Shown in pieces: positions 1-64,000 of a DNA stretch of 64,000 nucleotides (position 1 is its first letter; each line of letters opens with the position of its first letter). This DNA comes from an uncultured Lachnospiraceae bacterium (GTDB taxonomy: Bacteria > Bacillota > Clostridia > Lachnospirales > Lachnospiraceae). The DNA is taken from assembly GCA_947165025.1 (NCBI GenBank), contig CAMUYQ010000007.1, forward strand, positions 1 to 64,000. Direction: 5' to 3'. The translations under genes and the position numbers were made by a program. The notes under the pieces were generated by a model. It worked only from the letters and a program-made list of their open reading frames with translations. It made no database searches and was not told the DNA's origin.

Positions 1-469
1 AACCGGCATACTTGTATGAACCTTTATAGTAGTATCTTGCAACGCCGTCTTCGGGAGTCTGTCCTGCCGCGAACTGTGCCACCAGTCCCTTTACGACCTC
101 ATTTTCGACAGGTGAACCTATCTTTTCGGCCGTGGGATGATAGAGCATCGTTCCGTCATCGGAAACCAGATATGCATAAGACCCGCTTATCGTGGAAATG
201 TTTACATTGCCAAGCGCATTCTTGTAGAAATCAGCATTGACAGCCGTGGGAGTCTTGCGGTTCAGCAGATCGCGCTCTGCTTTGGAAACGTACTCAATGT
301 AATCGAGCGTGACGTTTATGATCTCGTTCTTTGCGTTCTTGATGAACATGATAGTGCAGACCGTAACCGTGACCGCAACACACACAAAGACCAGAAGCAT
401 GATCTTTGCCGCTATCGACCTGATAAATGAAACTTTATCGTTGTCCTGTTTCTTCTCTTTTGATGCCAT
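1..469 (-). CDS. Cache-domain membrane sensor, N-terminal part (probable methyl-accepting chemotaxis protein)
   Basis: Only the first 156 codons are present; the gene runs off the left edge. The ATG at 469 follows an AGGAGAGGG ribosome binding site. The protein starts with a short charged cytoplasmic stretch (MASKEKKQDNDK), then one membrane segment at about residues 20-42, then an outer domain. That domain has the line SYAYLVSDDGTMLYHPT, which is typical of dCache sensor domains that bind small ligands. Proteins with this start are usually chemoreceptors, but a Cache histidine kinase or diguanylate cyclase would look the same here because the signalling domain is missing. It lies downstream of the alpha-glycosidase on the same strand but has its own strong promoter. 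Confidence is good for a Cache sensor and moderate for chemoreceptor. Confidence 0.7.
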   Translation of the reverse strand, partial: MASKEKKQDNDKVSFIRSIAAKIMLLVFVCVAVTVTVCTIMFIKNAKNEIINVTLDYIEYVSKAERDLLNRKTPTAVNADFYKNALGNVNISTISGSYAYLVSDDGTMLYHPTAEKIGSPVENEVVKGLVAQFAAGQTPEDGVARYYYKGSYKYAG

Positions 470-506
470 AGTATAACCCTCTCCTGTGAAAGTAAAATAT
501 GAGAAA

Positions 507-535
507 ATTATACATTAGCGCCCCGTTCTTGACAA
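507..535 (-). promoter_or_regulatory. Sigma-A promoter for the Cache sensor gene
   Basis: On the minus strand TTGTCA (530-535) and TATAAT (507-512) are separated by 17 bases. The -10 box lies about 37 bases before the ATG at 469. The match to consensus is close. Confidence 0.75.
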
Positions 536-554
536 CTCTTTTTGTGTATATTTA

Positions 555-1916
555 CTAACGTTCCATCTTAAGAAACATTGATGAATAACCGGGCATGTTC
601 AGGCCTCCACCGAAGTCTACACTGTTTCCGGAAATAAGATCCTCTGCCATTCCGCAGCCCGCGTCAAAATGCGCGATATATTCGTTCTCATCGGCATTGA
701 TGCAGACGAGCACTCTCTCACCGTCGACCTTTCTCTCAATGATGCACTGTCTGTTCGTGAGGACCACATTCCTGAAATCTCCGTAGCAGAGCGCGCGGCT
801 CTCCCTCTTTGCCTTTGCGATCTTTGAGATATGTTCGGTAAGTGCGGTTTCCTTCGGCTCATCAAAGCACGGACGAAGCGCCGGATCTCCCATCGACTTG
901 TCGGCCTTCTCTCCCCATTCGCTTCCGTAGTAAACGCACGGCACACCGGGCATTCCGAATGCAAGTGAGTAAATGAGCGGCAGATGATTTTCGTTTGAAA
1001 GGATGCTCGCAACCCTTGTGACATCATGGTTGTCAACAAACGACAGAAGGTTCCTTCCGCGGTACAGACACCAGTTGTCAGGTCCGAACTGGCGAAGGAG
1101 CGAGTGGCATATCTCGAACATGTTCATGCTGTTAAAGCTTGAATACAGCCCCTTGTAGCACTCGTAGTTCGTGACCGAATGGCACATGTCATCGCCCATC
1201 CAGCGGTTGTAATCACCGTGCAGGCACTCACCGAGAAGGTAAAAATCATCCTTCAGGCCTGCCGTATACGAGCGGAGTCTCTTTAAGAATTCGGGCGGCA
1301 GACAGTATGCAACGTCAAGCCTTAAGCCGTCGATATCAAACTCATCGACCCACCCTTTGATGCATGAGAATATATGCTCTACGACCGCATCGTTCCAAAG
1401 GTTCAGCTTTACGAGATCATAGTTGCCTTCCCAGCCTTCGTACCAGAGTCCGTCATTGTAGTTCGAGTTGCCATCGAAGTTTACGTTGAACCAGTCTTTG
1501 TAAATGCTGTCCCACCTGTAACGGAGCACATCCTGGAATGCCCAGAATCCGCGGCCGACGTGATTGAACACACCGTCGAGCACGACTTTGATGCCTGATG
1601 CATGGAGCGCATCGCACACCTTTTTAAAATCATCGTTCGTACCTATCCTGCTGTCGATGATCGTATAATCTCTCGTATTGTATCCGTGGGTATCCGATTC
1701 AAAGACGGGTGAGAAATATATCGCATTGATGTTAAGCTTTTTGAGATGATCTATCCAGTCGATGACCTTCAGGATCGAATGGTTTTCTCCGAAGTGTTCC
1801 GGGCGCTTTCCCGCATTTCTGTCCTCTGCGCATATCGGAGCGGACGGATTGTCAAACGGTGCTCCGCAGAATCCCAAAGGATATATCTGATAAAAAACCG
1901 ATTCATAAGCCCACAT
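555..1916 (-). CDS. GH13 alpha-amylase family glycosidase
   Basis: A 453-residue cytoplasmic enzyme (no signal peptide) expected to cleave alpha-glucosidic bonds in maltodextrins or starch fragments. The family regions are in order: DGVFNHVG (region I, about residue 115), DGLRLDVAY with the nucleophile Asp (about 200), LLGECLHG with the acid/base Glu (about 228) and FVDNHDVTR with the transition-state Asp (about 297). The opening [13 protein letters not shown] is typical of maltodextrin glucosidase or neopullulanase-like members. The ATG at 1916 is chosen over an upstream in-frame start because GGGAGG precedes it by 8 bases. It is divergent from nfo. The exact substrate (cyclodextrin, maltodextrin or pullulan) cannot be told from the sequence; glycogen phosphorylase at the right end of the window fits intracellular glucan use. 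Confidence 0.85.
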
Positions 1917-1948
1917 ATCTTTGTCCTCCCTCATAAAACATACGACAT

Positions 1949-1977
1949 ATGGTATCACATCGGCAGAAAAATAGCAA
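1949..1977 (-). promoter_or_regulatory. Promoter for the GH13 gene
   Basis: TTGCTA (1972-1977) and TACCAT (1949-1954) on the minus strand are separated by 17 bases. The site lies in the divergent region shared with nfo. Confidence 0.6.
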
Positions 1978-1993
1978 ATGTTGTGGTGTCCTG

Positions 1994-2022
1994 TTGCAAC
2001 TTATACGGGAATCGATTAAACT
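1994..2022 (+). promoter_or_regulatory. Promoter for nfo
   Basis: TTGCAA (1994-1999) and TAAACT (2017-2022) are separated by 17 bases and lie 24 bases before the nfo ATG. An AAAGGAGGA ribosome binding site lies between. Confidence 0.55.
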
Positions 2023-2045
2023 GTCATCATCAAAGGAGGATCGTC

Positions 2046-2921
2046 ATGGCAGACATTCTGATAGGTTCACATTGCGGCATGAGCGGAAAGGAAATGTTCC
2101 TCGGCTCTGCCAAAGAAGCGCACGGTTACGGTGCGAACACGTTCATGGTATATACGGGAGCACCACAGAACACGAAGAGAAAGGAAATATCCGAGCTTCG
2201 CATAGAAGAGGGTCGCGCATACATGGCCGCAAGCGGGATAGAAAGCTTCGTGGTCCATGCCCCTTACATAATCAATCTCGGCAACACGGTTAAGCCGGAA
2301 ATCTATAAGCTCGCAAAGGATTTTCTGTCGGTGGAGATAGAACGCACCGTTGCGATGGGAAGCAAAGTCCTCGTACTTCATCCCGGATCGGCAGTAGGCG
2401 CTGAGCCCGAAGCGGCTGTCGCTCAGATCATCGAGGGGCTTAATGAGATACTGACCGAAGATACGGGATGTACGATCGCGCTTGAGACGATGGCCGGAAA
2501 AGGAAGCGAGATAGGCCGTTCATTCGAAGAGCTTGCGGCGATAATCGACGGTGTTAAGCTGTCTGACAAGCTCAGCGTCTGCTTTGACACCTGTCATGTA
2601 TTTGATGCGGGATATGATATAGTAAGCGATACAGAAGGCGTGCTTGATGAGTTTGACAGGATCATCGGCAAGGACAGGATCAGCGTATTTCACATAAACG
2701 ATTCGAAGAACACACTCGGTTCGCACAAAGACCGCCATGCAAACATCGGTGACGGGAACATCGGTTTTGAGACGCTCTGCAGGATCATATATCACCCGGA
2801 TTTTGCGCGTGTTCCGAAGATACTCGAGACACCTTACATCGCAAGTGCTGACGATCCCGATGTCAAGCTTCCTCCGTACAGGGAAGAGATAGCAAGGATA
2901 CGCGCCTACAGACCGTCCTGA
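2046..2921 (+). CDS. nfo: Deoxyribonuclease IV (apurinic/apyrimidinic endonuclease)
   Basis: A 291-residue zinc-dependent AP endonuclease of the Nfo/xylose-isomerase-like TIM-barrel family, which cuts DNA 5' of abasic sites in base excision repair. Metal-ligand blocks are visible in order: [47 protein letters not shown] and [18 protein letters not shown]. The length is normal for the family (about 280-300). The ATG at 2046 follows AAAGGAGGA by 5 bases; upstream in-frame starts lie inside the promoter and are rejected. Its 3' end overlaps the convergent helicase gene by 16 bases, so the two mRNAs are complementary at their ends. Confidence 0.93.
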
Positions 2922-5440
2922 CCGCTGCCGCTCCAGAATATCTCAAGCGCTTCGCTGACATCGTCCACGCGGCACACGCCAAAGCCCGCCCATTCTCTCG
3001 GGAAGAGCTTTGTGTAATCGCGCCCGAGAAATCTTTCATCAAGAAGTGCCACGATGCCTCTGTCCTCTTCCGTTCTGATCACGCGTCCCGCAGCCTGTAG
3101 CACTTTGTTCATGCCGGGATACCTGTAGGCAAAATCAAATCCGTCAAGTCCCATGTCATCATAACATCTTCTCAAAAGCTCTCTTTCGGCGCACACCATG
3201 GGAAGGCCGGTGCCGACTATGATCGCTCCGATAAGGGCATCATTCTTTAAGTCTATCCCCTCGGAAAATATCCCGCCGAGGACGCAGAAACCGATGAGAG
3301 TCTGCGTGTCCTCCTGCAGCTCATTATCCCCCGAGAATTTTGCCAGAAAATCCTCCCGCTTTGCCTCCGACATTACCGGCTCCTGCAGGATCACTTCCTC
3401 CGTATCGGGATCGTGATAGCGGTTAATGAACATCTCATGCACCCTGTCAAGCATCGCGAATGACGGGAAGAAAACCATGTAGTTTCCCGCATGCGCCGAT
3501 ACGACGGATGAGATATACTGTGCCATCCTGTCGTACTCACTGTCACTTCTTCTCGTGTATTTGCTCGTGACATCCTTTGCAACGATAAGGCCGCGCCTTG
3601 CCGGATCGAACACACTCTTTGCATAAACGGCGGGATCCGTCTCATCGGCGCCGAGCATCATCCTGTAATAGCTTATCGGAAGGAGCGTCGCCGAAAAGAA
3701 CACGGTAAAGTCAGCCCTGTCGGTGCAGGCCCTGACACACTTTGCGGGATTGGCGCACATCAGATGCACTTCAAAGTTCTTCTCATCATCAAACTTCGTA
3801 TACTGCACATAGTCGCGTTCATCCATGTTCTCGTATATGTTCATGAAATGTCTGAGCTTAAAATAGAATTCAAGCACTTCATCCGAATGTTCAAAATGAT
3901 CGTGATCGTCAAGGAACTGCTCCATGCGTCCGTTAAGCCGAAGGAGCAGGCTGATCAGGATCTCAAAGTCATCATATACTTTAACGTCATCACACTCGCG
4001 CTTTAACGTAAGGAGATGTTTGTTACAGCTCTCAAGTGAACGTGCAAGCTTCGGATCGACATCCTTTACAAGTTTTTTTATGTCGAGAAAATCCTCTTTC
4101 ACAAGACACGCGGAGTACATCTTCATCGCCCTCTCGGTCAGGTTGTGGGCCTCGTCTATAAGGAACAGGAAATGTCCCGAAGAGCCTTCACCGAAAAACC
4201 TGCGAAGGTAAACGTTAGGATCAAAAACATAGTTGTAATCGCAGATGATCATGTCGGAAAAGAGTGACATATCAAGAGAAAACTCGAAAGGACATACCAT
4301 ATGCTTATCGGCATATTCCATTATCTTCTCACGCGAAAAATCATCCTCGTTTGACAGAAGATCATACATCGCATCGTTGATCCTGTCGAAGTGACCCTTC
4401 GCATACGGACACGCGTCGGGATTGCACTCGCACTTCTCGAGCGGACATATCTTCTCCTTTGCGGTGAGCGTTACACTCTTAAGCCTCAGATCTGATGATC
4501 TTAAAAGGTTCACGCAGTCGGAAGCGACGGTTCTCGTGACGGTCTTCGCCGTTAAGTAGAATATCCTGTCGGCGTTGTTTGACGGAAGTGATTTTAACGC
4601 AGGGAAAACGTTCGCGAGAGTCTTGCCGACACCGGTAGGCGCCATCACGAACAGCCTCTCCTTTTTCGTGATCGAGCTGTACACCTGGCCCATGAGCTCG
4701 CGCTGTCCGGCCCTGTAAGCATACGGGAACTCAAGTGTTTCAATACTGTCGTTCCTGAGCTTCTTCCACAGCACCTCATAGTCGGCCCATCTGACATACT
4801 CCCGCATAAGGGTGTCAAACCACTTTTCGATCTCATCATATGTGTACAGAAGGTCAAAGTATCTGATCTCTTTCGTATCAAGATTGCAGTACGTCATCCT
4901 GACGCCGATGTCGGGAAGCTTTGCCGCCTTTGCAACAATGTATGCGTATACCTTTGCCTGCGCGAGATGCTCGGCCTCGGGCTCACGTATCTTTTCAAGA
5001 TCCCTGTATGTCGTCTTGATCTCATCGATCACGACATGCTTTTCGGCTCTGCCCTCATAAAACATCATCGGAACATAAGCCGATGCGTTGTCAAAAAGAT
5101 CGGCAGGAGTGAAAACTTCCTTTCCGTCATCTGCCATTTCAAGTAAAGCCGTATGTTTTGTATCATCTTCGGGATATGCCAAAAAGCCTTCCGACTCCGG
5201 CCATATGATACCGTCCGCCCTGCCGTCGATCACGATCTGGCAGTCGGCACGCGTTATGATACAGGAAAGATACACCTCGGCGTGATAAGTCCTCCCCTGA
5301 CGCCGCTGAATCATCCTGTGAAGATTTGCCCCTTCAAGCATTACGGGACCCGTCGATCCCTTGCGCCGGTTGTCGATATTGCCGTGGCGCATGAGAAACT
5401 CAACGAGTCCCCGTACTGAAATATGTATCTGAGATGTCAT
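2906..5440 (-). CDS. Rad3/DinG-type DNA helicase with a PD-(D/E)XK nuclease-like N-terminal domain
   Basis: An 844-residue superfamily 2 helicase of the XPD/DinG class. The N-terminal part has GRADGI, then VIDEIKTTY, then QAKVYAY, which matches the D, (D/E)xK and QxxxY pattern of RecB-like nucleases (about residues 70-170). The helicase part has Walker [10 protein letters not shown] (about 270), four cysteines for an iron-sulfur cluster ([15 protein letters not shown] and a later CPF), a DEAH box LIDEAHNL (about 435) and motif [12 protein letters not shown] (about 790). The family acts in repair or replication of unusual DNA structures. ATG at 5440 is preferred; a TTG at 5452 directly after the HPt stop is an alternative. 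It is probably cotranscribed with the HPt gene and overlaps nfo 3' to 3'. Confidence 0.88.
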
Positions 5441-5452
5441 TATATTGTCCAA

Positions 5453-5788
5453 TTAAAGAGCTGCCCTGATCTTATCGAGGATATCCGAATACATCGAAAC
5501 CATCTCATCATTGTGCTCTTTTACAAAATCCATGTCCCCGTCGGCAGCCGCATACTCAAGAGCCTTTGCCCTTGCGGACAGCTCGGTCGCGCCTATCGTA
5601 AGGCTCGTGGACTTGATCGCATGCGCATTAACCCTGTAGTTTGCAAGATCGCCGGCCTGATAGCACTTATTAAGTTCCTCACGCCTGTCCTCCTCGAGAT
5701 ACCCTTCAAGCACCTCGCGGTAGATCTCTTCGTCTCCGGCGCAGTATTCAAGACCTACTTCCTGATCTAGAAAATCAAAGCCTGTCAT
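5453..5788 (-). CDS. HPt (histidine phosphotransfer) domain protein
   Basis: A 111-residue single-domain protein. The phosphoacceptor motif is NAHAIKSTSLTIGA (about residues 56-69), as in stand-alone HPt proteins that shuttle phosphoryl groups between hybrid kinases and response regulators. The start at 5788 (MTGFDFLDQ) follows AGAGG by 6 bases; a longer reading from 5818 lacks such a site. The stop codon directly abuts the helicase gene, so the two are probably one transcript, which is an odd pairing with no obvious functional link. A hybrid kinase in this window (18989-21769) already has its own HPt domain, so the partner of this protein is unknown. Confidence 0.85.
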   Translation of the reverse strand: MTGFDFLDQEVGLEYCAGDEEIYREVLEGYLEEDRREELNKCYQAGDLANYRVNAHAIKSTSLTIGATELSARAKALEYAAADGDMDFVKEHNDEMVSMYSDILDKIRAAL

Positions 5789-5831
5789 ATCATACCTCTG
5801 AAATCCAATATCACACATTCAAGTTATAGTA

Positions 5832-5860
5832 ATGATATAGTCAAACGCGGTAAAAATCAA
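5832..5860 (-). promoter_or_regulatory. Promoter for the HPt-helicase pair
   Basis: TTGATT (5855-5860) and TATCAT (5832-5837) on the minus strand are separated by 17 bases, 44 bases before the HPt ATG. Confidence 0.5.
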
Positions 5861-5877
5861 TACAATCTTTTTTACCG
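5848..5877 (-). terminator. Possible terminator hairpin after metH
   Basis: Arms CGGTAAAAA and TTTTTACCG (5848-5856 and 5869-5877) form a 9-base inverted repeat just after the metH stop. No clean T-run follows, and the hairpin overlaps the -35 box of the HPt promoter, so this is tentative. Confidence 0.35.
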
Positions 5878-5878
5878 G

Positions 5879-8368
5879 TTACCCTTTTTCGGACATCAGT
5901 CTTTCAACGTATCTGACGGAGCCCATCGCGTCCTTGGAATAGGCATCGGCGCCTATCTTGTCGGCATATTCCTGCGTAAGGACCGCACCTCCGACCATGA
6001 CCTTGCACCATGGTGCCTTTTCATGGATGAGCTTTATCGTATCCTCCATCGCCGGGACCGTTGTCGTCATGAGCGCAGACAGTCCGCATACATCCGCATG
6101 AAGCTCGTTTACCGCCTTGAGCACGTCTTCGGGATCAACATCCTTGCCAAGATCTGTTACCGAGAATCCGTAGTTTTCCAGAAGAAGCTTGACTATGTTC
6201 TTGCCTATGTCGTGAACATCGCCCTTTACGGTAGCGATGACTATCTTACAGTCTGAGTTCTTCGATTTGGAATCATCCTCCGAAGGTGCTCTGTCAAGTG
6301 AAGCCTTGATGATGACAAACGCTTCCTTTGCTGCCTCCGCACTCATTAAGAGCTGCGGCAGGTACATCTTCTTTGCCTCAAAACCTTCGCCTACAATGTT
6401 AAGAGCGGGGATGACCTCCTCTGATACTATAACGAGCGGATCCTTCTTCTCTTCATTTATGAGCGTGTCCGTGATCTTTGAGGCCTTGTCCTTAAGGCCT
6501 TTTACGATCGCGTTCATAAGCTCGGTCATATCCGCCGGGGCTGAGCTGTCCGTACCGGGTGGAGCCTGTGCACCGGCACCGGCTGAGGGCGCGGCAACGG
6601 TTTCGTATTTTGTATCAAAAGCAGTCGCAAATTCTATGAAAGCGCTGCAGTTCTTATCAAGATCATGTATCGCACGGAATGCATGGTACGTCGTCATCAT
6701 CTCGGGTGAGAACGGATTCATTATCGCTGCGGACAGTCCGCATTCAAGCGCCGCCGCAAACATTCCCGCAGTAATCATGTTTCTCTTCGGAAGTCCGAAT
6801 GATACGTTACTGATACCGAGCGACGTATGCACTCCGAGCTCATTTCTGAGTATCCTGACACACTCAAGCGTAGTGACTGCTGCCGAAGTATCCGCACTTA
6901 TCGTCATGCAGAGCGGATCGAATATCAGATCTTTTTTGCTGATACCGTAGCTTTCGGCCGTCGATATTATCTTCTTTGCAACCTCGATCCTCTCTTTGAC
7001 CGTCTCGGGAATACCACCCTCGTTGATCGTAAGGCACACGACAAAACCGCCGTATTTTTTGACGAGCGGGAAGATCGCGGACATGACTTCTTCCTTGCCG
7101 TTGACAGAATTGATCATCGCTTTTCCGTTATAAGCACGAAGCGCCGCTTCCATCGCGACCGGATCGGATGTATCAAGCTGCAGTGGCAGGTCGGTTACGG
7201 CCTGCAGTTCTCTGACCGTTTCGGTCAAAAGGGCCGGTTCATCGATATCAGGGATACCTACGTTGACATCAAGAATGTGAACCTTCTCGTCGGCCTGTCT
7301 GAGACCTTCGTTCAGGATGTAGTCCATGTCATGCTCGATGAGCGCCTGTTTAAAACGTTTCTTTCCGGTCGGATTGATCCTCTCACCTATCAGTATCGGA
7401 TCGTCATCGAATCTGACCGCATGGGTATATGAGCTTACGACCGACAGACCCTTGTCCGTGAGCGGTACCGGCTTCAGGTTCTTCTTCTTTATAAGATCCG
7501 TGACCTTCTGTATATATTCGGGAGTCGTTCCGCAGCAACCGCCGACAACTCTCACTCCCTTTTCCATCTGCATTATGACTTCTTCGGCAAACTCATCGAC
7601 CGTAACATCAAATACGGTCTCGCCGTTCTCCACGCGCGGAAGTCCTGCATTGGGTTTGAACACAACGGGTACCGATGCACAGGAGAGAAACTCCTCCATT
7701 ACACCCCGAAGTTGTCTGGGTCCGACCGAACAATTTGTTCCGACCGCATCCGCACCCATTCCTTCAAGCATAGCCGTCATCGCAGACGGGTTCGCACCTG
7801 TCATGAGCTGGCCGTTCTCATCAAAAGCATCGGTCACGATGACGGGAAGATCGCAGTTTTCCTTTACGGCAAGAAGCGCTGCCTTTGTCTCAAGGCAGTC
7901 GTTCATCGTTTCTATAGTTACAAGATCTGCGCCTGCTGCGGCTCCTATCCTGACTATCTTTGCAAACGCCTCGACCGCATCCTCGAATTCGAGCTGGCCG
8001 TAAGGCTTGAGCAGCTGTCCCATAGAGCCTATGTCAAGGGATACGAACTTGGGACGCTTCCTGCTCGCCTCGCCCCCCTCATCAGACTGCCTTGCGGCTT
8101 CCTTTGCGTTTGCGATGGCAGCTTCTATGACCTGCTTCAGCTCCGCTTCATCCGGGAAGTTGAACGGGTTCGCGCCGAAGCTGTTCGCATTTACAACGTT
8201 TGAGCCCGCGTCGAAGTAAGCCTTCTGGATATCGATGATGATCTCCGGGTGAAGGATATTGAACGTCTCGGGCTTTTCGCCGGGTTTGAGGCCGCGCTTC
8301 TGCAGGAGCGAGCCCATGCCGCCGTCGAGTATCACAAAATTGTCGCGCAGAAATTCCCTGAATTCCAT
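5879..8368 (-). CDS. metH: Cobalamin-dependent methionine synthase lacking the activation domain
   Basis: An 829-residue enzyme that moves methyl groups from methyltetrahydrofolate via cobalamin to homocysteine. Domains in order: homocysteine-binding barrel (about 1-300) with zinc cysteines in GTNCSVGP and GGCCGTTPEY; pterin-binding barrel starting at ILIGERINPTGKKRF; a linker rich in Ala, Gly and Pro; a B12 cap helix bundle (GEGFEAKKMYLPQLL); and a B12-binding domain with GDVHDIGKN, whose His is the lower cobalt ligand. The protein ends after the B12 domain. The E. coli enzyme is about 1,230 residues because it also carries the AdoMet-dependent activation domain; here that is the separate gene at 8702-9298. 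The ATG at 8368 follows AAAGGA; longer readings run into the hairpin element upstream and are rejected. Confidence 0.93.
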   Translation of the reverse strand: MEFREFLRDNFVILDGGMGSLLQKRGLKPGEKPETFNILHPEIIIDIQKAYFDAGSNVVNANSFGANPFNFPDEAELKQVIEAAIANAKEAARQSDEGGEASRKRPKFVSLDIGSMGQLLKPYGQLEFEDAVEAFAKIVRIGAAAGADLVTIETMNDCLETKAALLAVKENCDLPVIVTDAFDENGQLMTGANPSAMTAMLEGMGADAVGTNCSVGPRQLRGVMEEFLSCASVPVVFKPNAGLPRVENGETVFDVTVDEFAEEVIMQMEKGVRVVGGCCGTTPEYIQKVTDLIKKKNLKPVPLTDKGLSVVSSYTHAVRFDDDPILIGERINPTGKKRFKQALIEHDMDYILNEGLRQADEKVHILDVNVGIPDIDEPALLTETVRELQAVTDLPLQLDTSDPVAMEAALRAYNGKAMINSVNGKEEVMSAIFPLVKKYGGFVVCLTINEGGIPETVKERIEVAKKIISTAESYGISKKDLIFDPLCMTISADTSAAVTTLECVRILRNELGVHTSLGISNVSFGLPKRNMITAGMFAAALECGLSAAIMNPFSPEMMTTYHAFRAIHDLDKNCSAFIEFATAFDTKYETVAAPSAGAGAQAPPGTDSSAPADMTELMNAIVKGLKDKASKITDTLINEEKKDPLVIVSEEVIPALNIVGEGFEAKKMYLPQLLMSAEAAKEAFVIIKASLDRAPSEDDSKSKNSDCKIVIATVKGDVHDIGKNIVKLLLENYGFSVTDLGKDVDPEDVLKAVNELHADVCGLSALMTTTVPAMEDTIKLIHEKAPWCKVMVGGAVLTQEYADKIGADAYSKDAMGSVRYVERLMSEKG

Positions 8369-8389
8369 TTTTATTTTTCCTTTGCGGTC

Positions 8390-8519
8390 GAACGTGCAGA
8401 CCAAGCTTCTCAAAACGCGCTCCCGCTCCTGTTCAGCCGCAGCTGACGCTAGGCTCGTGAAAAACCTCACCAAGCGCAGGCGACTTCACAAGGTTTTGAT
8501 AAGTTTGGTCCGCACGTTC
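8390..8519 (-). repeat. Hairpin element A (shared core, unique arms)
   Basis: A 130-base imperfect palindrome. The outer arms (8390-8408 and 8501-8519) are inverted copies of each other, matching at 17 of 19 positions (GAACGTGCAGACCAAGCTT on the left), and are unique to this site. Inside is the shared core: CGCTCCCGCTCCTGTTC near the left arm and CTTCACAAGGTTTT near the right, around an inner stem of type 1 (GACGCTAGGCTCG ... CCTCACCAAGCGC). It lies 21 bases upstream of the metH ATG. Strand is given relative to the flanking genes. Together with element B it fills the 333-base gap between the two met genes; nothing else is seen in that gap. Confidence 0.8.
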
Positions 8520-8545
8520 TCCCTTGTGTAATGGCCTGTTACATA

Positions 8546-8685
8546 GGGCGGCTATATACAGTACTCTTCTCAAAACACGCTCTCGCTCCTGTTCGGTGCG
8601 TAGCGGTACATAAGTCGGTACAAAACACCGACTAAGTACCGACGCATTCACAAGGTTTTTCGAAGAATACTGTATATAGCCGCCC
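8546..8685 (-). repeat. Hairpin element B (shared core, unique arms)
   Basis: A 140-base palindrome in tandem with element A. The outer arms GGGCGGCTATATACAGTA (from 8546) and its perfect reverse complement (ending 8685) are locus-specific. The core CGCTCTCGCTCCTGTTC ... TTCACAAGGTTTT is shared with the other elements. The inner stem is of type 2: GGTACATAAGTCGG pairing with CCGACTAAGTACC. The element starts 16 bases after the stop codon of the activation-domain gene. Confidence 0.8.
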
Positions 8686-8701
8686 GTCCCGGTAACCAGG
8701 A

Positions 8702-9298
8702 TTATCCCTCGACCCCCACGAATGCAGTCACGGATTTACTCGGCGACATGAGGAATCCCTCATCGAGTGTGATGGAAAGGTTCTTCCTGGCGTTTGTCAC
8801 CGACAGCACCTCCGGCTGTATCGCAAGAGTCAGATCCCCGAAGCCGGGCGAAAATCGCGGGCGCAGCTTATCCGGATACGTGTCGCAGAACATGTTGCAC
8901 ATGGTCTCAACGCGTTCGGCACCGATAGCCTGCATAAAGAGCGCCCTTACCGGATCGAGCTTCGTGTATTTTTTGATGAGCCTGTCAATACCGGGGCCTA
9001 CGGTCGCCGCAAGCACAACAACTTCCCTGCATCCGGCAAGGTTTCCCGCAAGAGACCGGCTCGTTATCTTCATAAGGTCAAGATCGATCTCTCCAGACTC
9101 TTCATCGATCGAAACAGCCGGAAGCACGCAGTAGGAGACGCGGTACGAAAATGACGCAAGCTGTCTGCTCTCCTTAATGCAATCTTCCATGAAAGCGAGC
9201 ATCTTCCCGTCATCACACCCTGCGCACATCGCGTAGCGCAGTATCTCCCTCCGGTTGAACTCCGGCTCATCAAATGATCTTATACCCTGTGGTGTCAT
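8702..9298 (-). CDS. Methionine synthase reactivation domain, separate polypeptide
   Basis: A 198-residue protein resembling the C-terminal activation domain of MetH, which binds AdoMet and re-methylates cobalamin when it is oxidised to the inactive Co(II) form. The block RPRFSPGFGDLTLAIQPEVL matches the AdoMet-binding part of that domain (RxxxGY-like), and MQAIGAERVETMCNMFC is the preceding helix. It sits between metF and metH in one direction. The ATG at 9298 overlaps the metF stop as ATGA, so translation is probably coupled. Since metH here lacks this domain, the two proteins probably act in trans. Such stand-alone activation proteins are known in Clostridia. Confidence 0.85.
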   Translation of the reverse strand: MTPQGIRSFDEPEFNRREILRYAMCAGCDDGKMLAFMEDCIKESRQLASFSYRVSYCVLPAVSIDEESGEIDLDLMKITSRSLAGNLAGCREVVVLAATVGPGIDRLIKKYTKLDPVRALFMQAIGAERVETMCNMFCDTYPDKLRPRFSPGFGDLTLAIQPEVLSVTNARKNLSITLDEGFLMSPSKSVTAFVGVEG

Positions 9299-10173
9299 TT
9301 TTTAACTATGTCCGAAAGATTGTCAAGAATGGCCTTTGCGACGTTAGGCTTGTTCATCGAATAAACGTGGACGAACCTGATCCCGTTTGCATAAAGGTCT
9401 ATGATCTGATCGGTCGCATATGCGATACCAGCCTGTGACATGGCCGCCGGATCATCTCCGAAGGCATCTACAAGGCTCTTGAAACGCTGCGGCATGAACG
9501 AGCCGGACAGCTTGATCGCACGCGCCACCTGATTGGCATTCGTGATCGGCATTATACCCGGGATGATCGGACAGGTTATGCCTGCTTCCCTGATCTTGTA
9601 CAGGAAATTGTAGAACAGATTGTTGTCGAAGAACATCTGCGTCGTGAGAAAATCAGCACCCGCATCGACCTTCTCTTTCAGATGCAAAATGTCCTCTTTC
9701 TGATTGACGCTCTCGGGGTGTACTTCGGGATAGCACGCCGCCCCTATGCAAAAATCATTCCCGCTCTCTTTGATGTCGCGGATAAGCTCAACTGCATGAT
9801 GATATGCCCAGCCGCTCCTGTCGGCATTTTCAAGTTCCGCAGGAATATCGCCACGAAGCGCCATGACATTTTCGATCCCCGCAGCCTTCATGTCGGCAAT
9901 ACGTTCCTTTACCGTCTCCTTTGTGGAGCTGACGCATGTCAGATGCGCGAGAACGGGTACAGCATATGACTTCTCAATATCCTTTGCGATATCAAGCGTA
10001 TATTTGCTCGTTCCTCCGCCGGCTCCGTAAGTTACGGACATAAAAGCAGGAGAAAGGGCGGCGATGCTCTCCGCCGCCTTTTGCACACTGTCGTATTTAT
10101 CACTTGTCTTGGGCGGGAACACCTCAAAGGACATCCTGTTCCCGTCCTGTTTAAATATCTCTGATATCTTCAT
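9295..10173 (-). CDS. metF: 5,10-methylenetetrahydrofolate reductase
   Basis: A 292-residue flavoprotein that reduces methylene-THF to methyl-THF, the methyl donor for MetH. Family signatures include RMSFEVFPPKT at the N-terminus, SVTYGAGGG (residues about 45-55), ALRGDIP and TTQMFFDN. The length is usual for bacterial MetF. The ATG at 10173 is preceded by AGGAAG at 7 bases. It lies 22 bases downstream of the phosphoribosyltransferase and overlaps the activation-domain gene by 4 bases, so metF, activation domain and metH form a methyl-THF to methionine operon. Confidence 0.95.
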   Translation of the reverse strand: MKISEIFKQDGNRMSFEVFPPKTSDKYDSVQKAAESIAALSPAFMSVTYGAGGGTSKYTLDIAKDIEKSYAVPVLAHLTCVSSTKETVKERIADMKAAGIENVMALRGDIPAELENADRSGWAYHHAVELIRDIKESGNDFCIGAACYPEVHPESVNQKEDILHLKEKVDAGADFLTTQMFFDNNLFYNFLYKIREAGITCPIIPGIMPITNANQVARAIKLSGSFMPQRFKSLVDAFGDDPAAMSQAGIAYATDQIIDLYANGIRFVHVYSMNKPNVAKAILDNLSDIVKK

Positions 10174-10195
10174 TAGTGTTCTTCCTAATAAATTC

Positions 10196-10837
10196 TCAGT
10201 TCACCGATGAATATCCGAAACCGTTACAGATGGCATCAACGGGAATGTTTGAATGGCAGAGCGGACACTCTTCAGGTCTGAAGCTCTTGTAATCGGGAAG
10301 ATCTCTTACCGAGTAGAGTGATCTGATCGGGATATCCTCTATCTGTGTTGCAAGTGAGAATATTGCAGATATTCCGATCGGTGTTCCGCCGTAAAACCTG
10401 ATCGAACCGATAGCGCTCTTAAGTGTTCCACCGGTCGTTGCCGTATCGATGAGCACGAGCACTCTCTTGCCGTGGATCATGTGCTTGTTGTTTTCCCTGA
10501 ACATCATCTGTCCGCTCACGTTGTACTCGGGACTCGTGATATACATCGTCTTATGACGGTTTGCAGATATCATTCCGGCCTTTGTGAGCTTGTTTGCAAG
10601 ATACGAACCGATGACTTCGGTACCGTTTAAGCACAGGATCGTGTCGATGACATCCGATACGAGATAGTTCTCGGCCAGTTCCTCCCCTGTTGCCCTTGCC
10701 TCACGCTGTCTGGACTTCATGTCCGTCAGATCCATGTAGTAGTTAACATGGGTGTTCGGCGTGATGAAGTGTCCCGGAACATAACGGAGCACAACATCCT
10801 TGTTCTTGGCATGATCGATCTTCTTATAATCTTGCAT
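10196..10837 (-). CDS. Orotate phosphoribosyltransferase-like protein
   Basis: A 213-residue type I phosphoribosyltransferase. The PRPP loop is VLVLIDTATTGGTLKSAI (about residues 125-142): two acidic or substitute residues, then TTGGT. The N-terminal hood is longer than in classical PyrE, and the C-terminus ends in CPLCHSNIPVDA, which has a CxxC pair that could bind a metal. Proteins of this type in Lachnospiraceae are usually called orotate phosphoribosyltransferase, but the substrate could be another base. It heads the metF-metH operon, which is unexpected for a pyrimidine gene; folate or one-carbon linkage is only a guess. AGGGGG precedes the ATG by 7 bases. Confidence 0.7.
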   Translation of the reverse strand: MQDYKKIDHAKNKDVVLRYVPGHFITPNTHVNYYMDLTDMKSRQREARATGEELAENYLVSDVIDTILCLNGTEVIGSYLANKLTKAGMISANRHKTMYITSPEYNVSGQMMFRENNKHMIHGKRVLVLIDTATTGGTLKSAIGSIRFYGGTPIGISAIFSLATQIEDIPIRSLYSVRDLPDYKSFRPEECPLCHSNIPVDAICNGFGYSSVN

Positions 10838-10863
10838 GATTTTCCCCCTTATTATCAGCGGCT

Positions 10864-10917
10864 GTATGCCACCTTTATCAAAATATAGTTCAGTATAACA
10901 CCTTTACCACAATATAG
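10864..10917. repeat. 25-base direct repeat, period 29, upstream of the phosphoribosyltransferase gene
   Basis: Units at 10864-10888 and 10893-10917 agree at about 21 of 25 positions (GTAT..CACCTTTA.CA.AATATAG). They overlap the likely -10/-35 area of the minus-strand promoter and could be a duplicated operator. Confidence 0.6.
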
Positions 10918-10921
10918 GCAA
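10892..10921 (-). promoter_or_regulatory. Promoter for the phosphoribosyltransferase-met operon
   Basis: TTGCCT (10916-10921) and TATACT (10892-10897) on the minus strand with an 18-base spacer. The 25-base direct repeats overlap it. Confidence 0.5.
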
Positions 10922-10940
10922 CAAATACCGTTCCTTTATG

Positions 10941-10969
10941 TTGAAAAAAAGCCCCCCTTCCTATATAAT
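10941..10969 (+). promoter_or_regulatory. Promoter for the membrane-protein operon
   Basis: TTGAAA (10941-10946) and TATAAT (10964-10969) separated by exactly 17 bases, 21 bases before the ATG at 10991. Confidence 0.75.
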
Positions 10970-10990
10970 CGTAAAGGTCAGGGAGGCGTC

Positions 10991-12607
10991 ATGGAATTCT
11001 TGAAAAAACACAAAAAAACGATATCGACGGTTGCCGGTCTTCTCGTATTTCTCATCGGAGTCGCTGCCGTCATCTTCTACATATTTAAACGCCAGCGGGC
11101 CGAGTTTAACGCAGACTTTACCGACACGCTGCTCTGGGCCAACGCGAGCGTTACGAGCGGTCATTTCTACAATCCCGATTACTGGTACGCATATTTCCTT
11201 CCCTTCTCGGGAATACCTCTGATGATCCCGATCGTTGCCACGCTCGGACTTACATACTTTGCACACCAGCTCGGAATGGCAGCATTTGTCATCATATTTG
11301 CGATCGCACTTTTATGCTTCATGAGAGCCCTCGACAGATCGTGGAGCGACAGTTTCGCGCTTTCCGGCCTTGTCATGATATTCATGCTCGCATCACAGAT
11401 AACGCGCATGATCTTCTACGGACACATAATCCACTACAGTCTTGCGATAGTGTTCTTGTGCTTTGCATTCTCACTCCTTCGAAGATCATCCCTTTGGGAT
11501 GCTTCGGCCAAAAAAGGGCGTACATTTACGATAGTGATCGCGGTATTCTGCATGCTGTGCTGTACGAACGGAGTTGCAACTCTTCTTCTGTTCTTCGTAC
11601 CGTTTGCAGGCTCACTCATTTTCGAACGCTATCTTGATAAGAAGCCCATTTCATTTGAAGGTGATAAGCCGCTCATAAAGGATGTTGCGACTATACTTGC
11701 CGGAGGCCTTTGCGGTGTCATCATAAAGATACTGTTCTTCTCAAGCAGCGAATACGAGGATTCTATCACGGCACTTCTTCCTTCAAACGGATGGGTCTGG
11801 AAGCAGAGCCCGTTCCTTCTTGAATGGATCAAGGTACTGACGGATGATTCAAACGGTGATGTACTGATGCAGAGCTTTGACGGGATCAGGATTCTTACAA
11901 TGTATTTCCTGGCGCTCGTTGTTCTTGTCATTCCCGCACTTGCGCTCATCTCATATAAGAAGATCAAGAACCGCATGGTAAGACTTCTTGTGCTGTTCTA
12001 CTGGCTCATGTTCGCAACAACGATGATAACTTATTCCGTAAGCTACGCGCTCGTTTCAAACTGGAGACTTGCGGGACTTATGTGCTGTGCCATCATGGTA
12101 AGCCTTCTCTATACACACGAGATGCTCTCGACAAAGCAGTTCGTACGCTGGGTAGTTCTTCTTACTCCGGTGTATGCGATCTGCGCACTTGTCTGTCTTC
12201 TTACCGTAAAGAACATCCCTTCGGCACTTGATGCCAATCCCAATGACCAGCTTATCGGCATCCTTAAGGACAACGGCCTTACACGCGGATATGCAACATC
12301 ATTCTGGAACGGTACAAATGCCATAACGGTCCTTAGCGACGGACAGATAACCGTCAGTCCCATCACGGTCCACACTGACGGCTCATACGAAGTCAGACAC
12401 TACCAGTCGGAGCCTTCGGAATACGAAGATGTTCCCGGCGTTGATAAATACTTTGTCATCGTAGACGGTGAGGACATGGAGTATGCCGCTGAAACACTCG
12501 GACAGGGCAGGACCGATGAGATCAAATATCAGGACGGCCTGTATATTTGGGTATATGACAGGAACATATTTGAAAACTTCGAGCCCGTATTTACACCCGG
12601 AGAATAA
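10991..12607 (+). CDS. Large polytopic membrane protein, GT-C-like
   Basis: A 538-residue protein with about ten or eleven hydrophobic segments up to about residue 410 and a soluble C-terminal domain of about 120 residues. After the first membrane segment there is an acidic outer loop (FNADFTDTLLWANASV) like the first loop of GT-C glycosyltransferases, which use lipid-linked sugars at the outer face of the membrane. No named family is recognised with certainty. The ATG follows GGGAGG. It is first in an operon with another polytopic protein and a Sel1-like protein, which suggests an envelope glycan or lipid modification unit; that is inference from layout only. Confidence 0.6.
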   Translation: MEFLKKHKKTISTVAGLLVFLIGVAAVIFYIFKRQRAEFNADFTDTLLWANASVTSGHFYNPDYWYAYFLPFSGIPLMIPIVATLGLTYFAHQLGMAAFVIIFAIALLCFMRALDRSWSDSFALSGLVMIFMLASQITRMIFYGHIIHYSLAIVFLCFAFSLLRRSSLWDASAKKGRTFTIVIAVFCMLCCTNGVATLLLFFVPFAGSLIFERYLDKKPISFEGDKPLIKDVATILAGGLCGVIIKILFFSSSEYEDSITALLPSNGWVWKQSPFLLEWIKVLTDDSNGDVLMQSFDGIRILTMYFLALVVLVIPALALISYKKIKNRMVRLLVLFYWLMFATTMITYSVSYALVSNWRLAGLMCCAIMVSLLYTHEMLSTKQFVRWVVLLTPVYAICALVCLLTVKNIPSALDANPNDQLIGILKDNGLTRGYATSFWNGTNAITVLSDGQITVSPITVHTDGSYEVRHYQSEPSEYEDVPGVDKYFVIVDGEDMEYAAETLGQGRTDEIKYQDGLYIWVYDRNIFENFEPVFTPGE

Positions 12608-12621
12608 GAAAGGACGCCGCT

Positions 12622-14367
12622 TTGAAAAAGAGCACTTTCTGTATAAGCATCATACTGACCGTTCTTTGTGCACTCCTTCTTCTTAATTCGCGCGCACTGT
12701 TTGAACCCTATCTTATCGCCTTACTCTTTGCAGTGTGGTGCCTTTTTACCATCCGCAACGAACAATTCGACAAGAAGAGCAAAGCGTATCGTATCATAAC
12801 CGCAGCCTCTGTTATCGGTGCCGCTTTCATCGCACTTGCCAATTATTCTCTCTGGCTTCATCCCGATCTGCCGGATGTACGGGGAGTGTTATTCGTTCGC
12901 ATATATAAGCTCGCGCTCCTTATGATCATATTTGCCGGCTCATTCACCAGCTGCAACAGTATACTTAAGTTCATCTGCTTAAGTTCAAAAAGCTTCAGTT
13001 TTGAAAAGGTAAAAGAGCGAGACCGCGCGCTGCGATTTTTCCTCGTTCCGTTTGTCATCATAACTGCAGTCTACGTCACGATATGGCTGTGCTGCTATTA
13101 TCCGGGACTCATGTCTCTTGACTCGGTTGACCAGCTTACCCAGATCTTTACCGGTAAATATTCAAACCACCAGCCGTTCTATCATACGATGATACTGTCA
13201 TTCTTTGTGAGGATCGGACTGGCACTGTTTAATGACATGAACGCTGCCGTTGCGACATACACTTTGTTCCAGATCATTTTCATGTCGGCAACGTTTTCGT
13301 TTATCGTATACAACATGGCAAAGCTCCAAATGCCTCTTTGGACAGAGATACTTTCATCCGTATGGTTTGCCGTGATGCCTTTTCACATCATGTTCTCGTT
13401 CACCGTATGGAAGGATGTTTACTTCGGTGCATTCACGGCTCTTATGATCGTATTTCTCATAAGGCTGATGCACGGCATCGGACACAGATGGATAAACCTT
13501 GTCTGCTTTGCACTTACAGGCCCGTTCATCTGCCTGATCAGGAGTAACGGGCTGTTCTCATATATCTTCGTTCTTCTTGCCGTCCTTCTTCTTGCAAGAG
13601 GGCACAAAGAGATCATTTTCATAATGCTCGCAACGGTTGCGGCAAGCTTTGTAATGAAGCACACCGTACTCTCCAATCTCGGCGTCACACAGCCCGATAC
13701 CGTTGAATCACTCAGTATTCCCCTTCAGCAGGTTGCAAGGGTGATCGCCGACGACGGATATATGGAAGAGTCCGACATTGAACTTCTGTCAAACATAATC
13801 GACGTCAGGGCGATAAAGGACAACTACGATCCCGACATTTCCGACCCCATCAAGAACATGATCAGGGATTTCGGAAACGAAGATTTCCTGTCGGAGAACA
13901 TGGGTGAATACGGCATGCTCTATCTTCGCACACTCATTCATAATCCGGTCAGATACGTTGAAGCATGGGTTGACAGCACGTGCGGTTACTGGAACAGCGG
14001 ATACAATTACTGGGTATGGTTCTGGGATGTTGAGGACAATGAATACGGCGTTGTCAGGACCGTTTCATCCGAAGGTGTCCTCCGGATGATGGATGAATAT
14101 CTGTGGCTGTTTTACAACAACCCCGTCTTCAGGATATTTACTGCGATCGGACTGTATGTCTGGATCATACTTATCGCTTTTGCAAAGTCCGTATCAACAT
14201 CAAACAAGTGCGGGATCATCGTGACCGTACCGATACTTGCGATACTGTTATCGCTCCTGATCTCGTCACCTGTATACGCCGAGTTCAGATACATGTACGC
14301 ACTGTTCACATCGCTCCCGATACTACTGTCGATCACGTTTTTAAACACTACGGAGGATAAACCTTGA
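12622..14367 (+). CDS. DUF6020-like multi-pass membrane protein
   Basis: A 581-residue protein with about twelve hydrophobic segments. The stretches YYPGLMSLDSVDQ and YSNHQPFYHTMIL (about residues 155-195) are the kind of conserved lines found in clostridial membrane proteins of the DUF6020 group, thought to be GT-C-type glycosyltransferases. A soluble loop of about 150 residues lies before the last membrane segments. The start is TTG at 12622, supported by AAAGGA 7 bases upstream; no in-frame ATG nearby has such a site. The gene is 14 bases after the previous one and overlaps the next by 4 bases. Function is not demonstrated. Confidence 0.6.
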   Translation: MKKSTFCISIILTVLCALLLLNSRALFEPYLIALLFAVWCLFTIRNEQFDKKSKAYRIITAASVIGAAFIALANYSLWLHPDLPDVRGVLFVRIYKLALLMIIFAGSFTSCNSILKFICLSSKSFSFEKVKERDRALRFFLVPFVIITAVYVTIWLCCYYPGLMSLDSVDQLTQIFTGKYSNHQPFYHTMILSFFVRIGLALFNDMNAAVATYTLFQIIFMSATFSFIVYNMAKLQMPLWTEILSSVWFAVMPFHIMFSFTVWKDVYFGAFTALMIVFLIRLMHGIGHRWINLVCFALTGPFICLIRSNGLFSYIFVLLAVLLLARGHKEIIFIMLATVAASFVMKHTVLSNLGVTQPDTVESLSIPLQQVARVIADDGYMEESDIELLSNIIDVRAIKDNYDPDISDPIKNMIRDFGNEDFLSENMGEYGMLYLRTLIHNPVRYVEAWVDSTCGYWNSGYNYWVWFWDVEDNEYGVVRTVSSEGVLRMMDEYLWLFYNNPVFRIFTAIGLYVWIILIAFAKSVSTSNKCGIIVTVPILAILLSLLISSPVYAEFRYMYALFTSLPILLSITFLNTTEDKP

Positions 14368-15320
14368 ACATCACATGCAGCGGTTCATACGTCAAAGACC
14401 AGGAAACTCTTAACGCCATATTCGACAAGTACGGCTACACTTCCCCTTCCGCGGAACGTGAGCTCATCTGTCTTGCGCACACCGGAAACACAGCTGCGCT
14501 AAAATCATATGCGGACCTTCTTTTCTACCACAAGATAAACTGCAGGGACAACTACAAAAAGGCGTTCCCGCTCTATCTTCAGGCAGCCGATGTAACTTTT
14601 TATGATAACGGTGCACACTGCGGCGGAAACGGAACTCCTCATGCTTATTTTTCGATCGGGTATTATCTGACAAACTACAAATGCGAATCCGTACTGAAGA
14701 ACTGTTCAACGATAGATGAGATAGAAAAACTTCCCAAAGAGACGCGGCTTCAGCTGGCTCTTGATTTTGCACTCGCGTCGCTTGATTACTGTGAATCTCC
14801 GGCTGCGATCAACCTGATAGGAAGGATAGTCAGCGAGGATCCTTCACTTGTATCAAGGCTTGAGTCAGGCAAAAATGCAAAGGATTATTTCGAAGAAGCT
14901 GCAGAGGGCGGTTACGTTTACGCATGTAACAACCTTGCGGCAAAGGAAGCGGACCTGATCGTTAACGGTGTTGATGACATCGATTCACATATCAATTCGT
15001 TCATTCACTATCTGACGATCTCAGCTGACAGGCTTGAGCCTTACGCCGCAAACCGCCTCGGACTGTTTTACATGATCGGTGAGATCCGCTCTTCTGACGG
15101 CAGGACAGCTGTTTTCCGTGACTACATAAACATTTCCTTTGCCAAGAAATATTTCCAGAAAGCGATCGTATACCCCGACTCAAACAGCGCGTGGGCATAC
15201 TTCAACCTTATCAAGTATTTCCATAAGGATTACGATACGAACATCGATCTTCTGAATGAACACATGGAATGCATCAAGGAACTGAATCCTCAAGTGTATG
15301 ATGTGGCGATAGAACTGTAG
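14364..15320 (+). CDS. Sel1/TPR-like repeat protein
   Basis: A 318-residue soluble protein, mostly helical. Pieces such as YKKAFPLYLQAAD, AKDYFEEAAEGGYVYACNNLA and AKKYFQKAIVYPDSNSAWAYFNL have the spacing of Sel1-like (short TPR-related) repeats, which act as protein-binding scaffolds. There is no signal peptide. It starts with TTG at 14364, overlapping the TGA of the previous gene, with GGAGG 9 bases before it, so translation is probably coupled. As last gene of the operon it may assist the two membrane proteins. Two stem-loops follow the stop. Confidence 0.65.
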   Translation: MNITCSGSYVKDQETLNAIFDKYGYTSPSAERELICLAHTGNTAALKSYADLLFYHKINCRDNYKKAFPLYLQAADVTFYDNGAHCGGNGTPHAYFSIGYYLTNYKCESVLKNCSTIDEIEKLPKETRLQLALDFALASLDYCESPAAINLIGRIVSEDPSLVSRLESGKNAKDYFEEAAEGGYVYACNNLAAKEADLIVNGVDDIDSHINSFIHYLTISADRLEPYAANRLGLFYMIGEIRSSDGRTAVFRDYINISFAKKYFQKAIVYPDSNSAWAYFNLIKYFHKDYDTNIDLLNEHMECIKELNPQVYDVAIEL

Positions 15321-15332
15321 CGGGGATTTTGG

Positions 15333-15373
15333 TGCAGGAAGGTCCTCCCGGCTCGCGGGAGCTCCTCCCTGCA
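15333..15373. other. GC-rich stem-loop after the Sel1-like gene
   Basis: TGCAGG (15333-15338) pairs with CCTGCA (15368-15373) and an inner CTCCCG pairs with CGGGAG (15345-15350, 15356-15361). No T-run follows; the true terminator is 40 bases downstream. Confidence 0.5.
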
Positions 15374-15410
15374 TGTGCCCCTCTTAATATATTTAAACCC
15401 TCTGTGTACC

Positions 15411-15443
15411 AAAGATACGGGCCCCTTTTCCCGTATCTTTTTT
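15411..15443. terminator. Bidirectional intrinsic terminator
   Basis: An 11-base perfect stem (AAAGATACGGG / CCCGTATCTTT) with an 8-base loop and T or A runs on both sides. It serves the plus-strand operon ending at 15320 and the minus-strand small membrane protein ending at 15459. Confidence 0.85.
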
Positions 15444-15458
15444 GTGGTTTTTTACTCG

Positions 15459-15782
15459 TCAGATCCTGAAACCGTAGTACTTGTACTGCTCGATCTTCTC
15501 CTGGTAGTCGGCCAGCTTTATAAGCAGGAGCAGGATCGCAAATGCAGCTCCCATGAACACTACGACTCCCGTCTTTATCATTTCCGGCACGGCCATATGA
15601 AATACGAGCGCACATACGAATGCAAGCGCTGCGATCTCACACAGTCTCATCAGAAGGTCTACCGAATCCTGTTTGATCTTCGGAATCCTTGCCGGTGCAA
15701 ATACAATGTGTATGAATGTTTTCTTAACCCCTTTGACGACCTTTCTGCGTCTTCTGATCCTTCTTCTCTGCCCCTCGCTCAT
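15459..15782 (-). CDS. Small membrane protein of unknown function
   Basis: A 107-residue protein. The first 20 residues are very basic (MSEGQRRRIRRRRKVVKGVK), followed by two hydrophobic segments at about residues 48-65 and 70-88 and a short C-terminal tail (EKIEQYKYYGFRI). No family is recognised. GGGGAA precedes the ATG. It is 11 bases downstream of the TetR regulator on the same strand, so it is probably the gene this regulator controls together with itself. Proteins in this arrangement can be part of efflux or stress responses, but nothing in the sequence proves it. Confidence 0.65.
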   Translation of the reverse strand: MSEGQRRRIRRRRKVVKGVKKTFIHIVFAPARIPKIKQDSVDLLMRLCEIAALAFVCALVFHMAVPEMIKTGVVVFMGAAFAILLLLIKLADYQEKIEQYKYYGFRI

Positions 15783-15793
15783 AGCAGTTCCCC

Positions 15794-16345
15794 CTATTGA
15801 TCACAAATTCCCTGGTACGCTTTGGAAATGTAGTTCCTTATCTCCCTCTCGGTAAGCTGAACCCTGTTTCCCGCCAGGAGAGTTGCCATTCCATGGACGA
15901 ACATCCAGAACATGGTGAACAGCTCCTGGCCGCTCTTGTCGGATACTTTTCTGTTCCCCGTTATCTTCTCAAGTATCCTTACTCCCTCATCGCTCTTTAA
16001 AAATTCACTGACCGTCTGCGTTCCGAAATCATCGACCGATGCGATCAGTTCAAAAAGCTTCTTCTCTTCGATTGCAAACTCCACATAAGACAATGCCAGT
16101 CCCATGTACGCCGGAGTTCTGTTCTTCTTTGCAAGCATCTGCTTCAGGAAAAAATCAATGCTCATGTAGAAAAGGTCGCATCTGAGTTCATCCATGTTTT
16201 CATATGCCCTGAATATCGGTTGAGTCGAACATCCGAGCCTGTCTGCCAGCTTCCTTGCCGTAACCTCGGAAAACCCGTATTCTCTTGTCATCTCAAAAGC
16301 AGTATCTTCGATCCTCGCCTTTGAAACCTTCTCCTTTGGAGGCAT
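15794..16345 (-). CDS. TetR/AcrR family transcriptional regulator
   Basis: A 183-residue regulator. The N-terminal DNA-binding domain reads TREYGFSEVTARKLADRLGCSTQPIFRAYENMDEL, the TetR helix-turn-helix pattern (shown here only to identify the region, residues about 19-52). The C-terminal part is a helical ligand and dimer domain typical of small TetR proteins (about 180-200 residues). The ATG at 16345 follows GGAAGG by 6 bases. Just upstream are a perfect CATAAC-GCT-GTTATG palindrome and seven tandem 13-base repeats, likely the operator. It probably represses its own transcript, which includes the small membrane protein. Confidence 0.85.
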   Translation of the reverse strand: MPPKEKVSKARIEDTAFEMTREYGFSEVTARKLADRLGCSTQPIFRAYENMDELRCDLFYMSIDFFLKQMLAKKNRTPAYMGLALSYVEFAIEEKKLFELIASVDDFGTQTVSEFLKSDEGVRILEKITGNRKVSDKSGQELFTMFWMFVHGMATLLAGNRVQLTEREIRNYISKAYQGICDQ

Positions 16346-16366
16346 TTTTAACCTTCCCGCCTTGCA

Positions 16367-16464
16367 TAACGCTGTTATGTATCATTGTTATATTTTATTG
16401 TTATGTATCGTTGTTACATATCTACGTTACACATCTTTGTTACATAACAAGGTTATTTTAACGT
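16367..16464. repeat. Seven tandem 13-base repeats with a palindrome at one end (probable operator)
   Basis: From 16374 to 16464 the sequence is seven units of exactly 13 bases, each starting GTTA (for example GTTATGTATCATT, GTTATGTATCGTT, GTTACATATCTAC, GTTACACATCTTT). The unit next to the gene completes a perfect palindrome CATAAC-GCT-GTTATG. The array fills the region just upstream of the TetR gene. A regular array suggests cooperative binding of the TetR protein or another regulator along one face that turns about 1.25 helical turns per unit. Confidence 0.8.
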
Positions 16465-16503
16465 GTAAATAATATTATGTCAACAACTTTCCGAAATTTT
16501 TTC

Positions 16504-16537
16504 CACAAAAAAACACAGGGATCAGATCCCTGTGTTT
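16504..16537 (-). terminator. Intrinsic terminator after ugd
   Basis: On the minus strand AAACACAGGG and CCCTGTGTTT form a 10-base stem followed by seven Ts. It starts about 20 bases after the ugd stop and probably works in both directions. Confidence 0.85.
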
Positions 16538-16557
16538 ACAGCATCATTAATATGTAC

Positions 16558-17796
16558 TCAGTCTCTTCTGAATATGTCTCTCGTGTAGACCTTGTCTTCC
16601 ACGTCATTGAGCTTCTCGTCATACCGGTTCGCAACGATAACGTCCGACAGCGACTTGAACTTATCAAGATCGTTAACCACTTCGCTTCCGAAGAATGTTG
16701 TTCCGTCCTCAAGCGACGGTTCGTATACTATCACCTTCGCACCCTTCGCCTTGATCCTCTTCATGACTCCCTGGATCGAGCTCTGGCGGAAATTGTCGGA
16801 GTTTGTCTTCATCGCCAGGCGGTATACACCGACCGTGACCGATACTTCATGATCCCTGTCGTACTGTGAACTGTCGAGATAATCGTAATATCCTGTCCTG
16901 GCAAGAACACGGTCCGCGATAAAATCTTTTCTTGTACGGTTCGATTCAACTATCGCCTCGATGAGATTTTCGGGAACGTCCTCATAGTTTGCAAGAAGCT
17001 GCTTCGTGTCCTTCGGCAGGCAGTATCCGCCGTATCCGAACGACGGGTTGTTGTACTGTGTGCCAATCCTCGGATCAAGACATACGCCTTCGATTATGGC
17101 CTTTGAATCAAGTCCCTTTGTTTCCGCATACGTATCAAGCTCATTGAAATAGCTTACGCGAAGTGCGAGATATGTATTTGCAAACAGCTTGACTGCTTCG
17201 GCCTCCGCAAATCCCATCGTGAGCACTTTAACATCATCTTTTATCGCGCCGTCGCGAAGAAGTTCTGCAAACCCTTTTGCTGCAGCGACCTGTTTCTCAT
17301 CGTTCATATCTGTCCCGACTATTATCCTGCTCGGATACAGATTGTCGTAGAGTGCTCTTGATTCACGCAGGAACTCGGGCGAGAACATTATCCTGTCGGT
17401 TGAATATTTCTTTCTGATCTTCTCGGTGTATCCTACCGGTATCGTCGACTTGATGACCATATAACTTTCAGGACAGATGTCTTTAACAAGATCGATGACC
17501 TCTTCTATATGGTGCGTATCAAAATAGTTTTTGTTCGGATCGTAGTTTGTCGGAACGCTGATCACTACATAGTCTGCATCCGAATATGCATCCTTCGGAT
17601 CTGTTGTCGCACGAAGGTTCAGCTCCTTTGTAGCAAGATAATCCTCAAGCTCCTTATCGGATATAGGAGAGATCCTCTCGTTGATCTTTCTGACCTTCTC
17701 CTCAACAACATCAAGCGCAACAACTTCGTTCTTCTGCGCCAGGAGCACCGCAATGGACATTCCGACATATCCGGTTCCCGCAACAGCTATCTTCAT
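16558..17796 (-). CDS. ugd: UDP-glucose 6-dehydrogenase
   Basis: A 412-residue NAD-dependent enzyme making UDP-glucuronate, a precursor for capsular or exopolysaccharide. The Rossmann motif is AGTGYVGMS (residues about 6-14); KSTIPVGYT and [15 protein letters not shown] are family blocks; the catalytic cysteine lies in [13 protein letters not shown] (about 255). The length fits the shorter Ugd type common in Firmicutes. The ATG at 17796 follows AGGAGG and overlaps the stop of the HD-GYP gene by 4 bases. It is the last gene of a long minus-strand run with signalling genes, and a strong terminator follows. The link between c-di-GMP turnover and exopolysaccharide precursor supply is plausible but inferred. 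Confidence 0.95.
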
Positions 17797-18989
17797 TCCT
17801 GTGCCTCCTTAAACCTGAATGTTCCGCCACCGGCATTCTTTGCATCTTCAAGTGCCGACACAGCCGAGCCGTACAGTTCCTCAAAAGTCACGCCGTCTTC
17901 CTGGCACATCGCTATACCTATCGAAACATCGGTTTCGGCTTCCGCGATCATTCCGGCTTTCTTTTCTATGACACTCTTTCCCGATTCACCCGAAACATAT
18001 ACCGCGAACATCTTCTGCGAAATGCGGCATACAACATCCGCTTCCCTGAAGTATGTTTTCAGTCTGTCGGAGAACTTCTTTATGTCATTATCACCGGTAT
18101 CATTTACTATCTCCATTATCATAAGGGCACCCGTGCGCTCCTCGGATATCTTCTTGCCGACACGGGTATTAAGGTACGATCTTGAGAACAGTCCGGTCAG
18201 GGCGTCCATCTCATCATCGTTTCCATCTTCCCGTCCCGTCGGCATAAACATGCTGCGAAGTCCTCCGTCTGATGCAGCACGAAGGCTTGCCTCTTTTGTC
18301 TGCTTGATATGTGGATCTACGGTATATCCGTCCTTTAACATGAAGATAAATACATCTGCTATATCGGGATCAAACTGCGATCCTTTACATCTTGCAAACT
18401 CCGATATGATCTTATCGCCCGAAAGTCGGGACCTGTATACCCTGTCGGAACTCATCGCATCATACGCATCTGCAACGGCGATGACTCTTGCGATCTTCGG
18501 AATATTCTCGCCCGACAATCCCTGAGGATAGCCGCTTCCGTCCCATCTCTCATGATGAAAGAGCACACCTTCGCGAAGGTTATCAAGTACCTTTATCTCA
18601 CGCAGCATCTCGGTTCCTCTTACCGGGTGGGTCTTTATGACATTAAATTCGATATCAGTAAGACGTCCCGGCTTGTTGCGTATGCTCTCGCTTACCGTCA
18701 TCATTCCTATGTCATGAAGCAGAGCGACGAAATAAACATTCCGGCATGCGCTTTTATCCCATCCGAGATTCTCCGCAATGTCCCTTGCAACAACCGCAGT
18801 CCTGAGCGCGCTTCCGGCCGAATACGGATCCACGGCATCAAGCATGTTTGATATCGTGATCACCGTCGACAGAGCCATATTGTCATAATCAAAGGACGAT
18901 ACGCTTGATATGTCATACCCGTCGCCGAGATTCTTTTTTACGGCCGACTCGTCGTCTTTGTTTCCGTCAATTATGAGTATTTTTTTCAT
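17793..18989 (-). CDS. HD-GYP domain protein with truncated receiver and degenerate GGDEF domain
   Basis: A 398-residue protein. Residues 1-35 look like the first strand, helix and second strand of a response-regulator receiver ([20 protein letters not shown]), but the chain goes straight to the next domain, so no phosphorylatable Asp is present. The HD-GYP domain (about 38-235) has LLHDIGMMT, where the usual Lys after HDIG is Met, and [14 protein letters not shown]. The C-terminal domain (about 255-390) starts like GGDEF ([13 protein letters not shown]) but the active-site loop reads RISQKMFAV instead of GGDEF, so it should not make c-di-GMP. HD-GYP proteins usually hydrolyse c-di-GMP. The gene touches the hybrid kinase gene (shared base in TGATG) and ugd. 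Confidence 0.85.
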
Positions 18990-21769
18990 CAGGATCCAAT
19001 TCCCTTCCCTTTAAGATATTCTTTTATATAATCAAGCACATCTCTGTACTCCTGAAGGAAGCTGTCTACGTTTTTCTTAACAAACCCGATGTCTCCTCCC
19101 TTTGCAGCAAGTTCATGTGACTTGGCCGTTGCGGAAAGCGTCGGTACACACGAGCTTGCCATAACTCCTTTGACTCCGTGCGCCTCAACGGCATAAGCCT
19201 TGATATCCCCGCTCTCGGCAAGAGACTTAAGCAGCGGTATCTTGCGCTCTCCTTCCTTGATGACTTCCTCAAGGATCATATTGACTGTCTCTTCCTTGTT
19301 GTCAAATCTTGCCATAAGTGCCGGAAGATCAACCGGTCCATCGTAAACGGGTTCGCTGTCATTCTCAAGTTTGATCGCGGCATTTGATATATCCGACAAT
19401 CCTCTCTTTCTCGGCCTGTACATTACCTTTTCAGCAGGAAGGTACTTGCGGATCATCTTGATGAGCCTTACCGATTCAACGGGCTTGCTCAGATAATTAG
19501 CGAAACCTTCTGCCTCATACAGTGCCCTGCTTCCCATCACGGCATTCGCCGTAAGTATGATCTCGGGCGTGTCAGCGTTAAGGCTGTCGCCATCCGACTT
19601 TATCAGATGCATCGTCTCGATACCGTCAGGCTCGGGCATCATGTGGTCCATAAGGATGACATCATACTTATACTGCTTACACATCCTGAGAGCTTCCTTG
19701 CCGTCCGAGACGATATCAAGTATCACCTTGGTATTCTTAAGGAACTCTCTTACGACTATCTGGTTGGAGATATTGTCATCAACCTCCAGCACACGTGCTT
19801 CGGGCGCGATATAATTCTCATCGATGTCATCAAGGTTCTCATCCTCAACGGCATTTCCCGAATTGTATTTTGATGTTTCCTCCCGGGCCGCCTGCTGCGG
19901 TATCCTGACGGAGAACGTGGTTCCTTTTCCGTATACACTGTCAACGTTTATCTCACCGTCCATCTTCTCGACAAGAGATTTTACGATGGACAGTCCCAGA
20001 CCCGTGCCCTGTATGTTCTGGTTTTTCTTAAGGTCAAGGCGCTGGAACGCTTCAAATACGCTTCCGAGGTCCTCTTCTTTTATTCCGATACCGGTATCGC
20101 TCACATAGAAGCAAAGCACATAACGGTCATCGTTTTCAAAGCATTCACCGGAAAATGTTACCGTTCCCTCTTCCGTATATTTAACGGCATTTGACAGAAG
20201 GTTTATAACGATCTGCGTTATCCTCTTGTCATCACCGTACAGGCGTCTCGGAAGGTTGCGCGGTTTGCCGATCTTTGTTTCGAGGCCTTTCTTCCTTGCC
20301 TGTCCCTCAAGGATCTCTGCAAGGTTCGTGAACATCTTGTCCGGATCGTAATCGACACAGACTATTTCCTCCATGTCGCTTCCTATCTTTGAAAAATCAA
20401 GGACGTCATTTATCAGCGACAGCAGGATGGTACCCGAATCGCTGATGATACCGGCATAGTTGAGTATGTTCGGATCCCGGCTCTCTTTGAGGATCATCTC
20501 GTTCATGCCCATGATCGAATTGATGGGAGTCCTGATCTCATGCGACATGCTCGCCAAAAACTTTGTCTTGGCCGCACCCTCTTCGTTTGCCCTGTCTCTT
20601 TCCATCTGGATCTCTCTTATCTCGTGGATCTGCTGTACTATCGCAAAAGCAAACAGGATATAAAGACCTGCGATGATCACACCGCCCTCAACACGCTCGA
20701 TGACCGTATTGATAAGGATGATCTCTATCACCGACAGTATCATGAACGATAAAAATCCATACGCAACATACTTATATTTCCTTGCATATCCGAGCCTGAC
20801 GTCATGTATGGTGATCCCAAACGCCCCGGCAATGATGACAGCTATCACTGCATCAAGCGGCAGCAGCGTACTTGAAAAGTTCAGTATTTTACCGAAATGC
20901 AGCCAGCAGAATACGAACATGTTTGCCGCCCCGATGAGTGACAGTACCGCATACCATTTTCTGTAACGGTGTTCCTGTATCGCATCAAGGTAGGCGATGA
21001 ACGGGAACACGACCGTCAGAGTCGTGATGTAAGACAACAGTCCGTCTATAAACTGCGTCCTGAACAGGAACTGGAACACGAACGAATCCACGGTCATCCA
21101 TGCTGATGCAACAAATATCCCGCCAGCCATAAGTATGAGCTTAACGTTATGCTTATACAGAACCTTCAGCACAAGGCCTGCCATCATTATCACGAACGAG
21201 CAAACAAGAAGTGCAAGTGACATCGCGAACTGGAGCGCACCGCTCTTCATCTCCAGATGCCTTACGACCTCGTATTTTTCGCCGACAAAAACATCAAATA
21301 TTTTACCGGCATAATGATCGCTGTACAGAGTTATCTTTATCTCTCCTCCGGCATCGCTCTTTTGTATCGGAATGATGAAATAGGAATTCTTGGCAGGTCC
21401 TCCTATGATCGGTGCTTCATCCCAGTCCCACTCCTTTATGCACCTTCCGTTTATCTCAACCTTCATGTCGATCCTGCACAGGAAGGCCACTACCGAGCCT
21501 TCGGCAATATCATCGGGAAGTTTTGTGTCAAATGCGAACACATCCCTTCCTTCACTTTCTATACGGCACGGTGTCGTTATCGTCCTCGGCCCGGTCAGCT
21601 GATCGTGGTATGTCCAATCCTTTAACACATACACGTTCTCCTCAGGGATAAGAAGGGATCTGTCGCTTGCAATATACCAGACAGCATAAAAGATCGCCGA
21701 AAAGAAATTGATCGACACAATGATATAAAGTATGATCTTAACAAAATAAGTCCATCTCTTACTCGTCAT
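18989..21769 (-). CDS. Hybrid sensor histidine kinase with receiver and HPt domains
   Basis: A 926-residue membrane kinase. Order: one membrane segment (about 8-30); an outer domain of about 160 residues; about seven hydrophobic segments (about 195-400), resembling 7TMR-DISM sensors; HisKA with ASMSHEIRTPINS; HATPase with NLLSNAVKYT, DTGIGI and GTGLGLSIV; a receiver with VDDN and the phosphoacceptor Asp in VILMDHMMP; and an HPt domain with VEAHGVKGVM. It should run an internal His-Asp-His relay. The ATG at 21769 (MTSKRW) follows GGAGG and overlaps the channel stop as ATGA; a longer reading into the channel gene is rejected. The adjacent HD-GYP protein lacks a working receiver, so the output protein is unclear. 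Confidence 0.9.
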   Translation of the reverse strand: MTSKRWTYFVKIILYIIVSINFFSAIFYAVWYIASDRSLLIPEENVYVLKDWTYHDQLTGPRTITTPCRIESEGRDVFAFDTKLPDDIAEGSVVAFLCRIDMKVEINGRCIKEWDWDEAPIIGGPAKNSYFIIPIQKSDAGGEIKITLYSDHYAGKIFDVFVGEKYEVVRHLEMKSGALQFAMSLALLVCSFVIMMAGLVLKVLYKHNVKLILMAGGIFVASAWMTVDSFVFQFLFRTQFIDGLLSYITTLTVVFPFIAYLDAIQEHRYRKWYAVLSLIGAANMFVFCWLHFGKILNFSSTLLPLDAVIAVIIAGAFGITIHDVRLGYARKYKYVAYGFLSFMILSVIEIILINTVIERVEGGVIIAGLYILFAFAIVQQIHEIREIQMERDRANEEGAAKTKFLASMSHEIRTPINSIMGMNEMILKESRDPNILNYAGIISDSGTILLSLINDVLDFSKIGSDMEEIVCVDYDPDKMFTNLAEILEGQARKKGLETKIGKPRNLPRRLYGDDKRITQIVINLLSNAVKYTEEGTVTFSGECFENDDRYVLCFYVSDTGIGIKEEDLGSVFEAFQRLDLKKNQNIQGTGLGLSIVKSLVEKMDGEINVDSVYGKGTTFSVRIPQQAAREETSKYNSGNAVEDENLDDIDENYIAPEARVLEVDDNISNQIVVREFLKNTKVILDIVSDGKEALRMCKQYKYDVILMDHMMPEPDGIETMHLIKSDGDSLNADTPEIILTANAVMGSRALYEAEGFANYLSKPVESVRLIKMIRKYLPAEKVMYRPRKRGLSDISNAAIKLENDSEPVYDGPVDLPALMARFDNKEETVNMILEEVIKEGERKIPLLKSLAESGDIKAYAVEAHGVKGVMASSCVPTLSATAKSHELAAKGGDIGFVKKNVDSFLQEYRDVLDYIKEYLKGKGIGS

Positions 21770-22965
21770 CTTCTGCCTCCGGTGCCTTTTGTAAGAACGA
21801 CTATCTCGTCTTTGCCCTTTATGACCGTTCCGTCCTTTGGAATGACCGTCTCGCCCCCTCTTTTGATCAGAACGCACTTTACATTAAGCTGCGAGGAAAA
21901 ATCGGAGATCTTCCCTGAAACCCACTCGCTCTTTTCGCCTATCATGACTTCCTCAAGCATGATATCCGAAGCCGCGTTTCCGGTTCCGATCACCGCAGTG
22001 TCACCTTCAAGTATCACGGTATCCTTTTTCGGAACAACGACATCCTTGCCCCTTATAAGCGCAAAGATCATCGTACCCTCTATGAGCGAAACATCCGTAA
22101 CTTTCCTGTCCTTCCATCCGTGATCCTTTCCGATCGGAAGGGTTAAGTATTCGACAGGATATTCATCACTCGTTCCCGCAAGATCCTTGATCTTCGAATA
22201 CTGCTGGACAAATCCCGCACTGATGATACCGGTAGGGATGGCTACGATACCGACGCCGCAGAATGCAAGTATTATTCCGACGAACCTTCCCGCGGGCGTT
22301 ACCGGATAAATATCTCCGTATCCGACAGTCAGTAGTGTAGATACAGCCCACCATATGCCCGAAAAAGCGTTTTTGAACTGATCTGGCTGTGCATTATGTT
22401 CAAGACTGTACATCAGTATCGATGCAGCCATCACAAGCATAAGGATTATGAACAGTGCTGACAGTATCTGATTCTTTTTTTCTTTTATGACATCGGTGAT
22501 GACGTTGAAAGCATCGTAATATCTGTTCACCCTGAAGAGTCTCAGTATCCTGACGACCCTCAGCATCCTGAAAGCTACCGCGCCGAGCGGTATTACGCTT
22601 GCCGGGAATACGAATGACAGCCAGTAAGGCAGGAACGAAACAAGATCGACTATGCCGTACAGAGAAAATACAAACGCAACAAGAGATGACGCAAATGATC
22701 TTCGCGAAGGGTATTCAAGATCGGCCGTAAAAAGCCTTAAGATATACTCGATCGTAAAGATCACGACCGTGACAAGTTCGATGACGGAGAGGATGCCGAT
22801 GTATTTTGCCGACTCCTCAAACGTCTCGAAAAATATGATGAAAAGGTTCAGAAGGATAGACACGGCTATGACTGCGTCAAACAATCTGCTTGGCACATCG
22901 CCGGTGTATCCTATCGTGATTATCTTGTAGATCCTCTCTCTGACCTTATTCAAGTTCAAACGCAC
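21766..22965 (-). CDS. Voltage-gated-type potassium channel with TrkA-C-like cytoplasmic domain
   Basis: A 399-residue channel. Six membrane segments lie in residues about 25-265. The fourth has spaced arginines (FRMLRVVRILRLFRVNRY), as in voltage sensors. The pore has the selectivity filter TVGYGDIYP (about 216-224). The C-terminal part (about 290-395) contains two lines with the style of RCK/TrkA-C ligand-binding domains (DVVVPKKDTVILEGDTAVIG and VIPKDGTVIKGKDEIVVLT). The start appears to be GTG at 22965, 20 bases inside the preceding ABC gene; TTG codons at 22959 and 22953 are alternatives. It is translationally coupled to the histidine kinase downstream, so ion flux and signalling may be linked. 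Confidence 0.88.
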   Translation of the reverse strand: MRLNLNKVRERIYKIITIGYTGDVPSRLFDAVIAVSILLNLFIIFFETFEESAKYIGILSVIELVTVVIFTIEYILRLFTADLEYPSRRSFASSLVAFVFSLYGIVDLVSFLPYWLSFVFPASVIPLGAVAFRMLRVVRILRLFRVNRYYDAFNVITDVIKEKKNQILSALFIILMLVMAASILMYSLEHNAQPDQFKNAFSGIWWAVSTLLTVGYGDIYPVTPAGRFVGIILAFCGVGIVAIPTGIISAGFVQQYSKIKDLAGTSDEYPVEYLTLPIGKDHGWKDRKVTDVSLIEGTMIFALIRGKDVVVPKKDTVILEGDTAVIGTGNAASDIMLEEVMIGEKSEWVSGKISDFSSQLNVKCVLIKRGGETVIPKDGTVIKGKDEIVVLTKGTGGRR

Positions 22966-24886
22966 CCGTGTACAGCCTGTAGTACTGCCCTTTTGCGGCT
23001 ATCAGTTCATCATGATCACCGCGCTCGATTATGCGGCCGTGATCAAGCACTATTATAACATCTGAATTCTTTACAGTCGACAATCTGTGTGCGATAACAA
23101 ACGTTGTTCTGCCCTTCATGAGAGCATCCATTCCGCGCTGGACGATCTGCTCGGTCCTCGTATCGATCGAACTGGTCGCCTCATCAAGTATCATGACGGG
23201 CGGATCGGCTACAGCAACACGCGCTATCGACAGCAGCTGTCTCTGGCCCTGCGACAGGTTTGCGGCATTACCCGCGATTACGGTCTCATACCCCTTCGGA
23301 AGATGGGATATAAAATCATGTGCGCCGGCAAGCTTCGCAGCGCTGATACACTCTTCGTCCGTGGCATCGAGACGTCCGTAGCGGATGTTCTCCATGACCG
23401 TTCCGGTAAAGAGGTTTGTATCCTGCAGAACGACTCCGACCGCATGCCGAAGGTCCGGTTTTAATATCTTGTTGATGTTTATGCCGTCGTATCTGATCTT
23501 GCCGTCCGCAATGTCATAGAACCTGTTGAGCAGATTTGTGACCGTCGTCTTTCCGGCACCCGTGGATCCGACGAAAGCTACCTTCTGGCCCGGCTTTGCG
23601 TAAAGCGAGATATCAAAGAGAACCTGCTTTTTACCGTCGTATGAAAAATCAACCGTATCAAGTACTATGTCACCGCGAAGAGGCGTGTATGTGACCGTCC
23701 CATCCTCTTTGTGCGGATGCTTCCATGCCCAGATGTTCGTCTTCTCATCCGTCTCGACAAGTTCGCCGTTTTCTTCCTTAACATTTACGAGATGAACATA
23801 TCCTTCATCCTCTTCGGGAAGCTCATCCATTACCCTGTATATGCGCTCGCAGCCCGCAAGCCCGGCAACGACCGCGTTGATCTGCATCGAGATCTGGCCT
23901 ATCTGTCCGCAGAACATTCTCGTCATACCGAGGAACGGGATGACAAGAGCGATCGAGAACGGCAGCCCTCCGATACCGATATTGTCAACTTTTGTGGAGA
24001 CGAAAAATCCTCCCGCGATACCTACTATTACGTAAAGTATGTTACCCATGTTGTTAAGTATCGGGCCAAGTATGTTTGCATATTTGTTCGCGCGGGACGC
24101 TACATCGAACAGGTCACGGTTGAGTTCTTCAAACTCCTCACGGCATTCTTTTTCATGACAGAATACCTTGACGACCTTGGCTCCGCTTATCGTCTCCTGA
24201 ATGTATCCTTCCGCTTTACCGATCGCCTGCTGCTGCTTGAAGAAGAACTTCGCGCTGCCGCCGCCGACAAACCTGGTGATGACAAACATGAGCGCAACAC
24301 CCGCAAGAACTACTGCCGTCATATATACGCTGTAGTAGAGCATGATGCAGATGACCGTGATGATCATGATGAACGTGTTGAGCATCTGCGGGAAGCTCTG
24401 CGAGATCATCTGCCTGAGCGCATCGATGTCGTTCGTGTAAAGGCTCATCGTATCACCGACCTGCCTCTGGTCAAAAAACCTGACAGGAAGAGTTTCCATC
24501 CGGTCAAAAAGTTTTTCTCTCATCTTCTTGAGAGTTCCCTGCGTGATCGTCGCCATCATCTGGTTGAAGATGATCGTTGCCGTAAGGGATATCGCATACA
24601 GAACGACAAGTGTCAGAACAAGCCGTATGATCTCACCCGATACGCCTGCCCAGTCACCGCTCTTGTACGAAGACTCGATGACCGCGATGACCTTCTGCTG
24701 GAACACGGACGGGATCGATGAGATGAGCGAGCTTATCATGATCAGTCCCATTACAATCGGAAGTCTTGCCGGGAAGAACGATAAGACATCCTTCAGTATT
24801 CTCTTTACTATTCCTTTTGAAAGGCGCTCACCGGGAGCAAGACCCGGTCCCCTTCTGCCCCTGGGCCCGTGATTAGCAGCTGCCAT
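22946..24886 (-). CDS. ABC exporter half-transporter with intact catalytic site
   Basis: A 646-residue type IV exporter half: a Gly/Arg-rich N-terminal tail (about 35 residues, HGPRGRRGPGLAPGERL), six membrane helices (about 45-330) and a nucleotide-binding domain with Walker A GSTGAGKTT, signature NLSQGQRQL and Walker B VMILDEATSSID, with the catalytic Glu present. An insert of about 40 residues sits between the membrane and ATPase domains. It pairs with the upstream half-transporter whose site is degenerate, the usual design of heterodimeric multidrug or lipid exporters (LmrCD, TM287/288, BmrCD). ATG at 24886 is chosen because GGGGG lies 8 bases upstream; it overlaps the partner gene by 14 bases. 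Confidence 0.9.
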   Translation of the reverse strand: MAAANHGPRGRRGPGLAPGERLSKGIVKRILKDVLSFFPARLPIVMGLIMISSLISSIPSVFQQKVIAVIESSYKSGDWAGVSGEIIRLVLTLVVLYAISLTATIIFNQMMATITQGTLKKMREKLFDRMETLPVRFFDQRQVGDTMSLYTNDIDALRQMISQSFPQMLNTFIMIITVICIMLYYSVYMTAVVLAGVALMFVITRFVGGGSAKFFFKQQQAIGKAEGYIQETISGAKVVKVFCHEKECREEFEELNRDLFDVASRANKYANILGPILNNMGNILYVIVGIAGGFFVSTKVDNIGIGGLPFSIALVIPFLGMTRMFCGQIGQISMQINAVVAGLAGCERIYRVMDELPEEDEGYVHLVNVKEENGELVETDEKTNIWAWKHPHKEDGTVTYTPLRGDIVLDTVDFSYDGKKQVLFDISLYAKPGQKVAFVGSTGAGKTTVTNLLNRFYDIADGKIRYDGININKILKPDLRHAVGVVLQDTNLFTGTVMENIRYGRLDATDEECISAAKLAGAHDFISHLPKGYETVIAGNAANLSQGQRQLLSIARVAVADPPVMILDEATSSIDTRTEQIVQRGMDALMKGRTTFVIAHRLSTVKNSDVIIVLDHGRIIERGDHDELIAAKGQYYRLYTGAFELE

Positions 24887-26630
24887 CTTCATCACCCCCT
24901 TTGTTCTGGGATGTATATATCTCGCGATAAATAGCACTGTTATTTAACAGTTCTTTATGCGATCCGACCGCTTCTATCCGGCCGCCGTCTATGACGATTA
25001 TCCTGTCGGCATCTTCAACCGAAGCTGTCCTCTGGGCGATTATTATCTTCGTCGTTTCGGGAATGTACTCTCTCATTCCCTTTCTTATAAGGGCATCAGT
25101 ATGCGTATCTACCGCGCTCGTCGAATCATCGAATATTATTATCTTGGGCTTCTTTAACAGCGCTCTTGCGATACAGAGTCTCTGCTTCTGTCCTCCCGAA
25201 ACATTGGATCCGCCGTGCTCGATCCTCGATTCGTATCCGTCCTCTTTTGCGAGAATGAACTCTTCCGCACACGCAAGACGGCACGCTTCCTTCATCTCTT
25301 CAAGCGTTGCATCGGGATTGCCCCAGCGCAGGTTGTCGGCTATCGTTCCTTCAAACAGGACGTTCTTCTGAAGCACCATCGCAACGCTGTTTCGAAGAAC
25401 GTTGAGGTCGTACTTTCTGACATCGACTCCGCCGACACGTACCGTTCCCGTCTTTGCATCGTACAATCTCGGAATGAGCTGTACGAGGGATGATTTTCCG
25501 CTTCCGGTAGTACCGATAACACCGATCGTCTCTCCGGATTCGATCTTTAAATTGATGTTCGAGAGTACATCGTTATCCGGGTTTCCTGCATAGGCGAACG
25601 ACACGTTCTCAAATTCTATCGATCCGTTGGCAACCGACTCTGTCGCGTTCTCGGGATCGGGGCTGACGATATCGCTCTTTGCTTCAAGAACTTCAACTAT
25701 TCTTGATGCGCTCTCCGATGCGAGCGTGATCATGACAAAGATCATCGACATCATCATAAGCGATGACAGTATCATGAAACTGTATGTGAGCATCGCCGTG
25801 ATCTGGCCCACGTCGAATTCAAGGCCGCGTGAAGTGATGACAACGTATGATCCGAAGCTGAGTACGAAGATCATCACGATATACAGACAGAACTGCATGA
25901 CAGGCGCGTTCCACGCGAGGATCTTTTCCGCCTTCGTAAAGTCCTTTCTGACTTCCTCACTTGCGATATGGAATTTGTGCTTTTCGAATTCCTCTCTGAC
26001 AAATGATTTTACGACACGTATTCCGGTGATGTTCTCCTCGACCGATTCGTTCATCCTGTCGTATTTCTTGAATATCCTTCTGAAGAGCGGCATCGCACGG
26101 GATGCAACGGCTATAAGGGTTCCCGCAAGAATCGGCACAACGACAACGAATATCCATGCCATCCTGCCGCCGAGGCGGAATGCCATGATGAACGCGAAGA
26201 TCAGCATGAACGGCGATCTTACCGCGATCCTCGTCAGCATCATGAACGCGTTCTGAACGTTCGTGACATCGGTCGTCATACGCGTCACGAGCGAACTTGT
26301 CGAGAAAGAGTCGATATTATCAAATGAAAAATCATTCACCGAGTCGTACATGTCCGCGCGAAGGTTGCGTCCGAATCCGCAGCTTGCGGTCGCACACGTC
26401 ATTCCCGCGAGCATTCCGAATATAAGGCTTCCGACAGCCATCAGCGCAAGGATACCACCGTATCCCGCGATCTCGGAAACACTTGCTCCCGCCTTGATGC
26501 GGTTCACGAGTTCCGCCATATAGAACGGGATCGTGCACTCAAGCACGACCTCGCCCGACACAAGGAGCGGCGTCGCTATCGTACTCGGTAAGTATTGCCG
26601 GATGTGGCCGGCGAGTTTTCTCATTACCAT
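24873..26630 (-). CDS. ABC exporter half-transporter with degenerate catalytic site
   Basis: A 585-residue half-transporter: six membrane helices (about 15-300), then an ATPase domain with Walker A GTTGSGKSS, signature NVSGGQKQR and Walker B IIIFDDSTSAVD. The residue after the Walker B Asp is Asp instead of the catalytic Glu, which marks the degenerate site of heterodimeric exporters. It is followed by the intact partner with a 14-base overlap. The ATG at 26630 has AAGGAG about 8 bases upstream, and prfA ends 12 bases before. Substrate unknown; drugs or lipids are typical. Confidence 0.9.
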   Translation of the reverse strand: MVMRKLAGHIRQYLPSTIATPLLVSGEVVLECTIPFYMAELVNRIKAGASVSEIAGYGGILALMAVGSLIFGMLAGMTCATASCGFGRNLRADMYDSVNDFSFDNIDSFSTSSLVTRMTTDVTNVQNAFMMLTRIAVRSPFMLIFAFIMAFRLGGRMAWIFVVVVPILAGTLIAVASRAMPLFRRIFKKYDRMNESVEENITGIRVVKSFVREEFEKHKFHIASEEVRKDFTKAEKILAWNAPVMQFCLYIVMIFVLSFGSYVVITSRGLEFDVGQITAMLTYSFMILSSLMMMSMIFVMITLASESASRIVEVLEAKSDIVSPDPENATESVANGSIEFENVSFAYAGNPDNDVLSNINLKIESGETIGVIGTTGSGKSSLVQLIPRLYDAKTGTVRVGGVDVRKYDLNVLRNSVAMVLQKNVLFEGTIADNLRWGNPDATLEEMKEACRLACAEEFILAKEDGYESRIEHGGSNVSGGQKQRLCIARALLKKPKIIIFDDSTSAVDTHTDALIRKGMREYIPETTKIIIAQRTASVEDADRIIVIDGGRIEAVGSHKELLNNSAIYREIYTSQNKGGDEDGSC

Positions 26631-26642
26631 GCTTCTATCTCC

Positions 26643-27716
26643 TTACGCATCGTTCATCTTCACAAGCTTTGCGGCCTGGTCGGCTGCGATGCATGCGTCT
26701 ATGATCTCCTGTATATCTCCGTTCATTACCTTGTCGAGCTTATAGAGCGTCAGCCCGATCCTGTGGTCCGTGACTCTTCCCTGCGGGAAGTTGTATGTCC
26801 TGATCTTCTCCGAACGGTCGCCGGTTCCGATCTGGCTCTTTCTGAGTTCTGCTTCGGCATCGTGAGCCTTCTGCTGCTCTATATCATACAACTTTGCACG
26901 AAGAAGTGCGAATGCTTTGGCTTTGTTCTGCAGCTGTGATTTTTCCGTCTGGGAATAGATCACGATACCCGTCGGATAATGGGTCAGCCTGACCGCCGAG
27001 TCCGTTGTGTTGACGCACTGTCCGCCGTTTCCTGATGCTCTCATGACGTCGATCCTGATGTCCTTTTCGTCAATGACGATGTCAACGTCTTCGGCTTCGG
27101 GCATAACGGCAACGGATATCGTTGATGTATGTATGCGGCCTCCCGATTCGGTCTCGGGAACTCGCTGCACGCGGTGCACGCCGCTTTCGTACTTCATGAC
27201 CGAATATGCTCCCTGGCCCGTAATCATGAACGTTACCGACTTCATTCCGCCGATGCCGATCTCGTCGACTTCCATCGTCTCGACCTTCCAGCCGCGGCCC
27301 TCGGCATAGTGCACGTACATGCGGTATATCTCGGCCGCAAAGAGTGCAGCCTCGTCTCCGCCCGCGCCGGCTCTTATCTCGACGATGACGTTCTTGTCGT
27401 CATTCGGATCCTTCGGGAGAAGAAGTATCTTCAGTTTTTCTTCAAGCTCCTCGACTCTCTTTTTGGCGTCGGCAAGTTCTTCCTTGAGCATCTCGCGCAT
27501 TTCGGCATCGGACTCGGCCTCGAGCATCTCAAGGCTGTCGTCGATGTCCTGCTTCTTCTGCTTGTATTCGCTGTACGCCTCGACGATCGGGGCGAGGTCG
27601 CTCTGCTCCTTCATAAGCTTTTTGAACCGCACCTGGTCGTCGGCCGTGCCCGGCTCGCCGAGCTCGCTCATGAGCTCTTCGTACCTTACGAGGAGGTCTT
27701 CAAGTCTGTCGAACAT
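26643..27716 (-). CDS. prfA: Peptide chain release factor 1
   Basis: A 357-residue class I release factor that ends translation at UAA and UAG. The universal GGQ motif is in [11 protein letters not shown] (about residues 230-240), whose Gln triggers peptidyl-tRNA hydrolysis and is methylated by PrmC, encoded just upstream. The N-terminal [15 protein letters not shown] and the length (about 355-360) fit RF1 rather than RF2, which would carry a programmed frameshift. AAAGGA precedes the ATG by 7 bases. It is separated from prmC by 196 bases filled mainly by hairpin element C. Confidence 0.96.
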
Positions 27717-27746
27717 ATGTAGATCCTTTCTGTTGGTTTCGAGTTC

Positions 27747-27881
27747 GGGGTGCGTTAAGGTATTTCCTCGAAAACGCGCTCCCGCTCCTGTTCAGGCGCA
27801 ACGGTACATAAGTCGTCCAAAAACGCCGACTAAGTACCGGCCCCTTCACAAGGTTTTCTCGGAAACACCTTAGCGCGCCCC
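27747..27881 (-). repeat. Hairpin element C (shared core, unique arms)
   Basis: A 135-base palindrome between prmC and prfA. The left arm GGGGTGCGTTAAGGTATTTCC (given here as 27747-27767, key part GTTAAGGTATTTCC) is matched by an inverted right arm ending at 27881 with a few transitions (GCGCTAAGGTGTTTCC in reverse complement). The core has CGCTCCCGCTCCTGTTC and CTTCACAAGGTTTT; the inner stem is type 2 (GGTACATAAGTCG ... CGACTAAGTACC), nearly the same as in element B. It begins 31 bases after the prmC stop. Confidence 0.8.
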
Positions 27882-27912
27882 TACATTGTGAATAACACTC
27901 GTATTACTGTTA

Positions 27913-28773
27913 TTATCTTATTATTCCCTTAATTACCCGGTCATTTCCCGCATAATCTTTGATAATTTCAATGTTTACGAATCCGGCGTCGGAGAGAATG
28001 CGCGCAACGTCCGCTGCCTGGTCGCAGCCGATCTCGAGGAAGATCATGCCGCCGCGGTTTAAGTGCATGGGCGCCTGTTCGGCGATCCGTCTGTAGAAGT
28101 CAAGGCCGTCATCTCCACCGTCGAGTGCGATCCTCGGATCGTGATCGCGGACCTCGGGTGCAAGTGTTTCGATATCCGAAGCCCTGATATAGGGCGGATT
28201 GGAAATGATAACGTCGAATGAATGATTTTCGCCCGGGAGGGCATCGTACAGGTCGCCTGCAAGAAACTGCACCGTGCCGCCGTTAAGGCCGTCCTGCTCA
28301 CTGAGCATCTCGAGGTTTGAGTTTGCGATGGCAAGCGCATCTTCCGAAATGTCGACTCCGATGCCGCGGCAGTTGTTCTTGTAGTGCATGAGCGAGAGCA
28401 GAAGGCAGCCGCTTCCCGTGCAAAGATCGAGTATGTCGTTGCCGTCCATAGTGTATCTCATCGCTTCTTCGACAAGGCACTCGCTGTCCTGCCGCGGAAT
28501 AAGGACCTTATCGCTTACGCGAAAATCAATTCCCATGAATCCGCATTTTCCGGTCAGGTGCTGCAGCGGGATATGCTGTGATCTTTTCGTAAGTATCTCT
28601 TCGTAGCGCGCAGCATCGCAGTCACTGACAATCGTTTCCGGATGCGCGTAAAGCGTGTTCGCATCATGTCCCGTTATAAATTCCAAAAGCAGCCTTGCAT
28701 CCAAGGCTGCTTCAGATATACCGGCAGCAGACAGTACTTCCGTGCCGTGTCTGTATGTTTCGCTATAATTCAT
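27913..28773 (-). CDS. prmC: Release factor glutamine methyltransferase
   Basis: A 286-residue AdoMet-dependent enzyme that methylates the GGQ glutamine of release factors. The AdoMet loop is ILDLCTGSGCLLLS (about 113-126) and the catalytic NPPY motif is IISNPPYIRASD (about 188-199). The N-terminal helical domain that grips the release factor is present, so the length is normal. It overlaps the DUF1385 gene by 11 bases and precedes prfA, the usual functional pairing. Confidence 0.95.
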   Translation of the reverse strand: MNYSETYRHGTEVLSAAGISEAALDARLLLEFITGHDANTLYAHPETIVSDCDAARYEEILTKRSQHIPLQHLTGKCGFMGIDFRVSDKVLIPRQDSECLVEEAMRYTMDGNDILDLCTGSGCLLLSLMHYKNNCRGIGVDISEDALAIANSNLEMLSEQDGLNGGTVQFLAGDLYDALPGENHSFDVIISNPPYIRASDIETLAPEVRDHDPRIALDGGDDGLDFYRRIAEQAPMHLNRGGMIFLEIGCDQAADVARILSDAGFVNIEIIKDYAGNDRVIKGIIR

Positions 28774-29713
28774 CCGTTCCGGTACTTAAGTACTCCTTCC
28801 AGTCAAATACGGCATCAACGGCGGCAATGCCGACTTCGATCATAGTATCGTCGGGTTCTCTCGTTGTCAGGCGCTGAAGCCACATTCCGGGTGCGGACAG
28901 TATCCTGACGAATATGTTGTTTGTACGGCCGGCGAGCCTGATGATCTCATATGATACAGAGGCGATGACGGGGATCAGAAGTATCCTGATCGCAACTCTT
29001 GCCACCGGCTCTTCAACGCGAATGAATATGAAAAGGATGACACTTAAGAACACTACAAAGAACAAAAAGCTCGTTCCGCAGCGCTTATGCTCGCGCGATG
29101 ATCTTCTGACGTTCTCGACAGTCAGCGGATTTCCGTTTTCAATGCAGTTGATGCATTTATGCTCGGCTCCGTGATACATGAACACGCGGCGGATGTCCTT
29201 CATGCACGATATCAGAATGATATACATCACAAAGATAAACACACGAAGAACGCCTTCAAGTATTGCGATCGCAGTGTCACTGACGATGACCTTTTCAAGG
29301 AGCCTCGAAAGATAATAAGGAAGCAGGATGAACAGGCCGACCGCAAATGCGATCGATATGATGACCGTGATCGTCGACAGTACCTTTTCGGCATGATCTT
29401 TGAAAATACGGTCCAGGATCTTGTCTTTTTTGTGCGTATCCTGCTCTTCCTCATAGAACGAGGCCGAGTAGTTGAGCGTTCGTATACCGAGGATCAGGGA
29501 GTCGATAAAGTTGATGACACCGCGTATAAACGGCACCTGCGTCAGTGTTTTTGAGCGCGAAAAGGACTCGTACTCCTCGACCGTCACATCGATGTCTCCT
29601 TCCGGAGTTCGAATGGCGACCGAATACCTGTCCTTGTTCTTCATCATGATCCCTTCGAGGACGGCCTGTCCGCCGATCCCGGAATAACGGGCTTTTTTCT
29701 TCTTTCTCTTCAT
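28763..29713 (-). CDS. DUF1385 family membrane protein
   Basis: A 316-residue protein of the DUF1385 family, common between rpmE and prmC in Clostridia. The N-terminal line YSGIGGQAVLEGIMMK is diagnostic. Several hydrophobic segments follow (about 85-105, 125-150, 205-235), with YHGAEHKCINCIENG between them (conserved His and Cys). Function is not established for the family, although it is sometimes listed as a metal-dependent enzyme. The ATG at 29713 is preferred: an upstream GTG at 29746 lies inside the rpmE terminator stem and is rejected. Confidence 0.88.
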   Translation of the reverse strand: MKRKKKKARYSGIGGQAVLEGIMMKNKDRYSVAIRTPEGDIDVTVEEYESFSRSKTLTQVPFIRGVINFIDSLILGIRTLNYSASFYEEEQDTHKKDKILDRIFKDHAEKVLSTITVIISIAFAVGLFILLPYYLSRLLEKVIVSDTAIAILEGVLRVFIFVMYIILISCMKDIRRVFMYHGAEHKCINCIENGNPLTVENVRRSSREHKRCGTSFLFFVVFLSVILFIFIRVEEPVARVAIRILLIPVIASVSYEIIRLAGRTNNIFVRILSAPGMWLQRLTTREPDDTMIEVGIAAVDAVFDWKEYLSTGTDEL

Positions 29714-29732
29714 ATCCGTAAATATTAAAGAA

Positions 29733-29748
29733 GAGTGCCGAAGCACTC
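29733..29748 (-). terminator. UUCG-loop terminator or attenuator after rpmE
   Basis: On the minus strand GAGTGC-TTCG-GCACTC followed by TTCTTT, 12 bases after the rpmE stop. It may end part of the rpmE transcripts and lower expression of the DUF1385-prmC-prfA genes. Confidence 0.65.
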
Positions 29749-29760
29749 ATCTTACTGTTC

Positions 29761-29961
29761 TTATTTAACGCCGTACTTCTTGTTGAACTTATCGATACGT
29801 CCGTCAGTTCTTGCGCCCTTCTGCTGTCCTGTGTAGAACGAATGGCACTTTGAACAGATCTCCACGTGAATGTCTTCCTTCGTCGAACCTGTCACGAACG
29901 TATTGCCGCAGTTACAGGTTACGGTTGCCTGATAATATGCGGGATGTATTCCTTCCTTCAT
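29761..29961 (-). CDS. rpmE: 50S ribosomal protein L31
   Basis: A 66-residue ribosomal protein. Four zinc-binding cysteines are present (CNCG and CSKC, residues 16, 18, 37 and 40), so this is the zinc-containing form rather than the zinc-free paralogue made under zinc starvation. The start [11 protein letters not shown] is typical of L31. GAGGTG precedes the ATG. It heads the minus-strand cluster that continues to prfA and perhaps further, with its own strong promoter. Confidence 0.97.
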
Positions 29962-30033
29962 CTTGATTCACCTCACTAAATATTTCGTTTCATAATTAAT
30001 GTGTTAATCATATGCTGACAAACAGCAAATGCA

Positions 30034-30062
30034 ATTATAACGTAAGCGCCGCGATTGTGCAA
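30034..30062 (-). promoter_or_regulatory. Promoter for rpmE
   Basis: TTGCAC (30057-30062) and TATAAT (30034-30039) on the minus strand with a 17-base spacer, followed by a leader of about 65 bases. Confidence 0.8.
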
Positions 30063-30081
30063 GCACAAATTACAAATTAAA

Positions 30082-30214
30082 CGGGAGCGGCAAAACTATT
30101 CTTCGAAAACACGCTTTCGCTCCTGTTCCGGCGTAGCAGACGCTAGACTCGAAAAAACCTCGTCAAGCGCTGACGCCTCCACAAGGTTTTCTCAGAACAG
30201 TTTTGCCGCTCCCG
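30082..30214 (-). repeat. Hairpin element D (shared core, unique arms)
   Basis: A 133-base palindrome. Left arm CGGGAGCGGCAAAACTATTC and a right arm that is its inverted copy with one change (ending 30214). Core CGCTTTCGCTCCTGTTC ... CTCCACAAGGTTTT; inner stem type 1 (GACGCTAGACTCG ... CCTCGTCAAGCGC). It starts 10 bases after the stop of the HD-GYP gene and ends 20 bases before the rpmE -35 box. Confidence 0.8.
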
Positions 30215-30224
30215 ATTCAAATAA

Positions 30225-31490
30225 TCAGGGTTCGTCTCCGACGAAAACCTCGCCGCTGTGGATCATGTCGATCATGATCTGCGCGATCTTCGGGTCAAAC
30301 TGCGTCCCTTTATTGTTCTCGAGTTCCTGAAGGATGATGTCTTTGTCAAGGTGGTTGCGGTATACCCTGTCGGAGTTCATGGCGTCCATTGCGTCCGCAA
30401 CACCGATGATGCGGGCAACGAGAGGGATGTCCTCTCCGGCAAGCCCTTTCATGTATCCTTTGCCGTCAAATCTCTCGTGATGGTAGAGTGCCCCGTCCTT
30501 GATATCCGCTATCGCGGTAAAATCGCGGAGCATCTTTTCACCGTTCGTGGTGTGGGTCTTCATAATGTCGAATTCACTTTCGGTAAGCTTGCCCGGCTTG
30601 TTGAGGATATTGCCGGGGATACCGAGCTTTCCGCAGTCGTGCATGAGACCGATGTATCCGATGTCCCTGATACGCTCTTCGTCCATTCCGAGCTTCTCGG
30701 CTATCTTCTGTGAATAATATGAAACCCTGGCACTGTGGCCTTTCGTGTATCTGTCCTTGGTATCGATGAAGTTTGCAAACGTACTCATCGTCTGTGAGAT
30801 AACGTCATTGAGCTTCTGTGCATTCTTTCTGTAGTTCTCGTCCCTTATCAGATAAAGAACATATGCGACAACCGATGTTGCCCATGCAACGAACATTACC
30901 ATTATTACCCAGAAGAGCGGATAGGCCGTGATAGGCTTGTATCTCTTTCCGGTAAACACAGCATCGGTAAAGTTCATCAGCTCCGTCGATATCATGACAG
31001 CTCCGAATGTGGCGCTGTCGCCGGACCTTATAGTCTCTATACGCTCATCCGGGGTGAATGTGATCGTCGAAGCATTCTTATCGTACTCCCATTCACCGTT
31101 CCAATAACTGTCTATCTTTATGTTCTTCTCGGGAACCGTGATCACAACACTCCAGTCAACTATGTCATAGCCGCTGTCGTTGATGACGGTATTGTCATAC
31201 TGTGCCCCGTACGTCTGCATCGGCGTATTGGGATCATTCTGCCAGTGCTTGGAAATATCGACCGTGTATCTGTACTCATCCCCCGCACGTACCGAACCGT
31301 CCACAGCCGCAGTAGTTGTTGCGACTTCACTCTGTGCATCCGTGATGGTCATGTGATAGGAAAACGGATTGTTCAGATCATATCTCACCTTGCTCCACAG
31401 TCCCAGCATGCCCAGGGCGAGCAGGATGAATATCATTATGAGAATGGCTCTTCCGCCGCGTTTGTGACCTGTATGTGGCTTGTTTGGCAT
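30225..31490 (-). CDS. Membrane HD-GYP protein with a CBM2-like extracellular domain
   Basis: A 421-residue protein: a basic N-terminus, membrane segment (about 14-33), outer domain (about 40-185), second membrane segment (about 190-212) and cytoplasmic HD-GYP domain (about 235-415). The outer domain line WSVVITVPEKNIKIDSYWNG, then ITFTPDE and IRSGDSATFGAVM, resembles the strand pattern of family 2 carbohydrate-binding modules (WNG, then a Gly-Ser-FG strand). The HD part has MHDCGKLGIP, but the GYP signature reads HHERFDGKGYMKGL, with Met for Pro. It should be a c-di-GMP phosphodiesterase whose activity may respond to a polysaccharide outside the cell; the sensor role is inference. GGAGG precedes the ATG. 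Confidence 0.82.
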   Translation of the reverse strand: MPNKPHTGHKRGGRAILIMIFILLALGMLGLWSKVRYDLNNPFSYHMTITDAQSEVATTTAAVDGSVRAGDEYRYTVDISKHWQNDPNTPMQTYGAQYDNTVINDSGYDIVDWSVVITVPEKNIKIDSYWNGEWEYDKNASTITFTPDERIETIRSGDSATFGAVMISTELMNFTDAVFTGKRYKPITAYPLFWVIMVMFVAWATSVVAYVLYLIRDENYRKNAQKLNDVISQTMSTFANFIDTKDRYTKGHSARVSYYSQKIAEKLGMDEERIRDIGYIGLMHDCGKLGIPGNILNKPGKLTESEFDIMKTHTTNGEKMLRDFTAIADIKDGALYHHERFDGKGYMKGLAGEDIPLVARIIGVADAMDAMNSDRVYRNHLDKDIILQELENNKGTQFDPKIAQIMIDMIHSGEVFVGDEP

Positions 31491-31526
31491 ATATTCCTCC
31501 GAACGATTTTGAACAACGTAACAGAT

Positions 31527-31555
31527 ATTATATCGGTATTAACTCATTAAAACAA
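31527..31555 (-). promoter_or_regulatory. Promoter for the CBM2-like HD-GYP gene
   Basis: TTGTTT (31550-31555) and TATAAT (31527-31532) on the minus strand with a 17-base spacer, 36 bases before the ATG. Confidence 0.7.
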
Positions 31556-31614
31556 TACTATTTTGTTCCAGAATAATATATAATATTTCACAAAGTCAAA
31601 AAAGGAGAATCATC

Positions 31615-33465
31615 ATGGAAAGATTCAAAACATTTGTAAAAGGCGCTTTCTCATATCCGAGGCAGCTCCTGTCAACTCATCCTGCAACGATCGTGAGCAT
31701 TATCGCGGCGTCGGTCCTCTTTTCGATCTACTCTTTTATCGAGATTGACTACACCAGATCAAAGAACATCGAAAAGCCGCTCGACATACTGCTTCATATA
31801 TGCCTTGCGATACTGTTCTTTGCTGTATTTTCACTTTGCCTCGAGAGCATTCGACCGAGATGGTCAAAAATCGTAAAGGCCGTGATTCTGGCTGTTTTCG
31901 GACTGATCTCGCTGTTCATGAGCTTTATCCTTTCCGATTACATCAAAGGATCGCATTCGGTTCTTAGCGGGAAGATGATGATGATCCGCGAGCGTGCGGG
32001 AATCTATACGATCTTTCTTCATATAGCGGGACTTCTGGCTCTTGCACTGCTGCTGGCTCTCTATTTTTCCTACAGTCATGACGTGCACCAGCGTTTCAAC
32101 GACCACATCATGAACGCAAATGCGAAGATGTTCTTTACGGCGATCATTTACGGCGTGATCCAGATGGGCGTGCTCTTCCTGACTATCATCGTATCGGTCC
32201 TTCTGTATGATGACGCGTTTGAATACATGTTCCCGATTCTCATACTGATCAACGGACTGTTCTATGTTCCGGCCGTGATATGTGCATATATCCGCCAGAA
32301 TGAGAAGGCAAACATGTTCATGCAGGTACTTGTCCGCTACGTCATGCTCATAAACATACTTATCGCATATGCGATCATCTACATCTATATACTGAAGCTG
32401 ATCATCACGATGGACGTTCCGTCCAACTCGGTATTTGCGATACTGACGGCACTCTTTGTTGTTTCGATGTACGTCACCTATATGTGTACAACATTTGAGA
32501 ACAAAGGATTCCTCCAGAAGTTTGCGTACAACGCGCCGCTCATTTTTGCGCCGTTCATCCTTATGCAGTCCTACACGGTGTTCGTCCGTATCGGACAGTA
32601 CGGTCTCACACCCATGCGTTACTTCGGTATCGCGTTCATCGTATTTGAGATCACATATATCGTCTACTACACGATATGCCTGAAGAAGGAAAAAGAGATC
32701 ATGGGCCGCAACATTCTTCTTGTCATGGGAGTGTTTGTGATCATCGCGATCTTCATGCCCGGCGTAAGCGCAAGATCGCTGTCAACGACACTGGCACGCC
32801 GAGCTCTTTCATCCTATATCGAAAAATCAAATGCCGGGGTTCAGATGTCCGACCGCGAATACGTCCGGGCCAATGCGGCATACGGATTCCTTCGCGGAGA
32901 TGATTTTGGATCGGGAAGGCTCCAGCGGTACTTCCCGGGCTTTGACGAGGATGCGATCGCCGGCCTTAAGGAAAAGGCCATTGCTTCTTCAAAGATCCTC
33001 AATAAAGAAGAGCGCGTAAACAGCAAGGATTCCGGCTATCCGATGTCAAGCTGGTATTCCGCGGATCTGTTCAGCGACTATTCCAAGGACGGCGTGATCG
33101 ATGTTTCGGACTATAAGAAAATGATATACGTATACGTTACCGAAACCGGTAACGTCTCGGACAGTGCCGTCGATACGACAAAGCTTTCGATAAACGTTGA
33201 TGAAACCGGAGAGTCTGACGGAGAGTCTGACAAAGAGATGATGAGCGTTGATCTGTCGAAGTTCATCAGTGAATACAACAGACTGTCCGAAGATAAGGAG
33301 ACCGGGGTCATCGACTATGATGAATTCCAGAACAGGGTACATCAGATGGGCGTTATCGAAGTAAACGAAAATGCCCGCCTGTATATCACAGATGCGGACA
33401 TTACAAGGAATGCAAAGCTCGAAACGGTACACGTGGATATTCACGGGTATTTGCTGATGAAATAA
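31615..33465 (+). CDS. DUF4153-like membrane protein
   Basis: A 616-residue protein with about eleven membrane segments in residues 25-385, followed by a soluble C-terminal part of about 220 residues. The N-terminal segments (PATIVSIIAASVLFSIYSF, LLHICLAILFFAVFSLCLE) follow the pattern of DUF4153 proteins, whose function is not known. The last membrane segment (about 368-385) and the line ARSLSTTLARRALSSYIEKS lead into a region with DYKKMIYVYV and YDEFQNRVHQM. AAAGGAG precedes the ATG. It is divergent from the HD-GYP gene and convergent with rho; hairpin element E fills the space to rho. Confidence 0.65.
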   Translation: MERFKTFVKGAFSYPRQLLSTHPATIVSIIAASVLFSIYSFIEIDYTRSKNIEKPLDILLHICLAILFFAVFSLCLESIRPRWSKIVKAVILAVFGLISLFMSFILSDYIKGSHSVLSGKMMMIRERAGIYTIFLHIAGLLALALLLALYFSYSHDVHQRFNDHIMNANAKMFFTAIIYGVIQMGVLFLTIIVSVLLYDDAFEYMFPILILINGLFYVPAVICAYIRQNEKANMFMQVLVRYVMLINILIAYAIIYIYILKLIITMDVPSNSVFAILTALFVVSMYVTYMCTTFENKGFLQKFAYNAPLIFAPFILMQSYTVFVRIGQYGLTPMRYFGIAFIVFEITYIVYYTICLKKEKEIMGRNILLVMGVFVIIAIFMPGVSARSLSTTLARRALSSYIEKSNAGVQMSDREYVRANAAYGFLRGDDFGSGRLQRYFPGFDEDAIAGLKEKAIASSKILNKEERVNSKDSGYPMSSWYSADLFSDYSKDGVIDVSDYKKMIYVYVTETGNVSDSAVDTTKLSINVDETGESDGESDKEMMSVDLSKFISEYNRLSEDKETGVIDYDEFQNRVHQMGVIEVNENARLYITDADITRNAKLETVHVDIHGYLLMK

Positions 33466-33470
33466 TTTTC

Positions 33471-33662
33471 TAAAGAGTTCCTGCATACACAATTTGCACA
33501 AAAAACAGGGGGGATACAAAAAGAGTTCCTGTATACACATTTGCAACAAAAAGTATTGGAGAGCGTTGTTACTTGACGAGGTTTTTTCGAGTCTAGTAAC
33601 GTGACGCTCGGAAACAAGCGGAAGCGCCTTTTTGTGCAAATTGTGTATGCAGGAACTCTTTA
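33471..33662 (+). repeat. Hairpin element E (shared core, long perfect arms, one arm duplicated)
   Basis: A 192-base structure filling the gap between two convergent stop codons. The outer arms 33471-33504 and 33629-33662 are a perfect 34-base inverted repeat (start TAAAGAGTTCCTGCATACAC). A second, diverged direct copy of the left arm lies at 33518-33551. The inner part is the family core in the opposite orientation to elements A-D: CTTGACGAGG-TTTTTTCG-AGTCTAG is the reverse complement of the type 1 inner stem of element D over 22 bases. Relative to the upstream gene (DUF4153) its orientation is the same as in the other copies. Confidence 0.8.
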
Positions 33663-33666
33663 ATCT

Positions 33667-35052
33667 TTACAGTCTGATCTTCTTTATCATCTCAACGAAT
33701 TCAACATTATTCCTTGTGTGAACGAATATGTCGAGACACTTCTCGACTGCTTCCTCGGGCTTGAGGCCGTTGAATGCCTTACGCATAACATTGATCGCTT
33801 CAAGCTCGTAGGGCTCGAGGAGAAGGTCGTCTCTTCTCGTTCCGGACTTTGGGATATCTATTGCAGGGAACACTCTCTTCTCGGAAAGCTTTCTGTCGAG
33901 TACCATTTCCATGTTACCGGTTCCCTTGAACTCCTCGTATACGACATCATCCATCTTGGAACCCGTGTCGATGAGGGCTGTCGCAAGAATCGTAAGGCTT
34001 CCGCCTTCACGCATGTTACGGGCTGCACCGAAGAATCTCTTCGGCATATGAAGAGCCGCGGGATCAAGACCACCCGAAAGAGTACGTCCGCTCGGCTGAA
34101 CGGTTAAGTTGTAAGCTCTTGTCAGACGCGTGATCGAATCAAGCAGGATCGTTACATCCTCTCCATGCTCAACAAGTCTCTTCGCACGCTCTATCACCAT
34201 CTCCGATACTCTCTTGTGATGCTCGGGAAGCTCGTCGAATGTAGAGTAGATGACCTCAACCTGATCGCCTTCGATCGACTCCTTGATATCGGTAACTTCC
34301 TCGGGACGCTCATCGATGAGCAGAATGAGCAGATGCATCTCGGGATTGTTCTTTGTGATCGATTTTGCAACGTCCTTAAGAAGCGTTGTCTTACCTGCCT
34401 TCGGCGGGGATACGATCATTCCTCTCTGTCCTTTTCCGACAGGACACATCATATCCATGATACGCATCGCGATGCTTCCGCCCGGCGTTTCAAGATGAAG
34501 TTTTTCATCAGGGAATATCGGCGTCAGGTCCTCGAAGTTCTTGCGCTTTATCGCTTCCTGAGGAGCCAGTCCGTTGATCGACTTAACAAACAGAAGTGCT
34601 CCGAACTTATCGTTCGGGTTCTTGACTCTCATGTTTCCGGCAACGATATCACCGGTCTTGAGGCCGAATCTTCTGATCTGGCTCGGTGCAACGTATACAT
34701 CGTCATCACCGGGGAGATAGTTCTCACTTCTGATAAATCCGTATCCGTCGGCCATGACCTCAAGGATACCTCTTGCTTCCTCACCGGAGTCGAGCATCTT
34801 CTTCTCATCGGAAAGCTCTGATTCCTCTCCGACAGCCGTTCTGCGGTCTTCCTCAGAAAGCTGTTTTTTTGGCTTATCTTCGCCCTCCGCACTCTTCGGA
34901 TTTGCTGCAGCCTTTTCTTCCTTCTCATCAAGAGCGAGCATGGCATCGACTATCTCGCTTTTCTTCATGAGTGAGATACCTTTGATCCCTCTTGCTTTCG
35001 CAATGTCCTTAAGTGCCGAAAGTGATAATGATTCATATTTTTCGCGTGTCAT
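33667..35052 (-). CDS. rho: Transcription termination factor Rho
   Basis: A 461-residue hexameric RNA-dependent ATPase that ends transcription. The N-terminal Rho_N domain ([16 protein letters not shown]), an RNA-binding cold-shock-like domain ([20 protein letters not shown]), Walker A in [13 protein letters not shown] (about 205-217), Walker [12 protein letters not shown] and the Q and R loops ([27 protein letters not shown]) are all visible. A charged insertion of about 50 residues (rich in Lys, Glu and Ser) lies between Rho_N and the RNA-binding domain, common in this group. AAGGAGG precedes the ATG. Confidence 0.96.
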
Positions 35053-35086
35053 AAAACCTCCTTTTTGACAACAACTTTTCTATCTT

Positions 35087-35115
35087 TTGACTTTTTATTT
35101 CGCAGTCATTATTAT
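35087..35115 (+). promoter_or_regulatory. Promoter for DUF4364 gene, predicts a leaderless mRNA
   Basis: TTGACT (35087-35092) and TATTAT (35110-35115) with a 17-base spacer. The ATG begins 7 bases after the -10 box, where transcription would start, and there is no ribosome binding site. Confidence 0.65.
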
Positions 35116-35121
35116 ATAGCC

Positions 35122-35634
35122 ATGACTGAGCCGCATACCCTTATTAAACTTATAGTGCTTTACATGCTGGATAAGGTTGATTTTCCGCTCACCAAAGCTC
35201 AGATATATGATTTTATCCTTGAAAAGGAATATGCCAATTACTTTGCACTGACGCAGGCAACGTATGAGCTTACCGAAGGCGGTCTGATCGAATCATCCTC
35301 AACACACTCATCGACCTTTCTGTCACTGACCGATAAGGGACGGGAATCGCTTGCCTTTTTCAAGAACCGAATTTCCGAGGGAATCAGGAACGAGATCAAC
35401 GAGTACTACGAAGAGAACCATCAGTCGATCGCTAACCGTATGTCGGTCATGACCAACTACTACAGGACCGCAGCCGGTGACTACGTTGCAGACCTCACCG
35501 CCAGGGAGAAGACCGAAGATCTGATCAACATTAAGATCAACATGCCGACCGAAGAAAGCGCACAGGCCATCTGCGAACACTGGCGTGAAAACTCATCGGA
35601 CATCTATTCCTTCATCCTGGAAAAACTTCTATGA
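35122..35634 (+). CDS. DUF4364 family protein (winged-helix regulator-like)
   Basis: A 170-residue soluble protein. The N-terminal part (LIKLIVLYMLDKVDFPLTKAQIYDFILEK region, residues 7-40) has the helix pattern of winged-helix DNA-binding domains as in DUF4364, a clostridial family often encoded near rho. SLTDKGRESLAFF resembles the end of such a domain. The regulator role is inferred. The ATG at 35122 lacks a Shine-Dalgarno sequence and sits at the predicted transcription start, so translation is probably leaderless. Its 3' end overlaps the convergent DUF4250 gene by 6 bases. Confidence 0.85.
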   Translation: MTEPHTLIKLIVLYMLDKVDFPLTKAQIYDFILEKEYANYFALTQATYELTEGGLIESSSTHSSTFLSLTDKGRESLAFFKNRISEGIRNEINEYYEENHQSIANRMSVMTNYYRTAAGDYVADLTAREKTEDLINIKINMPTEESAQAICEHWRENSSDIYSFILEKLL

Positions 35635-35805
35635 GAAGCTGTTCGTCTTCTCGTCGTATACATAGTCTATCGCCGCGAGCGCATCTTCTATCTCTTTTCG
35701 CGACAGGCCCATGTCTTCGCACATCGCATCAAGACTGTCGTAATAGTCTCTAAGTTTCAGATTGACAAAGCTTAACAGCATTGCCGGATCCCTGGGTATC
35801 TCCAT
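35629..35805 (-). CDS. DUF4250 domain protein
   Basis: A 58-residue protein starting MEIPRDPAMLLSFVNLKLRD and ending DYVYDEKTNSFS. The pattern PxDPxMLLSxxNxxLRDxYxSL, then AAIDYxYDxxxNxF, is that of the DUF4250 family, small helical proteins widespread in Lachnospiraceae with no known role. It is easily missed because of its size. The ATG shares a base with the stop of the beta-mannosidase gene (TGATG), and AAGGA lies 9 bases upstream within that gene, so translation is probably coupled. Confidence 0.85.
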   Translation of the reverse strand: MEIPRDPAMLLSFVNLKLRDYYDSLDAMCEDMGLSRKEIEDALAAIDYVYDEKTNSFS

Positions 35806-38300
35806 CAGAATGTATCCTTCAGTGTTCTTATCACGAGCTGCTGCTCAAGTTCATATCTGTTCTGGATCTCGGAAACGTTCGGATTCAGATAACGGATATC
35901 GCTCTTTTTAAGCCTTATCGTCTTCTCTCTCTTACTTGTTAAATGGAAGTAATTGTCAGAGAAGATCGCATCCGCCTGCATCAGATCAAGCTCAACAAAC
36001 GCCGCAAATCCGCCGCTCATCATACGGATAACGTACTCGTCGGCAAGTTCGATAACAGAGTATGATATCGATGATCCTTCGAGATTTAAGTACTTGTACT
36101 TAACGAATACATCGATCTCCGTCGACAGGATATTGCCGTCTTCATCAAAGAACTCACACTCGACGAACACGCTGTTTTCCATTCCCGCGATGAGCTCCGA
36201 GTAATCTATCTCGCACACCTTTGCCGCAGAGAAAGGCGCGATGTCGACTTCTCTCTCTTCTTCATGAAGAAGTCTGAACTCCATCGTCTGAAGCGATATC
36301 TTCACACGGATCGTTTCAAAATCACGTGTCTCATTTACGACATAAGGGCTGACGATATTGCCGTGACGCTCTATCGAACCAGCTATCTGCGCAAAGAATG
36401 TTCTTGAGAAATACTGCAGCGGTTTCCATCTTCCGAAGTAATCGATACTCGACCACGACGCACAGGGCCAGCTGTCGTTAAGCTGCCAGAAAAGCGTTCC
36501 CATCGTGCATCCGCGGTTTCTCCTCCAGTGCTCGACACCGTGCTTTATCGCAACCGCCTGAAGTATCTGCGTCAGATAGAGCAGGCTCTCGAAATCCTTC
36601 GGGAACAGGAAATTGTGAGACATATAATAGATGAGCTTTCCGTTCGCATCCGTATTCTTCTGATGGCTTTCCATAACCTTGGAAAAGACGTTTCTGTCGG
36701 CATCGGTAGTGAACGTGTTAACGGTCTTGATCGACGGGAATGACTGGAACCCGAACTCCGAAACAAAGCGCATCGTATGATTTTCGTATTCCTCGAAATC
36801 GGCAAGGCCGTGCCAAACATCCCAGAAATGGGCATCTCCTCTCGTCTCGTCAGACGGTTTGTCGAAGCGCCCTCCCGATGAAGGTGATGAAGGCCAGTAG
36901 AATGTCTGAGGTGCATCCTCTTTTGCGATCTGCGGCAGAATATCCTCGAACATGCGCAGGTAATCCTTGCGAAGCTCATCGGAATGCGCCCTGAACTCAG
37001 GCCACTCTACCCATGCGTTCTCCATCTCGTTGTTTCCGCATATAAGGCCGAGGCAGGCGTGATGGCGTATCCTGCGGATGTTGTCGTGCGCCTCCTGGGC
37101 TATGTCCTTCGAAAAATCATCCGTCAGGTCGTATATGTTGCATGCAAACATCAGGTCCTGCCAGACGATGAGACCGTATTCGTCGCAAAGGTCGTAGAAC
37201 GTGTCGGACGGGTAGTATCCGCCGCCCCAGACCCTTATCGTGTTGAAGTTACAATTAACGGCTGATTTTAACAGGTAATCGATCTTCTCTTTTGTAATGA
37301 AAGAATATATCGTGTCTTCCGGAATGTAGTTCGCGCCCATCGCAAAGATGCGCACGTTGTTGACCATGAAACAGAACTCGCGGCCGAATTCGTCCTTCTC
37401 CTGACTGACGCTCATCGTGCGAAGTCCGATCCTGTATGACTTGGAATCCCACTGGTTACCGTTCATGTCGAGAGCAAAGACACTGACCGTGTAAAGCGGC
37501 TGGTCTCCGAACCCATTAGGCCACCAGAGCTTAGGGTTGTCGATCTCCATTGAAAGCGTTACCGTATCGCTCGTAAGCGTCTCGGTGATCGCGGATACCT
37601 TTCCGTCGGGCGTTACAAGCTCGGCCTGGATGATGTAGTGATCCTTCCTGATCAGTTCCGTTCTGACATCGATATCGAGAGTTACCTTCTTCTTCTCATG
37701 TCTCTGGCTGATCAGAACATCATCGATGCGGATAAGGCTGTATCCGATAAGATCGATGCTGCGCCAGATACCGCAGTCGGGGATGTTTGCGCCCCAGTCC
37801 CATCCGAACATGCAGTGTGCCTTACGCAGATACTGGTTGCCCCTGCTGCAGCCCTGCGGCGTGTAATCGATCACCTTGTTCATCGACGGGTTGCGGTTTT
37901 CTATATAGTTGATCGGTGAGAGAAGCTCAATCATCACCGTGTTGATGCCCTGATGCAGAAGACGCTTTACATCAAAGTTATATGTCCTGTGCATGTTGGA
38001 TGTCTGGCCGACAAGCATGTTGTTGACATACACACGTGAAAGCGTATCTATTCCTTTACAGCAGAGAACTATCTTCTCCTGCTCGAACAATTCGGGAATG
38101 AGTTCGAACTCCGTCGAGAAAAAATAATCCCTTCTGAACAGTTCTCTTGCTTCTTCTTCATTAGTTCCGAAGAAAGGATCGTTTGTACGATGTCCGACAA
38201 GAAGAGCCGAAAGTACACTGCCCGGAACCTGCGCTTCGACAAACGCTTCCGAGCCCCTCTCGTTCATGACCCACTTGCCATTTAATGTCTGGAAAATCAT
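35805..38300 (-). CDS. GH2 beta-mannosidase
   Basis: An 831-residue cytoplasmic glycoside hydrolase of family 2 that removes terminal beta-mannose from mannan or N-glycan oligosaccharides. The order is sugar-binding domain (about 1-200, with YVNNMLVGQTSNMH), immunoglobulin-like domain, TIM barrel with the acid/base Glu in CGNNEMENAW (about 420) and nucleophile Glu in FVSEFGFQSFPS (about 530), then C-terminal beta domains. The early line GSVLSALLVGHRTNDPFFGTNE matches beta-mannosidases rather than beta-galactosidases or glucuronidases. No signal peptide, so the substrate must be imported. GAGG precedes the ATG. A strong promoter with a TAAT-ATTA inverted repeat near the start site suggests regulation. 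Confidence 0.88.
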   Translation of the reverse strand: MIFQTLNGKWVMNERGSEAFVEAQVPGSVLSALLVGHRTNDPFFGTNEEEARELFRRDYFFSTEFELIPELFEQEKIVLCCKGIDTLSRVYVNNMLVGQTSNMHRTYNFDVKRLLHQGINTVMIELLSPINYIENRNPSMNKVIDYTPQGCSRGNQYLRKAHCMFGWDWGANIPDCGIWRSIDLIGYSLIRIDDVLISQRHEKKKVTLDIDVRTELIRKDHYIIQAELVTPDGKVSAITETLTSDTVTLSMEIDNPKLWWPNGFGDQPLYTVSVFALDMNGNQWDSKSYRIGLRTMSVSQEKDEFGREFCFMVNNVRIFAMGANYIPEDTIYSFITKEKIDYLLKSAVNCNFNTIRVWGGGYYPSDTFYDLCDEYGLIVWQDLMFACNIYDLTDDFSKDIAQEAHDNIRRIRHHACLGLICGNNEMENAWVEWPEFRAHSDELRKDYLRMFEDILPQIAKEDAPQTFYWPSSPSSGGRFDKPSDETRGDAHFWDVWHGLADFEEYENHTMRFVSEFGFQSFPSIKTVNTFTTDADRNVFSKVMESHQKNTDANGKLIYYMSHNFLFPKDFESLLYLTQILQAVAIKHGVEHWRRNRGCTMGTLFWQLNDSWPCASWSSIDYFGRWKPLQYFSRTFFAQIAGSIERHGNIVSPYVVNETRDFETIRVKISLQTMEFRLLHEEEREVDIAPFSAAKVCEIDYSELIAGMENSVFVECEFFDEDGNILSTEIDVFVKYKYLNLEGSSISYSVIELADEYVIRMMSGGFAAFVELDLMQADAIFSDNYFHLTSKREKTIRLKKSDIRYLNPNVSEIQNRYELEQQLVIRTLKDTF

Positions 38301-38383
38301 TCAATTACCTCAAACAATGATGTTACTGTTATTCTTTGGGGAAAATTAATAAAAGAACCGAAGTGTAGAAACTGCACTTGATA

Positions 38384-38426
38384 ATAATACTAGGATTACT
38401 ATATATAAGAACTTCTTTTTTGTCAA
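38384..38426 (-). promoter_or_regulatory. Promoter and possible operator for beta-mannosidase
   Basis: TTGACA (38421-38426) and TATAGT (38398-38403) on the minus strand with a 17-base spacer. Overlapping the -10 end and start site is an inverted repeat TAAT-CCTAGT-ATTA, a candidate operator for a sugar-responsive repressor. Confidence 0.65.
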
Positions 38427-38453
38427 TACAGCATATTATGATAAATACAGTAA

Positions 38454-38483
38454 TGACCCCCGCGTTTGCGCGGAGGCCATTTT
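38454..38483. terminator. GC-rich hairpin after the permease gene
   Basis: TGACCCCCGCG and CGCGGAGGCCA (38454-38464, 38469-38479) form an 11-base stem with two mismatched positions and a TTTG loop. It lies about 25 bases after the permease stop; T-runs are weak on the minus strand and better on the plus strand. Confidence 0.55.
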
Positions 38484-38506
38484 GAAAGTCAATCCGGAAT
38501 CCTGCT

Positions 38507-39874
38507 TTATTCTTCTTCGCTCTCGGGAGCGTTCTTCAGAAGGATGTTTGCAAGGATACCAAGGATAAGGGCACATGCAACGCTGGTGATCGTAACGGAA
38601 CCGAAGTTGAGTGTCAGTCCGCCGATACCTGCGATAAGGATGACCGAAACAACGAACAGGTTCTTGTTCTTGTTAAGGTCAACGTTCTGGACCATCTTAA
38701 GTCCGGAAACTGCGATGAATCCGTAAAGAGCCATACATACACCACCCATTACACATGAAGGGATCGAATTAACGAACGCGATGAAGGGTGATATGAATGA
38801 GATTATGATCGCACCGAATGCAGCGGCGATGATCGTGTAAACCGAAGCGTTCTTCGTGATAGCAACACATCCGATCGACTCACCGTATGTGGTGTTCGGG
38901 CAGCCGCCGAAGAATGCACCTACCATGGAGCCGACTCCGTCACCGAGAAGTGTTCTGTGAAGACCGGGCTCCTTGAGAAGATCTCTCTCGATGATCGATG
39001 AAATGTTCTTGTGATCGGCGATATGCTCCGCAAATACTACGAATGCTACCGGAACGTATGCAGCAAAGATAGTTCCGATGTATGTTCCGGACAGCTCACC
39101 GAATCCGCCGAGTGCAGTCACAAACGTGAATGACGGAAGTGCGAAGAATGTCGACAGTCCGACACCGTTCTCGATAAGAGCCGAGAATGAATCGAAGCTT
39201 AACAGCTTGATCGAATCGTTGCCCGTTGCATTTCCTATAAGAGTCATGATAAGGCAGAATGCATATCCTGCGAGAATACCGTATATGAAAGGAATGAGTC
39301 TTCCGCTCTTCTTGCCGTATGCGCTGCATACCATTGTAACACCGAGTGTAACAAGGCCACCGAGAAGTGCTGCGATCGGGCTTGCAACGGCAACTCCGTC
39401 AACCTTGACACCGCCTGTTGTGATATCGCCTACCGCATTTCCTGCAAGTGACAGTCCGATGATCGCAACCGTAGGTCCGATGACAACTGCGGGCATGAGC
39501 TTGTTGATCCAGTCAACACCTACAGCATTAACGATAAGAGCGATGACAACATACACAAGACCTGCAAAGATCGCACCGATGATCATTCCGAGATATCCGA
39601 GTGACATCGATACACCGCCTGCAAATGCGGCACACATGCTACCGATGAACGCGAATGACGAGCCCAGGAACACGGGGCTCTTCTTCTGCGTGAACAGTAC
39701 ATAGATCAGAGTACCGCAGCCTGCACCAAAAAGCGCTGCCGCAGGGCTCATGTCATTTCCGATGATGATCGGAACGACGAGTGTTGCGGTCATGATGGCC
39801 AGAAGCTGCTGAAGCGCAAATACGATCAACGGTCCGGTCTTGACCTTGTCTTCCACCTGGTAGATCAGTTTCAT
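38507..39874 (-). CDS. Uracil/xanthine permease family transporter
   Basis: A 455-residue nucleobase:cation symporter (NCS2 family) with about fourteen hydrophobic segments. The family lines are GSSFAFIG (about residue 70), PAVVIGPTVAIIGLSLA (about 130), VFAEHIADHK (about 265, with the conserved Glu for substrate binding) and GCPNTTYGESIG (about 315). The last two are the NCS2 signature. UraA/PyrP-like uracil transport is most likely, but xanthine or other bases are possible. ATG at 39874 follows AAGGAGG by 5 bases; an upstream in-frame start is rejected. A hairpin in the leader may regulate it. Confidence 0.85.
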   Translation of the reverse strand: MKLIYQVEDKVKTGPLIVFALQQLLAIMTATLVVPIIIGNDMSPAAALFGAGCGTLIYVLFTQKKSPVFLGSSFAFIGSMCAAFAGGVSMSLGYLGMIIGAIFAGLVYVVIALIVNAVGVDWINKLMPAVVIGPTVAIIGLSLAGNAVGDITTGGVKVDGVAVASPIAALLGGLVTLGVTMVCSAYGKKSGRLIPFIYGILAGYAFCLIMTLIGNATGNDSIKLLSFDSFSALIENGVGLSTFFALPSFTFVTALGGFGELSGTYIGTIFAAYVPVAFVVFAEHIADHKNISSIIERDLLKEPGLHRTLLGDGVGSMVGAFFGGCPNTTYGESIGCVAITKNASVYTIIAAAFGAIIISFISPFIAFVNSIPSCVMGGVCMALYGFIAVSGLKMVQNVDLNKNKNLFVVSVILIAGIGGLTLNFGSVTITSVACALILGILANILLKNAPESEEE

Positions 39875-39907
39875 AACATCCTCCTTAAACAACCAAATAT
39901 ACTACAT

Positions 39908-39946
39908 CTTGTGCTTTTACAGGCAAAAATCATATAAACGCACAAG
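39908..39946 (-). promoter_or_regulatory. Leader stem-loop of the permease mRNA
   Basis: CTTGTGC and GCACAAG (39908-39914 and 39940-39946) are perfect inverted repeats in the roughly 75-base leader. No purine riboswitch or PyrR-site consensus was recognised. Confidence 0.45.
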
Positions 39947-39956
39947 TTCTTGATAG

Positions 39957-39985
39957 ATAATAACACTAAAGTCCTGTGGTGTAAA
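39957..39985 (-). promoter_or_regulatory. Promoter for the permease gene
   Basis: TTTACA (39980-39985) and TATTAT (39957-39962) on the minus strand with a 17-base spacer and a TG extension before the -10 box. Confidence 0.6.
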
Positions 39986-40037
39986 CTCATATTTTGTCGG
40001 ATAAACAGACAAATTTGTTCCACTGAAAATATGCAAA

Positions 40038-40046
40038 TGTTATAAT
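40038..40046 (+). promoter_or_regulatory. Extended -10 promoter for rsmF-like gene, predicts a leaderless mRNA
   Basis: TGTTATAAT at 40038-40046 is a full extended -10 box. The ATG begins 7 bases later at 40054, so the transcript would start at or next to the start codon. No ribosome binding site is present. Confidence 0.6.
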
Positions 40047-40053
40047 CTTTATC

Positions 40054-41418
40054 ATGGAAATATCATTACCGCAACAATTTACAGACAGAATGCGCGAAAT
40101 GCTCGGCTCAGATCACGAAGCGTTTATCGACTGCTATGAAAAGCCTCCCGTTAAGAGCTTCAGGCTCAACAGGCGGAAGGTTTTGCCTGTCGACTACGCA
40201 CGTATGGGAAGGATCCTTGCTGAGAACAATGCGCCTGAAGAAGTGAGCTTCTGGCAGGGTGCGTACTATTATGACGATGCACGTCCCGGCAGCTCACCGT
40301 ACCACGAGGCCGGAATCTGCTACGTACAGGAGGCTTCCGCGATGTATCCGGTAACGCTTCTTGATGTGGACGACAGCGGGATGAAGGTGCTCGATCTGTG
40401 TGCCGCCCCGGGCGGAAAATCATCCCAGATCGCAGAACTTATGAACGGCAGCGGACTTCTTGTTTCAAACGAGATCATCCCGTCAAGAGCATCGATCCTG
40501 TCCGAAAACATGGAGCGGATGGGAGTCGAAAATGCACTTGTGATAAGTTCCGACCCGAAGGATCTGATCGGCAGATTCCCCGTATTCTTCGACAGGATAC
40601 TGGTCGACGCGCCATGCTCGGGCGAGGGAATGTTCCGAAGAAATCCGGAAGCGATCAGTGAATGGAGCCCACAGAACGTGACTATGTGCGCCGGGCGTCA
40701 GGACATGATACTTGACTGTGCCGCAGCAATGCTCGCTCCCGGTGGCAGGATCGTCTACAGCACATGCACCTTCTCAAACGAAGAAGACGAAGGAAGCATT
40801 GAGCGTTTCCTTTCGCGCCACAGCGACTTTTCGATATGCGACGGCCCGCACAGACTGTTCCCCCACACATTTAAAGGCGAGGGACACTTTGCGTGCGCGC
40901 TGGAACATAAAGGAGCGGGGAACCGCAACGGGGTAACGGTTCCGCGATACGCTTCCGTATCACAGAACCGTCCCCCTTTTTCGCTCTCAAATGCACTCCT
41001 GAGCAGTTTCCTCGACGAAACAATAGCCAAAAACGGCCGGTTTTACGATAAACTTACAACCGGCTCCGACCGCCTGCTCGGGTTCGGCGACAGCATCTAC
41101 CTTGCACCTGAACATATGCCTGATATAAAAGGATTGAAAGTACTTCGTGCCGGGATCAAGCTCGGCACGTTCAAGAAGAACAGATTTGAGCCCGACCATG
41201 CCCTGTCGCATGTACTTGGATGCGATGATGTGTGTAGTTATGTAAACCTGTACGGGGATTCAAATGAAGTGCGCCAATACCTTTCCGGCATGACGCTTAA
41301 CTGTGACCGCGATATGAAAGGCTGGTGCCTTGTCTGCGTTGACGGCTTCCCGCTCGGATGGGGCAAAGCCGCCGGCAAAGTTGTGAAGAACCACTATCCG
41401 CGGGGACTCAGAAAGTAG
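40054..41418 (+). CDS. RsmF/YebU-like rRNA (cytosine-5)-methyltransferase with an in-frame REP-like insert
   Basis: A 454-residue AdoMet-dependent methyltransferase of the NOL1/NOP2/Sun family that methylates cytosines in rRNA. The AdoMet motif is VLDLCAAPGGKSSQ (about 111-124); the two catalytic cysteines are in VDAPCSGEGMF (about 188) and YSTCTFSNEEDEG (about 237). A C-terminal RNA-binding part (about 330-454) ends in LGWGKAAGKVVKNHYPRGLR, typical of RsmF-like proteins. Residues about 290-312 (GNRNGVTVPRYASVSQNRPP) are encoded by a REP-like palindrome and look like an insertion in a variable loop. The gene lacks a Shine-Dalgarno sequence and is probably leaderless. Confidence 0.88.
   Translation: MEISLPQQFTDRMREMLGSDHEAFIDCYEKPPVKSFRLNRRKVLPVDYARMGRILAENNAPEEVSFWQGAYYYDDARPGSSPYHEAGICYVQEASAMYPVTLLDVDDSGMKVLDLCAAPGGKSSQIAELMNGSGLLVSNEIIPSRASILSENMERMGVENALVISSDPKDLIGRFPVFFDRILVDAPCSGEGMFRRNPEAISEWSPQNVTMCAGRQDMILDCAAAMLAPGGRIVYSTCTFSNEEDEGSIERFLSRHSDFSICDGPHRLFPHTFKGEGHFACALEHKGAGNRNGVTVPRYASVSQNRPPFSLSNALLSSFLDETIAKNGRFYDKLTTGSDRLLGFGDSIYLAPEHMPDIKGLKVLRAGIKLGTFKKNRFEPDHALSHVLGCDDVCSYVNLYGDSNEVRQYLSGMTLNCDRDMKGWCLVCVDGFPLGWGKAAGKVVKNHYPRGLRK
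40917..40976 (+). repeat. REP-like palindrome inside the rsmF-like coding sequence
   Basis: CGGTTC (40937-40942) and GAACCG (40965-40970) enclose a second stem GATACG-CTTC-CGTATC (40946-40961); flanks are rich in G on the left and CCCCC on the right (CAGAACCGTCCCCC). GGGGACGGTTCTG-type palindromes are a recurrent REP family in Clostridia. It is read through in frame with no stop. Confidence 0.7.
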
Positions 41419-41420
41419 GT

Positions 41421-41436
41421 GCAGAACCGTCCCCCC
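41421..41436 (+). repeat. Half REP-like sequence just after the rsmF-like stop
   Basis: GCAGAACCGTCCCCCC repeats the right end of the internal palindrome (14 identical bases, CAGAACCGTCCCCC, at 40963-40976 and 41422-41435). No matching left half is seen, so it looks like a remnant. Confidence 0.55.
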
Positions 41437-41443
41437 GTTTAAT

Positions 41444-42196
41444 TTAAGACTGCGTATACGGTCCGTCTGCCGGATACCCTCCGGCGAGCTTCTGTATCGC
41501 GCGCGGGATCGCATCCTTTGATTCTTTCCAGTCTTTATCTTTATTCTCGTACTTGAACTTCTCAACGAACCAGTCTATATCTTCCTGTATCCTGTCAAGA
41601 TTCCTCTCCTGAACTTCAAAAAGTGTCTTTGTGAACTGTTCGAGCTTATCTTTTTTGAGATACCCGGGTGCGAGATCGATGAGCTCTTTCATATGTGGAA
41701 GGCAGAAGCCCTTGCCCTCTGTGATTTTCGCCGCAAAGGCGTCATCACTCTCATACAGATAAAAAAAAGTCGCGATGTACCGCCTGTATGTATCGCGGTA
41801 GTAATCGCAGACAAAACATTTATCCTCAAGATCCCCTATATATTTTCCGACGTTTGACGAGCTTTGTGCGCTGCCCTTTGAAAACAGAGATGAATGCGCA
41901 GGTCTGTATGAAGACATCTCCTTCTTCAGTCCTGCGGCAGCTTTTCTGATATGACTCGACAGGATGAGCGCATTTCCGAGAGAATTGCCGTAATCAAACA
42001 TCATCTGAAAATGTCTGCGGCAGAATCCCGCCTTATCGGTCATCTCCCTTATATCGCTTTCCATGTATGATGCGCACGGACCTATGACATAGTCTATCGC
42101 GTCCCTTTCAAGAGAACGCTCCGCGTTGCATATCGGGCATTCATCCCCTGCCGATACCGCATCATTTACCGGTATCGTGTAAAGTTTTTCCTTCAT
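41444..42196 (-). CDS. DUF6062 family protein
   Basis: A 250-residue soluble protein. The start MKEKLYTIPVNDAVSAGDEC, the cysteine pairs in CPICNAERSLERDA and FCRRHFQMMFDYGNSLGNAL, and later CFVCDYY and GFCLPHM give a regular set of Cys and His residues that could bind zinc. This matches the clostridial DUF6062 family, function unknown. It overlaps the TetR regulator gene by 4 bases (ATGA) and so belongs to its operon. GGGGAA precedes the ATG. Confidence 0.72.
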   Translation of the reverse strand: MKEKLYTIPVNDAVSAGDECPICNAERSLERDAIDYVIGPCASYMESDIREMTDKAGFCRRHFQMMFDYGNSLGNALILSSHIRKAAAGLKKEMSSYRPAHSSLFSKGSAQSSSNVGKYIGDLEDKCFVCDYYRDTYRRYIATFFYLYESDDAFAAKITEGKGFCLPHMKELIDLAPGYLKKDKLEQFTKTLFEVQERNLDRIQEDIDWFVEKFKYENKDKDWKESKDAIPRAIQKLAGGYPADGPYTQS

Positions 42197-43107
42197 CGGT
42201 CTTCCCCGGTCAGTGATTCAAGCGTGGAAATGTTCTTCTCGGCTTCCTTTATGATATCGTCAAACGATTCGGGCGCGCCTTCTTCTCTGACTGTTGCAGT
42301 CTCGTCATCATCGTCACCGGATCCTGCCTTGTTGCCTTCAGATGCGTCTTCTTCGCTCTCCTCTTCCTCATCGGACTCAACAAGCGGCTGCTTTCCTGCG
42401 ATCAGTCTTTCCTCAAACGTCATGTCGAGCTTCATCTCTTTCATGACTGTCTCATTGCGCTCGTTGACCTCTTCTCTTGCAACGCTGACCTTCTTATCCG
42501 ATTCACTCGCATAGAAATGATCACGTAGAAGCGTCAGATATGCGGAGTACTCTTCATAAAGCGAGTCCGCATCCGGATCATCGGCCCTGAAGTTCTCATC
42601 AAGGAATCCGTCACACACCCAGTTGATCACGTCGATTATCCTCGACAGCTGTCCGGGATTAACAAGCTTTTTGCCGTCTATCTGATCGTATATCTTCTTA
42701 TACGTTCTCTCCATTTCGGTAACGCAGTCGCCGATCGCCGACAGCGCCTCGGGATCATCCTCATGCCTGATGCTCCTTAAGAACCTGTGCATGAACGGAT
42801 AATTCTTCATAACACGAACACGCCCCTGGCTGACCTGGCTCATGAGTTCGAAACAGTCCTTCTCACTCTTCTTTACCGTTCTGGTCAGTTCAAGCGTCAT
42901 GTACTTTGTGCTGTAGTCACATATAAAATCATACAGCCCCTGTTTACTTGTAAAATAGTGGAATAACAGGCCTTTCGAGATACCTGCTTCTTTGACTATC
43001 ACGTCTGTGCTCGCATCTTTATAGCCTTTCAACGCAAACGTCTTGAGAGCCGCATTTATGATGGCGTCCTGTTTATCCTTCTTAACATCGAAAAATTTAG
43101 AATTCAT
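42193..43107 (-). CDS. TetR family regulator with an acidic C-terminal tail
   Basis: A 304-residue regulator. The DNA-binding part has INAALKTFALKGYKDASTDV and EAGISKGLLFHYFTSKQGLY (about residues 14-55). The ligand domain continues to about 205. The final 100 residues are unusual: a long acidic, low-complexity stretch (ESDEEEESEEDASEGNK, GDDDDETATV), absent from standard TetR proteins of about 200 residues. The ATG at 43107 follows GGGGAGG by 5 bases. A perfect inverted repeat GTTTGAC-N7-GTCAAAC sits between the promoter and the gene, so autoregulation is likely. The neighbouring divergent Trk/Ktr genes may be in its regulon. Confidence 0.85.
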   Translation of the reverse strand: MNSKFFDVKKDKQDAIINAALKTFALKGYKDASTDVIVKEAGISKGLLFHYFTSKQGLYDFICDYSTKYMTLELTRTVKKSEKDCFELMSQVSQGRVRVMKNYPFMHRFLRSIRHEDDPEALSAIGDCVTEMERTYKKIYDQIDGKKLVNPGQLSRIIDVINWVCDGFLDENFRADDPDADSLYEEYSAYLTLLRDHFYASESDKKVSVAREEVNERNETVMKEMKLDMTFEERLIAGKQPLVESDEEEESEEDASEGNKAGSGDDDDETATVREEGAPESFDDIIKEAEKNISTLESLTGEDR

Positions 43108-43120
43108 AGTATCCTCCCCG

Positions 43121-43141
43121 GTTTGACCACCAAAGTCAAAC
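43121..43141. promoter_or_regulatory. Candidate TetR operator
   Basis: GTTTGAC (43121-43127) and GTCAAAC (43135-43141) are perfect 7-base arms with a 7-base spacer, next to the -10 box (43144-43149) of the TetR gene, where bound protein would block transcription. Confidence 0.65.
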
Positions 43142-43143
43142 AC

Positions 43144-43172
43144 ATCGTATCACACGTTATGTTAACTGTCAA
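43144..43172 (-). promoter_or_regulatory. Promoter for the TetR-DUF6062 operon
   Basis: TTGACA (43167-43172) and TACGAT (43144-43149) on the minus strand with a 17-base spacer. Confidence 0.7.
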
Positions 43173-43212
43173 GCATTGACGAAAACATATAAAGAGGAGT
43201 AAACTTTGTGGC

Positions 43213-44592
43213 ATGGAAAGATCAGGTTTCGGAAAGATAAAACTGTCCCCGGTTCAGATAATACCTGCGAGTTTTCTGCTCGCGATACTGACCGGTGCGC
43301 TCCTTCTGATGCTGCCTGTATCGTCATCAGACGGACAGGTGACCGATTTTGTGACTGCGCTGTTTACATCGACAACTTCCATATGTGTAACAGGGCTTGT
43401 TGTAGTTGATACATATGCGCACTGGAGCCTTTTCGGACAGTTTATAATCCTTATTCTCATACAGGCCGGCGGCCTCGGCATGATCGCGATCGCTTCATCG
43501 ATAATGCTACTGATGCGCCGGAAATTCTCTCTTACGGACAGGATGCTCCTTCGCGATGCGTTCAACCTCAACTCAAACACAAAGCTTTTAACATTCCTTA
43601 TAAAGGTTCTTAAAGGAACATTTGCGATAGAAGCTATCGGTGCGCTTCTCTACTCGATCAGGTTCATCCCGGAATTCGGCGCAGCAAAAGGCCTGTGGTA
43701 TTCCGTCTTCAATGCCGTTTCGGCATTCTGCAATGCCGGTATCGATGTCATAGGTCCGAACAGCCTTGAAAACTATGCCGAAAGCCCGCTGATCCTCGGA
43801 GTTACATCGCTTCTCATAATATTCGGTGGAATAGGCTTCGTTGTATGGTTCGACGTATGGGAGCGGGTGAGTGAAGGAGTGCGCAAACGATTTTCGCCCC
43901 TGACCGTGGCAAAAAGGCTGTCAGAGCACTCGAAGCTCGTCATCGCATTCACGCTCGCACTCATATTGGGTGGGGCGCTGCTGTTCTTCGCGTTTGAATA
44001 CCGCAACCCCGAAACGATAGGTACAATGGGTCTTGGCGGCAAGATAATGAATGCTCTCTTCGAATCGGTAACGATGAGGACCGCCGGATTTGCGACATTT
44101 GCACAGGAAAAAATGACCGTCGCGTCGTGCATCATCGCATATGTCCTGATGTTCATCGGCGGCTCACCGATCGGTACGGCCGGCGGCGTGAAGACCACGA
44201 CATTCTTTTTCCTCATAATGAACCTGCGCTCGTACCTCAGGGACGAGAACGACAAAGTGCTGTTCAACCGCCGTGTTTCCGAGGAATCAATGCGAAAATC
44301 ATCCGCGGTCGTTTTCGTCAGCGCCGCAACGATACTGACGCTCACGATCCTTCTGTATCTGTTCAATCCCGCGCATCTCGAGGATCTGCTTTTTGAGATC
44401 TTCAGCGCATGCGGAACCGTCGGACTGACACGCTCGCTTACTCCGAATCTTGATACGGCGGGCAGGATCATAGTCATAATCGCGATGTACCTCGGAAGGA
44501 TAGGGCCGATATCGCTCGTCGCGCTGTTCTCGAAAAAGGGCGCGGATTCAAACAGGAAACGTTATTCGGATGGGGTATTTTACGTAGGATAA
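43213..44592 (+). CDS. ktrB: Trk/Ktr potassium uptake membrane subunit
   Basis: A 459-residue K+ translocating subunit of the TrkH/KtrB family. Four pore repeats are visible, with filter-like lines TTSICVTGLVVVDT (first), NAVSAFCNAGIDV (second), SVTMRTAGFATF (third) and SACGTVGLTRSL (fourth), each with the conserved Gly. Ktr-type proteins have about eight membrane helices and about 450 residues, as here. The AGAGGAG site is about 13 bases before the ATG, slightly far. It forms an operon with the regulatory subunit at 44620. The choice between Ktr (Na-dependent) and Trk is not certain. Confidence 0.9.
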   Translation: MERSGFGKIKLSPVQIIPASFLLAILTGALLLMLPVSSSDGQVTDFVTALFTSTTSICVTGLVVVDTYAHWSLFGQFIILILIQAGGLGMIAIASSIMLLMRRKFSLTDRMLLRDAFNLNSNTKLLTFLIKVLKGTFAIEAIGALLYSIRFIPEFGAAKGLWYSVFNAVSAFCNAGIDVIGPNSLENYAESPLILGVTSLLIIFGGIGFVVWFDVWERVSEGVRKRFSPLTVAKRLSEHSKLVIAFTLALILGGALLFFAFEYRNPETIGTMGLGGKIMNALFESVTMRTAGFATFAQEKMTVASCIIAYVLMFIGGSPIGTAGGVKTTTFFFLIMNLRSYLRDENDKVLFNRRVSEESMRKSSAVVFVSAATILTLTILLYLFNPAHLEDLLFEIFSACGTVGLTRSLTPNLDTAGRIIVIIAMYLGRIGPISLVALFSKKGADSNRKRYSDGVFYVG

Positions 44593-44619
44593 ATGCAGTC
44601 AGAACGGAAAGGATAAACA

Positions 44620-45264
44620 ATGAAAAAATCAATCGCTGTACTCGGACTCGGAAAATACGGATGCTCTCTTGCTACGACATTATATGATCTCGGAGAGGAT
44701 GTGCTTGTTGCGGATATAGATGAGAAGATAATCCGCGATATGGCGCCGAAGGTCACATCGGCTGTACGTGCAGACCTGAGTAATGAAGACGAAGTCGTCG
44801 CACTCGGTCTTCAGAACATGGACATCGTCATCATCTGCATGGGTCAGAACATTGCTGCCAGCATAATGTGCGTGACGATCGCCAAGGAAAAGGGAGTCGG
44901 GACCGTTATAGCAAAAGCGTCTTCGCCGAGGATCAAAAACGTTCTCAAGAGAGTCGGTGCAGACAAGATACTGGATCCCGAAATGGAAGGCGGAATACGC
45001 TCCGCGCGCATACTTGCATCGCAGCATATCCGCGATTATTTTGAGATAGATGAGAACCTGTGCATGGTTGAATTCCACCCCGAGAACAACTGGGTCGGAA
45101 AGAGCCTTATAGATCTTGACCTTCGCAGAAAGCACAACATGAACGTTGCCGCGATCAAGGACAGCGAAGGAAAATGGGCGTTCGTGGACCCAGGGCATAT
45201 ACTCAAGGCTGATGATCTGCTGATGATAATAATCGAGAAGAAGGATATATCCAAATTGAAATAA
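44620..45264 (+). CDS. ktrA: Trk/Ktr potassium uptake regulatory subunit
   Basis: A 214-residue cytoplasmic RCK protein. The N-terminal nucleotide-binding domain begins IAVLGLGKYGCSLATTLYD (GxGxxG, residues 5-23) with the acidic residue at the end of the second strand (VLVADID). A C-terminal TrkA-C domain follows (about 140-214; ends DDLLMIIIEKKDISKL). It gates KtrB in response to ATP/ADP or c-di-AMP. GGAAAGG precedes the ATG. It ends 5 bases from the convergent GLUG gene. Confidence 0.92.
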   Translation: MKKSIAVLGLGKYGCSLATTLYDLGEDVLVADIDEKIIRDMAPKVTSAVRADLSNEDEVVALGLQNMDIVIICMGQNIAASIMCVTIAKEKGVGTVIAKASSPRIKNVLKRVGADKILDPEMEGGIRSARILASQHIRDYFEIDENLCMVEFHPENNWVGKSLIDLDLRRKHNMNVAAIKDSEGKWAFVDPGHILKADDLLMIIIEKKDISKLK

Positions 45265-45269
45265 ACGTA

Positions 45270-48200
45270 TTACTTCTCTTTTTCTGTTTTATTTTTCTGT
45301 TTCTTCTTTTCTGTGTTTTTACTCTTTTTATCTGTGTTATTATCTTTGTTTTCTGAGTTATTTCTCTTATTTTTCCGCCAACGTACAATTTTCACGGTAA
45401 CATTCACGATCACGAGTATGGCGATGATGCATCCGACGCCAAGCACCACCCATCTCAGCCAGTGGGTTCTCTGCTCTTTTTCGATCCTGACTGCGACCGT
45501 GTTGCCGGCAGCTTCGAAGGTGATGTAGTTTCCGTATGTGCCGCACGTAACCTCTTCGTATGCACCGTTTCCGCCGACGGATATAGTGATATTCTCAAGA
45601 TCCGGAGGCGCCTGATAGCGGATCGTATGCACGGCCTCTCCGTCATCTGGGATCGACAGTAGGTAATCCTCTATTCCCTTGCCCGCGCCCGAGATCGGTG
45701 AAACCTGCAGGACATCCTCCTGCTTGAACTTTCCGTCAACGAGAAATACCGACTGCTTGTTCGCGCGAACCTGCTCAGATGCAAGGCTCGAACGGTATCT
45801 GACTATCTCTCCCAGTATCTGTGTATCCTCGAAAACGGGTATATTCTTATCACAGTCCCAGTCTATGTACTCATCAGCGGCAAGTACGACCTTTGTGTCA
45901 TCCTTGTTTTCCTTGTCCTTCTTCGATCCGTCATCTTTCTTTGCGATAACGTTCTCAAGCGGTGTCTCGTCGGGTGTAACGTATGCTCCGTACGTCTTCT
46001 TCTCGCTCGACACGACCTTGTCATCTACGATAAAATCAACCCTCACGATCGAATAGTCCGCCGGGATATTTTCCAGAGCCAGAAGCTGCTGATACGTTAT
46101 CGGCTCCGCCTGTCCCGCACGGCTGATCCTGTCGGCACCGGCAAGCGTGTCACTTACAAACACGTTGCCCTTAAGCTTTGCACCGTCATCATCGCTTCCT
46201 ATGATCGCACCGAGGAACGTGGTTCCCTGAATAATGTTCGGCATCGCAACGCAGTTCGTTATCGTCGCACCCGATCCTGCGATACCGCCGATATATGATT
46301 CTCCCGACAGAACACCCTTCTCGTAAGAATTCGTGATCGTCGCATAGCTTCGTCCCGCAACGCCGCCGACATAGTCTCCGGATTCACTTGCGGCCTTTCC
46401 AAAGTTGGAACATCTCAGAATGGTCCCTATCTCATGCAGTCCGCAAACGCCGCCTGCGTAGCTCTTCTTACCCTTAACACTGCCGCGGTTCACGTTCTGC
46501 CTTGCGACACATTTTGTCCTGTACGTCGAATTCTTCGCTGAATCCTTGATGCCGGTAACGTCACCCTCAAGGTCAAAATCATACTCCTCGGCCATCGTTC
46601 CCGCGATACCGCCTGTATTGATGTCGCCGTATATGCTTCCGCCGTTGGTACAGTTTGCGATCGTCGCATCAACACTCGTCTCGCAGACGTTGTCGGATTC
46701 ATCCTCGTAAAGCTCGGAATAGTCCATATCCAGAACCCCGTCCATCGCGTCGGTGAACAGGAGCATTATCGATGAAAAATCATCGTTCACGTTTTCAAGG
46801 TCCGCGCATACAACATCTGTCGAGCCCTTCATCTCGTTGTTGAGGTATCCGAGATTGTCACTCATTCCCTGAATGTTTGCAACAAGGCTGTTCGTACGCA
46901 TCTTGTATTCATCAGACAGCTGGGGGAATCTTACCGCACTTTTATCGGCAACACTCTTTATGATGTTCTTCATTCCCTTGCCCGCGTCCTTGAGATCCGT
47001 GGCCATCTTCTCAAGATCCTTGCCCGCGTTCTTACCGTCATTTTTTACATTCTTCGACATCACGTCAGAGTATTCGAGTACAAGACCACCGATGATGGCA
47101 GTGTTATCAACCATCTTATCCGCATAGTCCGTATCCTCGGCCGCTTTATCAACAGCCCACTCCTTTACAGCAGCATTACCTGCTTCAACGCCGGCTGCGT
47201 CAGCCCTTGTGGTAATATCAGCTCTTTCTTCGTCAGTAAGTTCATTATTATAAAATTCATCTTTTTCGGCATCAGTAAGATCTGACCACTTCTTATTTCC
47301 CGGCTGCTTGCCTTCAGGATATTTCTCATTAAATTTGTCTTCGGTGAATTTTTCCTTTGCAGCAGCTCTGCCCGCTGCTTCGGCCGTATTCCTCTCTAAG
47401 GTTCTTTCAGCGGCTCTTCCGGCCTTTATGGCATCAACAGCGGCATCGTCTCCCGTCTCGTATATATCCTCTACCCTGTTGAATTCATCAGTCGCCTCTT
47501 TTATATCTTTCTTTGCATTATCATAAGCTTCACGCTCATCGGGCTTCAAATAGCCATACAGGTTCAGATCCTCCGCAACCTTCTCAACATCTTCTGCTGT
47601 ATCGCGAAGGTGCTTTCCCGCGGACTCAACATCATCCATCGGGCCGTCATTGGCACTTGTCTCATCAACGACATACTCGATCCTTCCGACGATCTCATTT
47701 GTCGCCGCTGTTGCACCGTTCACAAAATCGATCGTGCTGTCGGCAAGATAACCCGTATCGGAAAGCGCATTGTCCGCAAAGCTCTTGATAACGTTCAGTC
47801 TTGCGGATACTACTCCCGATGACGCATTGGTATCCTTTATCGTTTTTTCAACCGAATCATGAAGTGTGTTGATCGCGGTATTGAGCTGCGCGATTATATC
47901 CTTTGACAGATCGAGTCTGATGTACGGCTCAGCCTGTCCGACGATACCGCCGACATCTTTTCGTCCGTTGAGCTTTCCGTTGTTGATGCAGTCATGAACA
48001 TAGCCCGCGGATCTTCCCGTGATACCACCGACGTTGTAGCCGACATGCTCGTATCCGACAAGCGAATCGTTTGAGCATGATGATATCTCGCCGATGTTAT
48101 GTCCGACGATGCCTCCGATGTCTACGGGACTTGTAGATGACGCGATTGTTTTTTTATTTCCCTCTTCCTTCCCAATGTTAAGAAGTGAAGTGAACATCTC

Positions 48201-49064
48201 CTCGACCTTGATATCCTGAATATCGGTCTCGACATCCTTTGTGACCGTATTGATATCAGCCGCCGTGGAACAGCCCGTAACAAGGCCCGAATTTGCGCCG
48301 CATATACCGCCGACGTAGTGCAGTCCCGTGATCTTTCCGGTTGCAGAGCATGCGGAAATGATACCGGTTGCCTCGTTGTACCCTGCAATGCCTCCGATAT
48401 AATCATAGCCTTCAACATATCCGTCGAATTTACAGTTTGCGATCATTCCGGCGTTGTTGCCGACGATACCGCCGATATGAAACGGCTTGCCCTCAGGCTT
48501 CATAACACCGATAACATTAAGGTTTCTGATGACCGCAGACGGTGCAGTCTTTGAGAACACACCGACATAGTTCTGTTCGTCGGTAAATGCCGCCTTTCCT
48601 ATCGCGAACCCGTTTCCTTCAAAAACGCCCGCAAAATAAGGAACCGGCGTGAACCTGTTCATTGCGCAGTCTATGTTGTTCGTCAGCACAACGTACTTGT
48701 CGGCAGACCATGTATCATACGTACACTTCTGTACAAAATCACACCATTCATCGTAATTGCTGATGCGGATCTCAGTCATTTCCGAAGGTTCCGGGCGCAC
48801 GATCGAATAATTGGAACTCTTCTCGGATTCACCGTCTTCGTTCTTTACCTTGTTTTCGGCTTCCTTCCCGGCATCCTTTTCGGCGTCATCTTCAGCAGTC
48901 TTTGCATCAGGCTCCCCGCCTTCACTTTTCTCGATCGAGATGTTGACCGTCTTTTCAGCCGTCTCCGCTTTTTCCTTCGCAAGGACAGCAACCGGCGAGA
49001 ACTGTGCTGCAAGCAGCGCAAACACACAGAGCAGGGCGGGGATCGGATTAAGCTTTCTTCTCAT
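45270..49064 (-). CDS. GLUG-repeat surface protein with C-terminal membrane anchor
   Basis: A 1264-residue secreted protein. Signal peptide about residues 1-29 (LLCVFALLAAQFSPVAVLA). After an acidic linker there are many GLUG-type repeats (HIGGIVGNNAGMI, YIGGIAGYNEATG, YVGGICGANSGLV, and again from about 850), which form a beta-helix seen in surface proteins of gut bacteria. The middle part (about 390-800) is a long coiled coil with an Ala/Glu-rich piece. Near the C-terminus is a membrane helix (WVVLGVGCIIAILVIVNVTV) and a basic Lys/Asn tail of about 45 residues. It overlaps the MMPL gene by 17 bases. The role is unknown; a coiled-coil adaptor or substrate of the MMPL transporter is possible. 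GGAGGG precedes the ATG. Confidence 0.78.
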   Translation of the reverse strand: MRRKLNPIPALLCVFALLAAQFSPVAVLAKEKAETAEKTVNISIEKSEGGEPDAKTAEDDAEKDAGKEAENKVKNEDGESEKSSNYSIVRPEPSEMTEIRISNYDEWCDFVQKCTYDTWSADKYVVLTNNIDCAMNRFTPVPYFAGVFEGNGFAIGKAAFTDEQNYVGVFSKTAPSAVIRNLNVIGVMKPEGKPFHIGGIVGNNAGMIANCKFDGYVEGYDYIGGIAGYNEATGIISACSATGKITGLHYVGGICGANSGLVTGCSTAADINTVTKDVETDIQDIKVEEMFTSLLNIGKEEGNKKTIASSTSPVDIGGIVGHNIGEISSCSNDSLVGYEHVGYNVGGITGRSAGYVHDCINNGKLNGRKDVGGIVGQAEPYIRLDLSKDIIAQLNTAINTLHDSVEKTIKDTNASSGVVSARLNVIKSFADNALSDTGYLADSTIDFVNGATAATNEIVGRIEYVVDETSANDGPMDDVESAGKHLRDTAEDVEKVAEDLNLYGYLKPDEREAYDNAKKDIKEATDEFNRVEDIYETGDDAAVDAIKAGRAAERTLERNTAEAAGRAAAKEKFTEDKFNEKYPEGKQPGNKKWSDLTDAEKDEFYNNELTDEERADITTRADAAGVEAGNAAVKEWAVDKAAEDTDYADKMVDNTAIIGGLVLEYSDVMSKNVKNDGKNAGKDLEKMATDLKDAGKGMKNIIKSVADKSAVRFPQLSDEYKMRTNSLVANIQGMSDNLGYLNNEMKGSTDVVCADLENVNDDFSSIMLLFTDAMDGVLDMDYSELYEDESDNVCETSVDATIANCTNGGSIYGDINTGGIAGTMAEEYDFDLEGDVTGIKDSAKNSTYRTKCVARQNVNRGSVKGKKSYAGGVCGLHEIGTILRCSNFGKAASESGDYVGGVAGRSYATITNSYEKGVLSGESYIGGIAGSGATITNCVAMPNIIQGTTFLGAIIGSDDDGAKLKGNVFVSDTLAGADRISRAGQAEPITYQQLLALENIPADYSIVRVDFIVDDKVVSSEKKTYGAYVTPDETPLENVIAKKDDGSKKDKENKDDTKVVLAADEYIDWDCDKNIPVFEDTQILGEIVRYRSSLASEQVRANKQSVFLVDGKFKQEDVLQVSPISGAGKGIEDYLLSIPDDGEAVHTIRYQAPPDLENITISVGGNGAYEEVTCGTYGNYITFEAAGNTVAVRIEKEQRTHWLRWVVLGVGCIIAILVIVNVTVKIVRWRKNKRNNSENKDNNTDKKSKNTEKKKQKNKTEKEK

Positions 49065-51597
49065 CGGGATCGCCCTCCTTTTCTGCAGATTCTGCCTTCG
49101 GAGGTTCCTCGGACCTGGGTGTTTCCTCCTGCTTCGCAGTTACCCCCTGTAATGCAGCTAAATTTTCTTCAGTTTCTTCAAGCATCTCCACATTCGCAGT
49201 ATCAATAAACGCGGAAACATCACCGAGGATGATCGCGTTCATCGTACCGGTAACAGTACCGTTGACACGGCCACGGATCGCACCGTCAACACGGATGAGT
49301 CCGGATGCATTCATGTTCTTGAGCGGCATGTTCATGACAAATGCCGTCTTGCTGATGATCGTATCTCCGACAAGAAGTATCTGCGGCAGGACAAACAGTG
49401 TGATGAATATCGATATGATGGTACCGCGGCCTATGCACTGTCCGATGTTGTAGATGGCTGCATCTGACGTCAGGTTTCCGATAGTGATACCGGCAAGTGC
49501 GAGCATGGGACCTGATGTAACGATGGTCGGGAACGACAGGTTCATCGTATCGATGATCGCATCTCTTCTTCCCATCGTCTCACGCAGTTCCGTATAACGG
49601 CTTGCGATAACGATCGCATAGTCGATATTCGCGCCCATCTGGATAGATGACACTATAAGATAACTCATGAAGAATATGTCGTCGTGCATGACGGGCGGAA
49701 CGGAGAAGTTGATCCATATACTTCCCTGAATGACCGCGATCAGAAGTACCGGCATGCCGGCCGACTTGAACGTGAACAGCAGCACAACGAGGACTGCAAG
49801 GATAGATACGATATTAACCACTAGATTATCGCGGCCGAATGATTTTTTCAGATCGTATTCACTGACAGACTCGCCACACACAAGGCACTCGTCATAGTAG
49901 TGATATGCCATCGTATGCATCTCATCGATGAACTCGTAGATCCTGTCCTGATCATCCTCGGGCAGGCTCAGATAGACGAGCATACGCACGTAGTTCTCGC
50001 CCTGCAGCTGCGTCTTCGCAAAGTTCATCATCTTATAAGCATCATCAAGTGTCTTCTTCGTCTCGTCGTCAAGAGTTACGTAGCCTTCCTCGACTTCCTT
50101 GTGGACAAACATGAACATGTCGATGAGTGGAACCTTGTATTCGGCAAGTCCGTTAACGGCTTTTCCGTAATCCTTGTCATCGACCGCATAAGCGGTGTAG
50201 ATGAGCTCCGCGACCTCAAAATCAAGATCGATAAGTTCGGAAAACTGGCGGGGCGTAAGCTCGTCCGTAAGCGTATATCCGCCAAGCGCCTCAGTGTTTG
50301 ACAGTCCCATGGCGTGGTCGACTTCTTCCCTTGCTTCGAAATCTGCGAGAAGTGATCTTTCCTTATCGTAATCGCCCGCAGGAACGATGACCGCAACAAG
50401 GTTCGGTGAATCAAAGTTCTCGCTGATCATATCCTTTGCAACCTGCACCTCGTTCTTAATAGGCGGCGTAATGCTGCTGTAGCCATACGCGTAGTGGCAC
50501 TTATTCGATATGAAGAACGCCCCGATGATAACAAGAACAAATACCGGAACGATGAAAAATCGTGTCGCGTAGTCAAACTTTGCGATCGCAGTTATCTTCG
50601 GTATGAAGTTTTTGTGCTTTGTTTTCTCCATGAGCGGCGCGAACAGCATGATAACGCCGGGCATGAGGAGGAACACGGAAACAAGGCTTAAGATGATGGC
50701 CTTGATAAGGACGATACCCATATCAGGACCCATCTTAAACTGCATGAAAGTCATGGCGATCAGACCACCTATTGTAGTAAGGGAACTTCCCGAGATCTCG
50801 GGAATGGCCTTGGTCAGCGCCGCGATCGCGGCTTCTCTTGAAGGAAGGGTCATGTGCTCTTCCTTGTATCTGTTCAGGTAGATTATCGCGTAGTCGATCG
50901 ACAGCGCCAGCTGAAGCACTATCGTGACCGAATCCGAAACGTAACTGATCGTTCCGAATACAAAGTTTGTACCGATCTGCAGAACTGCCGCACCACCGAA
51001 CGTCAGCAGCAGCACGGGGATCTCCGCGTACGCTTCCGTAGTGATCAGAAGTACGCCGAGAACTATGATAACGACAATGATCGATATCGTGTCCATCTCA
51101 TCGGCAATAAGCTCGGCGGAAATATCGCCGAGACTCGTGTCGAGATAATAATCGTTGTTTCTGAGATAATCTTTGATCCTGTCCTGAGCCGTAAGACATC
51201 TGTCATCGTCCTCAGGATAGTCGAAAGTAACATCGAGCTTTGCAGACCCGTTGTTATAGAACTCTGCCGTATCCTTGTAATCGACTGAAAATACGCCGTC
51301 CATCTCTCTGATGGTGCGCGCCAGTCTCTCGCCCTGTTCGTACGATACGTTGGCTACCATGAAGGTACACTTTCCGTATGTTACGAACTCCTCGGCCATA
51401 AGGTCTATGCCTTTCTTGGTCTCGGTCGTATCAGGCAGATAATATGATAAAGAATTTTCTACATTTACCCAGTTCTTTGAAAATGCGGAGAATATCGCAA
51501 GTAGAGCGAATATGAGGAAGAAGAGGTTCCTCTTGTCCACTATGAACGCGCATATCTTCGTGATGAATCCCTGGCCTTTGACTTCCTCGTCAGGCAC
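49048..51597 (-). CDS. MMPL/RND family transporter
   Basis: An 849-residue membrane transporter with the two-fold RND layout: helix 1 (about 25-45), outer domain (about 50-170), five helices (about 175-330), then the second half with outer domain (about 385-590) and helices to about 760. The second-half motif NIDYAIVIASRY and the first-half motif SIDYAIIYLNRY have the Asp residues used for proton coupling. A C-terminal tail rich in Glu and Pro ends the protein. Such MMPL proteins export lipids or other envelope material. It starts with GTG at 51597 (AGGAAG 9 bases before) and is followed, overlapping, by the GLUG protein, so the two are likely partners. Confidence 0.86.
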   Translation of the reverse strand: MPDEEVKGQGFITKICAFIVDKRNLFFLIFALLAIFSAFSKNWVNVENSLSYYLPDTTETKKGIDLMAEEFVTYGKCTFMVANVSYEQGERLARTIREMDGVFSVDYKDTAEFYNNGSAKLDVTFDYPEDDDRCLTAQDRIKDYLRNNDYYLDTSLGDISAELIADEMDTISIIVVIIVLGVLLITTEAYAEIPVLLLTFGGAAVLQIGTNFVFGTISYVSDSVTIVLQLALSIDYAIIYLNRYKEEHMTLPSREAAIAALTKAIPEISGSSLTTIGGLIAMTFMQFKMGPDMGIVLIKAIILSLVSVFLLMPGVIMLFAPLMEKTKHKNFIPKITAIAKFDYATRFFIVPVFVLVIIGAFFISNKCHYAYGYSSITPPIKNEVQVAKDMISENFDSPNLVAVIVPAGDYDKERSLLADFEAREEVDHAMGLSNTEALGGYTLTDELTPRQFSELIDLDFEVAELIYTAYAVDDKDYGKAVNGLAEYKVPLIDMFMFVHKEVEEGYVTLDDETKKTLDDAYKMMNFAKTQLQGENYVRMLVYLSLPEDDQDRIYEFIDEMHTMAYHYYDECLVCGESVSEYDLKKSFGRDNLVVNIVSILAVLVVLLFTFKSAGMPVLLIAVIQGSIWINFSVPPVMHDDIFFMSYLIVSSIQMGANIDYAIVIASRYTELRETMGRRDAIIDTMNLSFPTIVTSGPMLALAGITIGNLTSDAAIYNIGQCIGRGTIISIFITLFVLPQILLVGDTIISKTAFVMNMPLKNMNASGLIRVDGAIRGRVNGTVTGTMNAIILGDVSAFIDTANVEMLEETEENLAALQGVTAKQEETPRSEEPPKAESAEKEGDPDEKKA

Positions 51598-51668
51598 TTT
51601 GTTACACTTCCTATCCCATAAATCCCAGTATTACTATAGTCTTTTGAAACAGACCACGCTTAAATCAT

Positions 51669-51697
51669 ATTCTACCACATCTTGTAGGAAATGTCAC
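51669..51697 (-). promoter_or_regulatory. Promoter for the MMPL-GLUG operon
   Basis: GTGACA (51692-51697) and TAGAAT (51669-51674) on the minus strand with a 17-base spacer. An imperfect inverted repeat (CTAC ... GTAG) lies between the boxes and may be an operator. Confidence 0.5.
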
Positions 51698-51744
51698 ACA
51701 CATTCGCACATATTGTGTAATGTTGCATTGTAACAAGCAGATGG

Positions 51745-53322
51745 TCAAACTATGTTTCGGATAACTTCCGCGATCGCACCCGCGGTATCTGCCGCAGTCA
51801 TGCTCACTGCTCCGATACGCTCTTCGGCAAGTTCTCCCGCGGCCCCGTTTATGAAGGCTGCGGCTGATACAAGAAGGCACAGATCCGCTCCTTCTTTGCA
51901 GCAGAGGGCTGCCGTGATGCCTGAAAGTACGTCTCCGCTTCCTGCGGTCGCCATTCCCGCACATCCTCTGTCCGTAATATACACTTTTTCGCCGTCGGTC
52001 ACGATCGTCGATGGTCCTTTCAGAAGGACAACGGCACCGGTTTCCGAGGCATATTTCTTTGCGATTCCTGTCGGATCTTCAAGGATCTGCGATATCTCCA
52101 TGCCTGTCAGGCGCGAAAATTCCTTTATATGCGGCGTCAGGACGAGTTTGGGAGTTGCATTCTTTATAATGGTCCTGTCCATCTTTGAGAGCAGCGTAAG
52201 GCCGTCTGCATCGATAATGAGTGTACCCTTATACTTTGTGAGAAGATGCTCAAGTATCTCGGCCGCACCTTCACCTGTACCTATACCCATTCCGAATGCA
52301 ACAGTTTTGACATTTGAAATGAGCTCGTCAATCTCTTCCGGAACATAGGCTACGCCGGAATCTTCACGGAAAATGCCGTTCTCTTCATCTCCGGCCGGCT
52401 GTTCCTGAGTGTTGGTTGACATAACTTCATGACATGATAGCGGGAACAGCGTAGATTCAAGTATCTGCGACGCAACATCATGAACGATCGATGACGGAAC
52501 CGCGACCTTTGCAACGCCCGCTCCGCTTCTCATCGATGCATTCGCGAGGTATGCGAGCCTTATCGCACCGCTGTATCTCGTGCTCCCGCCGATAAGTGCG
52601 GTGTATCCGTACGTGCCTTTATTTGAATAATTGGGCCGCTTCCCGAAGACACCTTCAATATCCGAAGCCTCAATGAGCTTATACGGCTCATCAACCGGCT
52701 TAATGCCTATGTCGCAGTTGGTCTTCTCCTTCATGACATCCTTTGCCATGTTCAGGAAGTGTCCGGGCTTGAATGAGCCTATCGAAACGGTAAGGTCTGA
52801 CCGCACGCATATATCAGCCATTCCCGTATCGCCGTTTAATCCGCTGTTGATATCAACGCTTATCTTTACCGCATCCGTTGCATTTACCGCTTCGATGACG
52901 GATCTGAGCTCAGACCTGACTTCTCCCTTAAAGCCCGTTCCGAGAAGGCAGTCAACAACTGTCCCGAACTTTGACAGATCAACACTGTCGCTCCACCTCT
53001 CAATACCGAAATCACCGCTCTTATCGCCCGTTTTCAGCGTCCCGGCAAGCTTATCGTAATAGAACCTTCCGTCATCCGAGAACCTGTCATAGACACAGAA
53101 TACGGTAAGATCGATCCCCGCCTCGTATAACAGAAGTGCCAGGGCATAGCCGTCACCGGCGTTGTTGCCGCTGCCGCAGATGATGGCAACCGGGGCCGTC
53201 CACCTGTTACACTCAAATACCCCGCGCGCAGCCCTCATCATGAGTTCTGTTCCCGGGGTGCCCTCCGCGATCGTTGCCGCGTCGCTCTTTCTCATGTTTT
53301 CAACCGACAGGATATCTATCAT
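51745..53322 (-). CDS. nnr: Bifunctional NAD(P)H-hydrate repair enzyme
   Basis: A 525-residue protein that repairs damaged NADH and NADPH hydrates. The N-terminal YjeF domain (about 1-215) is the epimerase, with ICGSGNNAGDGYALA and the beginning ILSVENMRKSD. The C-terminal kinase-like domain (about 240-525) is the ADP-dependent dehydratase, with the signature DRGCAGMATAGSGDVLSG. Domain order and length match bacterial Nnr. The ATG at 53322 fits the usual domain start, although the ribosome binding site is weak (GAGAG very close to ATG). Confidence 0.92.
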   Translation of the reverse strand: MIDILSVENMRKSDAATIAEGTPGTELMMRAARGVFECNRWTAPVAIICGSGNNAGDGYALALLLYEAGIDLTVFCVYDRFSDDGRFYYDKLAGTLKTGDKSGDFGIERWSDSVDLSKFGTVVDCLLGTGFKGEVRSELRSVIEAVNATDAVKISVDINSGLNGDTGMADICVRSDLTVSIGSFKPGHFLNMAKDVMKEKTNCDIGIKPVDEPYKLIEASDIEGVFGKRPNYSNKGTYGYTALIGGSTRYSGAIRLAYLANASMRSGAGVAKVAVPSSIVHDVASQILESTLFPLSCHEVMSTNTQEQPAGDEENGIFREDSGVAYVPEEIDELISNVKTVAFGMGIGTGEGAAEILEHLLTKYKGTLIIDADGLTLLSKMDRTIIKNATPKLVLTPHIKEFSRLTGMEISQILEDPTGIAKKYASETGAVVLLKGPSTIVTDGEKVYITDRGCAGMATAGSGDVLSGITAALCCKEGADLCLLVSAAAFINGAAGELAEERIGAVSMTAADTAGAIAEVIRNIV

Positions 53323-53343
53323 ACTCTCACAAACAGCAAAAAA

Positions 53344-53368
53344 ATAAAGCGGATGTGCTCCGCTTTAT
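53344..53368 (-). terminator. Intrinsic terminator after the 84-residue protein gene
   Basis: ATAAAGCGGA and TCCGCTTTAT form a 10-base perfect stem, followed by seven Ts on the minus strand, five bases after the stop. Confidence 0.85.
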
Positions 53369-53372
53369 CTTC

Positions 53373-53627
53373 TTAGTAAAGTCCTAACCGTGCAGCGTTC
53401 TGGAGTCCCGACTGCATCTGCATCTGCAAGACTGTATCAAAATTCTTCGTCTCACCCGGTGCGAGAGGATTAACATTCTCCTCTTCCGTCAGGCCCGAGA
53501 AATCCGTCTTCGCTTCGAGAAGATCGTCCTCTATGGGCTGGATCTTATTCATTGAAGCACGGTTTACGGTATTCGTATTGTAAATGTACGGCATTGGCAT
53601 TGCCATACTGACTGCACCGACCTGCAT
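53373..53627 (-). CDS. Small conserved-looking protein of unknown function
   Basis: An 84-residue protein with no signal peptide or membrane segment. The N-terminal part is Met- and Tyr-rich (VSMAMPMPYIYNTNTVN), then acidic (EDDLLEAKTDFSGLTEEEN), then a Gln/Met-rich helix (TVLQMQMQSGLQNAARLGLY). No family is recognised. It is probably real: AGAGG 7 bases before the ATG, a consensus promoter with a 16-base palindrome over the -10 box, and a clear terminator make it a complete one-gene unit. Confidence 0.75.
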   Translation of the reverse strand: MQVGAVSMAMPMPYIYNTNTVNRASMNKIQPIEDDLLEAKTDFSGLTEEENVNPLAPGETKNFDTVLQMQMQSGLQNAARLGLY

Positions 53628-53663
53628 CTTACTACCTCTTACAAAATCGTTTGCTCAATTAAG

Positions 53664-53699
53664 TGCTATAATTATAGCATTTTATGACAAAATGTTCAA
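53664..53699 (-). promoter_or_regulatory. Promoter with a 16-base palindrome for the 84-residue protein gene
   Basis: TTGAAC (53694-53699) and TATAAT (53671-53676) on the minus strand with a 17-base spacer. TGCTATAATTATAGCA (53664-53679) is a perfect 16-base palindrome covering the -10 box and could be an operator. Confidence 0.7.
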
Positions 53700-53704
53700 G
53701 TCCT

Positions 53705-53926
53705 TCAGGCCTTCATAATGGATCCGCTGAAACTTCCGGAACCGTTCTCGGATACTAACCTGCCGCAATCCGGGCAATTTCCCGAAGATCTTACTGCAGG
53801 TATCTTAAACGGTTGCTTGCAGTTTGTGCAATACAGTGTCTTGGTATCCTCGGCGAATCCGAACAGTCCGCCGTTAACATTTTCGAGCGCGCTGTCGTCA
53901 AGTTTCCTGTCTTCAGATATATTCAT
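53705..53926 (-). CDS. Small protein with a double-glycine leader and a zinc ribbon
   Basis: A 73-residue protein. Residues 1-20 (MNISEDRKLDDSALENVNGG) match the leader of peptides exported and cut after Gly-Gly by peptidase-containing ABC transporters: L, then DDSALENV, then GG. The remaining 53 residues hold four cysteines as CTNC (33, 36) and CPDC (51, 54), a zinc-ribbon pattern, and end in a Ser/Gly-rich tail. AAGGAGGG lies 6 bases before the ATG. Similar leader-plus-CxxC proteins seem to occur in Lachnospiraceae, but no function is known to me. No peptidase transporter or modification enzyme gene is adjacent; the ABC pair at 23-26.6 kb lacks a peptidase domain. Confidence 0.75.
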   Translation of the reverse strand: MNISEDRKLDDSALENVNGGLFGFAEDTKTLYCTNCKQPFKIPAVRSSGNCPDCGRLVSENGSGSFSGSIMKA

Positions 53927-53998
53927 AGGGATCCCTCCTTGTGTACGTTCACAATGCATGCGTCATATATAATGATATCGGCCCCAAATCCATATCTC

Positions 53999-54027
53999 AT
54001 TATACCACAATACACATACATTTAACA
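53999..54027 (-). promoter_or_regulatory. Promoter for the double-glycine zinc-ribbon gene
   Basis: TATAAT (53999-54004) is clear; the -35 box TGTTAA (54022-54027) at 17 bases is weak. The leader is about 65 bases long. Confidence 0.5.
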
Positions 54028-54036
54028 GAAAAACAA

Positions 54037-54062
54037 AAAGCGGGCCCTTTCGGACCCGCTTT
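54037..54062 (-). terminator. Intrinsic terminator after the 836-residue surface protein gene
   Basis: AAAGCGGG and CCCGCTTT arms (stem of about 11 bases with one mismatch) followed by TTGTTTTT on the minus strand. Confidence 0.8.
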
Positions 54063-54072
54063 GAAAATCATT

Positions 54073-56583
54073 TTACCGATTTATTTTTGCGTTTTCTTCT
54101 GCCTCTTTTTTCTTCCTGTACTCGTCGTACATCTTCTTGCCTGTTGCACCAAGAAGGAAGATAATGAGGAGCCACATCCAGTTCATCTCAACTTCGTCAT
54201 CCATGGTCGGCATTTCTGCAAGAGGTATTTCGTTATTCTTGATCCTCTTAACCAGCTGGCTGTCTTTCTTGTTCTGGGTTGAACCGAGAACCTTATTGAC
54301 TGTGTTGAAGTCACCTCTGGGAGCTATGTCGGTCTGGCCGGCCGCTGCACCGTTACCGCCGCCGGTTCTTACTCCGAGGACTCCGCCACCGGTTGTTCCA
54401 CCACCGGATGTCGGAACGAAAATCGCAGGACCTTCGTACTCGGGTATGATGAGCTCGCCTGAACCGGGATCAAATACAGGTGCTGAAGGAGTCTCTGTAA
54501 CCTCTCCGCCATCGCCACCGTCATCATCATCGTCATCATCATCGACAACATCTCCGCCATCGGGGATGATGGCTTCTTCAATCGGATCGGTCTCTTCAAT
54601 CGGATCGGTCTCTTCAATCGGATCGGTCTCTTTCTCAGTTCCGCCAAGGCTATTGATCAGACGCTGAAGTTCATCTGCATATTTCTCGTTGTTTTCCTTA
54701 GCCGCCTTTGCATTCTTAAGTTTAGTCTTAAGATCCGCAAGCTTCTTTGTATTGGCATCGGCAACACTCATCGACTCAATGGCCTGGCGAAGTTTAGTTA
54801 CCTCCTTTGCCTGAGCATTTATCTCTTCGCGAAGACTCTGGAGTTCCGTCTCGCTCTCGGCAAGAAGCTTTGCCGTTGCAATACCTGTGATGGGGTTGCT
54901 CTCGTCCTTCTTGAGCTCTCCTTTTATATCATCAGTAACAAATAACGCAAACGGGCTGTCGGAATAATCAGTCAAATCATCCCCGTATGACGATGATTTG
55001 AACACGTAGTTGTAATATTCCGTGTATTCCTGACCGTTTATTGTATATGTGACCTTAGCCTTGTTATCACGGCCGTTGTTACCGGTAACGTTTTCCCAAT
55101 ACTGAGTATACTTGGAATCGTTGTCTATATTGACCTTGGTATGTGTGGTATTCTTGTTGTCTGTGGTAAAATTCTTCTCTTTTGTCTCTACCTGCTCACC
55201 CTTTGCAGCAGTTTTTGCCTTCGTCCCGGTTTCAGCAAACCTGATCGATGCAGGATCAGCTCCCTGCTCGATCAGCTTGTATGTAACGAGCTGGCGAAGA
55301 AGTTCTCTTCCGAGACTGTATGTATTATCTGAAAGACCATCAACAAGATCCGTCTTGGCTTTCCCGTCTTTATCTTTCTCCTGAGACTTTGCAGCGCTTT
55401 TCGCAACATCAAGCTTTCCGTTTTCATCATAAACGGCAGAATTTATCTTGGAATCCCTGTAGAAGTGGATCAGGAAATTCTCGTACTGTTCCTGGATGTC
55501 CGTAAGGATAGCAAACTTATCATTGGCTGCTTTGTAAGCTGCCTCAGCTGCCTTGGAATCCTTGATCGCTCCTCCGAGGATTCTTTCTTTTTCATTTGCA
55601 GCAGCTTTTACGGCCTCTTCAACCTCTTTGATCATACCCTCAACCTTGGTGATATCATCACCGGATTGCTGGATTAAACTATTAACATTGTTTAGTGCCG
55701 TATTTGCAAGTCCTATCTGTGTAGCCTTTTCTTCATCGTTATCTGCATCAGTCGCTGCCCGAACAGCATCGATACCGTTCTTGTATTCTGTATAAACTTT
55801 ATCAAGCTGTCTCTTACTCTCGGTTTTAGGTCCTTCTGTTCCGTCCTTTTTAGTTTCATTAAGAAGAGTTGTGCTGACTACATTTCCTTCTTCATCCTTT
55901 TTATCATCAACAACATAATGATCCTTGTTGGATGAATCAGGGATCAGTGCCTCTATTTCAGCAAGCTTATCCGTAGCTATAGTATCAAGGGCGTTAACTC
56001 CTGCCATATCCTCAGCTGAAATATTGTCCAGATCATTTACAGTCTTATAGAGATCATCTCGACCTTCCTCAAGCTGATCCAAAACATAATCAGCCGCTAC
56101 GACCTTGGAATCTTCGCCCGTAAGAGGCTCCATCTTCTCAACAAGGGTATTTGCCTCGGGAACAATATTCTGATCCATGACAAAGCCGGTCTCTGTCTGA
56201 AGAACAGCAGCCGCATCCGCTATCTGCTCATCCGTCGGAGCCGTAACCACCTCAGCCGGCGCTTCAGCAGGTGATGCAACCTCTGCGGAAACGCTTCCTG
56301 CATCAACAGTCGCGAAAGAAACCTCTGATGAACCTGAATCAGAAGATCCGCTGTCAGAAGAACCTGAATCAGAAGAACCTGAATCAGATGAACCCGAATC
56401 AGATGAACCCGAATCAGATGAACCGCTGTCGGATGATCCGCCTGCAGTCTCGCTTGATGAGCTTTCCTGCGCATCTCCTTCTCCCGCATATACATTAGCA
56501 GGCATTGATGTTGCAGCCATCATGGTTGCAATACCTATTGTGATCGCTCTTAATACCTTGTCGTTTTTTACATTTTTCTTCAT
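54073..56583 (-). CDS. Large secreted coiled-coil surface protein with C-terminal membrane anchor
   Basis: An 836-residue protein. Signal peptide about 1-34 (KVLRAITIGIATMMAATSMP then ANVYA). Next is a low-complexity run of seven Ser-Gly-Ser-Ser-Asp units (DNA repeat of 15 bases, 56331-56438), then helical coiled-coil parts (about 130-390 and 570-640), three exact DPIEET repeats (18-base DNA unit), an Asp tract, a Pro/Gly-rich stalk with VLGVRTGGG, and a membrane helix (WMWLLIIFLLGATG) with a Lys/Glu tail. Before the helix is EIPLAEMPTMDDE, which looks like a degraded sortase-type PLAxLPxTG site. It is related in layout and signal peptide to the protein at 59225-63001. Probably an adhesin or stalk; function unknown. 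GGAGG precedes the ATG. Confidence 0.75.
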   Translation of the reverse strand: MKKNVKNDKVLRAITIGIATMMAATSMPANVYAGEGDAQESSSSETAGGSSDSGSSDSGSSDSGSSDSGSSDSGSSDSGSSDSGSSEVSFATVDAGSVSAEVASPAEAPAEVVTAPTDEQIADAAAVLQTETGFVMDQNIVPEANTLVEKMEPLTGEDSKVVAADYVLDQLEEGRDDLYKTVNDLDNISAEDMAGVNALDTIATDKLAEIEALIPDSSNKDHYVVDDKKDEEGNVVSTTLLNETKKDGTEGPKTESKRQLDKVYTEYKNGIDAVRAATDADNDEEKATQIGLANTALNNVNSLIQQSGDDITKVEGMIKEVEEAVKAAANEKERILGGAIKDSKAAEAAYKAANDKFAILTDIQEQYENFLIHFYRDSKINSAVYDENGKLDVAKSAAKSQEKDKDGKAKTDLVDGLSDNTYSLGRELLRQLVTYKLIEQGADPASIRFAETGTKAKTAAKGEQVETKEKNFTTDNKNTTHTKVNIDNDSKYTQYWENVTGNNGRDNKAKVTYTINGQEYTEYYNYVFKSSSYGDDLTDYSDSPFALFVTDDIKGELKKDESNPITGIATAKLLAESETELQSLREEINAQAKEVTKLRQAIESMSVADANTKKLADLKTKLKNAKAAKENNEKYADELQRLINSLGGTEKETDPIEETDPIEETDPIEEAIIPDGGDVVDDDDDDDDGGDGGEVTETPSAPVFDPGSGELIIPEYEGPAIFVPTSGGGTTGGGVLGVRTGGGNGAAAGQTDIAPRGDFNTVNKVLGSTQNKKDSQLVKRIKNNEIPLAEMPTMDDEVEMNWMWLLIIFLLGATGKKMYDEYRKKKEAEENAKINR
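54567..54631 (-). repeat. 18-base tandem repeat coding for Glu-Glu-Thr-Asp-Pro-Ile
   Basis: Three nearly exact copies of an 18-base unit (GGATCGGTCTCTTCAATC) in the same gene. Copy-number change would keep the frame. Confidence 0.75.
56331..56438 (-). repeat. 15-base tandem repeat coding for Ser-Gly-Ser-Ser-Asp
   Basis: About seven units of a 15-base sequence (for example GAACCTGAATCAGAA, GAACCCGAATCAGAT) in the surface protein gene, likely to vary in number by slippage. Confidence 0.75.
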
Positions 56584-56785
56584 GTTTTTCCTCCGGTTTA
56601 TTAACCTGTGAATCCGTTCACGCAAATATTATATCGACTTTTTTTTCCTTCTCTTAACTATAATGACATGAAAAAAATTCAAAAAGGTTCATAAAAATTC
56701 AAAAAATTACAAATATTATGTTTCGTAACAGTATTTTTTGCTGGCTTGATGCGCTGTGTTATCACTCTACCACGCTAAAGTGTAC

Positions 56786-56821
56786 AAAACAGCCCCAGAT
56801 TTTTGTGTCGGGAGCTGTTAG
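56786..56821 (-). terminator. Intrinsic terminator after the PilZ gene
   Basis: AACAGCTCC and GGGGCTGTT pair around a 14-base loop, followed by TTGT on the minus strand, about 40 bases after the stop. Confidence 0.6.
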
Positions 56822-56858
56822 TTTTGTCATTTTGTGATTTTTGATTATTCTGCGATCT

Positions 56859-57167
56859 TTATTCCGCGATATGCGTGAACAGATACTGCAGTACTTCCGG
56901 CGTGAACTGTCTGGCATTTATACCTATAGTATATGTTCCGTCGGGATTTTTCTCGCGACGGTTGACGTCGGCATACATGATCAGCGTGCTCGCAACGATG
57001 ATGATGTCCTTTCCGACGATGTCGGGCGAATCCGCGGGCATGATAACACCCATTCCGAGCGGACTGACGTTCTTCGTCTGAACCATGTACTTCTCGCCTG
57101 TGTCGCACACTACGACAACGCCCTTTGCAGCATAATCAACTCTCGATATGTTACGTCTCTCTTCCAT
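56859..57167 (-). CDS. PilZ domain c-di-GMP receptor
   Basis: A 102-residue single-domain protein. The two c-di-GMP binding motifs are present: the Arg pair in MEERRNISRVDY (RxxxR) at the start and NVSPLGMGV (D/NxSxxG) at about residue 37. Binding the dinucleotide would change its contact with a partner. The start at 57167 is preferred, since AAAGG lies 8 bases upstream; a GTG 9 bases earlier is an alternative. It follows the EFR1 and GGDEF genes on the same strand with a 25-base gap, so source and receptor of c-di-GMP are probably co-expressed. Confidence 0.88.
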   Translation of the reverse strand: MEERRNISRVDYAAKGVVVVCDTGEKYMVQTKNVSPLGMGVIMPADSPDIVGKDIIIVASTLIMYADVNRREKNPDGTYTIGINARQFTPEVLQYLFTHIAE

Positions 57168-57192
57168 TACTTCCACCTTTCTTCCGTTAAGA

Positions 57193-57969
57193 TCATTTGC
57201 TCCGGAATTCTTTTCCGAACTTATTAAATGTATATCTGTACTTTCCTTCTGTTCTGTCGCGGTATTCTATCGCCTCTACCGGGCATCCCGACAGGCAGGC
57301 CATGCAGTGTGCACAGATCCCTTCCCACTTCGGGTGGCCTTCCTGCATCGTTATCCTGTTCACGGGGCAGAGCTTTTCGCACTTTCCGCATCCTATGCAC
57401 TTATCGGTTGCGTAAAACGGCGTCGTCTTATGCATTTTTCCGGTCCACACGGGATTAAACGGCAGCGTGATGATAAGTTCAAACAGAAATATGTGCCGGT
57501 ACTTCAGTTTTTCACCCCGACCGATCCGGTCAACTACCGCCGGGATGCGCTCATATGAGGCCTTTATACGCTGTTTGTTCTCTTCCTCTGACAACAGCGG
57601 GTAATGTCTGCTGACCGGGTAATTCCTCGGCATCTTAAACTCTGCCGCCCCGCAGTACTTCATTCCCTTGTGCTTTGCCTGCCGCTTTGCAAGAGATGCC
57701 GCGATCCCCGCATAGCCGCCGCTTGTGAAAACGTAATATACATTCTCGTTCCCGGCAAGTTTGACCCTGTCGATAAATTCCGCGAAGAACCTCGGCATCT
57801 CACACACATGGGCCGGCGCACATATCACAAAAGGCTTCTCTGACCGTATCTCGCTGTAATCTCCTGCCTTGATCCGCTCCAGGAGATCCATCGCCTCGTC
57901 CCCGAGCCTTGCCGCGATCTCCTCCGCTATGAACTTCGTATTCCCCGTTGCCGAAAAGTACAGGACCAT
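57193..57969 (-). CDS. EFR1 family ferredoxin-flavodoxin protein
   Basis: A 258-residue protein. The N-terminal domain (about 1-160) starts VLYFSATGNTKFIAEEIA, a flavodoxin-type FMN loop. The C-terminal part has two [4Fe-4S] motifs: CIGCGKCEKLCPVN and CAHCMACLSGCPVEAI. This is the EFR1 layout, common in Clostridia, with probable electron-transfer function; partners are not known. It lies between the GGDEF and PilZ genes, with its ATG one base after the GGDEF stop. GAGG precedes it. Confidence 0.9.
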   Translation of the reverse strand: MVLYFSATGNTKFIAEEIAARLGDEAMDLLERIKAGDYSEIRSEKPFVICAPAHVCEMPRFFAEFIDRVKLAGNENVYYVFTSGGYAGIAASLAKRQAKHKGMKYCGAAEFKMPRNYPVSRHYPLLSEEENKQRIKASYERIPAVVDRIGRGEKLKYRHIFLFELIITLPFNPVWTGKMHKTTPFYATDKCIGCGKCEKLCPVNRITMQEGHPKWEGICAHCMACLSGCPVEAIEYRDRTEGKYRYTFNKFGKEFRSK

Positions 57970-57970
57970 G

Positions 57971-59119
57971 TCATCTGCCTCTTCTGTTTTTGTCTACGTA
58001 CAGCTTCTCGTCTGCGCGGATCATGCACTTGTGAAGCGTATCGCCGCTCTCTTTCAGCTCATCGTACCCGATACTGATATTCAGGTTGTACAGAAGGCTG
58101 CTGTTCTCCTGCTTCTGGGAGATTGTCCGGCGGATGGTACGGGTTATCGCGCCGGGGTCCTCACCTTCCACGGGATCCCTGACAATGATGATGAATTCAT
58201 CGCCGCCGTATCTGCCAAGAAATGCCGATGACTTGAGATTTTCGCAGGTCTGCCTGAGTGCATCGGAAACTATGACGAGCGCCCTGTCACCCTCCGCATG
58301 ACCGTACGTGTCATTTATCATCTTGAACCGGTCTATATCGATCATCATGACGACAACCCTCTCATCCTGACCGTATGTATAAGTATCAATGAACCTGTTG
58401 ATCTGCCTGCGGTTATTAAGCCGTGTCAGGTCATCAACGGATATCATCGCCTGCGTGTTCTGTAAATACAGCCACAGCCACATTATCGTACATCCGAAAC
58501 AGAATGTGGGTGCATCCAGCGCAACCACCTGGATCATACCGAATACCATGACGCCGATCGGAACGCTTCCGAGCAGAAGATACTGCTGCTTCACTTCCTT
58601 GAGTTCGCAACGGCGCGCATTTCTCAGGGAAAGGAAAAAACCCGCAAACAGGTACAATGCCGCCGGTATGATCATAAACGGATAGTAGAGATCGTTCAGA
58701 ACGAGGTTTTCATTGATCCAGAACAGGGGATCTACAATATATGCGATCATCATGGCAAGGACCGCGACCATCACGGGAACAAAGCACAGAATCATAGTCC
58801 TTCTGCTCTTTGTGAAGGTCATCTTCTCCGAAACGGTTATGAACATGAACATCGCGTATGCCATCAGGTCCATCAGTATGAAATTCGTCAGGTTGAACAG
58901 CACAACAAAAAAACGGATGCGCTCAAACATGCCGCTGAGCATCGCCGCCCAGCACGCATCGGACATGAAATACAGAATGAATATACTAACTGCGCGTCTG
59001 AACCAGAGCTGCTTCTCCTGAAGCGTACCGTGCATCTTATCACTGATCAGGATCATCATCAGGATAAGGATGCAGATGAAGCTCGCTTCGGTATAGAACA
59101 CAAAATAATCGAATCCCAT
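57971..59119 (-). CDS. Membrane diguanylate cyclase (GGDEF)
   Basis: A 382-residue protein: about seven or eight membrane helices (about 5-235) and a C-terminal GGDEF domain (about 245-382) with DDLTRLNNRR at its start, the metal-binding Asp in MMIDIDRFKMIND and an intact active-site RYGGDEF (about 325). The product-inhibition site RxxD, usually five residues before GGDEF, is absent (the place reads KSSA), so feedback inhibition is probably missing. The ATG has no ribosome binding site and lies 6 bases after a -10 box, so the mRNA is probably leaderless. First gene of a GGDEF-EFR1-PilZ transcript. Confidence 0.9.
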   Translation of the reverse strand: MGFDYFVFYTEASFICILILMMILISDKMHGTLQEKQLWFRRAVSIFILYFMSDACWAAMLSGMFERIRFFVVLFNLTNFILMDLMAYAMFMFITVSEKMTFTKSRRTMILCFVPVMVAVLAMMIAYIVDPLFWINENLVLNDLYYPFMIIPAALYLFAGFFLSLRNARRCELKEVKQQYLLLGSVPIGVMVFGMIQVVALDAPTFCFGCTIMWLWLYLQNTQAMISVDDLTRLNNRRQINRFIDTYTYGQDERVVVMMIDIDRFKMINDTYGHAEGDRALVIVSDALRQTCENLKSSAFLGRYGGDEFIIIVRDPVEGEDPGAITRTIRRTISQKQENSSLLYNLNISIGYDELKESGDTLHKCMIRADEKLYVDKNRRGR

Positions 59120-59125
59120 GCTGGT

Positions 59126-59155
59126 ATTTTACCAAAGTTCTTATGGCTTTTGCAA
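59126..59155 (-). promoter_or_regulatory. Promoter for the GGDEF operon, predicts a leaderless mRNA
   Basis: TTGCAA (59150-59155) and TAAAAT (59126-59131) on the minus strand with an 18-base spacer. Only 6 bases separate the -10 box from the ATG at 59119. Confidence 0.6.
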
Positions 59156-59172
59156 CGATTTGAGAGCATAAA

Positions 59173-59200
59173 CGAAGCGGGCCCGAGGGGACCCGCTTCG
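59173..59200 (-). terminator. Hairpin terminator after the 1258-residue surface protein gene
   Basis: CGAAGCGGG and CCCGCTTCG form a 9-base stem around a GC-rich loop; a short TTTAT follows on the minus strand. Confidence 0.7.
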
Positions 59201-59224
59201 AAAATCATATGCGTTGTCTATGAT

Positions 59225-62200
59225 TTAGTTCTTCTGGTACTTCTTCATTTCTTCTGCCTTAGCTTTTTTCCTTCTGTTGTACTCGTAGTACAGACCAGCC
59301 AAAACAGCGAGAAGTGCTGCAATCGAGATACCTACTATAGCAGGATTTACGGGATCTTCCTTAAACGGTGTTGCTGCAAGAGGAGTCTCAGGAGTTTCAA
59401 CCTTCTGAAGGTTCTTAACGCTCTGATCCTTTCCGCTATTATCTATTTCACTGACAACAACAGGCTTATTATTCTTAACTTCGTTACCGTCATCAACTCT
59501 TACGCCGGCAACGCCTCTTTCCTGTCCGCGTGATCCGCTTCTTCTGCCTGTTCTTGCACCTGCTACGCCTGAAGGATCAGATGCAGGAGCAATACCGCCG
59601 GGTACAGGAGATGTAGGAATTACAGGTCCAAAGTAAGTCTCTTCTGCTACAGGATCTTCATCGGGAGCCTGGTGGCCTTCGTGATGGTCGAATCTGGAGA
59701 GATCGATCTCAGCTTCGAGCAGCTCATTGTATTCAGACTGCTTGTTTTCAAGATCTGCATTTGCACGATCAAGTGCTGACTTAGCATTTGCAAGTTCTCT
59801 CTGAAGCTTGTTAAGTTCACTTCTGTCAACTGTCTGCTGTTCAAGTGCAGCTATCTTCTCTTCAAGCTTCTTTGATTTTTCCTCGGCCGCCTTAACCTTA
59901 TCATATGCTTCCTGAAGTTCCTTCATTGCATCCCTGTATGAGATGTAGCTCTTTACAAGGCCTGCGTCCATTGATTTTTCATCATCCTTTTTAAGATCAG
60001 CACTCCATTCGATCTTCTGGAGTGTTAGTCCGTTGTTTCCAGCTATCCACTCACGATAATGATAGTATTCTGTCGGGTCATATCCCCACGTCTTCTTTAC
60101 ATGGTCAACGGCACCAATCTCCTGAACAGTAGTTGAAACCGTAAGTCCGCTGTCGCCGATGGTATAGTAATCATCGCTTGTAATCCAACTCCATAATTTT
60201 TCAAGCCCAGAACCCTCATATTCATGCTTGTGGGTGATCGTCTTATTAAATGTATATATGGTCCTGACTATTACAGGATTACCTTGTGCATCCAGTATCG
60301 GATCTCCATTTACATCTAATTTATTAATATCTTTGTAGTACTGATTATCTGTGCCCTCTACCTTATTTGCTTCAGTCAGCTCCAGTTCATCAAGTTTAGT
60401 TTCAACAAGCGTGTTAACCAGCGTTCTCGCCTGAGCTTCTGCAGCTTCTTTACTGCCGAAGTGCGTACTATCGTTCGGTTTATTTTTTGTTCCGGCATCA
60501 GTACTTATCTCTTTAGTTTCTTTGTATGTCTGAATCTCTTTCTTGATAACACCGTCTACCTTCTTGGCGGTATGAGCTACCTCAATTGAGTACTGTGCTG
60601 TTCCAAAAAAATCGGCTAAAATCTGATCGATACTTCCTAACCAGTTTTGTATCTTAAGATCATTATCAACTTCTACCGATGTATCAATACCAAACCAATT
60701 AAGAACTTCCGAAGCCAACGAATCGAATTCAACCTTGACGGTATATCCATCGCTGTATTTATATTGACCATTTTCAGCATTTGTCAAACTCTTAATCTCC
60801 TCCAAAATGCTGTCCTTGGTTCCTTTTTTGGGTTCAACGGAAACATCGATGATCTTCTTTTCGCCTTGGCGATCTTTATCGATCACATATGTATCGCCCA
60901 GCTCATATACCGTTTTGGTTCCGTCCAAAAGCTCATATTTTGACTTAGTATCATCATCATACTGAGGCAGGTCCGAATTTTCGAAATACGTATCTTTTCT
61001 TTCTGCACCGGGAACGGTCTTTTTATTTCCATCCTCAGATTCGATTACCTGATCAAGGTTACCTGCCTCTTCATTGTACAGTTCGCTGAATTGGGTAGTT
61101 GTGATATCAGCATTTCCATCTTCACCACCAACAAAGAAATCATCAAGCTTGAGCTCTCCGGCCTTAGCTGCGATACTATTTTCTTCGTCGGTTACAACCT
61201 TGATGGTACGCTCATAGAAATAAATCTCACCATTTTCGATCTTTACATTGAAGTATCTTTCCGCTTCCTTGATCTCGTCGCCGTCTTTGTACTTATATCT
61301 TACGACAACAACATTGTTTTCATCATATCCTTTTGCAGATACCCAGCCGGTTTTCTCTCCACCAATTGTCTTCCATTCATATGTTTTTCCATCATATGTG
61401 GAACCCGGGAAATCATACTCTGTTGCATCCTTCGGAGTATACGTGATCATGGGATTACCATCATCATCTGTTGTGTTCTTTTTCTCAAATGTATCAATAA
61501 CTTCTTTTGAGTAACTGAGAAGTTCCTTGCTCAGATCCGCATAATCCTCTTCCTTAACACCGTCAATACCTCCGCTTATAGCGAATCCATCCACATATCC
61601 GTATGACGGATCATGTGTAATGTAATACTTGATAAGGGCCTTGCAGAGATTACCGGCATTTACCCATACATTTTTTCCATTATCATTTTTCTTAAATGCG
61701 TCATAAAGCTTGCTTATCAGTTCAAGTTCAGCAGCATCATTCTCTGCATAAAGACCTTCAACTTCTGCCTTGATCTCTGCCACCTTTTTCTCCGTAGCTT
61801 CAAGTGCTGCATGCGCTGCTGCAGAATCCTTTATAGCAATTTCAAGATATTCTTTCTGAGTTGCAAGTTCCTGCTCTGCTTCGTAAAGCTTTTTCTGGGC
61901 TGCATTATATTTTGTCTGAGTTTCATCATATCTGTCAGCCGCATCAGACAGGATCTTTCCCATATCTTTCAGACCCTGTTCTGCGGTTTCAAGATCTGAC
62001 TTGATCTTTGCAGCTGCAGCTCTTGCTTCATTTTCATTTGATGAAGTATTTGCCGTTTTGATATCTGATCTTGCATCGCTAAGACCTGTTTCAGTACCAT
62101 TTACTGCTTTTTTAGTCTCAATGTCTGTTGCATCCTTGTAGACGAGCTTTTTCTTCGTGACTTTTTGCATCACAGGCTGGCCTGTTGCATCAAGCTTTTG

Positions 62201-63001
62201 AACAAGTCTCGGCGCACCATTCTCATCGTATATAGGGTTATTGTTTATGTCTAGAGCCTGTACATACACCGGCTCCATCTTATAGACCGGATTTCCATCA
62301 CCATCTGTTATCGGATTTCCGTTTTCATCCGTTTCCTGCTCGTAAATAAGATTGCCGTTTTCATCTGTCTCATCTACAAGTTCAGCAATAATCTTTGCAT
62401 CGGCGCCAGCCAATTCATTGTTTGCATCATTTTTAAGACCTGTTATCTTCGCATCAGACTGACCAAACTTGATGACATTCTCAAGTGCTTCTTTTGTCAG
62501 ATCCATGCTCTCGTCAATATATCCGGGAACATTGTTAATGTACTGACCCTGTTTCTGATCGAGTGTATTCTTATTGCCATAAGCATCAAGTCCGGCAGCA
62601 GCATCTTCGCTGGGATTTGTTACGGGGTACTTCTCGTTAAGCTTTTCGCCCGAGTTGATCACAGTTCCATCCTTTGTGATCACAACGGGAGTCTGTATTG
62701 CTTCATTTACCTCTTTCTTAGCTTCGGTCTGATCGATCACAGTGATCGTTGCCGGTGTAAGATTCGATGCCTGCTGAGATCCTGATGAAGGCTGAGGATC
62801 CGATGAAGGCTCAGACGACTGGGGTTCAGACGTAGTTGTTGATACACTAGTCGTCGTTGTCGTCGTAGTCGTAGTAGTCGTCGAACCGGACTCGCCGTCT
62901 CCTGCAAATGTAGTAACAGGTACGCTTGTTACTGCGATCATGGTTGCAAGACCGAGTGCCATGGCACGAAGTACTTTCTTGCTGCCGTTTCTCTTTTTCA
63001 T
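59225..63001 (-). CDS. Very large secreted coiled-coil surface protein with C-terminal membrane anchor
   Basis: A 1258-residue protein. The signal peptide (KVLRAMALGLATMIAVTSVP, cleaved about residue 32) resembles that of the 836-residue protein. It is followed by a tract of 11 threonines and a Ser/Pro-rich linker, then long helical coiled-coil parts (about 310-420 and 1060-1130) with, in between, beta-rich domains with repeated YxKxGDEI-type lines. The C-terminal stalk carries VAGARTGRRS and VAGVRVDDG, then TPLAATPF, then a membrane helix (VGISIAALLAVLAGLYYEY) and a Lys-rich tail. No LPxTG motif. Probably a stalk-like adhesin. Its leader has an attenuator-like structure. AGGAGG lies 11 bases before the ATG. 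Confidence 0.75.
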   Translation of the reverse strand: MKKRNGSKKVLRAMALGLATMIAVTSVPVTTFAGDGESGSTTTTTTTTTTTSVSTTTSEPQSSEPSSDPQPSSGSQQASNLTPATITVIDQTEAKKEVNEAIQTPVVITKDGTVINSGEKLNEKYPVTNPSEDAAAGLDAYGNKNTLDQKQGQYINNVPGYIDESMDLTKEALENVIKFGQSDAKITGLKNDANNELAGADAKIIAELVDETDENGNLIYEQETDENGNPITDGDGNPVYKMEPVYVQALDINNNPIYDENGAPRLVQKLDATGQPVMQKVTKKKLVYKDATDIETKKAVNGTETGLSDARSDIKTANTSSNENEARAAAAKIKSDLETAEQGLKDMGKILSDAADRYDETQTKYNAAQKKLYEAEQELATQKEYLEIAIKDSAAAHAALEATEKKVAEIKAEVEGLYAENDAAELELISKLYDAFKKNDNGKNVWVNAGNLCKALIKYYITHDPSYGYVDGFAISGGIDGVKEEDYADLSKELLSYSKEVIDTFEKKNTTDDDGNPMITYTPKDATEYDFPGSTYDGKTYEWKTIGGEKTGWVSAKGYDENNVVVVRYKYKDGDEIKEAERYFNVKIENGEIYFYERTIKVVTDEENSIAAKAGELKLDDFFVGGEDGNADITTTQFSELYNEEAGNLDQVIESEDGNKKTVPGAERKDTYFENSDLPQYDDDTKSKYELLDGTKTVYELGDTYVIDKDRQGEKKIIDVSVEPKKGTKDSILEEIKSLTNAENGQYKYSDGYTVKVEFDSLASEVLNWFGIDTSVEVDNDLKIQNWLGSIDQILADFFGTAQYSIEVAHTAKKVDGVIKKEIQTYKETKEISTDAGTKNKPNDSTHFGSKEAAEAQARTLVNTLVETKLDELELTEANKVEGTDNQYYKDINKLDVNGDPILDAQGNPVIVRTIYTFNKTITHKHEYEGSGLEKLWSWITSDDYYTIGDSGLTVSTTVQEIGAVDHVKKTWGYDPTEYYHYREWIAGNNGLTLQKIEWSADLKKDDEKSMDAGLVKSYISYRDAMKELQEAYDKVKAAEEKSKKLEEKIAALEQQTVDRSELNKLQRELANAKSALDRANADLENKQSEYNELLEAEIDLSRFDHHEGHQAPDEDPVAEETYFGPVIPTSPVPGGIAPASDPSGVAGARTGRRSGSRGQERGVAGVRVDDGNEVKNNKPVVVSEIDNSGKDQSVKNLQKVETPETPLAATPFKEDPVNPAIVGISIAALLAVLAGLYYEYNRRKKAKAEEMKKYQKN

Positions 63002-63046
63002 TACTCTTTTTCCTCCTGGTTTGTAGTAGGCCCTTCCTTACTCAAT

Positions 63047-63097
63047 AAAAAAGAGCCTTGACTCCTTCGTCCTTTGGACGGGTGCTTGTCTAGGCTC
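63047..63097 (-). promoter_or_regulatory. Structured leader ending in an intrinsic terminator (attenuator or riboswitch candidate)
   Basis: On the minus strand GAGCC (63093-63097) pairs with GGCTC (63053-63057), directly followed by six Ts. Inside lie nested short pairings GAC/GTC, CC/GG and GTCC-AAA-GGAC with A-rich internal loops. It sits between a strong promoter and the surface protein gene, so read-through must be regulated or partial. It does not match a riboswitch class I can name. With the promoter at 63149-63177 this explains most of the 312-base gap up to glgP. Confidence 0.6.
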
Positions 63098-63148
63098 AAA
63101 AAATCGGGCGTTCCTAACAAAAATGTTACAATATATTCACTTGTTGTG

Positions 63149-63177
63149 ATTATAAACCACCACATATTGAAATGCAA
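63149..63177 (-). promoter_or_regulatory. Promoter for the 1258-residue surface protein gene
   Basis: TTGCAT (63172-63177) and TATAAT (63149-63154) on the minus strand with a 17-base spacer; leader of about 140 bases. Confidence 0.7.
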
Positions 63178-63313
63178 GAGGTTGTTTAATCACGCAGTGA
63201 CATTTTGTGATTCACTTATAATGACTCTGGGATCACCCCAAATGGTCCAGAATTTATTCAAAATTTATAAAGAAATATTTCCGGTTTTATCGACTATCTG
63301 AGTCAATCAGCTT

Positions 63314-64000
63314 CTACAGCTTCCAGATATCCTCGTTGTACTGGGCGATGGTGCGGTCTGATGAGAAGAAGCCGGCCTTTGCGATGTTGACGAGCATCTT
63401 CTTACCCCACGCGCCTCTCTTTTCGTAGTCGGCAAATGCTTTGTCCTTGACTGCGATGTACTCTTCAAGATCGAGAAGCGTCATGAACCAGTCTTTGTTG
63501 ATGAGCTCCTTCTGCAGTCTCTCAAGGTTTTCCTTGTGACCGACCTTGAGCACTTTCTTATCGGTGATAAAATCAACCGCTTCCTTTATCACTTTGCTCT
63601 TCTTGTAATAATCCTTCGAAACATACGCGCTCTTTGCGTACAGGTCAATGACCGTATCGGAATCCTTACCGAATACATATATGTTGTCATCTCCGACAAG
63701 ATCATGGATCTCTACGTTCGCGCCGTCCATTGTACCGAGCGTAACGGCACCGTTGAGCATGAACTTCATGTTTCCTGTTCCGGAAGCTTCCTTTGACGCA
63801 AGGCTGATCTGCTCGGAGATATCGCATGCGGGGATGAGCTTCTCGGCATAGGTAACGTTATAGTTTTCGACCATAACGACCTTCATGTGATCCTTCACAT
63901 CCGGGTCATTGTTAATGATCTCCTGCAGGCACAGTATCAGATGAATGACATCCTGCGCGATGACATAGGCAGGCGCTGCCTTTGCACCGAATATGAAAGT
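63314..64000 (-). CDS. glgP: Glycogen/starch phosphorylase, C-terminal part
   Basis: The last 228 residues of a glycogen phosphorylase; the gene starts beyond the right edge. The reading frame continues to the end of the window with [16 protein letters not shown]. The pyridoxal-phosphate lysine lies in [16 protein letters not shown], and [13 protein letters not shown] is the following family block. The enzyme releases glucose 1-phosphate from glycogen or maltodextrin. The end ([12 protein letters not shown]) is the normal C-terminus, so the gene is complete on this side. No clear terminator is visible in the 136 bases before the next promoter. Confidence 0.95.

Follow-up and report, generated by a model that had tools for sequence, protein, structure and literature searches.

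Long intergenic hairpins with a shared core and locus-specific, matching arms: apparently undescribed folded repeats of one bacterial family

The window, i.e., the complete stretch of 64,000 nucleotides analyzed here from an uncultured Lachnospiraceae bacterium (contig CAMUYQ010000007.1, positions 1 to 64,000), contains five intergenic hairpins, termed E1 to E5. All are present at the originally predicted coordinates, and fold prediction gave a long hairpin in each case. Matches of a covariance model (R1), trained on 26 copies from the source genome (G000) including the five window elements, cover the conserved part of each. E1 to E4 are located on the minus strand. E1 consists of an outer arm at 8390–8408 (the 3′ arm on the element strand), a conserved core at 8409–8500 that combines P2 with a GNRA-type mini-hairpin and an inner stem of type A (R1 match 8396–8510), and the other outer arm at 8501–8519. 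The arms of E2 (8546–8576 and 8655–8685, both with P2; inverted repeat I3, 31 nt, 90%) enclose a core with an inner stem of type B (8577–8654; R1 match 8556–8672). In E3, a core of the same inner stem type (27768–27860; R1 match 27755–27870) lies between arms at 27747–27767 and 27861–27881, which were assigned from the fold, as were those of E1. E4 has arms with P2 at 30079–30110 and 30186–30217 (I4, 32 nt, 88%) and a core with a type A inner stem at 30111–30185 (R1 match 30090–30203). E5, on the plus strand, has an outermost left arm (33471–33504) which is perfectly complementary to the right arm at 33629–33662 (I1, 34 of 34 nt, 100%). The left arm occurs a second time in diverged form, 85% complementary (I2), next to the core at 33520–33553, an arm duplication; the core itself (33554–33628; R1 match 33536–33648) belongs to a second subfamily (AAAAG...CTTTT).

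Among the 17 inverted-repeat pairs ranked in the window, the arms of E5, E2 and E4 came out on top, whereas those of E1 and E3 have more mismatches, were not listed by the inverted-repeat tool and were recognized by the fold. Overlapping exact inverted 16-mers at most 260 nt apart were counted 23 times in the window, located in E2, E4 and E5; 100 dinucleotide shuffles of the window gave 0.02 on average and never more than 2. Four of the five elements lie near a stop codon, as had been predicted, at distances of 16 (E2), 31 (E3), 7 (E4) and 5 bases (E5). A T run 3′ of the outer stem, the feature of an intrinsic terminator, was seen by eye in none of the five window copies.

Searching the genome and its relatives with R1 bore out the shared core blocks and revealed a family larger than the five copies first noticed. 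In G000, 48 places matched at E ≤ 0.1 (weakest E-value 0.0135), a few of them truncated. All 26 training copies are among these matches and, therefore, 22 places are independent. Of 36 genus relatives sampled, 23 gave matches as well, including weak ones (E-values of 0.003 in G009 and 0.005 in G012), and the number of matches ranges from 0 to 48 per genome across the genus. With a broader model, 28 of the 47 further genomes listed for this taxonomic family, probably Lachnospiraceae, gave matches; copy numbers there are lower bounds, as at most 12 candidates per genome were scored. No match was obtained outside that family (295 genomes searched; the kinship of 246 matchless genomes is not shown), and of the 130 genera covered by the broader model, 13 contain the hairpin family. 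Neither the window nor 19 wider-family loci (57.5 kb) scored above a gathering threshold in Rfam 15. With a permissive threshold, 321 bases returned three chance-level matches (two microRNA families, one plastid family), which were rejected. An exact DNA pattern scan of genome contigs yielded one record, using a strict pattern and with records near the own genome possibly omitted. The hairpin family was not found in the published literature searched. Apparently, the hairpins form a large group of folded repeats, so far undescribed, within a single bacterial family.

REPs and REPINs are described as extragenic palindromes in many copies, mainly between co-directional and convergent genes; REPs are 20–40 bp long with a GTAG or CGTC tag, the GTAG type being linked to RAYT transposases (PMC3116915, PMC3733652). 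The hairpins resemble them as multi-copy, intergenic, extragenic palindromic repeats, but with 130–190 nt, and with ends lacking a fixed sequence, they are excluded from this class by size. Bacterial stem-loop repeat families, among them ERIC, likewise consist of stem-loops in repeated non-coding sequence, with structures predictable on both strands, but they were built by sequence clustering, and in the passages considered, none is described with locus-specific arms around a fixed core (PMC2267715). The conserved terminal inverted repeats of MITEs are absent from the copies in G000 and G023, whose arms are locus-specific with a weak consensus only; shared terminal repeats exist solely for 15 copies in genome G316 located inside a larger repeat. 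The bcr1-type repeats of the Bacillus cereus group are intergenic, about 155 bp long and of conserved secondary structure; their ends are conserved, and a short duplication of the target accompanies them. The hairpins are similar as intergenic repeats with a conserved structure and would differ in their ends and perhaps in the target duplication.

The copies have in common a conserved core (P2, the mini-hairpin with its GNRA-type loop, and the inner stem) inside a long, locus-specific helix. The covariation expected of structured RNA in general was found for the consensus fold, in which 23 of 32 pairs are changed on both sides among 26 sequences. The genus copies, which include the fetched part of the R1 matches in relatives, fell in number from 116 to 114 after one duplicate and one contig-end copy were dropped. 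A loop pattern fixing the first G and the last A fits 110 of the 112 untruncated genus copies (exceptions: L162 and L081); the third base is a purine in all 110, although the pattern left this position free. In the wider family 23 of 25 copies fit, all with a purine in third position, as do 37 of 37 in G316; recovery by models trained on copies biases these counts toward typical copies and GNRA loops. By eye, the inner stem contains tandem G·A mismatches. At gyrB-gyrA, the core is 97–98% identical among G000, G011 and G023, whereas the adjoining gyrase coding DNA is 85–89% identical to G000. This stronger conservation across species suggests an unrecognized function. However, of 111 copies (three truncated or odd ones dropped), 57 have their nearest core solely within their own genome and 14 solely at the corresponding site of another. 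Cores thus often resemble each other more closely within a genome than between species at one site. Gene conversion or re-insertion of cores is therefore at work as well, which makes core conservation a weaker argument.

The arms had been predicted to share no similarity between loci. They are indeed locus-specific, but a strict absence of similarity does not hold, since 32 core-aligned copies of the main subfamily show a weak consensus and an approximately constant arm length; the consensus is visible by eye in G316, too. Orthologous copies in close species have recognizable arms, inherited at the locus and changing in pairs; in the species pairs G026/G031 and G014/G018 the arms differ, by eye, by single compensatory changes. 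Orthologous pgk-tpiA copies of 10 species show double changes in 23 of 40 pairs, while certain pairs of the outer arms are lost in as many as 3 of the 10. At sites shared by G000 and G023, arm likeness does not exceed background (mean score 7.1 vs. 6.9). The 15 young, near-identical copies of G316 contain, by eye, paired arm changes in L372, L374 and L389 and unpaired ones in L386, L391, L392 and L394. On the element strand, G·U exceeds A·C among 174 copies (113 vs. 64, p = 0.0003; leaving out duplicate copies, those close to a locus end and the MITE group); taken alone, the antisense set (40 vs. 25) and the 60 wider-family copies (45 vs. 29) gave the same direction at a non-significant p = 0.08 each.

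The core can also be inverted in place. The pgk-tpiA element of G023 compared to that of G019 scores 104 inverted and 17 as is, the gyrB-gyrA element of G011 compared to that of G008 scores 97 and 27, respectively, and at scpA-scpB, G031 and G004 have, by eye, a common arm with a flipped core. In the fab operon of G266, two copies with about 97% identical cores have arms that differ by matched whole helical blocks.

Judged from sequence comparison, the hairpins are probably copies of an old family of structured elements of approximately 130–190 nt, found within our sample in one bacterial family, whose outer helix would be kept matched by structural constraint combined with template switching. 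The arms would be the element's own outer helix, in which pairing rather than sequence is constrained. One force may be a structural constraint on the element's own strand when folded. The other may be DNA-polymerase template switching between the arms, by which one arm is copied onto the other and which could also produce the core flips and an occasional arm duplication as in E5. With less confidence, we suggest RNA as the relevant folded form, with an effect between cistrons or via a core-binding factor; a putative cellular function would most likely be that of a folded RNA. On the other hand, we infer template switching rather than observe it directly, the single compensatory substitutions in G026/G031 and G014/G018 are explained by selection alone, and a structure working in mRNA should not tolerate both orientations.

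It is possible, but doubtful, that the hairpins are a selfish mobile repeat which folds only for its movement, its cores being alike due to recent spread or conversion and its intercistronic sites reflecting tolerance. The variable match number in the genus, the genome-specific cores at shared sites and the neutral orientation would fit, as would the repeat-borne G316 copies and the 35 of 47 G000 copies at sites not found shared; the latter number, together with the unlike arms at the G000/G023 sites, makes a recent spread in G000 possible. However, 27 of 43 examined copies from genomes with at most six copies, and 13 of 24 in G023, are at sites common to another genome, and thus many copies are old. 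Moreover, genomes with one copy according to R1 (G014, G018, G024) still show paired changes. A Y1 transposase (PF01797), as in RAYTs, is present in 18 of 37 genus genomes, but none was found in G000 (48 matches) or G023 (24), the genus genomes richest in hairpins, and mobilization by Y1/RAYT was rejected. A replication-strand bias, a sign of single-stranded DNA elements, was rejected as well: on the G316 chromosome, about 15 copies are in leading and 21 in lagging orientation (GC skew, 20 stretches; hand count, a few copies near skew changes being uncertain).

As an alternative, the original prediction named selection on an mRNA structure as the cause of arm pairing. The double changes at pgk-tpiA support a constraint on pairing, but a structure read in the mRNA sense is not supported. 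An intercistronic mRNA element in operon sense, serving processing, stability or 3′ end protection, is rather unlikely, even though 85 of 114 genus copies are located between co-directional genes, e.g., gyrB-gyrA and pgk-tpiA (gene orientation as assigned by a simple ORF caller, some of whose ORFs overlap elements), and several elements end, by eye, just 5′ of an apparent ribosome-binding site. In these co-directional gaps 42 copies are sense and 43 antisense, and the gene strand of co-directional copies has no G·U excess (70 vs. 61 A·C), so that the excess follows the element strand; on these two results a sense-strand mRNA function was rejected, and the in-place inversion of cores also speaks against it. 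A uniform core orientation relative to the upstream gene, also predicted, applies to the five window copies but only to 32 of 47 in G000 and to 58 of the 112 genus copies with an upstream gene. We regard as decidedly unlikely the wider proposal of a family-wide, host-conserved RNA element whose arms the replication machinery would rewrite as matched blocks while inverting the core, i.e., a self-repairing hairpin in housekeeping operons (gyrB-gyrA, pgk-tpiA, fabH-fabK-fabD), perhaps a two-state intercistronic element.

The other mechanism originally considered, an inverted duplication of flanking DNA upon insertion, is very unlikely; here, a core would insert anywhere and snap-back synthesis would copy about 20 flanking bases, so that each copy acquires its own arms. 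In its favor, several copy pairs of one genome have 97–100% identical cores and unrelated, yet well-paired arms, mean arm identity, about 0.49–0.53 for less similar cores, reaches no more than 0.58 for identical ones (0.46 in the shuffled background), and the differences within the G266 pair comprise entire helical blocks. Against it, arms are inherited at the locus in close species with paired changes, they have a weak consensus and nearly constant length, they are related in the near-identical-core pairs L033/L034 and L058/L059, and they stay near-identical in the 15 G316 copies inside a larger mobile repeat. The closest empty site, pgk-tpiA of G035 with flanks near-identical to G024, contains neither arm, which also speaks against insertion-made arms; since G014, G018 and G024 share the element, it may represent a precise loss. 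As to a target-site duplication of the kind expected for MITEs, the G024 insert is flanked by a 3-base CGT repeat relative to G035, seen at this one site only. As a possible test of arm origin, 50 instances were compiled in which a stop codon falls within or close to an arm; the few orthologous C-termini compared were too diverged for a decision. By eye, what remains of deleted copies seems to persist as a single arm at scpA-scpB (G026) and at thyA (G006). That the core was inserted into pre-existing palindromes such as terminators is hardly credible, since these single arms look like remnants and no arm-matching palindrome was seen by eye in the printed element-free gaps (metF-metH, scpA-scpB, gyrB-gyrA, pgk-tpiA and the L159 locus; a few gaps were unrecovered or too long for inspection), despite the tight placement 3′ of stop codons, the use of the same sites across species and unrelated hairpins in some element-free gaps (metF-metH in G006; pgk-tpiA in G011, G016 and G027).

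How a stem remains paired while its sequence changes is an old question, with slow compensation via G·U set against one-step template switching. The hairpin family represents a natural experiment on the persistence of pairing in long hairpins, as the middle is nearly fixed and the arms are free but matching. There are many copies per genome, at shared and unshared loci, and arms, cores and inversions each allow a score of their own, so both pairing models become directly testable. For inverted repeats and RNA hairpins evolving by template switching, arm homogenization, multi-base compensatory changes and spacer inversion are expected, as described for reconstructed RNA-gene histories and coding genes of S. 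cerevisiae (PMC8794818, PMC8604942). In contrast to those cases, template switching would act here on repeats dispersed in bacterial genomes, among which all three patterns are seen.

In outline the hairpin family is ordinary; what is unusual is the combination of a nearly fixed, invertible core with arms that are locus-specific yet match each other. All five hairpins were confirmed in the window sequence as the original prediction described them, each with a kept core and arms of its own (E1, 8390-8519; E2, 8546-8685; E3, 27747-27881; E4, 30079-30217; E5, 33471-33662). On the strand giving the fold, the arms of each are predicted to form an outer helix, about 19-34 bp long, around a short helix P2 (AAAAC/GTTTT, in E5 AAAAG/CTTTT), a mini-hairpin AGCGNNAGCG, a further helix of the CTTGT/ACAGG type and, depending on the element, a type A or type B inner stem. 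The window contains 23 overlapping exact inverted 16-mers (up to 260 nt apart), whereas 100 dinucleotide shuffles averaged 0.02; all 23 sit within E2, E4 and E5, and mismatches are more numerous in the arms of E1 and E3. RNAalifold, applied to 26 cores, gave 32 pairs, 23 of them with double-sided changes. Of the 112 untruncated genus copies, all but two (loci L162 and L081) have a mini-hairpin loop reading G-N-N-A, and the third base is a purine in every one of these 110 (GAAA 29, GGGA 26, GCAA 26, GAGA 22, GCGA 4, GGAA 3); two further copies are truncated. GNRA-type loops were also present in 23/25 wider-family copies and in 37/37 matches in genome G316, although these loop counts are not independent, since the copies are related and were retrieved with a model. 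This pattern corresponds to the GNRA rule of RNA. Tandem G.A mismatches were seen by eye in the inner stem. In L128:2042-2180 and L267 (G008), a longer unrelated stretch replaces the inner stem or is contained in it; the core tolerates insertions at its inner tip there.

A pattern search allowing up to two mismatches hit the own genome (G000) 47 times, some of the hits being coding or chance, versus 8 with the pattern reversed. The covariance model R1, built from 26 sequences, found 48 places in G000 at E ≤ 0.1, including its 26 training copies, and at E ≤ 0.01 matched 23 of 36 sampled genus relatives (1 to 24 matches apiece, two of the 23 weak); R1 matched nothing in 24 genomes drawn from the order's other families. 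A second model, R2, made from the relatives' copies, was run against 295 genomes of this order. Among the other 47 listed genomes in the taxonomic family of G000 it matched 28 (13 genera counting the own one), and outside that family none. An exact-pattern scan gave one match in an uncultured Lachnospiraceae MAG, and Rfam gave no match at gathering scores for the window and the wider-family loci. By gene context, the 114 genus copies are co-directional (85), convergent (16), divergent (11) or without an upstream gene (2). Recurrent sites, named from their flanking protein sequences, are presumably gyrB-gyrA, pgk-tpiA, metF-metH (E1/E2 in the window), scpA-scpB, thyA with a metallo-beta-lactamase-fold gene, and butyrate kinase-phosphate butyryltransferase; a site in another genus is taken, on the same grounds, to be fabH-fabK-fabD. 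Sites also used in another genome account for 27/43 examined copies in genomes holding six copies or fewer, 13/24 in G023 and 12/47 in G000.

Element orientation is neutral across the genus, the co-directional copies being 42 sense and 43 antisense (22 and 10 in G000 alone). Arm mismatches in the 114 genus copies comprise 68 G.U and 35 A.C on the element strand; read on the gene strand, the co-directional copies have 37 and 36. With 60 wider-family copies added, G.U versus A.C is 113 vs 64 on the element strand (p 0.0003) and 70 vs 61 on the gene strand (p 0.48); the antisense set alone gave 40 vs 25 and the 60 wider-family copies alone 45 vs 29 (both p 0.08). The element-strand fold seems to matter regardless of operon direction. 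The proposal that the arms are kept paired by selection on an mRNA structure survives in altered form, as pairing by constraint, whereas a simple mRNA element is hard to reconcile with a fold that seems to matter in both directions. No clear replication-strand bias was seen on one chromosome (about 15 vs 21 copies), and Y1 transposase was absent from G000 and G023.

The other origin proposed for the arms, in which the core inserts and the flank is copied as an inverted duplication, was at first suggested by several same-genome pairs with 97-100% identical cores and unrelated yet well-pairing arms. Other such pairs have related arms. At loci shared by close species, however, the same arms recur with compensatory changes (G026/G031, G014/G018). 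Across ten species at pgk-tpiA, double changes affect 23 of 40 pairs, arms included; some outer pairs there are broken in as many as three of the ten. In the main genus subfamily, and by eye in G316 too, the arms follow a weak consensus and keep a register that is roughly constant. Furthermore, G024 and G035 have nearly identical flanks at pgk-tpiA, but G024 carries 144 extra bases and G035 neither arm. CGT is present on either side of the insert and, because the element is common to G014, G018 and G024, G035 may represent a precise loss between these three-base repeats instead of the original site; whichever holds, neither arm is visible in the flank. Single-arm stretches in G026 (scpA-scpB) and G006 (thyA locus) look like deletion remnants. 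In G316, 15 copies (L350, L370-L374, L386-L394) with near-identical arms lie inside a repeat of roughly 230 bp whose long terminal inverted repeats start GGGGCTGTAAAAAATC; copies moving as a block bring their arms along. By eye, a paired arm change is seen in three of these young copies and an unpaired change in four, which makes paired changes common even where divergence is low. Inherited arms at shared loci, the double changes at pgk-tpiA, the arm consensus and the armless G035 site make inverted duplication on insertion an unlikely origin.

Like cores with unlike arms do not require recent spread. At gyrB-gyrA in G000, G011 and G023, cores are 97-98% and arms 60-77% identical, and the gyrase coding DNA beside the element is 85-89% identical to G000; the core therefore changes at a far lower rate than the DNA around it, and arms are able to saturate while cores stay alike. 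For 111 copies, the nearest core lay in the own genome only (57), in another genome at a different site only (35), in another genome at the same site only (14) or was tied (5). Cores are also partly homogenised within genomes. G033 and G004 have arms in common at the thyA locus and different inner stems in the core. The simplest account is gene conversion or core replacement inside inherited arms, which makes the case for purifying selection weaker. Arm likeness at sites common to G000 and G023 is at background level, so that old common elements are indistinguishable there from independent insertions.

The core has opposite orientations in at least one pair at 11 of 18 loci shared between genomes, and at two of these 11 the alignments show in-place inversion: at pgk-tpiA the G023 element, once inverted, aligns with G019 along 126 bases that take in the inner arms (score 104 vs 17 uninverted), and at gyrB-gyrA the inverted G011 element matches G008 (97 vs 27). 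At scpA-scpB, G031 and G004 have a common arm and a flipped core; the G000 arms differ there. Published signatures of template switching between inverted repeats are homogenised arms, an inverted spacer and compensatory changes of several bases at once (PMC8604942, PMC8794818). In E5, a second, diverged left arm adjoins the perfect one with a short spacer (33471-33553), and in L016 the right arm is doubled with a short spacer (by eye), as expected of a strand-switch event. Two copies in the fab operon of G266, another genus, have cores about 97% identical and differ from each other in whole helical blocks, paired in each. Template switching between the arms is the likely source of arm and core variation, with selection probably deciding which variants persist.

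A second intergenic palindrome family, about GCARNAAGGAGGGACCCACGNAGTGGGARGATTCCTTRYTGC, occurs at L210, L261, L264 and the inner-stem tip of L168/L170; palindromes of this type lie at scpA-scpB and pgk-tpiA of other species, and in G021 within the element tip. The pgk-tpiA gap of G020 (L278) holds tandem AT-rich palindromes and a small hairpin with GAGCGGGAGCG, possibly a degenerate relative. Finally, at L035, L059/L134, L137 and L141, oppositely oriented element pairs share one intergenic gap, overlapping or tens of bases apart.
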